Position numbers and translations under genes: made by a program
Part shown: piece by piece, positions 1-37,498 of the stretch
Layout: each line of letters begins with the position of its first letter
How positions within the stretch are numbered: the stretch's first letter is position 1
The notes under the pieces: model-generated
The model's database searches: none
Told to the model about the DNA's origin: nothing
The model's input: only the letters and a program-made list of their open reading frames with translations
Virus record (IMG/VR): IMGVR_UViG_3300038429_000797
Location: 1 to 37,498 of that record
Source: a virus
Length of the DNA: 37,498 nt
Reading direction: 5' to 3' (one strand)

Positions 1-1203
1 CTACAGAAAAGACACCGAGCGCGGCTGCTGCCACTGCTCTGGCTCAACCTGCGCCGCAGGGAACTGCGCAGGCGGAGAGGCTGTGCGCGTCGCTCCGGGC
101 GCGTAGGGCATTGCGCCAGCTGCCCAGGCCGCCATCGCCCAGCGCCGCTTGGATTCCATTGAGATAGCCGTATAGTGCTGCTGCATGCGCGGCGACAGGT
201 GACCGGCGAAGCTCATGATCACCGGAATAGGAACGCCCGCCTCGGCCATGCGCGTGATCGCCGTGTGTCGCAGATCGTAGACCCTGAACCAGGGAAGCTT
301 GGCTTCCGCGCGAACCTCATCCCACGGCTTGCGCATCCCCCACGGCGTCATAGGCCTGGCTGGGTCATAGCGGTCAAAGGTAACGTGAATCGGGAAAAGG
401 TAATGATGCGGACCGTTCGCGCCCAGCGACTTTGCACGCTCGATCAGCGACCCCAGCGCCCAGATTACCTCCGGCGTTTCCAGCGGAATGGTCCGGATCC
501 GGCCGCGATTCTTTGCGCCCTCGTTCCTGATCTGCATCGTCCCCTGCGCCAGAAATAGATCGCCCAGCTTCAGTGCCCGCATCTCGTTCGTCGACGCGGT
601 GGTCTGCAGCGCGACCAGGCTCCAGTAATAGACGACGCGCCACTCCGGCTTCATATTCGCGACGCGCAGCCATTCGATCTGCTCGGCCGGAGTCAGCGCC
701 CGAGGAACGTCCGTATAAACCGGCGCCAGTGGTTCAAACTGCTCCGCCTTCTCATCAGTCCACACGCCGGCGGCGCGCGCCACGCGCATCACCGTCTGCA
801 CTTCTTTTCTGATGAGGTTAGCGCCGGCGAGCTTCTTCCACGGGTGCAGCTCGCCATCCTCGGCCGAGACCAGGTTGAGCGCCCGCGCCCGCTGATACTC
901 GAGCAGGTGCCCGGCATGAATCTCGCCCAGCGTCAACTCGCCGAAAAACTTCGATGCCGCCCGCGCATACTGACGCAGGTCGCGTTCGGCACGATCGGAG
1001 ATATAGCGGGCGTTCGACTTCACTCCCGCCTGGTGGATGACCCGGGAGGCGATCCAGACTTCAAACGCCTCAATAAACTTCATGCGCGCATCAAGAGTTG
1101 CCGGTTGCAAGTGTATAGACCTGTCACAGGCCGGGCAATTGCGGTGACCCGGAGTGTGTTTCGCTGACTCTGAAGTAATGTTCGAATCAGTATAAGCGCC
1201 CAT
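1..1203 (-). CDS. Tyrosine-type site-specific integrase
   Basis: Phage integrase of 400 residues that would catalyse recombination between phage and host attachment sites. The catalytic domain is in the second half: Arg209 in TNEMRALKLGD (box I), a basic beta-hairpin Lys near 231, YDLRH at 309-313 (box II, Arg312), GHLS at 334-337 and the nucleophile Tyr344 in QQHYT. The first box II residue, usually His, is Tyr309. The N-terminus has a CPAC pair (Cys23, Cys26) that may bind metal, then a SAM-like core-binding domain about 45-150. The start at 1203 has GGAGG six bases upstream. The last 35 residues after the catalytic domain are Pro/Ala-rich. The stop codon is the first three bases of the window, so any attachment site on that side lies outside. 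It is divergent from the ribbon-helix-helix gene. Confidence 0.95.
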   Translation of the reverse strand: MGAYTDSNITSESAKHTPGHRNCPACDRSIHLQPATLDARMKFIEAFEVWIASRVIHQAGVKSNARYISDRAERDLRQYARAASKFFGELTLGEIHAGHLLEYQRARALNLVSAEDGELHPWKKLAGANLIRKEVQTVMRVARAAGVWTDEKAEQFEPLAPVYTDVPRALTPAEQIEWLRVANMKPEWRVVYYWSLVALQTTASTNEMRALKLGDLFLAQGTMQIRNEGAKNRGRIRTIPLETPEVIWALGSLIERAKSLGANGPHHYLFPIHVTFDRYDPARPMTPWGMRKPWDEVRAEAKLPWFRVYDLRHTAITRMAEAGVPIPVIMSFAGHLSPRMQQHYTAISMESKRRWAMAAWAAGAMPYAPGATRTASPPAQFPAAQVEPEQWQQPRSVSFL

Positions 1204-1224
1204 CGGTAACCTCCATCTGTGACC

Positions 1225-1269
1225 ATCGGCATTGACAACGGGGTCATTAGATGTCTATACGATGCCGAT
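1225..1269 (+). promoter_or_regulatory. Candidate promoter with flanking inverted repeat in the integrase/RHH divergent region
   Basis: TTGACA at 1232-1237 and TATACG at 1256-1261 with an 18-bp spacer form a fair sigma70-like promoter facing the ribbon-helix-helix gene. An 8-bp inverted repeat (ATCGGCAT at 1225-1232, ATGCCGAT at 1262-1269) brackets the promoter. This layout would suit an operator for the adjacent DNA-binding protein. Promoter and repeat are visible; their use is inferred. Confidence 0.4.
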
Positions 1270-1322
1270 AGTACGTCTGGAGGATGCCTAGACGCTGACA
1301 ATTTTCAGGCTAGGTTACGGTA

Positions 1323-1493
1323 ATGGCACAAATGGAACGCATGACCGTCCGCTTCAGCGCCATCCAACACAACCAACTGAAGAAGCTGGCCGAGAAACTA
1401 CAGATCGATGTGGTGAGCGTGCTGCGCCTGGCCATCACCCGCCTGGCCGAGCTCGAGGGCGTCGCGCCCCGGCCCAAATATCCGCGCGATTAA
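1323..1493 (+). CDS. Small ribbon-helix-helix (CopG/Arc-like) DNA-binding protein
   Basis: A 56-residue protein. Residues 5-46 fit the ribbon-helix-helix pattern: a short strand (RMTVRFS), a helix (HNQLKKLAEKL), a turn around IDVVS and a second helix (VLRLAITRLAEL). Such proteins dimerise and bind operators through the antiparallel strand. The C-terminus is a short Pro/Arg tail. It lies between integrase and the last tail-region gene, opposite to both, so it is a good candidate for control of integrase or of itself. Its TAA and the TAA of the converging minus-strand gene overlap in a TTAA. The start codon has only a weak upstream purine tract; Met4 is an alternative. Confidence 0.7.
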   Translation: MAQMERMTVRFSAIQHNQLKKLAEKLQIDVVSVLRLAITRLAELEGVAPRPKYPRD

Positions 1494-1774
1494 AACAAAC
1501 TCCCGCTCTCTGACTTAGCTAGATTAGGCACCCGGAGCAAGGTATGCTTGTCGCCGCCGGTAGGATCCTCGGTGATCACAAACTTGTGAGGCCCGCTAGG
1601 CGTCCACACAAACGACCGCCCCCTGCCGCGCTGCACAGACGCGCGCTCCGCGTCTTTAGCCACAAGGTCAGTCATAAACTTCAACTGCTCCGGCGTGATG
1701 CGCCGCAGGTCCGGCGACATGCCCATCCACGCCGGCCGCGAAAAGATCGAGTCAATGAGTCCGCGTGCAGTCAT
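1490..1774 (-). CDS. Small phage protein of unknown function, last gene of the late operon
   Basis: A 94-residue hypothetical protein starting MTARGLIDSIFSRP. It is charged and soluble, with no membrane segment or recognised motif. The start at 1774 is chosen because GCGGAGC lies just upstream within a hairpin; an upstream in-frame ATG would translate repeat DNA. Its position directly after the tip protein gene is typical of small accessory proteins at the end of siphovirus tail modules, but I assign no function. The C-terminus (NLAKSESGSLF) overlaps convergently with the ribbon-helix-helix gene. Confidence 0.65.
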   Translation of the reverse strand: MTARGLIDSIFSRPAWMGMSPDLRRITPEQLKFMTDLVAKDAERASVQRGRGRSFVWTPSGPHKFVITEDPTGGDKHTLLRVPNLAKSESGSLF

Positions 1775-1776
1775 GC

Positions 1777-1793
1777 TTTTTGCTCCGCAAAAA
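1777..1793 (-). promoter_or_regulatory. Shine-Dalgarno hairpin before the 1774 start
   Basis: Read on the minus strand, TTTTTGC-GGA-GCAAAAA is a perfect 7-bp stem with a 3-base loop, ending 2 bases before the ATG. The Shine-Dalgarno GCGGAGC spans the loop and both sides. One of a family of such sites in this window. Confidence 0.6.
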
Positions 1794-1888
1794 CAGGGAT
1801 CAGGTTTCAGGGGCCAGGGGTCAGTTAAAAGCCCGAAAAGCAACCGCAGATCCTTCGCCCGCCGCGGCGGACTCAGAATGACAAGCGA
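1794..1888. repeat. Composite dispersed repeat: 7-bp-period tract plus 'CCGCAGATCCTTCG' element
   Basis: 1796-1827 is a tract of degenerate 7-bp units (variants of CAGGGGT, CAGGGGC). It is followed by GCAACCGCAGATCCTTCG, a GC palindrome around GCCGCGGCGG and CAGAATGACAAGCG. The same order recurs at other gene junctions in the window, for example 7661-7746, 20849-20943 and 21384-21470. Confidence 0.7.
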
Positions 1889-1890
1889 CC

Positions 1891-4800
1891 CTACAGCAGC
1901 AGCTCGTAGCCGATCTGATAGAGAGTCGAGGGCAGCAGCGCCGCACTGACGACAAAGGTCGCGACGGTAGTTGTGGCTGTTCCGCTGACCACTCCGGATG
2001 AAATTCCCGAAGCGGTAATCAACACCGTTGGAGCGTGCGGCAGCGCAGACTGGAAGGTAACAGTGCAGAGCGTGCCGGCAGCCAGTCCGGTTGCGCCGGT
2101 GAGAATGGTGATCTGGCCGATGAGCGTGGAGCCCACCACGTTGCCGGTCGCGCCCGATCCGGCGGCCGAGCCGACAGCGACGGTGCCGGCCTGCTCCGGT
2201 GGAGCTCCGGAGACTGGCACGTCATAGGGCGAAAGCTCCTCGTAGAGCGTCAACTCATCCATGAGCGCGCCGCCGGGAGTGAGTGTAAGAATCTGGCCGC
2301 CGCCTATGCTGGTCGTCGCCGAAGCCCCATAGCCGCCGCCGCCGGAGATGATCACGTTGGGATTCTGCAGCCAGCCCGCGCCGGGATTGGTGATGGTGAA
2401 CCCGGCAACTGTGGAGCTCGCCAGGTACGCCGTTCCGCTTGCCCCAGTGCCCCCACCGCCGCTCAGTGAGACAGTGGGAGGCGTGAGGTAGCCCGAGCCC
2501 TGGGTGACGATCGTAAAGCCCGTTACCTGGCCGCCGGCGACGGTTGCCGTGGCCGTAGCCTGCACGCCGCCAGAAAGTCCAGGAGCGGAGAGCGTGACCG
2601 TGGGCGATGTGGTGTAGCCCGCGCCTCCGGCGACTCCGACCCCGGAGAGCAGGTACTCGCAGACCGCCGTCGCCGCCGCTCCGGAGCCGCCGCCGCCGCT
2701 GAACGAAATCGACGGTACGCTTTGGTAGCCGGGATAGTCCTCCGTGGTGATGGTGATCTGGTCGACAGCGCCGCCGCTGACGGCGGTGTAACCGCCCGCG
2801 CCCGAGCCGCCGCCGCCGGTGAAGTTCAATGTCGGCGCCGAAGTGTATCCGAGGCCTCCGTTGGTGATGGTTGCGGAGGTGACGAAGAGCGCGCCGATAG
2901 CTTGTGCCGACGCGCCCGAGCCGCCTCCGCCGGAGAGCGTGATGGTAGGCGCAGAGGTGTAGCCATAGCCGGGGTTGGTGAGCGTGAAGCCGGTGACCAC
3001 GCCTCCGGAGATGGACGCGGTGGCCGTTGCTGAGTAACCTCCAGGCAGCTGCGGAGCGGAGAAGGTGACAGTAGGCGGGGACGTATAACCCAAGCCGCCG
3101 CCGGATCCCGCACCGCCCGATGTGAGCGCGATGCCGAGAACGCTGGAACCCGCGAGCGAGGCCGTAGCCGTGGCCTGCGTTCCACCCACCGGCGGCGCTG
3201 CGATCGAGACCGTGGGCGTGCCGGTGTAGCCGTAGCCGGTGTTGAGCAGAACAATTTCCGTCACCACGCCGGCAGTGAGAACCGCATAGGCCGTCGCGCC
3301 CTGGCCGGTTCCGTTGATGGTGACCGCGGGAGCCGTGGTATAGCCGTGTCCGCCGTTAGTGATAGACAGGCCGCCGATCGCCATGCCGTAGAGCTGCGCG
3401 GTGGCAGTGGCGTTGGTGGTAAAGACGCCGCCGCCGGAGAGCGTGACCGTGGGCGCGGTGCTGTAGCCCGAACCCGCCGCGTTGATCGTGAAGCCGGTGA
3501 TGAGCTGGCCGCCGCCGGGCTGCGTTGCGCCCAGCACGGCCGTCGCCGATGCGCCCGAGCCGCCGCCTCCGGAGAATGTGACGGTTGGGGTCGTCGTGTA
3601 GAGCGTCATCGGGTTGGTGAGGATGACCTGAAGAACGCCGTTGTTATAAAGCGTGGCGTAGGGCTGATCAAGATAAGGATTGAAAGAAACTGTGGGCGCC
3701 GAAGTGTAGCCCCAGCCGTCCTGGCCCACCACGGAAGCCTGAACTCCGTTCCACTCGTAGACGCTGGGATCCGTTTCGTTGACTGGAACCACCAGCGAGA
3801 CGGCCAAGGCGCGCTCGCCTCCTTCGTCTTCGCTCTCCTGCTCCTCGATCTGAAAGCGCAGGTCGCCGCTAATCTCAAGAACTTTATTCGTCCAGCCCAG
3901 CACCGGGAAGGTGAATTGCATCACGTCCGTGGGCTGCATCTGCCAAGCCGCCAGCGACATGGGGAAGCTGCCCGATCCCTGCTGCCGGTTGCGCATGAGG
4001 TTGATCTTGGCCACGCGCTGCGCCTGCACGATAGAGATAACAGAGCGGAAGCTTAAATCCTTGGGCAGCAGGATGCCGCCATCCTGTGCGAGAAACTCGT
4101 CATAGCCGAAGCCATGCAGCGCATCGTGGGCATATTGCGGGTAGCTGGTGGGCTGCCAGGCGAGTGGCCAGGTATCCTCCGTCTGCCCGTACCACCATCC
4201 ATTCGAGTCGTAGAGATCGGATGCGCCGCCCTCGCCGCGGGTGATGTTGTTGTAGGGATAATTGGGAGCGATATAAGTTCCGTTGACGCGATTGAAGAGC
4301 TCCTTGAAGCTGCGATTCGGCATCCACGTCGGAGTTCCAACCAGCGCGCCCTGATCAAAGACGAAGCTCGGCCCCTGCCAATACGCGGGCCAGATAAACC
4401 ACTGGCCGCCGATGCGCGAGATCCTCCCGGCCGCCGCCGGCATCATCATGGCCAGCGCCGCGCCGGGCGATGTGCCTGTGTCGTAGTGGAGATTGAGCTG
4501 GTAATTCTGCTCAAAGCCCGCCGAGGTCAACACATCCTCATCGCACACGTTGGCCGCGGCGATGAGCTGCGCCTGGTTGACTGCCGCGTTGGGGCTGGGA
4601 GTGACAGTGATCAGAGGTTGTGTGGTGTAGCCTGCGCCAGGATTGGTGATATTAAAGCCCACCACCTCGCCGGCAGTGGGCCCGGAGCCGAGTATGGCGG
4701 TGGCCGTAGCCATGGTCAGGGTTCCAGCGGGCGCGGGGTAGCAGTAGCCGGGCCCGAGTGGCGGCGCGATCGTCACGGTGGGCGGGGTAGTGTATCCACC

Positions 4801-5802
4801 GCCTCCGGAGACCAGCGTGATTCCAGCGAGCGTGCCGCCGGTGATGACGGTTCCGATGCCGCCGGGCTGCACGGGCGTGATCTGCGCGGTGGCGACGCAA
4901 TCCTGCGTATCGCCCAGGCCGAAATCCGCATCCGTAATCGCGTCGGCAACGATCAGCGCCCAGTTGGCGCTGAAGCTGCGGCCGCCGGTGCGCGGATCGT
5001 AGATATCGTTTTTGCCGCGGACAGTGAAGCGGATCTCGGGGAAATTCGGAAACTGCGTCGAGTCGTAGCCGATCTGCAAAAAGACATAAGTGCAACCGCC
5101 GCCATAGGGAGACTGATTTACATTCGCCGCCCAATTAGGGTCGGTGGCCGCGAGCTTCTGCACGATATCGCCGGGCAGCTGGTCGCCGTAGCGCGCCTCG
5201 CAATAAACCTTGCCGGCGAACTGATAGTGATTTCCACCGGGGCCGATGCCGTAGCCGAGGCCCATGCCGTAGTAGGGATGCTGGCCGTAAGGGGTGGTAT
5301 TCAGCACCGCACCGGGGGTGTTGGCCTGCACGTCGTTGGCTGCGATGCCGCCGAAGTTGATGCCGTTGCGCGTGGTATTGGCTGGGTTCGCCGTATTGGG
5401 GAAGGCGGGGCTGGTGTTTGAGGTCTGCTGCCAGAAGACCTGGCGGCCGTCAAGATATAAATTCACGATGGAATCGATCTGGTGACCGGCCAGAGCGATG
5501 ACCAGGTTGTAAAGCGGAAGCCCTGTGTTGCCGAAGCCGGTGGTGGATTGGTAGACAATGGTACCCCCGATCCGCTGCTCGCCATAGACCACCTGGCGCA
5601 GGCCCGCGGCCTGGCGCACGGTGATGCCCAGGCCGCGCTGGTTCGCCAGAGCCTCGCTGATGGCCGCGGCTTCCATGCTGATGCCGCCGGCAGCCATGGC
5701 TTGAATAGCGGCGGCCAGCAAAGGCGAAGCTGCGCCTCCAGTGAAGTATTCGAGCGCAATTGCGCCGACTAGCATGGCTGCGCCGGTGATGGCTTTGCTC
5801 AT
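1891..5802 (-). CDS. J-like tail tip / host specificity protein with Gly-rich repeats
   Basis: A 1303-residue tail tip protein, expected at the end of the tail where it contacts the cell. The N-terminus (1-60) has a hydrophobic, Ala/Gly-rich segment followed by a region resembling the N-terminal part of lambda J-type hub proteins (VVYGEQRIGGTIVYQST). The middle (about 430-680) is non-repetitive. From about 680 to 1190 there are some 12 repeats of roughly 40 residues built on G-Y-T-S-A-P-T-V-T followed by SGGGGSGASA; two more occur near 314-400. Repeats of this type form elongated beta structures in phage tip and fibre proteins (family knowledge). Position after the NlpC-like gene fits the order hub - peptidase - J. 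The start at 5802 follows a Shine-Dalgarno hairpin. Confidence 0.85.
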   Translation of the reverse strand: MSKAITGAAMLVGAIALEYFTGGAASPLLAAAIQAMAAGGISMEAAAISEALANQRGLGITVRQAAGLRQVVYGEQRIGGTIVYQSTTGFGNTGLPLYNLVIALAGHQIDSIVNLYLDGRQVFWQQTSNTSPAFPNTANPANTTRNGINFGGIAANDVQANTPGAVLNTTPYGQHPYYGMGLGYGIGPGGNHYQFAGKVYCEARYGDQLPGDIVQKLAATDPNWAANVNQSPYGGGCTYVFLQIGYDSTQFPNFPEIRFTVRGKNDIYDPRTGGRSFSANWALIVADAITDADFGLGDTQDCVATAQITPVQPGGIGTVITGGTLAGITLVSGGGGYTTPPTVTIAPPLGPGYCYPAPAGTLTMATATAILGSGPTAGEVVGFNITNPGAGYTTQPLITVTPSPNAAVNQAQLIAAANVCDEDVLTSAGFEQNYQLNLHYDTGTSPGAALAMMMPAAAGRISRIGGQWFIWPAYWQGPSFVFDQGALVGTPTWMPNRSFKELFNRVNGTYIAPNYPYNNITRGEGGASDLYDSNGWWYGQTEDTWPLAWQPTSYPQYAHDALHGFGYDEFLAQDGGILLPKDLSFRSVISIVQAQRVAKINLMRNRQQGSGSFPMSLAAWQMQPTDVMQFTFPVLGWTNKVLEISGDLRFQIEEQESEDEGGERALAVSLVVPVNETDPSVYEWNGVQASVVGQDGWGYTSAPTVSFNPYLDQPYATLYNNGVLQVILTNPMTLYTTTPTVTFSGGGGSGASATAVLGATQPGGGQLITGFTINAAGSGYSTAPTVTLSGGGVFTTNATATAQLYGMAIGGLSITNGGHGYTTAPAVTINGTGQGATAYAVLTAGVVTEIVLLNTGYGYTGTPTVSIAAPPVGGTQATATASLAGSSVLGIALTSGGAGSGGGLGYTSPPTVTFSAPQLPGGYSATATASISGGVVTGFTLTNPGYGYTSAPTITLSGGGGSGASAQAIGALFVTSATITNGGLGYTSAPTLNFTGGGGSGAGGYTAVSGGAVDQITITTEDYPGYQSVPSISFSGGGGSGAAATAVCEYLLSGVGVAGGAGYTTSPTVTLSAPGLSGGVQATATATVAGGQVTGFTIVTQGSGYLTPPTVSLSGGGGTGASGTAYLASSTVAGFTITNPGAGWLQNPNVIISGGGGYGASATTSIGGGQILTLTPGGALMDELTLYEELSPYDVPVSGAPPEQAGTVAVGSAAGSGATGNVVGSTLIGQITILTGATGLAAGTLCTVTFQSALPHAPTVLITASGISSGVVSGTATTTVATFVVSAALLPSTLYQIGYELLL

Positions 5803-5803
5803 G

Positions 5804-5820
5804 GTTTTCCTTCGGAAAAC
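5804..5820 (-). promoter_or_regulatory. Shine-Dalgarno hairpin before the tip protein
   Basis: On the minus strand, GTTTTCC-GAA-GGAAAAC is a perfect 7-bp stem with a GAA loop that contains the Shine-Dalgarno GAAGGA, one base before the ATG at 5802. Confidence 0.6.
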
Positions 5821-5856
5821 AGTTGTCAGGGGTCAGGGGCCAGGGGTCAGTTAAAA
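5821..5856. repeat. 7-bp-period repeat tract
   Basis: Degenerate tandem units of 7 bp (GTTGTCA, GGGGTCA, GGGGCCA, GGGGTCA) fill the gap between the NlpC-like gene and the tip gene, directly next to the hairpin. Confidence 0.75.
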
Positions 5857-5863
5857 GCAAAAA

Positions 5864-6304
5864 CTACACGCGCCAGGCGCGCTTGATTGCGGTGATGGGC
5901 AGGCGGTGCAGGCCGTCTTCGCCGGCGGCGACGATGTGACGGCCGCTGAGATGCACCAGGCCCGCGATCAGGCGGCCGGAATCTTCGACTATGCAAAGAT
6001 CGCCGCGCTGGGCGAAGAGTGGGAGCGGAAGTTCGGCCAGTCCGTGGCGAGCTGCGCACCATGCGGCCGCGTCTTCCACCGTTTCGCCGCCGGTGATGGT
6101 TTGGATAGCCTTCCACGCGCCCGCTTCGTCGGAGTATTGGCCGCGAAATTCGGCAGCGATATCGACTCCGGTGATCGCCTCGATGCCATCGGCAGCGAAC
6201 AAGGCGCAATCGTGCTTCCCCCACTCGAAGGGCATTTTCGCGCGAGAGGGAAGGAAATGGTGATAGGCGCGCGTCGCCCAATGCTGTTTGCGTTTAAGTG
6301 GCAT
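5864..6304 (-). CDS. NlpC/P60-like tail tip peptidase
   Basis: A 146-residue protein of the cysteine peptidase type found just before the tip protein in many siphoviruses and gene transfer agents, probably cutting peptidoglycan or assisting tip assembly. Visible active-site candidates are Cys33 in WGKHDCALFAAD, with His123 in GRHIVAAG; Gly-Asp at 101-102 (QRGDLC) is typical of the family. The sequence most resembles the phage group annotated as DUF6950. The start at 6304 (MPLKRKQHW) is chosen because an upstream in-frame ATG would translate 7-bp-period repeat DNA. The GGGG of that repeat seems to serve as the ribosome binding site. Confidence 0.8.
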   Translation of the reverse strand: MPLKRKQHWATRAYHHFLPSRAKMPFEWGKHDCALFAADGIEAITGVDIAAEFRGQYSDEAGAWKAIQTITGGETVEDAAAWCAARHGLAELPLPLFAQRGDLCIVEDSGRLIAGLVHLSGRHIVAAGEDGLHRLPITAIKRAWRV

Positions 6305-6342
6305 GTTTTTGACCCCTGATCCCTGACCTCTGATCCCTGGAT

Positions 6343-6897
6343 TTACGCCGACCAAACTAGAGCCTCGTCATTGAGCTGCTCAACGAAGGCGAAGAAGCTG
6401 TCATCGGCGTATTGGAGAGCTTGATCGGCGCTGGTGTAGCGGCGCATGCTGGCGCGCTGCAGGTTGCTGAGGCGGCTTTCAAGCTTGAGCGCAATGGAGA
6501 TGCTATCGAGTCCAATCTCAAGCACCGGCTGATCAACGCAGCCCGCAAAAAGCGGGTAGGGTGTGCCCAGGATGTTGAGGTTGGGATCGACGAGCGCAAA
6601 GTAGATGCTGGCCGGCGAGCCCACTTGAATTTCAGAGAGGCAGTCCGCCAGCAATGTGGGGTCGATGCCGCTGAGCGCGACTGTGGTTCCGTCGGCTTTT
6701 ACCTCGGTGCCCTCAGTAATGGCGCCGATCTTGCCCAGAGAGCCCACGCCAAGATAAGTGTTTCCGTTCCAGACCAGCGACCCCGCTCCGGTCCATACGT
6801 ACTGAACGCCAGTAGTGAAGGTGAGCTGCGCCAGAAAGGCCGGGCGCACGGGATTAGCGGTCAGCGCGGCGAGCATTGGAGCGGTGATGTTGCGCAT
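6343..6897 (-). CDS. Tail hub-associated protein (DUF2163-like)
   Basis: A 184-residue protein with alternating strands and a C-terminal pattern (LESRLSNLQRASMRRYTSADQ...DDSFFAFVEQL) characteristic of hub proteins encoded between the distal tail protein and the NlpC-like peptidase, comparable in order to the gene transfer agent hub gene. Residues 20-60 contain a W/Y-rich strand region around YVWTGAGSLVWNGNTY. It probably forms part of the baseplate hub. The start at 6897 has GAGG upstream. Family assignment is from pattern and synteny, not from a search. Confidence 0.7.
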   Translation of the reverse strand: MRNITAPMLAALTANPVRPAFLAQLTFTTGVQYVWTGAGSLVWNGNTYLGVGSLGKIGAITEGTEVKADGTTVALSGIDPTLLADCLSEIQVGSPASIYFALVDPNLNILGTPYPLFAGCVDQPVLEIGLDSISIALKLESRLSNLQRASMRRYTSADQALQYADDSFFAFVEQLNDEALVWSA

Positions 6898-6994
6898 GGA
6901 AAAACCTCAGCGGTGCTAGCGGGGTCAGCGTTGTTAGCGGAGTTAAATGCCTGTTGCGAACACGCGCGAAGCGCGGCTAACGCCGCCAACTCCG

Positions 6995-7642
6995 CTAGCG
7001 CACTTCAGTGCAGCTAAAGCTGATCTGCGTCAGCCTGTCATTCGTTGTGTGCCAGGTGCGCTTGTTGCTGCTGAGGCGGAAGACGCCGACGGTATTGACC
7101 AGGGTGATAGCCGCGCCGTCCGCAGGCGTCTCCCGCAGGCTGGGCCAGATGGGAATCTGAATCTTGCCTCCGGCGTCGCTTGCGACCTGAGCAGTGGCCT
7201 GGTAGAGACGCACGCCAACCTGGAGATAATCGTTCGGCATCAGCTGGCCATAGACGCTCGCCCTCCAGCCTTTGGTATTCAACACCATGGCGCTGACCGC
7301 ATTGCCGCCGGAGATTGTGCCGTCAACCAGTGGAGCTCCGAGCGCGGCTCCTTGCGGGGTTCCGGCTGAGACATCGCCGATCTGAAAGACGTTGGCTTTG
7401 CCTCGAAGCGCAGCCAGGAATGCCTGCCAGGGGCCGGCCTGCTGAGCCGTCATCTTGGGCAGCGCGAGCTGCAAGCTCCAGCGATCTGCGCCGGGCCATA
7501 TCTGCGTCTGCGCGTTGCCGGGAGCATAAGGCGATTCAACCACCGCGACATGATCTTCCATGGTGATGGAGAGGTCACTGAAGCCGGGCGCGGCGGGCAT
7601 GGCGATCAGGTTGTAAGTGCTGGCGCCGACGGTGATTTGCAT
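6995..7642 (-). CDS. Distal tail / minor tail protein
   Basis: A 215-residue structural protein opening with MQITVGASTYNLIAMP, predicted to be mostly beta. The segment PWQAFLAALRGKANVFQIGD (about 85-104) resembles minor tail proteins that sit at the tail tip and join tube to hub. It is the first gene of the canonical tip block that ends at 1490. In related phages it would directly follow the tape measure gene, but here it is separated from it by about 8.3 kb. The start at 7642 has AAAGGA in a hairpin. Confidence 0.7.
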   Translation of the reverse strand: MQITVGASTYNLIAMPAAPGFSDLSITMEDHVAVVESPYAPGNAQTQIWPGADRWSLQLALPKMTAQQAGPWQAFLAALRGKANVFQIGDVSAGTPQGAALGAPLVDGTISGGNAVSAMVLNTKGWRASVYGQLMPNDYLQVGVRLYQATAQVASDAGGKIQIPIWPSLRETPADGAAITLVNTVGVFRLSSNKRTWHTTNDRLTQISFSCTEVR

Positions 7643-7643
7643 G

Positions 7644-7660
7644 GTTTTCCTTTGGAAAAC
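7644..7660 (-). promoter_or_regulatory. Shine-Dalgarno hairpin before the distal tail gene
   Basis: On the minus strand GTTTTCC-AAA-GGAAAAC, a perfect 7-bp stem with the Shine-Dalgarno AAAGGA across loop and 3' arm. The stem is identical to that at 5804-5820 with a different loop. Confidence 0.6.
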
Positions 7661-7746
7661 AGGGGTCAGTTGTCAGTGAACAGTTGTCAGTTAAAGGCCC
7701 GAAGGGCAACCGCAGATCCTTCGTCCACCGCGGCGGACTCAGGATG
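7661..7746. repeat. Composite dispersed repeat (7-bp tract plus CCGCAGATCCTTCG element)
   Basis: Units GGGGTCA, GTTGTCA, GTGAACA, GTTGTCA are followed by GCCCGAAGGGCAACCGCAGATCC and a palindromic CCACCGCGGCGG core ending in CAGGATGA. The order and spacing match the element at 1794-1888. Confidence 0.7.
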
Positions 7747-7763
7747 AGAGGGAGTTGAGAGGG

Positions 7764-8288
7764 TCACAAAATGAACGCATAGCCGCTCTTGACCGCGCCG
7801 CCGGAGACCGTTACCGTCACGGAACTCGCCGTCACTGCGCACGTTGTCGTAACAGAGCTTCCAGTGCTCATAACCCCGGCCTCCGCGACGACGTTCATCT
7901 CGATTTGATTGAGATTCGTGAGGCCGCTGAAGTTGCCCGAACTCGCCAGGGTGGAACTCAAGGTAAAGCCCGCACCGTATGGCGCCCACTCATACGCGCT
8001 GCTCCATGACGTGCCACCGTTGATCGAATATTGGAAATTACAGTAATAGCTCTCGTCATTGTTGATATTGTTGGTCGACGTGCCTGTTACATAAAAGCTG
8101 ATGGAGATGGTCTGCCCGGCAGTCACGGCCTGCGATGCGAACGTGCAGGATGATCCTGTCACCGTGGTGACATGGCCGCCGGAGTAGCCCGCTTGCGTTG
8201 CCGTGGCTGTTGGCGCGCAGCTTTCCGTGATTGCGTGGGCTTGCCAACATGCGCCCAAAAACAACAGAGCTAAAATCGATTTCCGCAT
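7764..8288 (-). CDS. Small secreted protein of unknown function
   Basis: A 174-residue protein with a clear Sec signal peptide: MRKS, a hydrophobic core ILALLFLGACW and an AHA-I cleavage site near residue 19. The mature part is Ser/Thr/Asn-rich and predicted beta, with a few Cys, and no motif I recognise. It is the last of five consecutive genes with signal peptides (14462-7764). The start at 8288 has GGAGG well placed. The export signal is unusual for a gene lying within a tail module. It may be an exported accessory factor or a fibre-associated protein. Confidence 0.7.
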   Translation of the reverse strand: MRKSILALLFLGACWQAHAITESCAPTATATQAGYSGGHVTTVTGSSCTFASQAVTAGQTISISFYVTGTSTNNINNDESYYCNFQYSINGGTSWSSAYEWAPYGAGFTLSSTLASSGNFSGLTNLNQIEMNVVAEAGVMSTGSSVTTTCAVTASSVTVTVSGGAVKSGYAFIL

Positions 8289-8327
8289 AAATCCTCCATT
8301 TCCCTAGTTCCTAGCGCCTGATTCCTG

Positions 8328-10385
8328 CTACTGGTTGCAGGTGAGCTGGAAGGTGATGGCGGTCGCGCTCGACACGGCGCTCAGGTCTGCCGCGATAATG
8401 TCGCCCGCGCTGACGGCCGTGGTCGTAAAGTCGGACACAGTTGTGCTTTCAATCACCGTGCCGGTCGAGATGGAGACGCCGCTAGTACTGATGGAATTCG
8501 ATGCGGTGGGGATCGCCGTGCCTGTGGCAACTTTCCAGGTCTTCACCGTTGCCGTTCCCTGGTCGACCACGATCGACCAGCCCGCGATGGTGCAAGGGAA
8601 GGGAACGACCAGGTACTGGATCACTCCAGTAGTCAAGGCGCTTCCCCCCGGCGGTCCGAGCACGAACGGCAGCGAACGCGTTTTCAGGCGATCGACATAG
8701 GCGGTTGAGGCCGGGGCGGTCGAGTTATTGTCGGCGGATTGAGTTACAACCACTGTACCTGTCGGCAGGTTGGGCGTGCCAGTGAAAGTGGGCGATGCCA
8801 GCGGCGCTTTCGCGTTCATTTGCGTCTGCACGCTGCTGGTCGCATCGAGATAAGCCATCACGGTAGGCGACACGCCGTCCACTGTTTTATTGGTGAGGGT
8901 TTGCGTGTCCGTAGTGCCGATGATTGTCCCGGCAGGCGCGGCGACTGCGGTGTATACGCCCGTCGAGCTCTCTTCCAGGATGCTCTGCGCACCCGGCGTG
9001 GTAGGAGCGTTTGCCGTCGAAAACGTTCCCAGGCCGCTAACCGCCGTGTTCGGGATCTGATTCTCGCCGCCGACAGTTGTGCCGTTGGCGGTATAGTACA
9101 CGATCTGGTTGGTGTTGCCGGTGTTGATGGTGCCGGTGCCCGATCCGCTCAAACCTTGCGCGGCCAGGACGGCCCAGTAGGTTGCGTTCGGCGGAGCCTG
9201 GTTAGTGCTGGGCGCAATGGCGATGTAAGACGAGCCGCCATTCGAGACCGCATCAGGCACGACATAGGCCGTCACGCTGGACCAGGCGCCGAGCCAGATC
9301 AAGCCCGTGCTGCCAGTGGCTCCGGTTGATCCAGTTGGCCCAATCAGCGATGTGCAGGATCCTGGCCAGGAGCCGGAGGCCTTCGGCCCGTAGAGACAGT
9401 CGGTCGTAGTGAGGAGGAAGAAGTCACCGTTTACGCCGGTTCCGCTCGATGGCGCGCCGGTGCCGTTCCAGACCGTATTTCCATTTGTTCCGGCCGCGCC
9501 CGTCGCGCCAGTGGGGCCAACGAGTGACGCACAGGTGCCAGGCCATGCGCCGGAGGCCTTCGGGCCATAAAGGCAGTCGGTCGTCGTGAGCAGATAAAAA
9601 TCGCCGTTCGCGCCAGTGCCGCTCGATGGCGCGCCGGTTCCGTTCCACAACGTATTCCCGTTCGCGCCAGTGCTGCCAGTGGCGCCCGTCGCACCGGCCT
9701 GGGCAAGCAACGCCCAATACGACGTATTGGTAGGGAGCACGTTCGTGCTTGAGGCGGTGGCGATGTACGACGAGCCGTTATAACTCACGGCATCGGGCGC
9801 GACGTAGGCCGTGGAGCTTGACCACGCGCCCATCCAGATAGCCGCGCCGCCGGCCGGCCCGGCAGGGCCTGGAACGCCGGGCTGCGAGACGACCAGGCTG
9901 GCATCGTTGGGGTTGTAGAGGTCGAAATCGCACGAGCCGCCCGCCGAGCCGGTGGCTGCTGCGCACCAGGCGAAGGAGCCGGTGACGGCCGTGCCGGAGC
10001 CCGCCGGCTGCACGCAAGAGTAGCCGGGCCCGAGGATCTGCGCGCCGCTCACGTTGTCAACTGCGGTCACGCTATAGCAGAGATTCTGGGGCGTGGTCAG
10101 CATCGTGTCAGCCAGGTTGACCGAGAAGACGCCGGCAGTGACCACGGTGCAGACCGAACGCACCGTGCCCTGGCCGTTGCCGTTGATCCTGTAGCCAAAC
10201 GGCGCGCCGGAGTTGGTGACGGGCGCAAAGCAGATGGTCGCGTTGGCCACCAGTGTATTGCTCGCGTCCTGGAACTCGTTGGCGTTGACATTGACGTAGC
10301 CGAGAGGCGTGGTAGCGAAAGCCGGCGGACAGCTAACAGCGATCAGCGAACAGGCAACGGCGATTACGCGGAAGATGCGGCGCAT
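8328..10385 (-). CDS. Exported fibre-like protein with collagen-like segments and carbohydrate-binding-like modules
   Basis: A 685-residue protein. Residues 1-25 are a Sec signal peptide ([10 protein letters not shown]..., cleavage after AFA). An N-terminal domain of about 130 residues is related to that of the 14462 gene. Two modules at about 183-229 and 363-409 (GAWSS.TAYV.PDAVS..GSSYIA) have the W/Y pattern of small carbohydrate-binding modules. Between them are two 59-residue tandem units starting NGNT(L/V)WNGTGAPSSG, each followed by Gly-X-Y collagen-like stretches. The later part (TLTNKTVDGVSP...KAPLASPTFTGT) is typical of phage tail fibres. It is therefore a tail-fibre architecture carrying an export signal. 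It may be a receptor-binding fibre, or a surface protein made during lysogeny. The start has GGAG upstream. Confidence 0.8.
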   Translation of the reverse strand: MRRIFRVIAVACSLIAVSCPPAFATTPLGYVNVNANEFQDASNTLVANATICFAPVTNSGAPFGYRINGNGQGTVRSVCTVVTAGVFSVNLADTMLTTPQNLCYSVTAVDNVSGAQILGPGYSCVQPAGSGTAVTGSFAWCAAATGSAGGSCDFDLYNPNDASLVVSQPGVPGPAGPAGGAAIWMGAWSSSTAYVAPDAVSYNGSSYIATASSTNVLPTNTSYWALLAQAGATGATGSTGANGNTLWNGTGAPSSGTGANGDFYLLTTTDCLYGPKASGAWPGTCASLVGPTGATGAAGTNGNTVWNGTGAPSSGTGVNGDFFLLTTTDCLYGPKASGSWPGSCTSLIGPTGSTGATGSTGLIWLGAWSSVTAYVVPDAVSNGGSSYIAIAPSTNQAPPNATYWAVLAAQGLSGSGTGTINTGNTNQIVYYTANGTTVGGENQIPNTAVSGLGTFSTANAPTTPGAQSILEESSTGVYTAVAAPAGTIIGTTDTQTLTNKTVDGVSPTVMAYLDATSSVQTQMNAKAPLASPTFTGTPNLPTGTVVVTQSADNNSTAPASTAYVDRLKTRSLPFVLGPPGGSALTTGVIQYLVVPFPCTIAGWSIVVDQGTATVKTWKVATGTAIPTASNSISTSGVSISTGTVIESTTVSDFTTTAVSAGDIIAADLSAVSSATAITFQLTCNQ

Positions 10386-10387
10386 GG
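10325..10387. repeat. 63-bp direct repeat (copy 1) encoding a signal peptide
   Basis: Identical over 63 bp to 14402-14464. It covers the start codon and the first 20 codons of the 8328-10385 gene. See the second copy. Confidence 0.9.
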
Positions 10388-10456
10388 GTGTGCTCCAGAG
10401 AAGAGTGATGAGTGATTGGTGTGAGTGATTGACGCGCTTACGAAAATCGATGCAGG

Positions 10457-11548
10457 CTATTCCACTTTTCCCCCGCCGATAGTGCCGCCGCCGAGGATGG
10501 GCGCGGGCGCGCTGACCCCGCCCAACTGCAAAGTCAGCGAATAATTGTTTACCCCGTCAGCCGTGTTGCCGGTCGGCAGCCAGCCAAACACACCCGTTCC
10601 GCCATAGTTCGGGCAGGCTGTATTCACCTGCACGCCCATCGTTGTCGCGGCCGGCGTGAACTGGTAGATGGTTTGGCAGGTCTCGTTGCCTGGCGCATCG
10701 TACTGGTGGTTCACAAAAGCCAACAGCACCGTGTTGCCGTTGGTGCCCATCACTGTGGAGTGCGCGGCGTAGGGTGTTCCTGAAAAGTGGCCGCCGAAGA
10801 TCCCGCGCACATTCTGATAGCCCTTAACCGCGTTCCACAGCAGATCGCCGCCGCCAATGGTTGAATCATTCACGCCATCCACCGAGTTCGACTGGCAGCC
10901 GCTTGTGCCCGAGGCCGCCGTAGTTGACAGCACGGCCGCCGCGGTGACGGCGTTGTGCATGAATATCCACCAGTCAGAGAATCCTGTATGCGCGCTGAGC
11001 ACCGTCTGCGCAAAACTCAGCGCCGCCGCTCGTGGGCAGAACTCCAGAAACAGGAACCCCACCGTGGAAGAGCCGTTCGAAACCTGCATCCAGTTATTAA
11101 CTTCGGGGTCTTGTATCGCCCCGGTCATGGCTCCGCCGAAGTAGCTCTTCGCGGCCAGAACGCTCTCGACGTTTGATGTGTATTGCGTAGTTACGCGATT
11201 GGCAGGCACTGGAGTTCCGCCCGTCACCGCGCCCTCGTACTCATGATTTCCTATCGATTCGCCGGTGGGGATGTTATCCGCCAAGATCGGATCGAGGAAG
11301 TAGTTTACATAAGTGGCCCACTGCGTCGAGTTGGATGTGTCCACAGCATCGCCCGTCGATAACCACGCCAGCAGGTTGGGCGCATAGGTTGCCTTGTTGC
11401 TGTTGACCCACGAAACAGTATCCTGCAACTTGTTTGTATCGCCGCCCGAACTCATGTACTGAAGATCGGGCGAGACAATGATGGAATAGCTTGGCTCCTG
11501 AGCCATGCACGGCAGAGCGAACAGCGCGAAAATGAGCAGTCTTTTCAT
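10457..11548 (-). CDS. Secreted calcineurin-like metallophosphoesterase
   Basis: A 363-residue protein with signal peptide MKRLLIFALFALPCMA-Q and a metallophosphoesterase fold: Asp28 with Gln30 in SPDLQY (the usual second residue His is Gln), GDAVD at 66-70, GNHE at 100-103, His198 in FMHNA and GGH at 252-254. These residues bind two metal ions in phosphatases and phosphodiesterases. The substrate is unknown; exported members of the family act on nucleotides, sugar phosphates or cell envelope polymers. ATG at 11548 overlaps the stop of the previous gene (TGATG), so the two are translationally coupled. A longer reading from 11608 would begin inside that gene. The C-terminus is Gly-rich (ILGGGTIGGGKVE). 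Confidence 0.8.
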   Translation of the reverse strand: MKRLLIFALFALPCMAQEPSYSIIVSPDLQYMSSGGDTNKLQDTVSWVNSNKATYAPNLLAWLSTGDAVDTSNSTQWATYVNYFLDPILADNIPTGESIGNHEYEGAVTGGTPVPANRVTTQYTSNVESVLAAKSYFGGAMTGAIQDPEVNNWMQVSNGSSTVGFLFLEFCPRAAALSFAQTVLSAHTGFSDWWIFMHNAVTAAAVLSTTAASGTSGCQSNSVDGVNDSTIGGGDLLWNAVKGYQNVRGIFGGHFSGTPYAAHSTVMGTNGNTVLLAFVNHQYDAPGNETCQTIYQFTPAATTMGVQVNTACPNYGGTGVFGWLPTGNTADGVNNYSLTLQLGGVSAPAPILGGGTIGGGKVE

Positions 11549-12549
11549 CAGTTGTACCCCATGCAATGATCGTAGGTGGCCAGCGTAGCCGCATCGGTGC
11601 TGCTCCATATCCCGTTGTAGAAATCCATCTCCGTGACTTGAACCTGTACCCAGTTGCCCGAATTTGCATACATCAAGGTCGAGATATTGGCGGTATAGCT
11701 TTCTGTCGATGCCGTCCCCGAACCGTCCGCATTGGAAGTTCCTGCATTGTCCCAGTAGAAGGCATAAGCTTTCGTAGACGTGTTATAGGTTGCCGTAATG
11801 CCGTAATTGCTACCCGGAGAGAACACCTTCGTTCCGGCTCCGGTCGCTGCTCCCGTCCCTACTTTATAGAAGTACTCATGCGAATCTCCGCTATAAATTC
11901 TCCATCCAATCGAGTTCGCTGCGCCGCCAATTAGATAGCCAGAACCCGATAAATGCAGCATTACGTGGAAAGAATAGGTCGTGTTCGCGTCAGGAATCGA
12001 AGTCGCCAGATTCAGGAAGTCTGATGTGCCGTTAAAAGTTAGATAGGGAGTCGTAAAGGTGCCAGATGCCATATAGGTCGGCGCATCTGCGCTCACCGAT
12101 TGCGATGCCGGATTGCTGCCCACCGAGTCGCTGAATCCGGGGTATCCCGTGCCGTTCGCGTTAGCCACAGCCAACCATTGACTTGTCACGGCTGGCAAAG
12201 TGCATCCCGCGCTGATGGTGTAGGCCGCGCTGCCCACCGCGCTCTGCGTGTATCCCGCCGCCGTCGCTATCGCCTGCACGGTCTGCGTTGTCGCTACCGT
12301 GATTGCGCCAGAATAGGTTGAGGATGCCGTGGTAGGCGTAGAACCATTCGTTGTGTAGTAGATGGTCGAGCTTGGCGTTGTGTCGCTGATGGTGACAGAT
12401 TGAGTGCTGCTGTATGTCCCCGCAGCGGGAGAGAATGTGGGCGTTGCAGCCTGAGTCGCCGCAACAATAGGAAACGATGCAGTGATGGTCTGCTGCGCCA
12501 GTAGTGTGGCGGAGCCGAGCAGGAGCGAGAATGCCAGCAGAATTTTCAT
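11548..12549 (-). CDS. Secreted protein with chitobiase-type repeat and concanavalin/LamG-like domain
   Basis: A 333-residue protein with signal peptide [19 protein letters not shown]. Residues 35-112 match the chitobiase/hexosaminidase C-terminal repeat (FSPAAGTYSSTQSVTISD, IYYTTNGSTPT, QAIATAAGYTQSA), a beta-sandwich frequent in secreted acidobacterial proteins. Residues about 120-330 (WRIYSGDSHEYFYKVG..., YGITATYN, FYNGIWSS) look like a LamG/concanavalin-like lectin sandwich. It probably binds carbohydrate. It overlaps both neighbours by short stop/start overlaps, so it belongs to one operon with the collagen-like gene upstream and the phosphoesterase downstream. Confidence 0.75.
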   Translation of the reverse strand: MKILLAFSLLLGSATLLAQQTITASFPIVAATQAATPTFSPAAGTYSSTQSVTISDTTPSSTIYYTTNGSTPTTASSTYSGAITVATTQTVQAIATAAGYTQSAVGSAAYTISAGCTLPAVTSQWLAVANANGTGYPGFSDSVGSNPASQSVSADAPTYMASGTFTTPYLTFNGTSDFLNLATSIPDANTTYSFHVMLHLSGSGYLIGGAANSIGWRIYSGDSHEYFYKVGTGAATGAGTKVFSPGSNYGITATYNTSTKAYAFYWDNAGTSNADGSGTASTESYTANISTLMYANSGNWVQVQVTEMDFYNGIWSSTDAATLATYDHCMGYN

Positions 12550-14462
12550 CAGTAGGTGTACTCCACAATCATGGCCACGCTTGTCCCGGTAAGCGTACCG
12601 CCCATCACCGGGTCAATCCCCGTGCCAGTCGTCCAGCTTGCCCCGCTCACGGTGCCCGAAGAGCTATAGGCATAGGAGTTTCCGCAAGTGATTGCCGCGC
12701 TCAGAATCGTTGTGCCTGTACCTGCGCTGCCAAAAGCAGGATTGACGGTCGTGGTATTTGAGGCGTTGTCACTGCGACATCTGATAGCAATGATGGTGCG
12801 CGTAACACCGGAATCGTTGTAGCAGGTGTTGTTGACCACGGCGTCGTCGCCCGAAGATAGCGCGTGCGAAGTGCCGCTGCCGCCCCATGCCTCAGTACAG
12901 GAACCCTTGCTGTATTGCGGGGATAAGTTCGCCGCCGGAAGCACATCTGTGTTTTGCAGATAGTAAGTAGAAATTGTGCCGTTATTGCAGGCTGTCAGGC
13001 GGTGATTGGTGGAGTCGTTCCAGAAGTAGTCAGAGCCCGAGGCGCAGGTAAACCAGCTCGGCTTTGCTCCCTCTGTTCCGCCGCCGGAAAACTGCGTAGA
13101 GCTGAACGCGAGGCTGGCCAGGCCGCCCATGTTGCCGCTGCCATCGAGCGTTGCATCGGCGTCTACGGTTGAATCGTCTGCACCGTTGCCGATCATGATA
13201 TGCTGCGCGGTCAGCGCGGAGGCAGAATGCGTAACCGTGCCCGTCCCCGCTGCTGCAAATGCGAAGATTGCCCCGTTCCAGTACAAGAGGCCTGTGGTTA
13301 AAGATGGAAGCGAATGGCCAAGCAAACCGCATATCTGCGGGTTGGGATAACTGCTCGTGCTGCACAGATCTCCGCCGGCTGTTCCATTAGGCGGCAGCGC
13401 GGTAGGTATCGCTGGCGGACCCGATATCTGCGAGTAGGCCACCTGGGCGCATGTCGGGCCGGAGGATGTGTCGGCTATTTCGTATTGTCCCGCATTGCAA
13501 GCGCCATTCCCGGTGCGCGCTGCTGCCGCGCCTGATGAGTCGCTGGCGGCGATCGCTGCCGCCTGCGCGGCAGCCGCAGCTCCCGCCGCATCGTAGTCTG
13601 TGCCGGCGGTTGCCTGGGCTACGTTGGCGCCATTACCCTTCAGTAGGCCTGCGAAAGTGGTGATTGTGGCGGTGCTTAGATTGTTCGGTCCAGCAGGCCC
13701 TGTTGCGCCCGTTGCGCCTGCCGTCCCTTGAGAACCCTGCGGCCCGGTAGCTCCGGTTGCGCCTTGAGGGCCTTGCGGCCCAGCGGCGCCAGCCGCACCC
13801 GTTGGACCCGTTGCCCCGGTTGGGCCCGCGGGCCCGGTTGCGCCGATAAGAGAAGCGAGCCATTGAGATTGAGTGCCAGAGAACCCCGCCGCCACGGCGA
13901 TCTGGTAAGCACTCAGCCCTGCAGAGCCCTGCGATCCGCTTCCGCCACTGCCGACGCTCACCGTGCAGACGCCGGTGCAGCCGTTGATACTCTGCACATA
14001 ACTCACGCCAGGCGACGGAGGAATGGACGGGATCCATTCATCGAAGTTATCGACGCCGCCCAAATACCAGTAATTCGACGCGCTGGGCTGCACACAGGAG
14101 CCGAGCAGCGAGGATCCATTAGGCGTTACCAGTTTCACGTTCCAGCACAGTCCGGCGGGCACTGTAAAAGCCGAATCCGGCATCGCGGGGATTGTGAATT
14201 GACCGTTGACGACGTCGGCTGTCATTGCCGCGGCCGTTGCCATGCCGCCGCCCGGCTTGTGATAGACGGTCGGAACGCCGGAAGAGGAAACCGGCGACCA
14301 GTAGACGGTGCACTTATTGCCCCAGTTCGCATTGGAGCAAGCCAGGGCATTGCCGTCCTGAAGATTGGACGCCGTGACCGGAACAGTCTGAGCGCGCGCC
14401 AGCGGACAGCTAACAGCGATCAGCGAACAGGCAACGGCGATTACGCGGAAGATGCGGCGCAT
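12549..14462 (-). CDS. Exported collagen-like / fibre-like protein
   Basis: A 637-residue protein. Residues 1-24 are a Sec signal peptide identical for the first 20 residues to the 10385 gene. The N-terminal domain (25-130) is related to that protein. A motif [23 protein letters not shown] (about 183-205), common just before collagen-like stretches in phage fibres and bacterial adhesins, precedes about 17 Gly-X-Y triplets (207-259, rich in GAT, GPQ). The remainder is Ser/Thr-rich with a fibre-like C-terminus. Collagen-like segments give trimeric rods. The first gene of the five-gene secreted block; start at 14462 with GGAG upstream. Confidence 0.8.
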
Positions 14463-14464
14463 GG
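14402..14464. repeat. 63-bp direct repeat (copy 2) encoding a signal peptide
   Basis: Identical to 10325-10387, about 4.1 kb apart and in the same orientation. It encodes [10 protein letters not shown] plus the next ten residues and ends one base beyond the start codon. Identity stops sharply on both sides while the downstream proteins are diverged, so the segment was copied recently or is kept identical by recombination. Confidence 0.9.
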
Positions 14465-14558
14465 AAGGCTCCGAGAAGCAGTGGTTAGGGGTTAGTGGTC
14501 AGGGGTCAGTTAGAAGCCCGAGCGCCTTTTGGTGCCATTGGGGCGCGAGGTGAAAGAA

Positions 14559-14663
14559 ATGGAAATCGATCTCAATGCAGAAATCGAAAAAGCTAACCAA
14601 GAAATGAACGGCGCGGAAGTCGCTCTAATGAAAGGGGTTAATCCCTTTAACTCCCGTGGCTGA
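14559..14663 (+). CDS. Possible 34-residue leader or small protein
   Basis: ATG with GAGG seven bases upstream opens a 34-codon frame (MEIDLNAEIEKANQEM...NPFNSRG). The first half is an amphipathic, charged helix. It lies upstream of the strong plus-strand promoter and overlaps a palindromic AAAGGG...CCCTTT at 14631-14648. It could be a tiny gene or a remnant at the cassette border; no function can be given. Confidence 0.35.
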   Translation: MEIDLNAEIEKANQEMNGAEVALMKGVNPFNSRG

Positions 14664-14692
14664 AAATAATTCGACAAGTTCTCGCTTTCCTC

Positions 14693-14720
14693 TTGACATT
14701 TTACGCGGTTGTGCTATGAT
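14693..14720 (+). promoter_or_regulatory. Near-consensus sigma70 promoter of the plus-strand cassette
   Basis: TTGACA at 14693-14698, a 16-bp spacer and TATGAT at 14715-14720, in a locally AT-rich region. It faces the three plus-strand genes 14770-15797 and is the best promoter match seen in the window. It would let the cassette be expressed independently of the leftward late operon. Confidence 0.75.
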
Positions 14721-14742
14721 TATTTTGTAACCAAATCACAAA

Positions 14743-14764
14743 TGCGGCAAGCCCGCAGGAGGAT
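14743..14764 (+). promoter_or_regulatory. Hairpin abutting the ribosome binding site of the first cassette gene
   Basis: TGCGG (14743-14747) pairs with CCGCA (14753-14757) and is directly followed by GGAGGAT (14758-14764). The second cassette gene has the same design with different paired bases at 15213-15233. Confidence 0.5.
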
Positions 14765-14769
14765 TCAAA

Positions 14770-15168
14770 ATGATCGACCTCACCACAATCTCCACCCTGA
14801 CGACCAACGAACTCAACAATCTGATCGCGGCTGTTAAAGCCGCCCTCGCCGCGCGCGAAACGACCCCTGTTGCCAAGCGCGTGACGATCCACTACTGCCT
14901 CTACAACCCTCGCCGCATGTCTCGTCCGTGGATTGCCAAGATCACGAGCTGGCCCGTTGGCGGCCGCCCGGAGTTGCAGTTTGGCTCCTACCTCGGCAAC
15001 GACAACGGGGGGGATCTAGAAATCATGGCTCTGCCTGGCGACATCCTCCGCGATGGGCAAAAAGATAGACGCGGCAACAACGGCACAAACGACTGGAGCG
15101 TTGTTGAGGCTGATTACACGCTCCGCACCATTGATCAGGCGGAAGCCCGCAAGCTTTTCTGCCTGTAG
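14770..15168 (+). CDS. Cassette protein 1, unknown function
   Basis: A 132-residue protein. Residues 1-33 form a likely helical region (LTTNELNNLIAAVKAALAARE), followed by a beta-rich domain with many Trp, Tyr and Arg (VTIHYCLYNPRRMSRPWIAKI, SVVEADYTLRTID). No known motif. The ribosome binding site GGAGGAT lies six bases upstream, behind a small hairpin. It is transcribed against the surrounding tail genes from its own promoter, as expected for a 'moron' gene expressed in the lysogen. It is followed by a GC-rich hairpin and a second gene with a similar leader. Confidence 0.75.
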   Translation: MIDLTTISTLTTNELNNLIAAVKAALAARETTPVAKRVTIHYCLYNPRRMSRPWIAKITSWPVGGRPELQFGSYLGNDNGGDLEIMALPGDILRDGQKDRRGNNGTNDWSVVEADYTLRTIDQAEARKLFCL

Positions 15169-15178
15169 TAACCACCGA

Positions 15179-15198
15179 GGGGCGGCGGCCTCCGCCCC
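15179..15198 (+). other. GC-rich hairpin between cassette genes 1 and 2
   Basis: GGGGCGG (15179-15185) pairs with CCGCCCC (15192-15198) around a 6-base loop, eight bases after the stop codon. There is no following T-run, so it is more likely an mRNA-stabilising or attenuating structure than a full terminator. Confidence 0.45.
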
Positions 15199-15212
15199 AG
15201 CTACATCGCAAA

Positions 15213-15233
15213 TGCGCATAGGCGCAGGAGGAT
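15213..15233 (+). promoter_or_regulatory. Hairpin abutting the ribosome binding site of the second cassette gene
   Basis: TGCGC (15213-15217), loop ATAG, GCGCA (15222-15226), directly followed by GGAGGAT (15227-15233). The flank CAAATGCG is shared with the leader of the first gene. The fifth stem pair differs (G-C versus C-G) while pairing is kept. Confidence 0.5.
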
Positions 15234-15240
15234 ACACATC

Positions 15241-15546
15241 ATGGCACGTTACAAAATGGACGATAGCACCATCGTTGACACCGGCAACGCCACAAAATCG
15301 TGGCCGGAAACGACCGATTGGAACGGCTCCAATCACATTGGCCGCAGCAGCCGCAGCCAATGGCATGATCAAACTCTCTACCGCTCACGCAAGGGCCGCT
15401 ACTATATCGAGTACCACAGCCGCGAGCAGGGCATTATGGACCGCGCGGAGTGGATAAGTAATCGAGCCGCTACCCTCTGGCTGCTCGCAAATGAGTGCGA
15501 TTTGCCTGACAATCTCAAAGAGTTTGAGGAGCAAATAACCGAGTAA
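15241..15546 (+). CDS. Cassette protein 2, unknown function
   Basis: A 101-residue protein, MARYKMDDSTIVDTGNATKSW. It contains a conserved-looking core (SQWHDQTLYRSRKGRYYIEYHS) and a C-terminal helix (ATLWLLANECDLPDNLKEFEEQ). Small proteins with this pattern (an N-terminal RYK stretch, a central LYRS.KGRYYIE strand pair and an AA.WLL.N...LP..L tail) are found scattered in bacteria and phages without assigned function, as far as I recall. GGAGGAT precedes the ATG by seven bases. It lies in one transcription unit with cassette proteins 1 and 3. Confidence 0.75.
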   Translation: MARYKMDDSTIVDTGNATKSWPETTDWNGSNHIGRSSRSQWHDQTLYRSRKGRYYIEYHSREQGIMDRAEWISNRAATLWLLANECDLPDNLKEFEEQITE

Positions 15547-15555
15547 CTCTTTCCG

Positions 15556-15580
15556 TCGGCCCGGCCCAAAGCCGGGCCGA
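15556..15580 (+). other. Very stable GC hairpin between cassette genes 2 and 3
   Basis: TCGGCCCGGC (15556-15565) pairs with GCCGGGCCGA (15571-15580) around a 5-base loop: a perfect 10-bp stem. No T-run follows, and the next gene starts 14 bases later with GGAG directly after the structure. It could attenuate, stabilise or expose the ribosome binding site of gene 3. Confidence 0.5.
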
Positions 15581-15593
15581 ACTTGGAGATGCC

Positions 15594-15797
15594 GTGAAAT
15601 ACACGCCAAAATGGGATCTATCAACCATCCCGCCCGACGCTTGGGCGAGCGAGAATGGGCGCCGCATCAGGCCCCCTGCGCCTCGTGCCCGTATTGAGTC
15701 TCCGTGCATCCAATGTGCTCACCCCCTCAGCGCCCGAGAGCGCCGCAAACCTTGCCCTAAATGCGGCTCCCGCCAGCCGCGGGAGTTAAAGGGATAA
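15594..15797 (+). CDS. Cassette protein 3, small zinc-ribbon-like protein
   Basis: A 67-residue protein from a GTG start with GGAG six bases upstream. Two CxxC pairs in the C-terminal half (CIQC and CPKC, 16 residues apart, with Arg-rich spacing) suggest a small zinc ribbon. The N-terminal half is Pro/Trp-rich (YTPKWDLSTIPPDAW). Zinc ribbons of this size commonly bind nucleic acid or protein, but no partner is evident. Confidence 0.6.
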   Translation: MKYTPKWDLSTIPPDAWASENGRRIRPPAPRARIESPCIQCAHPLSARERRKPCPKCGSRQPRELKG

Positions 15798-15804
15798 ATC
15801 CCTA

Positions 15805-15960
15805 ATGAAAACCGGGTTCTCAGAAGAACAATGGTTGCCGATCAGGAGCTATGCGGATTCGGCAATCAAGTTTCAGGTGCTCGCAACAGCGCAGGCAACA
15901 CAAACCTGCTTTTCTACAATCCGCCCCGAGCGGGTCGACGGGCCTGCATGTCATAGATAG
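15805..15960 (+). CDS. Possible 51-residue protein overlapping the tape measure end
   Basis: ATG at 15805 opens a frame MKTGFSEEQWLPIRSYADSA that ends inside the antisense 3' end of the tape measure gene (47-base overlap). The first 30 residues look protein-like, but there is no good ribosome binding site and the last part is antisense to real coding sequence. It may be a truncated fourth cassette gene. A palindrome TTAAAGGGATAAATCCCT lies at its start. Confidence 0.3.
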   Translation: MKTGFSEEQWLPIRSYADSAIKFQVLATAQATQTCFSTIRPERVDGPACHR

Positions 15961-18106
15961 CGTTGACTGCGGCGGCGGCGATGCTTGGACCCTCCTGCCT
16001 GATGCTGCGCTGCACGCGGCGGTCGACGTCACTGATCGAGACGCCGCTCACATCGAAGTGAAAGTGCTGCTCGACGTGGTTGGTTGAGCCGCCACCCCCG
16101 CCAGAGAAGAGACGCTGAGTGTCTCGATTGCTGGCGATGGAACTAGTGGCGCCCACGTGCATCAGCTCCGGGCCGCGCTCGCCGGTGAGATAGAATCGGC
16201 CAGGCTGCATCAAGCCGCCGCCGGCCCGTCCGCCGCCAAAGAAAGACTTGAGGCCAGCCCAGAAGCCCCCACTATCGGCTGCGCTATCGGCTCCGGTCGA
16301 ACTGAAGAGCCCCGAGTCTCCGCCCCCGCTGAAACTTGCTCCGGCATCTCTCGTCCACATGGGGTGACTTCTCGAGCTTCCCGGCTTGGCGCCGATACCA
16401 AAGGCCTTCATAATCGAACCTTCGCCGGCCTGCAGGCTATCCTTGGCCACGCCCTTGAAGATGGTCGCGCCGGCGTTCTTCCAGTCCCCCTTGTGGTATT
16501 GCGTGGTCATCATCTTGATCAGCTCGTCGTTGACAGTATTCATCACATTGACGGCAGTTCTCGACATGATCTCGCCGACGTTGGTCCATTGATTTGCCAC
16601 ATTGCCAAGGGTTTCATGCATCTGCCCCAGCAGCGAGTTCTCTTTCTGCAGGAAGGTCAGCTCAGATTGCTTGAGCTGCATCTCGCCGCCCAGCTGCGCG
16701 GATTGATTATTCAGGCCCGCGAGCCGCGTGGCACGCTCAACCGGGGTAAGCGACTCATCGCCGGAAACGCGAGTCTTCTCCGCGCCGATATTCTCGCTTT
16801 CCTGCCGCAACCCCCTCAGCTCTTCGCGAACCTCGGCCAATTTAGCCGCACGCGCGGTGAGCGCTCCAAATTCCTGCCGGAAGCGAATCTGCTGAACAGC
16901 ATAGGCGGTACTCAGCTTCTGCTGAATCTCAGAGCCCCTCAATACTTCAGCGCTGTAAGCTTTCCAGCGTTCGCCGGTCTGGGTCAGATCTTCCTGCTGT
17001 TCCCTGAGCCGCTTTGTCTCGTCTTCCCATGTCTTTGCAAAGATTCCGCTATCGCGCTCCGCTTCAGCGCGGAGAATCTTGTCATTTTCAAGCGTCTGCC
17101 GCACAAAGTCATTGCGCGCATCGGCGTTAGGATCTTCCGCTTTGCCCTGTTTGCCGCGCCCCTGCAATTGCTTATTCAGCATGTTGTCTGTGGTGTTTGT
17201 TTGGGTCAGGTCGACGAAATGCCCCATCTGGGAAAGCTGAGCCAGATAGTCGGTAAGCAAGTCCCTGCGTCCCCCCTGGCCGGGAAGCGTAGTCTGCGTT
17301 CCGGTGGGCATAGGAAGGCCTTGCTTCGCTAGAAGCGGCATCATACCCAGCTCGGCGTTAGTGAACTCAGTCTTGAAGGTCTTCGGCAGTTCGGTTTTAA
17401 TCCAGTCAATCTCCTTCTGGATCGCAGCCTGGTAATCAGCAGGTGTCTTGGCGCCCTCAAGGGTGGTCTGTAATCCACGGGAACGCTCGGTCAGGTCCCC
17501 GGTGCCAGCGGCCCCGGTGAGGAAACTCCAGAGAGAACCGATCTCCTCGCCCTTCAGAGCCTCGGCAATCTTCTTAATGTCCGCTGAAAGATGGTCGTTA
17601 AGTTTGTCGGCGGACTCGATCGCCTCGTCAATGGCCAGCTTCAAACCATTTTGCGGCTTGCCTTGCAGTTTTGCATTCAGGTTTTCGAGTTTGTCATTGG
17701 CGACCTGAAGCTCGTCGTTCGCCATCCGCATCGGCTCAGCGATGCTACGCCAAGTGTCAGTATGCTTGCGGGCAGCTTCCTTCAGTTTCTCGCCGTACTC
17801 GTAGACTTTTTTCCCGGCCTCAAAGATGGCAACGCCGATAGCGATAACAGCAGTCGCCGCGAAAGCACTAGCCAGGAGCGGAGCCGCGCCGGGGAGGCTG
17901 GCGATGAAGCGCTGCACATGCCGAGGCAAGTGGACGCCGATCTCCTCGCCCAGCACCATGACGGTGCCTCGGGCATCGTTCATGCTGGTCTTCATGGTCT
18001 GGGCGGTGGCGCGGGTGGTTGCGGCCGCCTTATCTAACTCCGTCCGCAGCTTTACCGTGTTGCCATCGATCGAGATCAGAAGACCGGCTACAACTTCATT
18101 CGGCAT
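15914..18106 (-). CDS. Tail tape measure protein
   Basis: A 730-residue protein that sets tail length and is ejected with DNA. The N-terminus (MPNEVVAGLLISIDGNTVKL) is typical, then there are long helical/coiled-coil stretches, a hydrophobic segment about 72-100 (APLLASAFAATAVIAIGVAIF), further Gln/Lys/Glu-rich helices and a Gly-rich C-terminus (GGGRAGGGLMQPGRFYLTGERGPELMHVG) that is standard for tape measures. At the usual rise of about 0.15 nm per residue the tail would be near 110 nm. It overlaps the end of the chaperone T-frame by a few bases and is coupled to it; GAGGAG is upstream. The downstream end meets the plus-strand cassette. Confidence 0.93.
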   Translation of the reverse strand: MPNEVVAGLLISIDGNTVKLRTELDKAAATTRATAQTMKTSMNDARGTVMVLGEEIGVHLPRHVQRFIASLPGAAPLLASAFAATAVIAIGVAIFEAGKKVYEYGEKLKEAARKHTDTWRSIAEPMRMANDELQVANDKLENLNAKLQGKPQNGLKLAIDEAIESADKLNDHLSADIKKIAEALKGEEIGSLWSFLTGAAGTGDLTERSRGLQTTLEGAKTPADYQAAIQKEIDWIKTELPKTFKTEFTNAELGMMPLLAKQGLPMPTGTQTTLPGQGGRRDLLTDYLAQLSQMGHFVDLTQTNTTDNMLNKQLQGRGKQGKAEDPNADARNDFVRQTLENDKILRAEAERDSGIFAKTWEDETKRLREQQEDLTQTGERWKAYSAEVLRGSEIQQKLSTAYAVQQIRFRQEFGALTARAAKLAEVREELRGLRQESENIGAEKTRVSGDESLTPVERATRLAGLNNQSAQLGGEMQLKQSELTFLQKENSLLGQMHETLGNVANQWTNVGEIMSRTAVNVMNTVNDELIKMMTTQYHKGDWKNAGATIFKGVAKDSLQAGEGSIMKAFGIGAKPGSSRSHPMWTRDAGASFSGGGDSGLFSSTGADSAADSGGFWAGLKSFFGGGRAGGGLMQPGRFYLTGERGPELMHVGATSSIASNRDTQRLFSGGGGGSTNHVEQHFHFDVSGVSISDVDRRVQRSIRQEGPSIAAAAVNAIYDMQARRPARGGL

Positions 18107-18422
18107 CTTGCTTCTCCTCGGCTGCGGGCGCCGGGCGCATCTTCGCTACCATGCGCCAGGTGTTGCAATAGTCATTGATCTCTTCCGGCGTGGCCGGATG
18201 GTCGGTTTCGATCTTTGCCTTTGTCCCCAAGCCGAAGTCGCGCAGCGTAAGCGGCTTCTTCGGCGGCGCCATGCTGAAGTTGGCGATGTAACATGCCAGC
18301 AGTGCGGTCTGCGTGGCTTCGTCTCTCCACGCCTGCGCATGGCGCTCGTTGAGGGCGCGCAACTGGATGGGGGTCATCCACCAGAAGTCAGGCTCAGAGA
18401 GCCGGAGATCGTAGCGGGCCAT
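18096..18422 (-). CDS. Tail assembly chaperone, second frame (gpT-like part)
   Basis: A 108-residue frame (MARYDLRLSEPDFWWMTPIQL...) lying between the G-like protein and the tape measure, where siphoviruses encode the T part of the tail chaperone, usually made as a -1 frameshift product. The frame is in the -1 register relative to the upstream gene and is open back through positions 18423-18488, reading ERLTGDRWWRHHWA before the ATG. The motif DRWWRHHWAMARYDLRLSE continues naturally across the ATG, so the true product is probably the fusion. An independent start at 18422 has no ribosome binding site. Confidence 0.7.
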   Translation of the reverse strand: MARYDLRLSEPDFWWMTPIQLRALNERHAQAWRDEATQTALLACYIANFSMAPPKKPLTLRDFGLGTKAKIETDHPATPEEINDYCNTWRMVAKMRPAPAAEEKQDAE

Positions 18423-18454
18423 TGCCCAGTGATGCCGCCACCAGCGATCACCGG

Positions 18455-18811
18455 TCAGGCGCTCGGAGGGTCCGGCGCTTCCTCTCCTTCAGCAGGCTTC
18501 TCGTCTGGCAGCGAACCATAGAAGGATTCCCAGGCCAGCTTGCAGAGAGCGGGCGACGTGGTCTCGTTAAACCATGCCTCGACGGTCTCGATAGTGAGCC
18601 CGGGGTGGTGAGCGCGCAGGCCGGCGTAAAGCAGGCACATGAAGTTATAGACGGTGGGCGGAATGGTTGAAACTGCGGGATTGATGCCTGTGCCTTCTTC
18701 AAAGCCCGCGATGGCTTGAAAGTTGTAGCGCAAGGTATAGTCGACGCCGTCGATAGCGAACACGGTTTCCCGCGCGCCGGTATCAAGGACCAGCTTCTTT
18801 TTCTCTTCCAT
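18455..18811 (-). CDS. Tail assembly chaperone (gpG-like)
   Basis: A 118-residue protein starting MEEKKKLVLDTG, with the pattern ETVFAIDGVDYTLRYNFQAIAGFEEGTGINP typical of tail assembly chaperones that coat the tape measure protein before tail tube polymerisation. The start at 18811 is preferred over an upstream ATG (18865) because that frame would translate a terminator-like hairpin. A short TTGGA precedes the ATG. The last codons (GEEAPDPPSA) are the region in which a shift into the next frame could occur. Confidence 0.8.
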   Translation of the reverse strand: MEEKKKLVLDTGARETVFAIDGVDYTLRYNFQAIAGFEEGTGINPAVSTIPPTVYNFMCLLYAGLRAHHPGLTIETVEAWFNETTSPALCKLAWESFYGSLPDEKPAEGEEAPDPPSA

Positions 18812-18827
18812 GATTTTTTCCAATAGA

Positions 18828-18849
18828 AAAGCCGCCCGGAGGCGGCTTT
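18828..18849 (-). terminator. Intrinsic terminator-like hairpin inside the late operon
   Basis: On the minus strand AAAGCCGCC-TCCG-GGCGGCTTT followed by TCTATT: a 9-bp stem with a tetraloop and short T-run, just upstream of the chaperone gene. It lies between the small membrane protein gene and gpG, so it probably attenuates rather than ends transcription, lowering expression of chaperone and tape measure relative to the tail tube. Confidence 0.6.
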
Positions 18850-18879
18850 GTGAGTAACAAGGCAAAACTTAAAATGTCA

Positions 18880-19062
18880 CTAGTTTTTCCAGGCTGCATA
18901 GAACAAGCCGGCGAGGATCACCAACGCCAGATTGCCGAGAAAGACACCCAAGGCAATTTGACCGATGCCGAGCGGTTGCACGGCAGTGGCAGCCTTCGAC
19001 TTCTTTTCAATCACGCGCGGCCATGTGGCCGGTAAATCTGAAGCTATACCCAAAAAGCCCAT
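18880..19062 (-). CDS. Small single-pass membrane protein
   Basis: A 60-residue protein starting MGFLGIASDLP. The C-terminal half has one transmembrane segment (QIALGVFLGNLALVILAGLFYAAW, about 35-58) ending KN. The N-terminal part has positive charges (RVIEKKSK), suggesting N-in orientation. GGAGG lies four bases before the ATG. Position between the gp10-like protein and the tail chaperone is unusual for a membrane protein; no function is assigned. It could affect the host membrane during lysogeny or infection. Confidence 0.65.
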   Translation of the reverse strand: MGFLGIASDLPATWPRVIEKKSKAATAVQPLGIGQIALGVFLGNLALVILAGLFYAAWKN

Positions 19063-19093
19063 AACTCCTCCATGCGGCCAGTATAGCACTGCT

Positions 19094-19348
19094 TCAGGCG
19101 GCCTTGCCGACTATTTTTAAGGTTTTTTGCCAGTAGTCGGCGATGCGGTTCTCCAGTTCCACGGCGGTGGCATGTAGAGCCTTAGGCCAAACAGCATCAA
19201 ACGCGGGCCGCAGAACAGGGTAGGCAGGTACGTGACCCACAACCTGGCCGCTGCCCCCTTTACCCCTCCCCGCCTGGCCCTTCTTCTTGAAGGAATCGCT
19301 TGATACCTCTGACGTTTTTCCGGTGCGCCAATCATAATTCCAGGGCAT
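19094..19348 (-). CDS. C-terminal half of an HK97 gp10-like protein
   Basis: An 84-residue frame. Its part VPAYPVLRPAFDAVWPKALHATAVELENRI matches the conserved end of HK97 gp10-like tail/connector proteins (P-A-x-P-x-L-R-P-A). It is in the same frame as the upstream 19358-19708 gene, separated only by TAG and three codons (GGA GCC AAG). The ATG at 19348 has AGGGAG six bases upstream, part of which is made by the stop codon region itself. It may be a separately translated half, a readthrough extension, or a decayed gene. Confidence 0.65.
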   Translation of the reverse strand: MPWNYDWRTGKTSEVSSDSFKKKGQAGRGKGGSGQVVGHVPAYPVLRPAFDAVWPKALHATAVELENRIADYWQKTLKIVGKAA

Positions 19349-19357
19349 CTTGGCTCC

Positions 19358-19708
19358 CTAATCCTTCAGTTGGCCGCCCTTGACGAGCTGGTGGCCGCGC
19401 TCAAGCCAGCGCATCACATAAGCAGTTGCCGGGCCGGCGCCAACCAACCAGCAGCGGCCGTTCCTTCCGCCGGCAACGGCGCGAATGTCCGCTTTCAGCT
19501 CTCCCGGCGGAAGCGCGTTGCTTGCGCCCCCTTCAGCGAAGTCAGTACGCACAGGAGTATTCGCCATGACGCCAAGCATGAAGACCGCCGCACCAGCGCC
19601 CAGCGCCGGCTTCAGAAGCTTTTGCTGAACATCTGCCGGGAAGCGAGCGAGCAACTCCGCCATGCCTTCGAGTTCAGACGTGTCGATAGTGATCTCGCCG
19701 TAGGCCAC
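19358..19708 (-). CDS. N-terminal half of an HK97 gp10-like connector/tail protein
   Basis: A 116-residue frame from a GTG start (MAYGEITIDTSELEGMAELLARF) with GCGGAGC in a hairpin upstream; a TTG further upstream is less likely. The pattern LLKPALGAGAAVFMLGV..TPVRT and AYVMRWLERGHQLVKGG corresponds to the first two thirds of HK97 gp10-like proteins, which help join the tail to the head. It ends in an in-frame TAG at 19358-19360, after which the rest of the family continues in frame. Position between tail tube and chaperone is not strictly canonical, as gp10-like genes usually precede the tube gene. Confidence 0.7.
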   Translation of the reverse strand: MAYGEITIDTSELEGMAELLARFPADVQQKLLKPALGAGAAVFMLGVMANTPVRTDFAEGGASNALPPGELKADIRAVAGGRNGRCWLVGAGPATAYVMRWLERGHQLVKGGQLKD

Positions 19709-19709
19709 G

Positions 19710-19725
19710 GTTTTGCTCCGCAAAC
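19710..19725 (-). promoter_or_regulatory. Shine-Dalgarno hairpin before the GTG at 19708
   Basis: On the minus strand GTTTGC-GGA-GCAAAAC: a five-pair core stem with the Shine-Dalgarno in the loop. It is a slightly imperfect member of the same family and supports the GTG start. Confidence 0.5.
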
Positions 19726-19765
19726 GGTTATCAGTTTTCAGTTGTCAGCGGTCAGTTAAAGGACC

Positions 19766-19796
19766 CGAGTGGCGCTCTTTTTCAGAACGCCACTCG
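19766..19796. other. Hairpin after the tail tube gene
   Basis: CGAGTGGCG (19766-19774) and CGCCACTCG (19788-19796) form a 9-bp stem with a 13-base loop in the gap downstream of the tail tube gene. In the minus direction it is followed by GGGTCCTTTAACTG, a poor T-run. It may attenuate or protect the highly expressed tube mRNA. Confidence 0.4.
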
Positions 19797-19826
19797 CTGA
19801 CTCGCCGAACCGCCGAGAGGTTAAAG

Positions 19827-20336
19827 CTAGCTGCCTTCCGTCGCAGTGATGGGCCCGGTGATCTTGATGGTTGCGTTGAAGGGGACGGGTTTGCCGGGCT
19901 CAGCCTCGCCGAGGGCAAAGTCCGTGACCAGGCCGTTGAAGGCGTAGCTGTCGCCGCCGACGGTTTGCCCGCCCACTGTGTTGACGGGCATGACCAGCAG
20001 GAAGGGCCACGCCTGCCCAACGGTGGCCACCGGGGCGGATGTGAGCGCGGCGGCAAGGGCGATCTGGCCGGGATCGGCGCTGGCGCTCTCTCCCTCGACG
20101 GTCACTTCGCCGGGGTCGAGCAGCGTCTTCATGAATATGCGGGTGTTGGAGGGCGAGTCCAGCGTGGTGATGTCTTCGGTGCCGTACTTCGGCTTGGGCG
20201 GCGAAACCTTGAGCACCTTGGCGATGAGAGTGCCGCCGGTAACGACTCCGGAGAGAATGGTGGGCGGCGTGGCCTGGGCGGTGGCGATATAGAGCTTGGT
20301 GCCCATGCCGAGAATCGGGGCGGCGGTTTGAGACAT
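19827..20336 (-). CDS. Major tail (tube) protein
   Basis: A 169-residue protein of a size and composition expected for the tail tube subunit: small residues and beta strands throughout (GTKLYIATAQATPPTILSG, KYGTEDITTLDSPSNTRIF, PVPFNATIKITGPI). Such proteins polymerise into hexameric rings. It is placed after the tail completion gene and before gp10-like and chaperone genes. The start at 20336 has CGGAGGA in a perfect 8-bp hairpin, the strongest of the family, which is notable for a gene that should be highly expressed. Confidence 0.8.
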   Translation of the reverse strand: MSQTAAPILGMGTKLYIATAQATPPTILSGVVTGGTLIAKVLKVSPPKPKYGTEDITTLDSPSNTRIFMKTLLDPGEVTVEGESASADPGQIALAAALTSAPVATVGQAWPFLLVMPVNTVGGQTVGGDSYAFNGLVTDFALGEAEPGKPVPFNATIKITGPITATEGS

Positions 20337-20338
20337 CG

Positions 20339-20357
20339 GTTTTTCCTCCGGAAAAAC
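20339..20357 (-). promoter_or_regulatory. Shine-Dalgarno hairpin before the tail tube gene
   Basis: On the minus strand GTTTTTCC-GGA-GGAAAAAC: a perfect 8-bp stem whose loop and 3' arm hold the Shine-Dalgarno GGAGGA, two bases before the ATG at 20336. Confidence 0.6.
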
Positions 20358-20383
20358 AGGGTGAGTGTGAGTGGTGAGTGCGA

Positions 20384-20416
20384 ACCGCAGATCCTTCGCG
20401 GCGCTCAGGATGACAA
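20384..20416. repeat. Short form of the CCGCAGATCCTTCG element
   Basis: ACCGCAGATCCTTCG followed by CGGCGCTCAGGATGACAAGC, lacking the long palindromic core. It lies between the tail completion stop codon and a GAGTGTGAGTGGTGAGTG tract (20360-20380). Confidence 0.65.
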
Positions 20417-20417
20417 G

Positions 20418-20831
20418 CTAACTGGCGTAAAAATGAATCATGTAATCCGTAGTGGTGCGGTAGCAGCGGGCGTCCTGCTCGTAGAGATCGCGGGCGCTCG
20501 ATACTTCGATCCATGCGACGCGGGTTCCGTCAGGCAATGTGCCGGTAAAGCCCTCAAGCACGGCGCGGATTGCCGCCTGGGCTTGCTTGGCAGACAGGTA
20601 GGAGGCGTTCTGTAACCCTCCCGACCAGGTATCGATCTGAAGGCGAATCTGATTGAGATCGCTGGAGCCGTTGAGCAGGTAGTTGGGAACCTCGCTGATG
20701 ACCTGGTAGCTGGCGCAAGGGCAGGTTGGATCCTCGGGAACCAGGACCGGGTAGAAGCGCGCCGGATTGCCGATGACGGCCTGAACGCCTGAAGCAGCGG
20801 CGACAAGTTGAGCGATGCCGATCTCAATCAT
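20418..20831 (-). CDS. Tail completion protein (DUF3168-like)
   Basis: A 137-residue protein starting MIEIGIAQLVAAASGVQAVIG. The layout (N-terminal helix, VLVPEDPTCPCASYQVIS, RLQIDTWSGG, then AKQAQAAIRAVLEGF) is that of the DUF3168/gp17-type tail completion proteins that cap the tail before it joins the head. The order after head closure fits. The ATG at 20831 has CGGAGC upstream within an imperfect hairpin; the open frame upstream of it is repeat DNA and is excluded. Confidence 0.8.
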   Translation of the reverse strand: MIEIGIAQLVAAASGVQAVIGNPARFYPVLVPEDPTCPCASYQVISEVPNYLLNGSSDLNQIRLQIDTWSGGLQNASYLSAKQAQAAIRAVLEGFTGTLPDGTRVAWIEVSSARDLYEQDARCYRTTTDYMIHFYAS

Positions 20832-20848
20832 GGTTTTTGCTCCGGCGG

Positions 20849-20982
20849 AAACAGTGAACAGTGGACAGTGAACAGTGGTCAGTAAGAGTCCGAAAGGCAA
20901 CCGCAGATCCTTCGTCCGCCGCGGCGGACTCAGGATGACAAGCGCGAAAAACGGACCCCTGATCCCTGAAACCTGACCACTG
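20849..20982. repeat. 7-bp tracts flanking a CCGCAGATCCTTCG element
   Basis: 20849-20884 is made of units such as CAGTGAA, CAGTGGA, CAGTGGT. 20890-20943 is the full second element with TCCGCCGCGGCGGA palindrome and CAGGATGACAAGCG. 20955-20982 has ACCCCTGATCCCTGAAACCTGA in the opposite sense. The whole 154-bp gap between two genes is repeat-derived. Confidence 0.75.
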
Positions 20983-20985
20983 CTT

Positions 20986-21363
20986 TTACGCGCTCCCGTC
21001 GATCTCAACGCAGGTGAGAACAAGCTTGCGGTTGCGCTCCTGGACGTTGTCGGCAATTTGGATTTCGTAGACGTGATTCAGGTAAAAAATGCGATCGCCG
21101 ACGTTGACCACGCCATTGACAGCTGGAGCGGGAAGGCCGCGGCCAGGCCAGCGGAGAATGGCGCGGACCTGCTTTGCCGATGTGAACTCCTCGCCCTGGT
21201 AGAGCTGCTGGCCGCTGAGCTGCTGAATGCTGGCGCGGGTGGTGAGGTAGACCGGCCAGGTGTTGAGCGGCTGCCCGGAGGCGTCCTGCGAGGAGCTGCG
21301 CGCGCCGATGGCGATCTGGTGGCGCAGGCTGCCGGGGTCGATCATGTAGAACGGCATAGGCAC
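20986..21363 (-). CDS. Head closure protein (head-tail adaptor)
   Basis: A 125-residue protein of the SPP1 gp16 / HK97 head-tail adaptor type: a small beta-barrel with IDPGSLRHQIAIGAR, then WPVYLTTRASIQQLSGQQLYQGEEFTSAKQVRAILRW and a C-terminal strand pair (IFYLNHVYEIQIADNVQERNRKLVLTCVEI). It seals the connector after packaging. The GTG at 21363 has GCGGAGC nine bases upstream within a hairpin; Met3 is an alternative start with poorer spacing. Confidence 0.85.
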   Translation of the reverse strand: MPMPFYMIDPGSLRHQIAIGARSSSQDASGQPLNTWPVYLTTRASIQQLSGQQLYQGEEFTSAKQVRAILRWPGRGLPAPAVNGVVNVGDRIFYLNHVYEIQIADNVQERNRKLVLTCVEIDGSA

Positions 21364-21366
21364 AGA

Positions 21367-21383
21367 TTTTTGCTCCGCAAAAA
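21367..21383 (-). promoter_or_regulatory. Shine-Dalgarno hairpin before the head closure gene
   Basis: On the minus strand TTTTTGC-GGA-GCAAAAA, identical in stem and loop to the one at 1777-1793, nearly 20 kb away. Confidence 0.6.
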
Positions 21384-21470
21384 CAATGAACAGTGATCAG
21401 TGAACAGTGAAAAGGCTAAATGGCAACCGCAGATCCTTCGTCCGCCATGGCGGACTTAGGATGACAGGCT
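21384..21470. repeat. Composite dispersed repeat (7-bp tract plus CCGCAGATCCTTCG element)
   Basis: ACAATGAACAGTGATCAGTG units lead into GGCAACCGCAGATCCTTCG, palindromic TCCGCCATGGCGGA and TAGGATGACAGGCT. The palindrome centre differs from other copies (CATG instead of CGCG) but pairing is kept. Confidence 0.7.
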
Positions 21471-21472
21471 GG

Positions 21473-22363
21473 TTATGGTTGGTAGTAGACGCGGTTGCTG
21501 TCGAGCATGCTCTTGACACTGTAGGGCAGCTCCTTGAGGGCCGCGGCGGCAATCGGAAGGCGGTTCTCGTACCAGTGGGTAATAAGCATCAGCATGCCGC
21601 GCTGCGCGATGCCGGGGAGCGGTCTGCCGAGCCACGCCGATGCGCCAGCGGCGGCTGTGGCTGCCGAAGCGCTCAGTGCGGCGTTGCCGTTGGTGTCTAT
21701 GGAAAGAATTGTTCCGACGAGCGGAGTGGGGTTGCCGTCGACGACCGGCCCAGCGCCGGGGATGCTGAGCTGCCAGCCGACATTGTTCGCGGTGAAGACG
21801 GCGCCGGAGGTGACCGCCGCGTTGACGGCGATGGAGACCGTGACCGGGTTGCCGTAGCCGGCGAAGTAATCGACCCAGACGCTATCGGCGCGGCGCAGCA
21901 CCCAGGGCCATACCGGCGGCGGATTGCCCTCGGTAGGCGGCTGGCGAAGGATGTGCGCGGGCTCCTGCCAGGGCGAGACGTAGTAGATGCTGGGATCGAG
22001 GGTTTGCACGTTGCCGTTCTGGTCGAGATACATGATGTCGGCGACGTATTGCAGCGGCGAGCGCGAGAGCTCGAAGCGGTTGTGCGGGCGCGACTCGAAC
22101 TCGTGATGCGTGGGGATGTCGTAGATGACGTTATAGGGGATGGGCAGCCGCTGCTCCGGGAAGCCGTCAAAGTATTCACGGAATCCGCGGGTGAGAAAGG
22201 AGCGGTTGGTGTGGAGCTCGGCCGCCTCGCGCGCGGCGCGGATGAGGCCGCCGATGTACTCGTCATCATCGACGAAGGACGAATCCACCTGGCACTGGCG
22301 CTTGGCCCAGGAGAGCGGGATGGGCTCCGAAGTAGCGTGCTGTGTGATGTTGAGGCCGGCCAT
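21473..22363 (-). CDS. Head-tail connector protein with an inserted beta domain
   Basis: A 296-residue protein. The N-terminal part (IPLSWAKRQCQVDSSFVDDDEYIGGLIRAAREAAELHTNRSF) and the C-terminal part (RGMLMLITHWYENRLPI) match the phiE125 gp8 / gp6-like connector family, where helices bind below the portal. Family members of this type are usually about 180-220 residues. Here about 75 residues rich in Val, Ala, Thr and Gly (from NPVTVSIAVNAAVTSGAV to about 265) interrupt the link between DYFAGYG and the final helix, probably an extra beta-sandwich. The start at 22363 follows a perfect Shine-Dalgarno hairpin. Confidence 0.8.
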   Translation of the reverse strand: MAGLNITQHATSEPIPLSWAKRQCQVDSSFVDDDEYIGGLIRAAREAAELHTNRSFLTRGFREYFDGFPEQRLPIPYNVIYDIPTHHEFESRPHNRFELSRSPLQYVADIMYLDQNGNVQTLDPSIYYVSPWQEPAHILRQPPTEGNPPPVWPWVLRRADSVWVDYFAGYGNPVTVSIAVNAAVTSGAVFTANNVGWQLSIPGAGPVVDGNPTPLVGTILSIDTNGNAALSASAATAAAGASAWLGRPLPGIAQRGMLMLITHWYENRLPIAAAALKELPYSVKSMLDSNRVYYQP

Positions 22364-22367
22364 GGGG

Positions 22368-22380
22368 GCTCCTTTGGAGC
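22368..22380 (-). promoter_or_regulatory. Shine-Dalgarno hairpin before the connector gene
   Basis: On the minus strand GCTCC-AAA-GGAGC then CCCC and ATG. The stem sequence differs from other sites but again places AAGGAG across loop and 3' arm, so structure rather than sequence is shared. Confidence 0.55.
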
Positions 22381-22545
22381 AGGGAATAGGGACTAGGGAC
22401 TAGGAAAAGACCAAAAGGCAACCGCAGATCCTTCGCGCCGCTCAGGATGACAGATCTAAAATGGGGCCGGCCGCCAGCAGTCAGCGACCAGCCCGCGGCT
22501 CGGTAAAGCCGGAAACTGACCACTGACCACTGACAAACGATCACT
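22381..22545. repeat. Repeat-derived intergenic region
   Basis: AGGGAATAGGGACTAGGGACTAGG (7-bp units), then GGCAACCGCAGATCCTTCG with the short CGCCGCTCAGGATGACAG form (to 22453), unique DNA, and ACTGACCACTGACCACTGACAAACGATCACTG (22508-22543). No gene seen. Confidence 0.7.
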
Positions 22546-22549
22546 GCCT

Positions 22550-22993
22550 TTAAGCCGTTCCGAAGTTCGGGCTGACCGACAGGACGGTGGAAGCGATGCT
22601 GGTGGCATCGTTGACGACGGGGTGCGCCTTGGAGCCGTACTGGATGGCGATGACGCCCTGGATGACGGCGCCGGTCGAGCCGCCGCGGGTGATGACGCCG
22701 CGCACATACTGCTGCAGCGGGCGGTAAACGTCGAGAACGACAGCCTGGCCACTGGCCGCGGCTGCGGTGTCGGCGGTGTCGGAAGCGGCGAAGTCGGCGG
22801 CATCGCTGCCGTTAGACTGCGCGCCGCCCTGGGCCTTGATGCCCGGCGAGCCGTCGGTGACGGCGCCGAAGAGAGCGACGAAGACCACTCCCTCGTAATC
22901 CGCCATGTTGATCTCGGAAGTGTTGACGCTGGTGGTGCCGACTGCGGTGGCTCCCAGCACAACCGTGACCTTGTGATTCGGTGCGAAGTTCAT
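22550..22993 (-). CDS. Phage head structural protein (possible decoration protein)
   Basis: A 147-residue beta-rich protein. The start MNFAPNHKVTVVLGATAVGTTSVNTSEI and the later part LDVYRPLQQYVRGVITRGGSTGAVIQGVIAIQYG resemble a family of small uncharacterised structural proteins encoded just after the major capsid gene in Proteobacteria and Acidobacteria phages. Size, composition and place suggest a capsid decoration or stabilising protein, but this is inferred. The start at 22993 has TTGGAGGG in an imperfect hairpin. Confidence 0.65.
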   Translation of the reverse strand: MNFAPNHKVTVVLGATAVGTTSVNTSEINMADYEGVVFVALFGAVTDGSPGIKAQGGAQSNGSDAADFAASDTADTAAAASGQAVVLDVYRPLQQYVRGVITRGGSTGAVIQGVIAIQYGSKAHPVVNDATSIASTVLSVSPNFGTA

Positions 22994-22994
22994 A

Positions 22995-23015
22995 GGTTTT
23001 CCCTCCAAGGAAACC
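22995..23015 (-). promoter_or_regulatory. Imperfect Shine-Dalgarno hairpin before 22993
   Basis: On the minus strand GGTTTCC-TTGGA-GG(G)AAAACC: seven pairs with a small bulge, the Shine-Dalgarno GGAGG in loop and 3' arm. It borders a GTTGTCAGTTATCAGTTGTCAG tract. Confidence 0.45.
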
Positions 23016-23050
23016 AGTTGTCAGTTATCAGTTGTCAGTTGTCAGTCGCC
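23016..23050. repeat. 7-bp-period repeat tract
   Basis: Units GTTGTCA, GTTATCA, GTTGTCA, GTTGTCA in perfect 7-bp register, directly after the hairpin of the structural gene. This is one of the cleanest tracts for seeing the period. Confidence 0.8.
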
Positions 23051-23100
23051 CCAGTCTCCGCACCGATTAAACGGTAAAAACCAGAGGCTGAGAGCTGCTT

Positions 23101-24414
23101 TTAGGAGCAGCGGACGCGGACGAAGGCCTCGGCGAGAGCCGGCATGCCGTCAGTCTCAGAGCGGGAGATGAAGCCCACCTGGTTAGTGAGCGCATAGAGC
23201 TCGACCAGGCGCTGGATCTCGATGTCGAGGGCGTCGACGATTTCATACTTCGAGAAGTCGCCCACGATGCCGATGTACAGCCCGGTGGTGTAGGTGCTAG
23301 GCGCGTACTCCGACATGTAGAAGGGGCGGTTGAGGACGCGGTCAGGCTCGCCGGCAGAGATGCCCGGCTGCCAGACGTATTGCCCATAGAGGTCCTTGAT
23401 CTGGCGGATGAGGCCGATCGTGGTGCGGTGGAAGATCCATGTGGCTTTGGCCTGATACTGCGCCTTGAGGGTGTAGAGCGCGGTCATGAGGCAATCGGCC
23501 GCGCCCACGCTCGATGTGGGCGTGATGAAGGGCGTGTTGGAGTTGCCAACATAGCCGGTGACCACGTCGCGCGAGGTGTCGATGCCATCAGCGGTGGGAG
23601 TGAAGACGCCCAGGGGCTGCTCCACGCCAGAGCCGAGCAGGAAGGCTTTCTCCTGCACGATGCCCATCTTGTAGCCGAGGCGCTTGAGCACCAACTCTTC
23701 AACCATGGGGGTGAGGCGCAGCAGCTTCTTGGAGACCGTGATCTGCTGGGCGAGGGGATGGGGCTTGAGCTCGCGCTTGGCCAGGGTGAGGGAAGTGTCC
23801 GGCACGCCGGTGGCAAGCTCGGCGACCCAGGTGGGATCGGCCACGTCAGCGAGACGGGCGGGGATGCCCAGCGAGGCGGAGCTCGTCAGCACGGTCTTGG
23901 TGGCCATGCGGCGGATGAAGACTTCGTTGTCGACGATCTCGATGATGCGGCCGGCGAGCTGCTCGGAGGCGACCAGGTATCCGCCCTCAACATCGGTGTC
24001 GGTGGCCAGGGCGTTGCGGATGTCGAGCGCGCTGCCGCCCTTGACGAGGGCATTGCGGACCTCTGCGGAGATTTCCGGCATGGGACCGCCGAAGAGTGCG
24101 GCGCAGACCGCAGCGTGATATTCAGGCGTGCCGCGAATGGTCTTGGCCTTGAATCCGCCGGCGGCATTGTCGTGCCGAGGCTGGACGGCTGCGGGAAGAG
24201 CGGCGCTGGCGGAGTTATCCGACTCGCGCTTTTCCTGGGTTTCGTGGAGCTTGACCTCAGTGTCAAGCTCATCGAAGCGAGCATCCATCTTGCGAAGGAT
24301 CTCCTTCTCATCGGCGTTGGTGCTGCGCTTCTCCGCCGCGGCTTTGTCGAGAACCTGGCGGTACTGAGCAGTCAGCTCGCCCTTCTCGTTCCTCAGTTCA
24401 ATCGATTTGCGCAT
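23101..24414 (-). CDS. HK97-fold major capsid protein
   Basis: A 437-residue capsid subunit. The N-terminal region (1-90) is a charged coiled coil (RNEKGELTAQYRQVLDKAAAEKRS, KMDARFDELDTEVKLHETQEK) corresponding to the delta/scaffold domain removed by the maturation protease. The capsid fold starts near 110 with FKAKTIRGTPEYHAAV and includes GGYLVASEQLAGRIIEIVDNEVFIRRMA, VSKKLLRLTPMVEELVLKRLGYKMG and FLLGSGVEQPLGVFTPT. The start at 24414 has GGAG six bases upstream; the longer open frame upstream is Arg-rich and unlikely. It lies directly after the protease gene, as usual. Confidence 0.93.
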   Translation of the reverse strand: MRKSIELRNEKGELTAQYRQVLDKAAAEKRSTNADEKEILRKMDARFDELDTEVKLHETQEKRESDNSASAALPAAVQPRHDNAAGGFKAKTIRGTPEYHAAVCAALFGGPMPEISAEVRNALVKGGSALDIRNALATDTDVEGGYLVASEQLAGRIIEIVDNEVFIRRMATKTVLTSSASLGIPARLADVADPTWVAELATGVPDTSLTLAKRELKPHPLAQQITVSKKLLRLTPMVEELVLKRLGYKMGIVQEKAFLLGSGVEQPLGVFTPTADGIDTSRDVVTGYVGNSNTPFITPTSSVGAADCLMTALYTLKAQYQAKATWIFHRTTIGLIRQIKDLYGQYVWQPGISAGEPDRVLNRPFYMSEYAPSTYTTGLYIGIVGDFSKYEIVDALDIEIQRLVELYALTNQVGFISRSETDGMPALAEAFVRVRCS

Positions 24415-24572
24415 TTGATTCTCCAAAAAACGATAGAGGTTCATCCGAGCGGCCCGGCGGGGGCGGCGCGATGGTTTCCTTTGAGCGCCGCGCGGCCCTG
24501 GCCGGCGCGCCCTGAAGGCAGAGTTACGAGTCGAACGCAAATAGCCCGCTGCACGCGAGGTTTTTGCGGTGA

Positions 24573-25703
24573 TCAGTTTTGAGAGCGCTCATAGAGGGAC
24601 AGGCGCTGGCGCGCCAAGGCCTCGAAATAACCATCGGAAGCATCGTCGAGGCTTCCGTCGGCAATCTCGATATCGTGCTCCTTGGCGGCAGCCTTGACGC
24701 GGCCGCGGGCCTTGTCTTTCTCCGCCGCGTCGGGCATATCGGTAGACTTCCAGCGCGCAATGGCATTACGGATATGCGATGCGGACTTTTCGTCGGTGGA
24801 GAACTTGATAGGCAGCTTCCAATCGGCAAGCTTCTCGGAACCCTGATAAGCGAAAGCAGATTTCTCCAGGTCCTCGCCATCGACGCGCTTGGTTTTTCCG
24901 TCGCCGTTGGCCAGGTTGGCATGGCTGCCGATCATAGCCTTATCACAGTTACAATCAGACGCGGCGCAATGCTCAGCTGTGCAGCCGCCCTGACAGTTGC
25001 AGTTACTACAATCGCCCGAGGGGCAGAAATCGCACTCGCATTCACAAGCATCGCCGGCGCGGGGTTTCGTAGCGCGCAGGTTCGCGGGCACATGTTTGAA
25101 GCCGCGCAGGTTGAAGCTCTTGACCAGGGCTCGGGCCTGGGTGGTCTGGTCCTCATCTTGCCTTACGATTGCATCGGCGAAGCCTTTATCGACGGCGTCT
25201 TCCGCTCCCATCCAAGTCTCGCCATCCATGAGCGTCTTAATCTCATCGGCTGTCTGGCCAGTCTTTTTGACGTAGATTCCGCCTACAGTCAGGGTAATCT
25301 TTTCGAGGGTATCGGCGATCTTGAGGAAAGCCGGGGCGTCGCCGTAGAAGAGGCAGGCGGCGTTGTGGATCATGATCATGGCGCCCACGCCGACGGAGAC
25401 AGTATCGCCGGCCATGGCGATGATGGATGCAGCAGAGGCAGCCAGGCCGTCAACGAAACAATCCACGGGCTTGCCTTGCGAGCGGATGAGGTTGTAGATG
25501 GCCACGCCCTCAAAGCAGTCGCCGCCGGGCGAGTTGATGCGCAGGGTGATGCGGTCGAATGCGCCGGCCTGTTTGATAGCATCAGCGACCGACTGCGCTG
25601 TTACGCCGCCGCCAGACCAGAAATTTTCGCCGATTTCGTCGTAGAAGAGCAGCTCGAGGGTAGTGCCGGCCGTTTGCGCGGCAAAACGTGGCTTTAAGCG
25701 CAT
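24573..25703 (-). CDS. ClpP-like prohead protease fused to a Cys-rich knot and a DUF6582-like domain
   Basis: A 376-residue protein. Residues 15-190 are a ClpP-type (S14) serine protease used for capsid maturation: INSPGGDCFEGVAIYN, the Ser in DGLAASAAS (Ser90) and His113 in MIMIHNA. Residues 220-253 contain 11 Cys in 34 positions (CECECDFC, CSNCNCQGGC, CNCD), a likely metal-binding or disulfide knot. Residues about 275-350 (LEKSAFAYQGSEKLADWKLPIKF, HIRNAIARW, ARGRVKAAAKEHDIEI) match a phage domain I know as DUF6582. Typical phage ClpP-like proteases lack the Cys-rich part. The C-terminal portion may act as scaffold or be cleaved off. The start follows a Shine-Dalgarno hairpin. Confidence 0.88.
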   Translation of the reverse strand: MRLKPRFAAQTAGTTLELLFYDEIGENFWSGGGVTAQSVADAIKQAGAFDRITLRINSPGGDCFEGVAIYNLIRSQGKPVDCFVDGLAASAASIIAMAGDTVSVGVGAMIMIHNAACLFYGDAPAFLKIADTLEKITLTVGGIYVKKTGQTADEIKTLMDGETWMGAEDAVDKGFADAIVRQDEDQTTQARALVKSFNLRGFKHVPANLRATKPRAGDACECECDFCPSGDCSNCNCQGGCTAEHCAASDCNCDKAMIGSHANLANGDGKTKRVDGEDLEKSAFAYQGSEKLADWKLPIKFSTDEKSASHIRNAIARWKSTDMPDAAEKDKARGRVKAAAKEHDIEIADGSLDDASDGYFEALARQRLSLYERSQN

Positions 25704-25705
25704 TG

Positions 25706-25718
25706 TTTCCTCCGGAAA
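25706..25718 (-). promoter_or_regulatory. Shine-Dalgarno hairpin before the protease gene
   Basis: On the minus strand TTTCC-GGA-GGAAA, a perfect 5-bp stem with CGGAGGA as Shine-Dalgarno, then a 7-bp tract (AGTTTTCAGCGGTCAGTTGTCAG at 25722-25744). Confidence 0.55.
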
Positions 25719-25750
25719 ATAGTTTTCAGCGGTCAGTTGTCAGCGGTCTG

Positions 25751-27373
25751 TTAGGCCGTCGGCGCGGCCGGTTGCTGCGCGGGTTGAGCAAGAACCTCTT
25801 CAATACACACATCGAGGATGCGAGAAGCCCAAACTTCGGCATCACGCGCTTCCCATAGGTCCGATTTGAGGGCCTTTCGAGCGATAAAATCGGCCGCAAA
25901 AGTCTCCATTTCGGGCGAAATCGAGCCCAAAAGGCACTGAATGATGTTTAAAACCGGTTGTAGCAGGGCAGTAGCTGCATATTTGGCGCGCTCCGCGGGC
26001 TTGCGATGCAGAATGCGACCCATTGCATCCTGGAAGAAGCGGAGATTAACCTGTTTGGCTTTAGCCACGGCCGCGGCGCGCGGATCGGCGAGTTGGAGCG
26101 GCTCTGTGTGCGCGCCGACGGAAGGAATAGGCGGCTCCTCGTCATCATTGAGCTCGGCATCGTTGTCTGCGTCGCCGGCCTGATCAAGCGGGACCATGTT
26201 GAGCGGAATGAAGCGCCGGTCACCGCCCTCGACGGGGTTGAGGCCGTTGTATTCGAGGATGTCATTGGGCGAAAATGCGCCGGTCTGGAACATTCCATTG
26301 CAATAGGCCATGCGGGCGGCTGTGTCGCCGCGCAGCATGCCGTTGATGTCGAACTCGATGAAGAAGCGGCCCTTTTCACGCGGCAGCAGCAGAGAGCGAT
26401 TGGCGGCCTGCTCGATGCATGCCAGCCAGGGGCCGATACAATCGCGCAGAAACTCAAGATCCTGATGCTCGATGTTATTGTTGGTGGACCGGCTTAGATC
26501 GCCGATCTTGTGCGGAGGAACACGCCACAGACCCGCCAGGTCGCTGCGCTGGAATTGCCGGGTGAGAATGAACTGCGATTTTTCAGGATCAACCTGGTTA
26601 GGCACGAACTCCATGCCCTCTTCGAGGACGGCGATGCGATGGGCGGTGTCAAGGCCGCGATGCTTAGATTCAAAGCTCTCCTTGAGGCGCGCGGCAGCTT
26701 CTACGCTGAGCGTGGCTGGGTGTTTTAGGAACCCCCCCACGGAGGCATTGTTGCCGAAAAACTTAGCGCCATAGACTTCAAGAGCCTTAGAAAGCCCGAT
26801 GGTTTCGCGGTGCAGGGCGATAGGCGAATAGGCGTTGTAGCCTTCGCGGGTAAGAGCGGGGATGTAGAGGATCTCATCTTCCCAGAACTGCTGAGGGATA
26901 CCGTCGATTGTGGAGACCCAAAACCACATTTTGCCGCCGCGAATTTCCCAGTAGAAGAGATCGGGGCGCAACGGCCAGAGAGCGACGATCTTTCCGGCGC
27001 CATCGCGCTCAATGTAGCTGGCGTGGCGACCCCAGATGAGCATGTGCGAGATGAGCGCCATGCGATAGGTGAACGACGTCATCCGGTTATTCGGCTCGTC
27101 GTGGAGCAGGAAATAGAGCGGATGGCGCGTGGCCTCCTGGCGGCTGCGATTTTCGAGCCGCTTGAAGACCTTCCAGGGCTGCATGGCGATGGTCTGGGCG
27201 ATAACGTTGACGCACTTATAGACATCGCCGACAGTGAGCGCATTGGCCTCGTGGATGACGATGCCCGAGGAGGTCTGCGTCATGGCGAGCAGGCGCTGCA
27301 GCCAGCCGACGGGCTGAGCGATGGAGTCGCCGCCAACCGCGATCGCGTTACGGATATTGCCAAATAGTCCCAT
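25751..27373 (-). CDS. Portal protein, HK97 family
   Basis: A 540-residue portal protein that forms the dodecameric ring for DNA entry. Family patterns visible include NALTVGDVYKCVNVIAQTIA, HPLYFLLHDEPNNRMTSFTYR, GRHASYIERDGAGKIVALWPLRPD, the central WRVPPHKIGDLSRSTNNNIEHQ and LEYNGLNPVEGGDRRFIPLN. ATG at 27373 overlaps the stop of the upstream small membrane protein (TGATG), and a TTG one codon upstream is less likely. The C-terminal 100 residues are less conserved and Ala-rich, ending AQPAQQPAAPTA. Confidence 0.93.
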   Translation of the reverse strand: MGLFGNIRNAIAVGGDSIAQPVGWLQRLLAMTQTSSGIVIHEANALTVGDVYKCVNVIAQTIAMQPWKVFKRLENRSRQEATRHPLYFLLHDEPNNRMTSFTYRMALISHMLIWGRHASYIERDGAGKIVALWPLRPDLFYWEIRGGKMWFWVSTIDGIPQQFWEDEILYIPALTREGYNAYSPIALHRETIGLSKALEVYGAKFFGNNASVGGFLKHPATLSVEAAARLKESFESKHRGLDTAHRIAVLEEGMEFVPNQVDPEKSQFILTRQFQRSDLAGLWRVPPHKIGDLSRSTNNNIEHQDLEFLRDCIGPWLACIEQAANRSLLLPREKGRFFIEFDINGMLRGDTAARMAYCNGMFQTGAFSPNDILEYNGLNPVEGGDRRFIPLNMVPLDQAGDADNDAELNDDEEPPIPSVGAHTEPLQLADPRAAAVAKAKQVNLRFFQDAMGRILHRKPAERAKYAATALLQPVLNIIQCLLGSISPEMETFAADFIARKALKSDLWEARDAEVWASRILDVCIEEVLAQPAQQPAAPTA

Positions 27374-27552
27374 CAATCGCCGACTTTCTTATTGCTATCC
27401 GGGGCGAAACCAAAGAGGGCGAGGAGCATGAGAAGAATACCGGCAGCGATGACTCCAGCGGGGATATAGATCATGCCTACGCCAAAAGAAACGAGCGCGC
27501 AGCCCAGCAGGCCGACAATATCGCAAATAGGCACTATGAGGGGAACTTTCAT
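27373..27552 (-). CDS. Small two-helix membrane protein between terminase and portal
   Basis: A 59-residue protein with two predicted membrane helices, about 8-24 (PICDIVGLLGCALVSFGVG) and 31-50 (PAGVIAAGILLMLLALFGFA), and a charged tail PDSNKKVGD. ATG overlaps the terminase stop by four bases (ATGA) and its TGA overlaps the portal ATG, so translation of the three is tightly coupled. The compact two-helix form and lysine-rich tail would be compatible with a holin or a small superinfection protein; neither can be shown. Confidence 0.7.
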   Translation of the reverse strand: MKVPLIVPICDIVGLLGCALVSFGVGMIYIPAGVIAAGILLMLLALFGFAPDSNKKVGD

Positions 27553-29246
27553 ATAACCAGCAAACCTCGCTCTTCGTAGATCGACCTGCCGGAGGTGACC
27601 GGCACGACGATGGCGCGCGCTAAGGCATCGACTGCGGCGGCAATGCCATCGATTTTTTCTTTACTGCAGGACTTGTCAGGCTTGATACAGCCTGCGGCAT
27701 CGATGGCGACGACGACGTTGGAAGCATTCCAGGTAAGCACCGGATGGCCGCCGTGAGCGAGCAAGCCGGTGAGCACAAGTTCAAGAAGACGCTTAGTGGG
27801 CGCGTTCAGACTGAGAAATCCCTGGCGCAGGGCAACCATAGTAAAGCCGTCTCCGGTGAGTTGGGTGACGAGCTGCTGAGCGTTATAGGGATCGTAGGCG
27901 ATCTCCTTGATCTGGTAGTTGCCGGCGGCCTCGTTGACCTTGGAGCGGATGAAGTCATAGTCAATAACGTCGCCCGCGGTGAGGATAAGCAGGCCCTGGC
28001 GCGCCCAGACGTCGTAGGGCACGCGATCTTTTTTAGCGCGCTTCTCGATTGCCTCTTTAGGTAAGAAGAAGAACGGCAGCAAATACCACTTAGGATCGCC
28101 GTTAGCCGGGGGAAACAGGAGTACAAAGGCCGAGAGATCGGTTGTAGTAGACAGATCGAGGCCGCCAAAGCAGGCGCGGCCGCGAAGAATTGCGGGATCG
28201 AACGGCTCGCCACAGAGATCCCATTTATCCATGGGCATCCAGGCGGCGTTGCCGGAGGTCCAGACGGAGAGCTGAAAGCGCAGAAACGTGTTGAGGGCCG
28301 ATGGATCGTTCGCTGCTTGCGCGGCCTGGCGGCGCATCTCCTCAATGCGGATGAGAGTTCCGAGAGCCGGCGCGGCCTTGAGCCAATTTGCTTCGTTCTT
28401 CCAGCCGCTAGGGTCTTTGATGTCCTCATCGTCGAGACCGCAGATCCAGCCGAACCAGGTATCGTCTGGAATGACGCCCTGGAGAACCTTGATGACATAC
28501 TCGCGTTTTTTCCAGCAAACGGAGTGCCGGTCGAAGCCGCTGTTGGTGATGGCATACATCATGGAATCCGGGACTTTGCCGGATGCCGAATCGAAGACGT
28601 TCCAGATGCCGTCATTTTGATGAGCGTGCAGCTCGTCGAGAATGACGAAGGATGGGCGGCGGCCAAGGAGATTTTTATCCTCGCTGCAGACGGGCTCGAA
28701 GATTGAGTCGGTCTCCTTGACGCACATGTTGTTTACGCCGCATTGAATGCGGTCGCGAAGATAGCTGGATTTCTCAACCATCTTTTTTGCGTGATTGAAA
28801 ACGACGCGGGCTGTATCTTTGTCAGTGGCGGCGGCGTAGACCTGCGCGCCGGCGTGTCCCTTGGCGAAGAACTCATAGACGCCGAGGGCCGCCGCCTTAG
28901 GGCTTTTCCCAGTGCCTCGCGCCTGCTCGACATAGGCGTATTTGAATCGGCGAAAGCCGGTCTCCTTCCAGCGCCAGCCATAGAGAAACCAAAGCTCGGC
29001 TTGCTGATCGGGCCGAAGATCAAACGGCACTCCATCCCATGCGCCTTCAAAGTGTGTCAGGAAGAGCGGGAAAAAATCAATGACATCCTGCGCGGCCTTG
29101 CGATCGAAGACCAGGCCACGGGCCGCGCCTTCGACCAGGTCGCGGTGATGACGTTCGCACTGGAGATGGACAAATTTAGAAGCGACGATCTTACCAGCCA
29201 GAACAGCATCAATGTACTTTTCAGCGATGGACTTTTTTCTAGCCAC
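27549..29246 (-). CDS. terL: Terminase large subunit
   Basis: A 565-residue packaging motor with ATPase and nuclease domains. Walker A is ARGTGKS at 109-115, Walker B VILDE at 201-205, followed by LHAH. The nuclease part begins near 335 with CFGGLDLSTTTDLSAFVLLFP (metal-binding Asp) and continues with EIAYDPYNAQQLV. It is of the HK97-like (Terminase_1) type. A GTG start at 29246 lies three bases after the TerS stop, with AGG upstream. Confidence 0.95.
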   Translation of the reverse strand: MARKKSIAEKYIDAVLAGKIVASKFVHLQCERHHRDLVEGAARGLVFDRKAAQDVIDFFPLFLTHFEGAWDGVPFDLRPDQQAELWFLYGWRWKETGFRRFKYAYVEQARGTGKSPKAAALGVYEFFAKGHAGAQVYAAATDKDTARVVFNHAKKMVEKSSYLRDRIQCGVNNMCVKETDSIFEPVCSEDKNLLGRRPSFVILDELHAHQNDGIWNVFDSASGKVPDSMMYAITNSGFDRHSVCWKKREYVIKVLQGVIPDDTWFGWICGLDDEDIKDPSGWKNEANWLKAAPALGTLIRIEEMRRQAAQAANDPSALNTFLRFQLSVWTSGNAAWMPMDKWDLCGEPFDPAILRGRACFGGLDLSTTTDLSAFVLLFPPANGDPKWYLLPFFFLPKEAIEKRAKKDRVPYDVWARQGLLILTAGDVIDYDFIRSKVNEAAGNYQIKEIAYDPYNAQQLVTQLTGDGFTMVALRQGFLSLNAPTKRLLELVLTGLLAHGGHPVLTWNASNVVVAIDAAGCIKPDKSCSKEKIDGIAAAVDALARAIVVPVTSGRSIYEERGLLVI

Positions 29247-29249
29247 GGT

Positions 29250-29801
29250 TTAACCTGTGCGCGCCTTACTTTTCAAGAGGTACATGTCGCGCGGATCTGG
29301 GGCTTCGGATTTACGCGGCGCTTTTGGAAGTGTGCTGACGCGCGTACGATCGGAGGGGTTGAGGCCACATTTACCGCAAAGCCGGCCGAGCTCGGCGCGC
29401 TCGCCTGGCCGGATGGTGCCTTGCAGTTCCGCGAGCTTGAGCTGGCAGATGCTTTCAGCAACCCAGCGATCGGCGTTGGTAAGCCAGGGCGCCATGGCAT
29501 TGAGCTCGTCCCAGAGCTGGCAGAGATGCGCGTTGGCGTTGGTGCGGGTTGAGTCGCGGAGATCGCGGGCCGTCTCCCAGGGAATGCCAAGAAGGTCACG
29601 CACCTCGTTGGTAGACTTGCCGTCAGCGAAAAGCGCGGAGGCTTTGAAAGCTGCAGGATGCAGTTGCCAGCGAGCGGGAGCGGGCCCGAGCGCTGCGTCG
29701 GGCCTTGGCTCGCCCTTGCGCTTTTCGTAGCGCTTAGGGTTGCGCGCAAGCTGGCCAGTGATGGCTAGGAGATTCGTCGGCTTGGGAGGTCTACCAGCCA
29801 T
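29250..29801 (-). CDS. terS: Terminase small subunit (P27-like) with an inserted helix-turn-helix
   Basis: A 183-residue DNA-recognition subunit. The N-terminus GRPPKPTNLLAITGQLARNPKRYEKR and the C-terminal part (LWDELNAMAPWLTNADRWVAESICQLKLAE) match P27-type small terminases. Between them, about 45-90, lies an extra helix-turn-helix-like segment (FADGKSTNEVRDLLGIPWETARDLRD) not present in family members I know. The start at 29801 is preferred over an upstream ATG (29885) because AAAAGG precedes it and the family starts MAGRPPK. Confidence 0.85.
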   Translation of the reverse strand: MAGRPPKPTNLLAITGQLARNPKRYEKRKGEPRPDAALGPAPARWQLHPAAFKASALFADGKSTNEVRDLLGIPWETARDLRDSTRTNANAHLCQLWDELNAMAPWLTNADRWVAESICQLKLAELQGTIRPGERAELGRLCGKCGLNPSDRTRVSTLPKAPRKSEAPDPRDMYLLKSKARTG

Positions 29802-29903
29802 AAAACTACCTTTTTGCGGTGGACAGAGGACCGCGAGGCTCGTAGCAGGCCTCATGGCGCTTTCCACACACATCTGACGCTGCAATTTGAATAGATGCGA
29901 TTA

Positions 29904-29931
29904 TGGAGGCTGATTTTGCGCAAAACCTCCA
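29904..29931. other. Interrupted hairpin between HNH and TerS genes
   Basis: TGGAGG (29904-29909) pairs with CCTCCA (29926-29931) around an inner perfect palindrome TTTTGCGCAAAA (29914-29925) and a 4-base bulge. It lies in the 207-base gap before terS, a place where packaging (cos/pac) sites are often found. No other gene is seen in the gap. Confidence 0.35.
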
Positions 29932-30008
29932 TTTTGTGTATGCATCATTTTTCTTGCCAGCACGGTCTGGAAAACCGTCGCCTGAAGGATTTGCACCCCA
30001 TACCCCAT

Positions 30009-30365
30009 CTATTCACCCTTGGAAGTACGGATACTGTGATCCTCATGGCAGAGCGCTATACAATTATCTTCGACCAATTTCAACTCGGGATAATCGGCCA
30101 CTTTCTTAATGTGATGCACATCCGTCGCCGCTTTCACGATCCCACGCAAAGCACAATCCTCGCAAGCTGGATGACGCGCCAAGAACCACTCCCGAAATTG
30201 CTGCCACGCCCCGTCGTATCCACGACTCGCCGAGCTGCCTCGATACCGATCAAACCTGTTTCGCGCTTCGTGTTCCAGGTTCGCATGCTGCTCGCAATAG
30301 CGCGACCCAACAACGCAAGCCCCACATCCGGGCGACCCGCATGGATGTCCGCTGCGACTCGGCAT
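30009..30365 (-). CDS. HNH endonuclease, packaging-associated
   Basis: A 118-residue protein with the HNH motif: CEDC at 68-71, DVHHIKKV (His84, His85), EDNCIAL (Asn101) and CHEDH (His107, His110). An N-terminal Cys set (C9, C14, C17, C24, His27) forms a second metal site. Proteins like HK97 gp74 with this motif lie beside terminase genes and stimulate DNA cutting by terminase. ATG overlaps the stop codon of the peptidase gene by one base. It is encoded upstream of terS with a 207-base gap. Confidence 0.9.
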   Translation of the reverse strand: MPSRSGHPCGSPGCGACVVGSRYCEQHANLEHEARNRFDRYRGSSASRGYDGAWQQFREWFLARHPACEDCALRGIVKAATDVHHIKKVADYPELKLVEDNCIALCHEDHSIRTSKGE

Positions 30366-30811
30366 CAGCTCACCTCGATGCCGTGCTGATAACTCGCGAC
30401 GCCATTCACAAAGTGCGCAGTCAACACTTCCTGCCGCATCGTCGGAGCCACTGACAAGTGCACCCAGGTTCCTTCCTGAATTAACTGATCGAAGCGGATG
30501 CCCGACCCGCCAGCGATCTTCTTCACAATCTCCAGCGGCACTCCAAACTGCGGGCAGATAAAGTCGGCGGCAAAGCCCGTCAAATGCGCCGAGTCCGGAA
30601 CGCCACGCACAGCCACATTCAAAGCCGGGCAGCGATAGCCTGAATCGATACGCAACGGAAACCCCAGCAGTGCTCTCACAGCTTCGAGCGCAACTGCCAG
30701 CACGCTCAGGTTCGCCACCGTCTCAGAGGACGGCGTATTGTCGATCCCGCGCACAGTTGCCGTTGAGCTGAACGTCAATTCTTCCAGGCTGAAATGTTCC
30801 GTCAGTTGCAT
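30365..30811 (-). CDS. M15-type peptidoglycan peptidase (endolysin candidate)
   Basis: A 148-residue protein of the Peptidase_M15_3 type, expected to cut cell wall peptide cross-links during lysis. Motifs: IDSGYRCPALN (about 55-65), SAHLTGFAADF with zinc ligands His76 and Asp83, and WVHLS with His118. The N-terminal part LTEHFSLEELTFSSTA is standard. No signal peptide, so export would need a holin. ATG at 30811 has GGGGG six bases upstream; the upstream TTG is not needed. It lies among small membrane protein genes, consistent with a lysis block. Confidence 0.9.
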   Translation of the reverse strand: MQLTEHFSLEELTFSSTATVRGIDNTPSSETVANLSVLAVALEAVRALLGFPLRIDSGYRCPALNVAVRGVPDSAHLTGFAADFICPQFGVPLEIVKKIAGGSGIRFDQLIQEGTWVHLSVAPTMRQEVLTAHFVNGVASYQHGIEVS

Positions 30812-30850
30812 TGTTTCCCCCAAAAATCCAACGGCGCCTTTCGCATTTCA

Positions 30851-30964
30851 CTACTCAGCGCCGCTCGATTGTTTGCCGATTCCTAGCCATCCCACCGCCG
30901 TGCACATGCGGACATTTAACGGTATCTGCGTCTTCGGCTCTCTGAAAATGGCAGCCTTTCGCAT
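30851..30964 (-). CDS. 37-residue micro-ORF, copy 2
   Basis: Second copy of the frame encoding MRKAAIFREPKTQIP followed by 22 more residues (ending GKQSSGAE), in the tandem duplication. Identical in sequence to copy 1. There is no strong ribosome binding site (GAGTAGTGAA upstream), so translation may depend on coupling to the previous copy. The following start (30846) begins a 14-codon frame, MRKAPLDFWGKQCN, that overlaps the peptidase start. Confidence 0.4.
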   Translation of the reverse strand: MRKAAIFREPKTQIPLNVRMCTAVGWLGIGKQSSGAE

Positions 30965-30968
30965 TTCA

Positions 30969-31082
30969 CTACTCAGCGCCGCTCGATTGTTTGCCGATTC
31001 CTAGCCATCCCACCGCCGTGCACATGCGGACATTTAACGGTATCTGCGTCTTCGGCTCTCTGAAAATGGCAGCCTTTCGCAT
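30969..31082 (-). CDS. 37-residue micro-ORF, copy 1
   Basis: MRKAAIFREPKTQIP then NVRMCTAVGWLGIG and KQSSGAE: a basic N-terminus and a short hydrophobic turn in the middle, no known motif. It is repeated identically 118 bp downstream. The shared leader GCTGAGTAGTGAA precedes each ATG. It may be a genuine small lysis-region peptide or a coincidental frame in duplicated DNA; the conserved start context slightly favours the first. Confidence 0.4.
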   Translation of the reverse strand: MRKAAIFREPKTQIPLNVRMCTAVGWLGIGKQSSGAE

Positions 31083-31111
31083 TTCACTACTCAGCCGCGC
31101 TCTATAAATGC

Positions 31112-31357
31112 CTACTGATGATATTGCGAAGTCCCGGCGGGCGCTTCCGTGAAGTCCACATAAAACACCTTGCCCGGCTGGAAAGCCTCGATGACAGACG
31201 GAACGGTGACCGACATCTCGATCTTGCCGTTCGGCGTTGCTTCCGCGAAACGCTGATCTTCTGGGAGCGAAGAATCATATCGCGCATCCAGCACCACGCT
31301 CGCGAAGTTGCCCTGGTGCTTCGTTACGTGATCCACAACAAACTTTCCACGAATCAT
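31112..31357 (-). CDS. Small phage protein of unknown function
   Basis: An 81-residue beta-rich protein, MIRGKFVVDHVTKHQGNFASVV. The pattern (basic start, VVLDARYDSSLPEDQRFAEATPNGKIEMSV, then FQPGKVFYVDFTEAPAG) is that of a small protein found in many phages and prophages without assigned role. The start at 31357 has GGGAGAG upstream; the longer open frame is Arg-rich and rejected. It lies between the membrane protein gene and the duplicated micro-ORFs. Confidence 0.75.
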   Translation of the reverse strand: MIRGKFVVDHVTKHQGNFASVVLDARYDSSLPEDQRFAEATPNGKIEMSVTVPSVIEAFQPGKVFYVDFTEAPAGTSQYHQ

Positions 31358-31424
31358 GACACTCTCCCGATTTGAAATTTGCGGCCGTTTAAGGCTTAGA
31401 ACGGCCAACCTGTCGTTGTATTTC

Positions 31425-31574
31425 TTAAAGCTGCGCCCGGATCGCCGTCGCCAGCGTTTGTCTCGCCTGCTCGGCACTCAGCGCAGTCGTCGCGCCATTG
31501 TGAATCGCAATCACCTGGGCGCTTCGATCGGTTGCAGTTTCGGTTGGAATCGAATCAGCCCAGCCAGCACGCCT
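31425..31574 (-). other. Open frame continuing after the stop of the 31575 gene
   Basis: Directly after the TGA of the 31575-32414 gene the same frame stays open for 49 codons, including SIPTETATDRSAQVIAIHN and SAEQARQTLATAIRAQL, before TAA. Composition is protein-like. No ATG; a GTG gives a 30-residue product with a poor ribosome binding site. It may be a small gene whose start was lost, a former C-terminal part of the upstream protein, or a readthrough extension. Confidence 0.35.
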
Positions 31575-32414
31575 TCAGCTATGGCCGAAAATAAACGAAA
31601 GCCCGCTGCTGATCACCGGCGCATTCATCGATCCGTACCGCAGCCATTGCACCTGCAGCGCGTTCCAACTCAAAGACGAAGTCGCCTTGTATTGCACCTG
31701 GCCGCCAGCTAGAAACGCGATATGCGAATTACCCGCAGTCGGAATCCCCGCGCCGCCGTCAAAATTGAAAGCAACGCTCAAATTCGCAGGCGCCACATTC
31801 GTCTTCGCCAGCAGCTTCGTCAAGTCAGGCTGAATCGTCACGCCGCCGGCGTACACGTTAAAACCGGCGCTCGATGCGATCAGTTCCTTACCTTCGACGA
31901 ACAGATGCTGAGATTTCGTTTTTCCGAAATCCATAAAGTCCAGCGACTCAGTTGTCAGGTTGCCCGTTCCCCATGCGCCGTTATAGTGCAGCGCAATCGC
32001 CGCCGAGCTGCCGGTGAATGCAATGCCGCTCGCAGTCGTAGTCGTTGCCGGCGGCGTGGTTGCCGTCTGCGCATACACGGACGGCGTGAATGCCAGCCCG
32101 AGGCCAAGACAGAGCAGCATCGCTCCCACCCTGGTCGTAATCGGGGGCAGTTGAGCGTTCGACGCTGCAAAGATCGACGGACAAATCGCATGCAGCAAAA
32201 TCGCCGCGGCGGCCAGTATTCCGTAAACGAGTTGATGACTCGGTTGCGCGAGCCAGGTCTGCAAATACGCGGGCACGCCCAGCGCCCCAACCAAGCTCAC
32301 TGCCAATGTGATGTACTGCATAAGTTTCGTCATCGGTGTTCCTTTCTCCTTTGCTACGGCCTCAAGTTTGTTGAGGTCGCCGTAAATTGCCAAAAGTTTG
32401 AACGGATTCAACAT
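31575..32414 (-). CDS. Membrane protein with an exported C-terminal domain
   Basis: A 279-residue protein. Three hydrophobic segments lie in the first 120 residues (LMQYITLAVSLVGALGVPAYL, LVYGILAAAAILLHAICPSIF, VGAMLLCLGLGLAFTPSVYA). The third resembles a signal sequence with an A-Q junction. The rest (about 120-279) is Thr/Ala-rich then beta-rich, with FTGSSAAIALHYNGAW, FVEGKELIASSAGFNVYAGG and WNALQVQWLRYG. This looks like two former proteins: a holin-like membrane part and a secreted domain of a type I associate with acidobacterial phages. The start at 32414 has AAGGG; a second start at MTKLMQ with AAAGGA is possible. Upstream sequence is repeat DNA. Confidence 0.65.
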   Translation of the reverse strand: MLNPFKLLAIYGDLNKLEAVAKEKGTPMTKLMQYITLAVSLVGALGVPAYLQTWLAQPSHQLVYGILAAAAILLHAICPSIFAASNAQLPPITTRVGAMLLCLGLGLAFTPSVYAQTATTPPATTTTASGIAFTGSSAAIALHYNGAWGTGNLTTESLDFMDFGKTKSQHLFVEGKELIASSAGFNVYAGGVTIQPDLTKLLAKTNVAPANLSVAFNFDGGAGIPTAGNSHIAFLAGGQVQYKATSSLSWNALQVQWLRYGSMNAPVISSGLSFIFGHS

Positions 32415-32480
32415 CTCCGCCCTTTCCGCTGCTCGCGCAGCTTTTCGATTATTCGCCCCCGCGCGAGACCTGCAATCTTC

Positions 32481-32592
32481 CTTCCACGTGAGACAACCGG
32501 CCCTCGTGATCGGTGTGACGGTGCTCACAGTCACCGCCGTCGTCGAGCTATAGCTTCCACGTGAGACAACCGGCCCTCGTGATCGGTGTGAC
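32481..32592. repeat. 39-bp direct repeat, 73 bp apart
   Basis: Identical 39-bp segments at 32481-32519 and 32554-32592 (CTTCCACGTGAGACAACCGG and 19 more bases), in direct orientation. The copies span the 3' end of the 32531-32737 gene. A duplication of 73 bp followed by divergence of the middle, or a recombination event, would give this layout. Confidence 0.9.
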
Positions 32593-32737
32593 CCTTTTGC
32601 AAATCCTTGATGTCCGCCCCCTGCTGCTTTACCCAGCCAATCAGATCGCGGAGCTGCTGTTTCATCATCGCGATGATGGCGACGCCGATTACCATCTGGA
32701 TAAGCAAACTCAGCCAAAACTGCTCTGACAGATTCAC
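32531..32737 (-). CDS. Small membrane protein with coiled coil (holin/XhlA-like)
   Basis: A 68-residue protein: one membrane helix about 8-25 (WLSLLIQMVIGVAIIAMM), then a charged coiled coil (KQQLRDLIGWVKQQGADIKDLQKGHTDHEGRLSHVE) and a basic end AIARRRR. This layout (helix plus HE.RL.. coil) is common among small lysis-region proteins. The GTG start has GGGAG five bases upstream. Repeat DNA interrupts the end: without it the frame would read SHVEGRLQVSRGGE and stop, so the present tail AIARRRR is probably recent. Confidence 0.65.
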   Translation of the reverse strand: MNLSEQFWLSLLIQMVIGVAIIAMMKQQLRDLIGWVKQQGADIKDLQKGHTDHEGRLSHVEAIARRRR

Positions 32738-32749
32738 TTGCTCTCCCGC

Positions 32750-33280
32750 TCACTTCGTGTGTGGATAAACTCGGATTGCGCGATCTCCGTACACAGGTTC
32801 GCCCGTCCCGTCGTCAATCCTCGACGCGGGAAACGGCCACAATTTGACTTTTACGATTGCGCGCTCTGTCGCATCCTCAGGCGGCAAAATCTTCTGGTCG
32901 TCGTCCTTGGCATGGCGCTTCAGACGCTTCCATTCCGGCAAGCCCATCGTGTGCGACTTGCCGTATAGCCCGCAATAACGCAGCGTTTCTGTCAGCGTGA
33001 TTGTGAGCGCGCGTTCTAGTGGAGGCTTTGGCTTAGCGCGCTCTGCTCTGGGTACAATCTGATACCCCGCAGACGCGCCGGTCGATTCAAAGAAAACTTC
33101 GCGCCAGGCGCCGCTCGCGACTTTTTCTTGAACCATGTCTAACGTAGTGGTGGCGATGGCTCCGCGAGATAGATCGGAACCGTAGAGGTTGACTGCTCCC
33201 GCGCGTGCGCGGCGTTGTGACGCTGTTGGCTTGCCCATCTTTTGATGAGCACCGGAAGGAGAGACTTTGAAACCAGCCAT
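32750..33280 (-). CDS. Unrecognised phage protein
   Basis: A 176-residue basic protein. N-terminus with Lys/Arg-rich SQRRARAGAVNLYGSD, middle ATTTLDMVQEKVASGAWREVFFE, C-terminus KVKLWPFPASRIDDGTGEPVYGDRAIRVYP. No family recognised. No good ribosome binding site before 33280; Met15 is an alternative start. It lies between the DnaA-like gene and the small membrane protein, and may be the first gene of the late operon, since a promoter-like sequence lies about 150 bp upstream. Confidence 0.6.
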   Translation of the reverse strand: MAGFKVSPSGAHQKMGKPTASQRRARAGAVNLYGSDLSRGAIATTTLDMVQEKVASGAWREVFFESTGASAGYQIVPRAERAKPKPPLERALTITLTETLRYCGLYGKSHTMGLPEWKRLKRHAKDDDQKILPPEDATERAIVKVKLWPFPASRIDDGTGEPVYGDRAIRVYPHTK

Positions 33281-33426
33281 CGACTTGCGCCAATGCGGGA
33301 TTGTGATCTCAAAGCTTTTTAGAGGGACTGCAAGCTACCTTTACATCTGCGCTGTGTCGTAGCGCCGGTTGCTCGTGGCATCCTCGGGTTCGGAACACTT
33401 ACAAACCGTCTTCCGATCCACTTAGA

Positions 33427-33455
33427 AATCTACCACACTTTGCTCGCGTATACAA
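33427..33455 (-). promoter_or_regulatory. Candidate leftward promoter
   Basis: On the minus strand TTGTAT (33455-33450), a 17-bp spacer and TAGATT (33432-33427), in an AT-rich stretch directly after the DnaA-like gene. It would drive the lysis and late genes. The gap 33281-33461 otherwise shows no gene. Confidence 0.4.
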
Positions 33456-33461
33456 AACTTT

Positions 33462-34346
33462 CTAATTAAAACCCAGCGAACCCAAAACAACCTGCGCGTC
33501 TCTTTCCAACCCTGAGCGCTTCTTCACCATTCTCTTCGCCAGCGACACCCGGCTCTGCGTAATCCCAAACTTCTCAGCTATTTGCACGCCTTTCAACCCC
33601 GTCACCCGCGCCACAATCGTGATCGCAATCGCCCGGCGCCGCGCCTCCCAAACCCGTCCCGGCCCAATATGGCAAAGCTCATCCACGTCCACCCTAAAAT
33701 AATTCGCCAGCGCGCCCATCACCGCGCCGATCTCCGGTCTTTTGCCTGTCATCCTGAGCGTGCGCGAAGGATCTGCGGTTGCTTTTCGGGCTTTTCCTGA
33801 TCCCTGAGCCCTGATCCCTGACCCCTGCTCTTGAAGCATCTCCGCACCCATACACGCATTCGGCGCCATCCGCACCGTCTCACCGCCGAACACTCTCTCC
33901 ACCGGCTGATTCGCGCGAGGCCGGCTGTCCGCGTAAGCGCTGGAACTTTCCCCGCGCAGTTCCTGCTCCCGTCTCGCCACAGCCTTCAGCCCGCGCACCG
34001 TCTGGATGCTCAGCCCGTACTTTTCCGCGACGTCGCAAACCTTCATGCACTCAAGATCGGCCAGCGCCGCTTTTTTGGTTCCCGCCTCCACCGGCGCAAA
34101 CTGTTTCCCGGAATTGAAAAACTTCCGATCCTCAACCTTCAACGCCGGCAGCTCGCACGGATCGGAGTCTTCTATCATCCGCTCCGGCGTCGGCATCTGC
34201 GCGGCGGTCTCATAGCAGCAGGCCTCCCCATCCGCGCAGCGCATGCACCACGGCAATCCATCCATCAGGATTTGAGCTTGGCAAAAATGCCCAGCGTTCC
34301 TGCACTTCCAGCAGCTCACCCCAATCAGCTTCCCCAGCACGCTCAT
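33462..34346 (-). CDS. Zinc-finger / HTH / DnaA-domain-IV-like DNA-binding protein
   Basis: A 294-residue modular protein. Residues 12-44 hold a Cys cluster (CWKC, Cys22, CMRC, CC) likely to bind zinc. Residues 98-125 are a helix-turn-helix (CMKVCDVAEKYGLSIQTVRGLKAVA). Residues 205-276 (EIGAVMGALANYFRVDVDELC, ARRRAIAITIVARVTGLKGVQIAEKFGITQSRVSLAKRMV) follow the pattern of DnaA domain IV, which binds DnaA boxes. The linker (172-203) is encoded by inserted repeat DNA: GSGIRAQGSG from the 7-bp tract and ATADPSRTLRMTG from the CCGCAGATCC element. The gene lies downstream of the replication protein with ATGA-type coupling, so a role in replication or its control is likely. Confidence 0.7.
   Translation of the reverse strand: MSVLGKLIGVSCWKCRNAGHFCQAQILMDGLPWCMRCADGEACCYETAAQMPTPERMIEDSDPCELPALKVEDRKFFNSGKQFAPVEAGTKKAALADLECMKVCDVAEKYGLSIQTVRGLKAVARREQELRGESSSAYADSRPRANQPVERVFGGETVRMAPNACMGAEMLQEQGSGIRAQGSGKARKATADPSRTLRMTGKRPEIGAVMGALANYFRVDVDELCHIGPGRVWEARRRAIAITIVARVTGLKGVQIAEKFGITQSRVSLAKRMVKKRSGLERDAQVVLGSLGFN
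33745..33832. repeat. CCGCAGATCC element and 7-bp tract inside a coding sequence
   Basis: GTCATCCTGAGCGTGCGCGAAGG...CTGCGGTTGC (33750-33782) then GGGCTTTTCCTGATCC and CTGAGCCCTGATCCCTGACC (to 33830). Same order as at gene junctions, in inverse orientation, read in frame as the linker of the 33462-34346 protein. Confidence 0.8.
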
Positions 34347-34618
34347 GCGATCTTCCTCGTCTTCGCCGCCAGCGCCATCATCCGCTCAACGCTCCTTCCA
34401 TGTTCCAGGCATGGCAACGGAACCTTCTTCGGCGGCTTCTTCTGACCCCTGACCCGTGACCCCTGATCCCTATCCTTCGCCCAAACCACCGTATTCCCCA
34501 GCGCCCCGGGCTCGCTCACCTGCCCCTGAAAAGCCTTCATCTGCCCCTCAAAATCCAGCGGCTCGAAAGGCTCAACCGCGCCTCGCCGCGCCGTCGCAAT
34601 CACCACGTATCGCATCAT
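34343..34618 (-). CDS. Small protein of unknown function in the replication block
   Basis: A 91-residue protein (MMRYVVIATARRGAVEPFEPLDFEGQ). The first 48 residues look like a compact domain. Residues 49-61 (DRDQGSRVRGQKK) are encoded by a 7-bp repeat tract, and the rest (LEHGRSVERMMALAAKTRKIA) is a helical tail. Its stop overlaps the ATG of the next gene (ATGA), and its ATG overlaps the stop of the replication gene, so the three are coupled. No function known. Confidence 0.6.
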   Translation of the reverse strand: MMRYVVIATARRGAVEPFEPLDFEGQMKAFQGQVSEPGALGNTVVWAKDRDQGSRVRGQKKPPKKVPLPCLEHGRSVERMMALAAKTRKIA

Positions 34619-35652
34619 CGGCTCCCCACTCTCGCTTTCATTTGCAGCCGTTCCTGCTTGAAAACCTCGTTATCCCACGGCCAGCTCTCCCGGCTTAGCC
34701 AATAGCCTTCCGAGAAAAACCTGCGCGCGCCCCACATGAACCGCAGCCGCTGCCCCTGCGCCGTGAAGTCTTCCCAGGCCTCAACCATCGCCACCATCGC
34801 CAGGGCCAACGCCATCACCAAAGGCTGCTCGCTCTCGTCCGCCTCCTGGCGCAGAACATCGCGGATCACCGCGCGCATCCTCCTTGCCGTAAAGCCGCAC
34901 CCGCGCATCACCTTGTCAACGGTAGCTTCGTAAGCTGCCTCGTCGGTCAGGATCTGTTGAGTGCCGCTCTCCCCCGCTTGCGGGGGGTAGGGGGGTGTAG
35001 TTAGTTTTGCTTTATTGAGTTTTGTAGTTATAGATGCTGTACTGCTGGAGCGACAGTTCTGTGCGTCCAGAGCGACAGATCTGTCGCTCTGAGCGACAGA
35101 TGCGGCAAATAATCCACAATCTAAACTGTCGCTCTGAGCGACAGATGCGGCGCCCTTCTGACCACTGATCGCCGTGAACTGACAACTGCTCTTCCTGGCC
35201 AGCTTCAGCCGCAGCTCACACACCTGGCGCTTCAACTCAGCCACGCGCTCCGCCGGCAACCTGAAACTTCCCATCCCCGGGTCATACAAGCCGCCCTCGC
35301 GCGTGACCAGATCCTTCACATCCGCCAGCGCGTAGCGGCCCTTGGCTTTTTCACCGCGCACCGCCCGCAGCAGGCCAACGTGTTCCAGCACCTGCAGGCA
35401 GCGAGAAACGGTGTCCACAGACTTCCCGCACCATTCAGCCATCTCCCGCAGGCTCACGCGCGTATCGTCGCTGCGCACCTTCGGCGACACGATCCAGGCC
35501 CCGTGCGCGTTGCGGGCAATGCGGCAGTACACCCAGATCGCGTCCGCGCCCACGATGGGCTGGTAACAATCCGCGACCTCGTTGTCTACCCAAAAATGGC
35601 ACGGCTTGCGCACATCGCGCAGCCCCGTCACTTCATCCGTCGCAGTGCCCAC
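34615..35652 (-). CDS. Winged-helix phage replication protein with an origin-like repeat region in the gene
   Basis: A 345-residue protein. Residues 20-60 (FWVDNEVADCYQPIVGADAIWVYCRIARNAHGA) and a winged helix about 66-110 (SLREMAEWCGKSVDTVSRCLQVLEHVGLL) resemble phage replication initiators with an N-terminal DNA-binding domain. The C-terminal domain (235-345, EATVDKVMRGCGFTARRMRAVIRDVL) is helical and probably binds a partner such as helicase or loader. The linker 156-231 is encoded by repeats: SCQFTAISGQK from a 7-bp tract, two AASVAQSD units from the iteron-like repeats, and TPPYPPQAGES from a GC palindrome. The GTG at 35652 has GGGAG seven bases upstream. Confidence 0.7.
   Translation of the reverse strand: MGTATDEVTGLRDVRKPCHFWVDNEVADCYQPIVGADAIWVYCRIARNAHGAWIVSPKVRSDDTRVSLREMAEWCGKSVDTVSRCLQVLEHVGLLRAVRGEKAKGRYALADVKDLVTREGGLYDPGMGSFRLPAERVAELKRQVCELRLKLARKSSCQFTAISGQKGAASVAQSDSLDCGLFAASVAQSDRSVALDAQNCRSSSTASITTKLNKAKLTTPPYPPQAGESGTQQILTDEAAYEATVDKVMRGCGFTARRMRAVIRDVLRQEADESEQPLVMALALAMVAMVEAWEDFTAQGQRLRFMWGARRFFSEGYWLSRESWPWDNEVFKQERLQMKARVGSR
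34999..35150. other. Candidate replication origin: iteron-like repeats plus AT-rich stretch
   Basis: Six exact copies of GAGCGACAG occur in 97 bp: four forward (35048, 35070, 35091, 35136) and two inverted (35081, 35126). 35069-35090 is a perfect 22-bp palindrome; 35081-35105 and 35126-35150 are exact 25-bp direct repeats. TAATCCACA at 35110-35118 differs from the DnaA box TTATCCACA by one base. An AT-rich stretch lies at 34999-35038. All of it is within the replication gene, as lambda ori lies within gene O. Confidence 0.6.
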
Positions 35653-35702
35653 AGTGCTCTCCCGTGCGCGGCTTCAACTCATTCTCCGCGTCTGCTCTAA
35701 GT

Positions 35703-35790
35703 GCAGTTGTCAGTAGTCAGTTATCAGTAATCAGCAAGCAGGGACCGGGTTTCTAATTGACCCCTGATCCCTGACCACTGATCACTGTTC
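35703..35790. repeat. 7-bp-period tracts between replication gene and upstream gene
   Basis: CAGTTGTCAGTAGTCAGTTA with further units to 35733, and after a short spacer TTGACCCCTGATCCCTGACC and ACTGATCACTG (35757-35788) in the other sense. The second tract runs into the last codons of the 35782 gene. Confidence 0.75.
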
Positions 35791-36135
35791 TTGCAGTTCG
35801 TCCACGCGCGATTGCAGCACAGACTGCACCGCCGTCATCTTTTCCTGATCCGTGAACGTCTCGAAGATCGCCTCAGCTCGACCCACCGGGACGTTGATCT
35901 TCAGGTCGTAAGCGTCCGTCTCCGACTCAACCTCCGCGCTCTTTTTGCCGCCGCGCTTCTTTCCGGCCTCCTTGGCCGGCTTTTCAACCTGCCCGCCCTG
36001 GGCAAGGAATTCATCTTTGAGCGCCTTCGCCGGTATCCAGTATTTCTTGAAGAGCGCGCCGGCAACCGCGTTCGTTGACTTCCCCTCGCGAAACATCGCG
36101 AACGCCTTTTCCCTCACATCCTCAGAAAACTCCAT
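35782..36135 (-). CDS. Small helix-turn-helix-like protein
   Basis: A 117-residue protein from ATG at 36135 with GAAGGA upstream. Residues 10-42 (REKAFAMFREGKSTNAVAGALFKKYWIPAKALKDEF) look like a helix-turn-helix and share the pattern GKSTN.V...L...W..A..L.D with the segment inserted in the small terminase. A Lys/Gly-rich linker (EKPAKEAGKKRGGKKSAE) leads to a C-terminal helix pair (AEAIFETFTDQEKMTAVQSVLQSRV). The last residues (ELQEQ) are encoded by repeat DNA. Possibly DNA-binding; no exact family recognised. Confidence 0.6.
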   Translation of the reverse strand: MEFSEDVREKAFAMFREGKSTNAVAGALFKKYWIPAKALKDEFLAQGGQVEKPAKEAGKKRGGKKSAEVESETDAYDLKINVPVGRAEAIFETFTDQEKMTAVQSVLQSRVDELQEQ

Positions 36136-36189
36136 CGCAACGTCCTTCTTTCCCCGGCCGCAGCCGGAATACACTCACACTCACACCCG

Positions 36190-36663
36190 TCATCTGCCCC
36201 GCAAATAGCGGCTGCAATCCAGCACGCCGTTCTGACTAACCCCTGATCCCTGAACCCTGACCCCTGCCACGTTCTCCCGCAGCTTCTTTTTCTTGCGATA
36301 CTTCCGCGCCTGGCGCACCATCTCCGGATCGTCGAACTCCCAGCACTCCACATGATCGGCAATCAGCATTTCCTTCAGCTCCGCCAGGGGCTCCGGAGTT
36401 CGATCCGCTGCCTTGTGGACCTCAAACCAGTCATCGCATCCACCGAGGCACTCGAAGGCATGCATCTCGGGATGCCACACGATCCCCCCGTCAGCTGGCC
36501 GCTGCCGCTTCGTCGAAACTCTGACCCCTGATCCCTGACCCCTGACAACTGTTGTCACCACCAACAATCTGAACCGCACACAACAGCGCCGCGCCTCCGC
36601 CTCGCTCGGAAACGGGCAAGCCGTAGCAATCCGCCGATCACATTCAGTCGCGCAGGCAATCAT
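36190..36663 (-). CDS. Protein of unknown function carrying two repeat-encoded insertions
   Basis: A 157-residue frame with GAGGAG before the ATG at 36663. The N-terminus is Cys-rich (MIACATECDRRIATACPFPSE). Residues 38-50 (VVRGQGSGVRVS) and about 131-142 (AGVRVQGSGVSQ) are translations of 7-bp tracts. The central part (PADGGIVWHPEMHAFECLGGCDDWFEVHKAADRT...WEFDDPEMVRQARKYRKKKK) looks like a real domain with a Cys pair. The true protein may once have been shorter, and the C-terminus after the second tract may be secondary. Confidence 0.5.
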   Translation of the reverse strand: MIACATECDRRIATACPFPSEAEARRCCVRFRLLVVTTVVRGQGSGVRVSTKRQRPADGGIVWHPEMHAFECLGGCDDWFEVHKAADRTPEPLAELKEMLIADHVECWEFDDPEMVRQARKYRKKKKLRENVAGVRVQGSGVSQNGVLDCSRYLRGR

Positions 36664-36679
36664 TGCTCGCTCCTCTCGC

Positions 36680-36811
36680 AGGGTTCAGTAGTTAGGGGTC
36701 AATCGTTCGCTCCTAACTGACAACTGACAACTGTTCACTGACCCCTGCTTTCGGCGTGCGGCGCGAGGAACACTAACCAGGGCATAATCCCGGACGGTAT
36801 CAACGCCGCAC
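36680..36811. repeat. Intergenic repeats and long-range hairpin
   Basis: 36664-36857 holds no convincing gene. 36684-36748 is made of 7-bp units in both senses (GGGTTCAGTAGTTAGGGGTCA, then AACTGACAACTGACAACTG). GTGCGGCG at 36756-36763 can pair with CGCCGCAC at 36804-36811. Confidence 0.6.
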
Positions 36812-36857
36812 CCTAATCGCGCCCGCAGCCCCAACGTCCCCAGGCGCGAAACTTAAC

Positions 36858-37337
36858 TCACTTCTTCGGCAGTTTGCCTTCAGCCACCGGCCTCATCGCC
36901 AGATCGCCCTGGCTGGGCTTGAACTGCGCCCAGAGGCGCGTGAACGCGTACTCCTTCATAAACGCGTGCAGCCCAGCCGAATTCTCATGCTCGCCCGTAA
37001 ACCGGAACTCGACGACGTTCTTCTCCCGCGTAAGGCGCAGGCCCATCAGATCCACGCCTTCAAGGTGCAGCACCGGTGTAGCATCGTCGATCTGCGCAAA
37101 GAAATCGATCATGGTGCCTTCGGTCTCACTGGCCAGCAGCACATCTACCGCGGCGCTGTCGCGCTCGGTAATGTATTGCCATGCCTTCGCAATCGAGACA
37201 TCGCAACTCTCCGACAGGTCCACCGAGAATGTGACGATCAGCGTAAAACCCCACAACCGCCGGCTCGTCTTCTTATCCCGCCGCAGTTTCACCGCGTGGA
37301 TGTAAAGTTCCGGCCGCTGCTTCTCAAAAAACCTCAT
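36858..37337 (-). CDS. Unrecognised early phage protein
   Basis: A 159-residue soluble protein starting MRFFEKQRPELYIHAVKLRRDKK, with alternating strands (FTLIVTFSVDLSESCDVSIAKAW, ATPVLHLEGVDLMGLRLTREKNVVEFRFTGEHEN) that look like one alpha/beta domain. The start at 37337 has AAAGGTGG upstream and overlaps the previous stop codon (ATGA). Conserved-looking proteins of this length occur in early regions of phages of this group, but I cannot name a function. Confidence 0.65.
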   Translation of the reverse strand: MRFFEKQRPELYIHAVKLRRDKKTSRRLWGFTLIVTFSVDLSESCDVSIAKAWQYITERDSAAVDVLLASETEGTMIDFFAQIDDATPVLHLEGVDLMGLRLTREKNVVEFRFTGEHENSAGLHAFMKEYAFTRLWAQFKPSQGDLAMRPVAEGKLPKK

Positions 37338-37498
37338 CGCGCCCACCTTTCGAAATGCACCCACAGCAACCCCTTGACGACGCAGCCGGCGAGCATGAGA
37401 GCACCGCCGATCAAGAACGCCAGCAGGAACCGGTTAAAAATCTTCCCCGCACGCTCGAAATCGATCCCCGTCCCGAGCTCTTCAACCTCATCCGGCAG
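37334..37498 (-). CDS. Membrane protein, 3' part only
   Basis: The last 54 codons of a gene that begins outside the window: LPDEVEELGTGIDFERAGKI, then a membrane helix (FLLAFLIGGALMLAGCVVKGLLW) and HFERWAR. Its TGA overlaps the ATG of the next gene by ATGA-type coupling. With only the end visible, size and role are unknown. Confidence 0.65.
   Translation of the reverse strand: MPDEVEELGTGIDFERAGKIFNRFLLAFLIGGALMLAGCVVKGLLWVHFERWAR

Follow-up and report, generated by a model that had tools for sequence, protein, structure and literature searches.

The window (the whole 37,498-nt stretch of DNA that was analysed) comes from an uncultivated phage of peat or soil. Hairpins enclosing the Shine-Dalgarno sequence (SD) were located on its minus strand at all ten gene starts where they had been predicted. 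Five late genes (1774, 5802, 7642, 20336 and 21363) carry a perfect palindrome of 7-8 bp with a 3-nt loop around the SD, at most 3 nt from the start codon. Perfect stems of 5 bp are found at 22363, 25703 and 19708, and the stems at 20831 and 22993 are interrupted or imperfect. Loops are mostly GGA, with GAA, AAA and AA also present (5802, 7642, 22363 and L322). Touching each hairpin on its 5′ side is a G-poor heptamer array (CTGACCA-type) that the original prediction overlooked. Array and hairpin are together termed a cassette below; at the perfect cassettes the start codon lies 0-5 nt from the hairpin.

1777..1793, minus strand: SD hairpin of gene 1774, TTTTTGC(GGA)GCAAAAA, 7 bp, 2 nt before ATG
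1794..1826, minus strand: heptamer array of gene 1774, AACTGACCCCTGGCCCCTGAAACCTGATCCCTG on the coding strand, abutting the hairpin
5804..5820, minus strand: SD hairpin of gene 5802, GTTTTCC(GAA)GGAAAAC, 7 bp, 1 nt before ATG
5821..5852, minus strand: heptamer array of gene 5802
7644..7660, minus strand: SD hairpin of gene 7642, GTTTTCC(AAA)GGAAAAC, 7 bp, 1 nt before ATG
7661..7692, minus strand: heptamer array of gene 7642
19712..19724, minus strand: SD hairpin of gene 19708, TTTGC(GGA)GCAAA, 5 bp perfect core, before GTG
19725..19765, minus strand: heptamer array of gene 19708
20339..20357, minus strand: SD hairpin of gene 20336 (major tail protein), GTTTTTCC(GGA)GGAAAAAC, 8 bp, before ATG
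20358..20382, minus strand: degenerate array of gene 20336, CACTCACCACTCACACTCACCCT type
20833..20852, minus strand: imperfect SD hairpin of gene 20831 (tail terminator), before ATG
20853..20884, minus strand: heptamer array of gene 20831
21367..21383, minus strand: SD hairpin of gene 21363 (head closure Hc1), TTTTTGC(GGA)GCAAAAA, 7 bp, before GTG
21384..21411, minus strand: heptamer array of gene 21363
22368..22380, minus strand: SD hairpin of gene 22363 (head-tail adaptor), GCTCC(AAA)GGAGC, 5 bp, before ATG
22381..22404, minus strand: heptamer array of gene 22363, CCTAGTC type
22995..23015, minus strand: imperfect SD hairpin of gene 22993, GGTTTCC..GGGAAAACC, before ATG
23016..23047, minus strand: heptamer array of gene 22993, (CTGACAA)n
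25706..25718, minus strand: SD hairpin of gene 25703 (head maturation protease), TTTCC(GGA)GGAAA, 5 bp, before ATG
25719..25752, minus strand: heptamer array of gene 25703

Gene 21363 starts with GTG, and an alternative ATG lies two codons downstream. The cassette-bearing structural genes encode the protease, adaptor, head closure, tail terminator and major tail proteins; the terminase, portal, MCP and tape measure, late genes of the same region, have no cassette. A period of 7 is present in the arrays at nearly every cassette of the window, the exception being 20336, and is also absent from L007. Repeat units include CTGAYCM, CCTAGTC and others, with TAACTGA occurring only as single copies, and some arrays (L007 and that of 20336) contain no stop codon. 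The predicted exposure of arrays at 37 °C is only modestly above that at other starts (~0.61 vs ~0.51).

The palindromes were compared with dinucleotide shuffles (3000 rounds) of the 30 nt upstream of 37 hand-picked gene starts. Perfect triloop stems numbered five at ≥7 bp, compared to 0.036 expected (maximum 1 in 3000), and eight at ≥5 bp, compared to 0.45 expected (maximum 5). The claim that late gene starts hold their SD inside small hairpins was therefore borne out, with all ten sites present and palindromes beyond chance. The check proposed alongside it, that folding energies be better than those of shuffled controls, failed, as single-site energies were unremarkable (z-scores 0 to -2.5). 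At -2 to -6 kcal/mol the hairpins have little stability, and because their stems are also A/U-rich, folding energy shows the effect poorly; single-site minimum free energy was dropped as the main test, being insensitive. The exceptional feature is the palindromes, not their energies. Among the 36 perfect triloop palindromes with stems of 7 bp or longer in the phage genomes, 15 coincide with SD sites; the remaining 21 are mostly GC-rich and near the chance count. Phage genomes are not palindrome-rich away from SD sites.

Compensatory changes preserve the pairing. Stems vary yet remain paired (GTTTTGC, GTTTTCC, GTCACC, GTTCGCC, GCTCC, TTCGC), and they differ between relatives at the orthologous start of 22363. 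In a hand-assembled set of 25 distinct arm pairs, Watson-Crick pairing reached 84.5% compared to 61% with random re-pairing, a level attained in none of 20000 re-pairings, and pairs 2-7 each show more than one pair type. A search pattern blind to pairing recovered new perfect stems such as GTTCGCC/GGCGAAC (5/20 at ≥5 bp, 0.39 expected). The other refuting observation proposed, related phages with an SD but no opposite arm, was made in part: L008 has the SD with a broken arm, and in L005 there is a mismatch. The variable stem letters agree with the original argument against simple copying, but only in part: arrays and the stems GTTTTGC and TTTTTGC recur at unrelated genes, so the copying of cassettes also contributes.

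Hairpins and arrays are associated at gene starts; where an array has no start after it, the hairpin is missing too. In a comparison sample of 97 contigs fetched by protein, with arrays called by a lag-7 score, 13/28 array-bearing starts had a perfect SD hairpin of ≥6 bp, compared to 9/1112 other starts; five of these nine still follow array-like repeats missed by the score. In IMG/VR the 17-mer GTTTTGCGGAGCAAAAC has 16 distinct sites. Thirteen of these follow an array-like tail and stand next to a start, and the three without a start also lack the tail. Within a set partly fetched by the hairpin itself, hairpins accompanied 0/15 arrays without a start vs 17/33 arrays with one. A perfect hairpin is missing from about half of the starts with an array, which indicates that the hairpin is dispensable. 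The array tail as sole cause of the hairpin was rejected, since just one of ~85 sampled arrays in other phages bears a hairpin.

These distributions bear on an explanation that we consider unlikely but worth weighing, namely that the array spreads and that, where it joins the SD, template switching or fold-back copying makes the palindrome and keeps it perfect, without selection on RNA structure. Such a by-product would account for the constant company of hairpin and array in the window and for the several stems that are plain copies, and palindrome-making processes do exist: the Omnitrophota genome G006 holds many perfect triloop palindromes, most of them off starts and without an SD, and for that reason it was left out of the argument for selection. 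However, the phage excess of perfect triloop palindromes falls at starts, start-less arrays have no hairpins, and the start arrays of other phages are mostly hairpin-free.

Folding predictions address whether the hairpins hide the SD. In the perfect GGA-loop hairpins the 5′ arm usually raises the predicted exposure of the SD core relative to shuffled arms; over all 19 cassettes this exposure, a folding-model value for the three loop bases and not equal to proof of accessibility, averaged 0.41 vs 0.27 (Wilcoxon p=0.03). At the imperfect sites 19708, 20831 and 22993 the SD is predicted to be hidden. When folded at 10, 25 and 37 °C, the SD was 50-75% unpaired at 1774, 5802, 7642, 20336 and 22363, and hidden at 19708, 20831 and 21363. 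Given the raised exposure at perfect GGA-loop hairpins, the weakness of the hairpins and their unremarkable single-site energies, simple sequestration of the SD is not supported. A regulated form, in which temperature or an RNA-binding protein of phage or host (CsrA-like, recognising the GGA loop) opens the hairpins jointly and switches on late structural genes, appears rather improbable. It would fit the presence of hairpins at head, connector and tail genes, the predominance of GGA loops, and A/U-rich 7-bp stems weak enough that they could melt at moderate temperature. There is also precedent in the T4 late genes e, soc, 49 and I-TevI, whose helices sequester the SD or the start codon (review PMC3014915); both systems place local RNA hairpins at phage translation starts, but in T4 they act in long early transcripts, where they mask the SD or the start codon, whereas here one architecture serves ten genes, usually with GGA in the triloop. 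Besides the raised SD exposure, what weighs against regulated sequestration is that hairpins with GAA, AAA and AA loops pair equally well and are not CsrA-like, that a Pfam scan of ten window proteins returned no CsrA match, that the window has no Rfam match at the gathering threshold, and that neighbouring late genes lack the element.

Comparison of gene junctions argues against opening of the hairpin by ribosome coupling, as had been suggested: hairpins occur at junctions with 44-186 nt to the upstream stop, and they are missing from relatives whose genes abut or overlap. The gap between portal and protease genes is 47 nt here compared to -4 to -1 in five relatives; that between 22363 and 21363 is 109 compared to 2-20 in six relatives, with 194 in one more distant relative; and that between 21363 and 20831 is 154 compared to 0 and -1 in relatives, with 521 in L006. 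Cassettes of this phage occupy places where several relatives leave little or no space between genes. Because genes abut or overlap at several of the same junctions in relatives without the module, array and hairpin behave as a cassette that is gained or lost, and related phages show whole modules coming and going between genes. A DNA-level role, with palindrome and array forming a recombination or protein-binding site at a module boundary and the SD overlap incidental, is very unlikely: placement at gene boundaries that differ between close relatives is what recombination linkers would show, and the ESAS repeats of cluster K were proposed as DNA sites (PMC3203893), but pairing stays constant while stem letters change, which is not the pattern of a DNA sequence read by a protein, the distance to the start codon is a strict 0-5 nt, and start-less copies were absent among the arrays examined.

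We tentatively favour, at somewhat below an even chance, a model of a portable translation-start cassette for uncoupled genes, of which the hairpin makes up the downstream half; the layout is [G-poor heptamer array]-[SD hairpin]-[0-5 nt]-[start codon]. The array would provide an unstructured landing (standby) zone and, in most cassettes, stop codons ending upstream translation. The weak local hairpin would keep the neighbourhood of the SD from pairing with the surrounding GC-rich mRNA and would display GGA in its loop. Given such a landing zone and local shielding, the gene would start at a set rate that does not depend on its upstream neighbour. Against this reading, the MCP gene, presumably the most expressed, has no cassette. 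The shared translational control first proposed survives in so far as the hairpins belong to translation starts and their pairing outlasts changes in both arms; coupling and simple sequestration are not supported. To our knowledge, no portable translation-start signal of such kind has been described before.

Parts of the architecture resemble known systems. The start-associated sequence (SAS) of cluster K mycobacteriophages is a short SD-containing element of unknown function before starts (PMC3203893; 188-genome survey PMC12699233). It too lies a few nt upstream (3-7 nt, compared to 0-5 nt here), in larger intergenic gaps and in many copies per phage. A second upstream element (ESAS), for whose arms the authors found little support for RNA pairing (PMC3203893), is present at about half of SAS sites; here the upstream part is a heptamer array. 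In contrast, the letters of SAS are fixed (the 13-mer GGGATAGGAGCCC), and it is confined to non-structural genes and has been described as non-palindromic; the cassettes do not match it, vary in stem and loop letters while keeping the pairing, and serve structural genes. TAACTGA heptamer direct repeats in marine Beggiatoaceae, cyanobacteria and Bacteroidetes have a suggested role in translation (PMC4679880). They share with the arrays a G-poor composition, little predicted structure, at least two direct copies just upstream of start codons, and sporadic occurrence, theirs across distant lineages. However, ~90% of the intergenic regions bearing them have no SD, and an SD hairpin was not described; here the array precedes an SD hairpin, and its heptamer is more degenerate (CTGAYCM, CCTAGTC, TTCACTCA) than the exact TAACTGA unit. 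Ribosome standby sites, where initiation at a structured SD is helped by a single-stranded surface lying upstream (PMC3936740), are a principle rather than a family, and we apply it to the array by inference only.

Isolated phage records contained no near match to window positions 1-25000, and cassette matches in those records and in plasmids were at chance level only. An acidobacterial host was guessed and left unconfirmed, the GTTTT-stem hairpin and the GAAGGATCTGCGG repeat being absent from the two plasmids scanned (Granulicella, Acidisarcina). Genome contigs scanned with TTTTTGCGGAGCAAAAA gave, among the matches listed, mostly unrelated sites; 15 of 118 lay at or near starts, and none of these 15 follows a phage-type heptamer array. 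The scan led to an Omnitrophota chromosome whose stems measure as much as 15 bp and extend into the ATG (16 matches vs 1 in the reversed sequence). An SD inside a perfect, start-abutting hairpin of changing letters, beside another short repeat, is thus found in this chromosome and in several soil or peat phages, with further single cases of SD-centred hairpins in other bacterial genomes. SD-centred palindromes may conceivably be a general class of start cassette that recurs horizontally or convergently and makes initiation independent of neighbouring genes, although we regard this extension as doubtful.

The portable-cassette model would bring heptamer repeats at starts and phage start-associated sequences, two observations that lack an explanation, into one hypothesis. 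If it is correct, gene starts in some phages would be modular parts swappable between genes, each module carrying its own ribosome site, local RNA shield and upstream landing strip. The loss and regain of translational coupling in phage operons would become directly testable, and short natural start modules would be on offer.

Hairpins containing the Shine-Dalgarno (SD) sequence were present, as originally predicted, at all ten late-gene starts (1774, 5802, 7642, 19708, 20336, 20831, 21363, 22363, 22993 and 25703). Five have a perfect 7-8 bp stem with a 3-nt loop, three a perfect core of 5 bp and two an interrupted stem. Among 37 hand-picked window starts, stems of at least 7 bp were observed five times versus 0.036 in dinucleotide shuffles. 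The folding-energy comparison proposed with the original prediction was unremarkable (single-site z 0 to -2.5) because the stems are A/U-rich; folded in isolation, the hairpins reached -1.8 to -6.1 kcal/mol. The exceptional feature is therefore sequence symmetry, not stability. Across 156 kb of phage sequence, 15 of 36 perfect triloop palindromes lay at starts, where the phage excess was located; the remaining 21 were mostly GC-rich and near a rough chance estimate. The window start element is real and non-random. Other repeats in the window include recurring perfect palindromes ATCTGTCGCT(CTG)AGCGACAGAT at 35068-35144, not linked to starts, a direct tandem duplication of ~120 bp (30838-30955 and 30955-31085) between a peptidase-like gene and the next gene, and an internal direct repeat, CTTCCACGTGAGACAACCGGCCCTCGTGATCGGTGTGAC, in gene 32753 (32476-32515 and 32550-32592).

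Each window hairpin is adjoined upstream by a G-poor degenerate heptamer array (CTGACCA, CTGATCC, CCTAGTC), missed in the original prediction, that terminates in CTG or ACT at the first base of the stem; the repeat before the 20336 hairpin is less regular. In most arrays, though not all, two or three reading frames are closed by stop codons. Among 1140 gene starts on 97 contigs fetched by protein similarity, with arrays called by a lag-7 score, perfect SD hairpins of at least 6 bp occurred at 13 of 28 array-bearing starts versus 9 of 1112 others, while shuffled upstream regions gave 0.45 expected in total. Five of the nine hairpin starts scored array-less still follow array-like repeats that the score missed (the window and its near-identical copy L001 at 20336; L007/L160; L322/L323). 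Arrays alone are common before phage starts, mostly lacking a hairpin (~1/85 with one). Hairpins accompanied 17 of 33 arrays with a start and 0 of 15 without a following start, a contrast inflated because part of the set was fetched by hairpin, although the zero itself is sound. A search of all IMG/VR gave 16 distinct sites for the 17-mer GTTTTGCGGAGCAAAAC: at 13 an array-like tail precedes it and a start codon follows immediately, and three have neither. The coding sequences of the two large genes 10385 and 14462 open with nearly the same 60 bases (10324-10385, 14400-14462), each after an array without a hairpin. An unrelated phage contig (L270, at 453) carries TCAGCC(GGA)GGCTGA, an SD hairpin immediately 3' of a TAACTAA heptamer array.

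The expectation of paired substitutions in related phages held in part: stems at the orthologous adaptor start differ yet pair in several relatives, but one is mismatched and another broken.

Stems at the head-tail adaptor start (22363 in the window)
Window: GCTCC/GGAGC
L004 and L007: GTTTTGC/GCAAAAC
L006: GTTTGC/GCAAGC, one G-U
L005: form with one mismatch
L008: broken stem
L140/L128, more distant homologues: GCTCC(GAA)GGAGC
L151, more distant homologue: TTCGC/GCGAA

In a hand-assembled set of 25 distinct arm pairs that included imperfect stems, Watson-Crick pairs made up 84.5% versus 61% with arms re-paired randomly (0/20000 reached the observed value), and stem pairs 2 to 7 each showed more than one pair type. 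A pattern search for array, GGAG and ATG, with pairing not required, found stems of at least 5 bp at 5 of 20 sites versus 0.39 expected, and a new perfect 7-bp stem, GTTCGCC/GGCGAAC.

Outside phage genomes, an Omnitrophota genome (G006) has 19 copies of the core TTTGCGGAGCAAA; 14 lie 0-9 nt from an ATG, with perfect stems of differing letters up to 15 bp that extend into ATG. An unbiased scan of 0.79 Mb found 16 start-adjacent palindromes with SD-like motifs there versus 1 in reversed sequence. A palindrome-making process is nevertheless a live rival explanation in this genome, because many palindromes lie away from starts: perfect 3-nt-loop forms (GAA/TTC, GGA/TCC, GCA/TGC) are abundant (L391-L408, L419-L458), many adjoining CATCCGCGAAGCGGATG repeats, and an SD-bearing subset abuts start codons. 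The TTTGCGGAGCAAA pattern is scarce in other Omnitrophota (four more genomes among 145, one copy each) and likewise rare in the class of genome G010. It also precedes starts in two bacterial genomes, G001 (L112, L374) and G004 (L098/L367), there following other short repeats, TTTAGAATTTAG and ATTCGCCATTCGC.

The nearest known systems to the window cassettes (array, SD hairpin, 0-5 nt, start codon) are the cluster K start-associated sequences, a fixed 13-mer at non-structural genes with RNA pairing unsupported (PMC3203893; surveyed in PMC12699233), and the TAACTGA heptamer repeats, start-adjacent and mostly without SD (PMC4679880). Hairpins of T4 late genes block access to the SD or the initiation codon (PMC3014915). 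Placement is alike, but the window element lacks at least one tested defining feature of each system. The window element belongs among start-associated elements as a variant; no description of the composite was found in the literature searched, and it is apparently undescribed so far.

The window is a 37.5-kb virus record from IMG/VR. Its minus-strand late genes encode terminase, portal, head maturation protease, major head protein, adaptor, head closure, tail terminator and major tail protein. Window hairpin starts follow gaps of 44-186 nt. The portal-protease gap is 47 nt versus -4 to -1 in five relatives; the 22363-21363 gap 109 nt versus 2-20 nt across six relatives and 194 nt in a further, more distant relative; and the 21363-20831 gap 154 nt versus 0 and -1 in relatives (521 nt in L006). 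Because these junctions are tight in relatives, array and hairpin appear as a unit where upstream coupling is absent, which argues against the earlier suggestion that a coupled ribosome opens the hairpins. Cassettes are not at every separated junction: the MCP start lacks one despite a gap of 158 nt. A dispersed repeat, frequently with palindromic centre GTCCGCCGCGGCGGAC, lies upstream of several cassettes; CGCAGATCCTTCG is limited, among fetched loci compared, to the near-identical window copies L001, L002, L003 and L162.

Window features
1-1203: integrase
1831-1885, 7693-7745, 20383-20415, 20892-20941, 21421-21465, 22420-22452: dispersed repeat GTCATCCTGAG..GAAGGATCTGCGGTTGC
33751-33785: the same repeat, opposite orientation

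Contigs near-identical to the window occur in other metagenomes, which may be from peat; the host may be an acidobacterium.

In a folding model, shuffling the 5' arm of perfect GGA-loop hairpins usually lowered the predicted exposure of the SD core. Over all 19 cassettes, imperfect ones among them, mean exposure was 0.41 versus 0.27 with shuffled arms (p=0.03); the imperfect sites 19708, 20831 and 22993 went in the opposite direction, and the SD at other starts of this phage averaged 0.25-0.28 unpaired. That ribosomes can bind at standby positions 5' of structured sites is already known (PMC3936740). The sequences show that array and hairpin co-occur, that pairing is maintained, that the hairpins are confined to starts and that cassettes are gained or lost between relatives, whereas all effects on translation are inferred. 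From this predicted exposure and the G-poor, mostly stop-containing arrays we propose a self-contained start module, in which the array would provide an unstructured landing zone and end upstream translation, and the weak local hairpin would guard the SD against mispairing with GC-rich neighbours.

Follow-up and report, generated by a model that had tools for sequence, protein, structure and literature searches.

Tail fibre genes with predicted signal peptides in a temperate siphophage and in related phages of Acidobacteriota

Five genes with signal peptides in a phage tail operon

The window, by which we mean the whole 37,498-nucleotide stretch analysed here, belongs to a record of type virus and is a temperate siphophage with genes for an integrase (1-1203), a Clp-type protease (24573-25703) and TerL (27549-29246). 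Five consecutive open reading frames on its minus strand (14462-7764) had been read from the sequence alone as Sec-exported proteins, and their ends, strand and signal peptides (SPs) were confirmed. The set is flanked upstream by the tape-measure protein gene (TMP, 15914..18106, minus strand) and downstream by the distal tail protein gene (DTP, phrog_1302, 6995..7642, minus strand), with GTA14-like, NlpC-like and J-like genes following on the DTP side (7642-1891 together with DTP); tape-measure, distal-tail and baseplate-type genes are the neighbours expected of virion fibres. In gene order the set consists of fib1, a predicted exported collagen-like fibre (12549..14462, 637 aa); lec (11548..12549, 333 aa); MPE (10457..11548, 363 aa); fib2, a predicted exported tail fibre (8328..10385, 685 aa); and a small beta-rich protein (7764..8288, 174 aa). 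The stop codon of fib1 overlaps the start codon of lec, and the stop codon of lec that of MPE, in TGATG.

Signal-peptide prediction was positive for all five products, by a simple rule-based score of our own and not by a trained predictor. Each has an n-region of charge +1 to +3, an h-region with a 10-residue KD mean of 2.69-2.83 and a small-x-small c-region, that is, the charged, hydrophobic and small (-3/-1) elements recognized by Sec and signal peptidase I. The predicted SPs cover approximately residues 1-24 of fib1 (cleavage between ARA and QT), 1-24 of fib2 (between AFA and TT) and 1-19 of the small protein. These five scores are the highest among the ~40 genes listed in the window. The runners-up, the tail-tip protein (1891-5802; 2.50) and 22550-23008 (2.24), are without the typical SP layout; in the latter the hydrophobic stretch does not begin until residue 14 and is preceded by an acidic residue. 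Among TMP, DTP, GTA14-like and NlpC-like homologues in related loci, 155 of 156 were SP-negative and one passed.

The sequence-only reading described the set as two collagen-like rods, a lectin-like protein, a metallophosphoesterase and a small protein. The first term suits fib1, which has a collagen match (Pfam, E 1.9e-8), and fits fib2 only loosely because the latter, which matches a tail-fibre PHROG (E 3.7e-31) and contains a CBM_5/12-like stretch, has only short G-x-y tracts. These are shaft and tail-fibre profiles of the kind expected of virion fibres. A CHB_HEX_C_1 domain was found in lec, whose probable LamG-like part was seen by eye only. MPE itself is without a Pfam match, and a sequence search of the PDB gave nothing, but relatives in Terriglobia chromosomes (26-30% identical, with an SP at the first or an alternative start) carry PF00149 (Metallophos; both of the two scanned). 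We therefore term MPE only a relative of calcineurin-like phosphoesterases. The small protein has no confident family or fold (structure pLDDT 57.6, not used).

Between TMP and fib1 (14693-15546), the minus-strand tail operon is interrupted by two plus-strand open reading frames, 14770-15168 and 15241-15546. The pair is preceded by a near-consensus sigma-70-like promoter (TTGACA-16-TATGAT with TG, 11/12), gave no match in a Pfam search and resembles a moron pair. A search for sigma-70-like promoters on the minus strand, immediately ahead of fib1, found none. Elsewhere in the window, the J-like tail-tip protein (1891-5802) contains many GYTSAPTVTFSGGGGSGA-type repeats that match fibre and baseplate PHROGs. 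Dispersed repeats of ~80-118 bp (81-87% alike) lie mostly between late genes (1771-1887, 7657-7747, 20849-20938 and 21367-21469), and a near-tandem, overlapping direct repeat of ~156 bp (97% identical) occupies 30833-30987 and 30950-31105.

The first 61 coding nucleotides of fib1 and fib2 are identical, synonymous sites included, and together with the preceding CC they form a 63-nt direct repeat on the minus strand: copy 1 (14402..14464) encodes the start of the fib1 SP and copy 2 (10325..10387) that of the fib2 SP. Beyond the leaders, the longest stretch shared by the next 330 nt of the two genes is 10 nt. A sister contig, L002 (99.7-99.9% identical to the window), is without fib1, lec and MPE; the gap falls exactly between the repeat copies, the sequence upstream of fib1 continuing straight into fib2. 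Two more contigs terminate at repeat-linked positions, one 63 nt (the repeat end) and the other 127 nt past the start of the repeat; this is expected if alleles with and without these genes are both present. An assembly artefact at the repeat junction is unlikely, as the contig ends match branch points between two real alleles; this argument assumes long k-mers, and a k near 63 could mimic a contig ending at the repeat end. Because of the exact gap in L002 and the contig ends at repeat positions, the 4,077-bp fib1-lec-MPE block looks like an accessory cassette. It may have been lost or gained through recombination in the SP-coding repeat, which would provide a simple route for gaining or losing a whole adhesion cassette. 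Weaker sharing of SP-coding sequence within a contig (30 nt) was seen in L167.

A fibre family with a docking-type N-terminal domain

Directly behind their SPs, fib1 and fib2 share an N-terminal domain (NTD) of ~110-130 residues (14025..14384 and 9909..10298, respectively, minus strand). It has no match in PHROGs, three scattered weak Ig-like matches in Pfam and nothing convincing in the PDB by sequence. Single-sequence tblastn searches with fib1, MPE and two NTDs against a phage collection, and with one NTD against a plasmid collection, gave no match. The structure of the NTD was predicted from 74 sequences with a pLDDT of 91.9. Foldseek returned weak matches to this model, several of them phage tail or fibre proteins. 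The top VIA-align match was 8kec_b residues 1-103 (Z 9.7, 2.2 Å over 93 residues), followed by 8keg_a (Z 8.8), the Bxb1 tail tip (Z 8.0) and the XM1 neck (Z 7.1); Z scores of 8-10 denote a shared fold, not a shared function. From chain lengths and ranges, 8kec_b would be the short tail fibre of cyanophage A-1(L) and 8keg_a its gp82N. In the short tail fibre, residues 2-110 build a ring by which the fibres are anchored on the baseplate; the neck fibre is joined to gp5 through gp82N (PMC10966104). The SP thus appears to stand right before a virion-docking domain, a domain that fib1 and fib2 possess by fold match and that is absent from lec, MPE and the small protein.

Searching whole genomes and scanning viral contigs yielded 114 unique NTD family members, 109 of them untruncated; searches for the family within a class and within an order supplied most of the chromosomal ones. 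Of the 109, 95 have an SP immediately ahead of the NTD (93 by rule and two, L177 and L151, by eye; our first rule missed about a dozen obvious SPs and a relaxed leader rule was then applied), and 14 are SP-less. The 93 measured leaders are 17-40 residues long (median 24) and comprise 91 distinct sequences. Their first ten residues are net positive in every case, the cleavage site lies no more than 12 residues from the NTD, and small -3/-1 residues are present in 92, with A-x-A in 59. SP-less proteins begin 2-9 residues before the NTD (e.g. M-P-T-G-YTQV). Two distant SP-less members, L127 and L130 (M..LKI.A.NCLR.AGG), form a long branch among SP-bearing ones.

The family occurs within the tail modules of dozens of viral contigs and prophages that are independent of one another, and fibre genes of this tagged, cysteine-paired kind are found in about ninety other viruses or prophages of Acidobacteriota. 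The slot between TMP and DTP holds SP-bearing members in 11 loci and SP-less members in four, in some cases with gaps of only 17-80 bp on either side (the shortest 17 and 24 bp). Elsewhere, SP-bearing members were found immediately ahead of TMP or behind the J-like gene. Such positions inside tail operons imply co-expression with tail genes. Fibre-domain matches were obtained in 21 of 399 sampled genomes of class Terriglobia and in 34 of 298 of one order; the nearest bacterial contig with the domain, a single contig in the genome-collection scan, is from a Terriglobia metagenome-assembled genome. Since the matches come from Terriglobia (Acidobacteriota), this is the probable host group of the window.

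The fibre family was thus found to recur when the same gene set was sought in other prophages, but relatives of lec, MPE and the small protein were absent from the loci of its members. Exported neighbours are common nonetheless. By a rough rule, 28 of 76 genes right after an SP-bearing fibre are themselves SP-positive, compared with 49 of 527 genes further away and one of 10 right after an SP-less fibre, which indicates that exported genes beside exported fibres form recurrent sets. In L053 an SP-bearing fibre and an SP-bearing small protein both lie between TMP and DTP. At another locus (L047:5177-6841, minus strand), three small genes with SPs, perhaps a lysis set, come after an SP-less fibre.

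Outside their SPs, the five window proteins contain 16, 2, 4, 12 and 4 cysteines in gene order. The NTDs of SP-bearing members have three pairs of cysteine positions, each of which is almost always filled at both positions or at neither: 21 both, one single and 73 none for pair A; 62, three and 30 for pair B; and 57, one and 37 for pair C. Counts for the second pair-B cysteine are biased because one of the scan patterns demanded it; A and C are unaffected. On the NTD tree, pair A undergoes ~13 changes in which both cysteines move jointly, and the case for pairing within SP-bearing members is strong. None of the 14 SP-less members has a complete pair, compared with 62 of 95 SP-bearing members for pair B, although 10 of the 14 retain one pair-B cysteine. 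Among complete open reading frames with an SP, 75 of 88 have an even number of cysteines beyond it; six of 11 SP-less frames have an even number. Because the SP state changes only ~4 times on a poorly resolved tree, too few for significance in an independent-contrast test, the contrast between SP-bearing and SP-less members is suggestive and not phylogenetically independent. Paired cysteines in even number are the signature of an oxidising compartment, which supports export without defining it.

Signal peptides on tail proteins of cultured phages

Tunturi 1 and 2 are podoviruses of Tunturiibacter psychrotolerans that form clear plaques, and their authors annotate no integrase or recombinase (PMC11924767). 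The main text of that paper contains no mention of signal peptides, virion mass spectrometry or structural-protein data. Both phages have SPs on consecutive genes gp12, gp13, gp14, gp16 and gp17 (that of gp16, slightly under the rule threshold, was assigned by eye), whose annotations read hypothetical, tail fibre, tail spike or pectin lyase, and virion structural protein. In Tunturi 1, gp17 combines a weak beta-helix match with CHB_HEX_C_1, the domain also seen in lec. In the siphovirus Tunturi 4, SPs are present on the tail protein gp113 and the virion structural protein gp114. Export of tail proteins is not universal, since the Tunturi 4 tail fibre gp111 and the examined tail proteins of Tunturi 3 are without SPs. 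None of the scanned tail proteins of Tunturi 1, 3 and 4 belongs to the NTD family, and the SP trait therefore recurs in unrelated tail genes. Tunturi 3 gp15 (L224:13298-14779) begins MATKNQITGGAFQDALGNVVANGYVTFELS and by eye resembles the SP-less docking domain, with no profile match.

Proposed fibre assembly and comparison with known systems

The accepted view places the folding and attachment of tail fibres in the cytoplasm. We know of no precedent in tailed phages for fibre assembly through the periplasm, and our literature searches in an open-access library turned up no description of tail fibres with SPs. Judged from their leaders, Sec export of fib1, fib2 and their relatives is strongly indicated; the fold, the shaft type and the operon position in turn point to virion parts. 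If the fibres are both, they must dock after the inner membrane has opened or in the lysate. We suggest that the infected cell exports fib1, fib2 and their family through Sec and that signal peptidase removes the SP, leaving a mature N-terminus near the point at which the SP-less relatives start. The fibres would form disulfides in the oxidising periplasm, probably trimerise there, and join tails via the N-terminal docking domain once the inner membrane has been opened by the holin; the last assembly step would then take place at or after lysis. This route would require cytoplasmic tails to meet periplasmic fibres, which is a point against it. The products of lec, MPE and the small gene may be co-exported as accessory adhesion or envelope-acting parts.

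We regard this account of Sec-exported, periplasm-oxidised virion fibres that dock late as the best explanation, and as a reasonably probable one. Assembly of fibres outside the membrane, one of two possibilities raised by the sequence-only reading, agrees best with an anchoring-type fold placed after the SP and with a tail-operon slot that SP-bearing and SP-less members share. The wider proposition, that tailed phages of Acidobacteriota commonly build receptor-binding fibres in this way (Sec-exported, disulfide-bonded and docked at the breach of the inner membrane), stands in our judgement at about even chances.

The other possibility, a surface or masking complex expressed by the lysogen, belongs to a broader explanation that we consider rather unlikely, in which exported fibre-derived proteins act off the virion. 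They might form a coat over the envelope of lysogens or infected cells, act as adhesins, or hide or alter receptors, the last of which would provide superinfection exclusion or protect progeny from debris. Such a role would suit the genuine export signals, the presence of a lectin-like protein and of a phosphoesterase with relatives among secreted host enzymes, the divergent plus-strand gene pair that separates the set from the tape measure, and the missing fib1-lec-MPE block in the sister contig. However, the fibres retain a docking-type domain right behind the SP, the genes of their relatives are packed in tail operons, where a tape-measure or distal-tail gene is often 11-80 bp away, and the plaque-forming Tunturi 1 and 2 share the feature. 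A lysogen-surface role is possible above all for lec, MPE and the small protein because these have no docking domain.

Retention of an uncleaved hydrophobic N-terminus, whether to hold the fibres at the inner membrane as an anchor or to dock them in the tail as a hydrophobic plug, is improbable: leader length does vary from 17 to 40 residues, but small -3/-1 residues near the NTD start in 92 of 93 measured leaders, SP-less relatives that manage without a leader in the same slot and cysteine pairs indicative of an oxidising compartment all speak for cleavage and export. The resemblance of MPE to secreted host phosphoesterases might also suggest bacterial secreted proteins that the phage acquired, or that were mis-assembled into the contig, and that are unrelated to the virion. 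This is very improbable, and for the fibres it is largely refuted by the recurrence of the family in tail modules of many independent viral contigs and prophages, and by near-identical phage contigs from other samples that contain the same genes as the window.

The family suggests an undescribed way of building the parts with which a virus grips its host. If late docking of periplasmic fibres is correct, a group of soil phages completes its host-recognition parts in another compartment and ties this step to lysis; disulfide-stabilised adhesins would be open to phages of Acidobacteriota, and the secretory features of the fibre genes would be explained. The family offers a natural system for asking how and when fibres join tails, and the cultured, plaque-forming Tunturi phages make the idea of periplasmic assembly directly testable.

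The closest structural parallels are the short tail fibre gp33 (beta-ring domain) and the neck fibre gp82N of A-1(L), with a similar predicted fold at the fibre N-terminus (Z 9.7 and 8.8). Sequence identity to the NTD is only 11-16%, and the A-1(L) domains begin at residue 1-2 without an SP (PMC10966104), unlike fib1 and fib2. The SP-less fibres of Terriglobia prophages (L044, L045/L022, L108, L172 and L186) have the same NTD in the same TMP-DTP slot, but begin at the NTD, with no SP and no complete NTD cysteine pair. Collagen-containing phage tail fibres (PHROG 5073, 1806 and others) likewise have G-x-y tracts or related shaft segments and lie in the tail operon; these matches are confined to the shaft and do not reach the SP or the NTD, and the NTD is without a PHROG match. 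Phage morons and lysogenic-conversion genes encode exported or outer-membrane proteins and are similar as phage-encoded exported products, to which the fibres described here add a virion-docking-type domain and a position in the tail operon. SAR endolysins are lysis enzymes that use Sec via an N-terminal signal retained as a signal-anchor; Sec use is common to both systems, whereas here it would serve fibres with a signal of the cleavable type.
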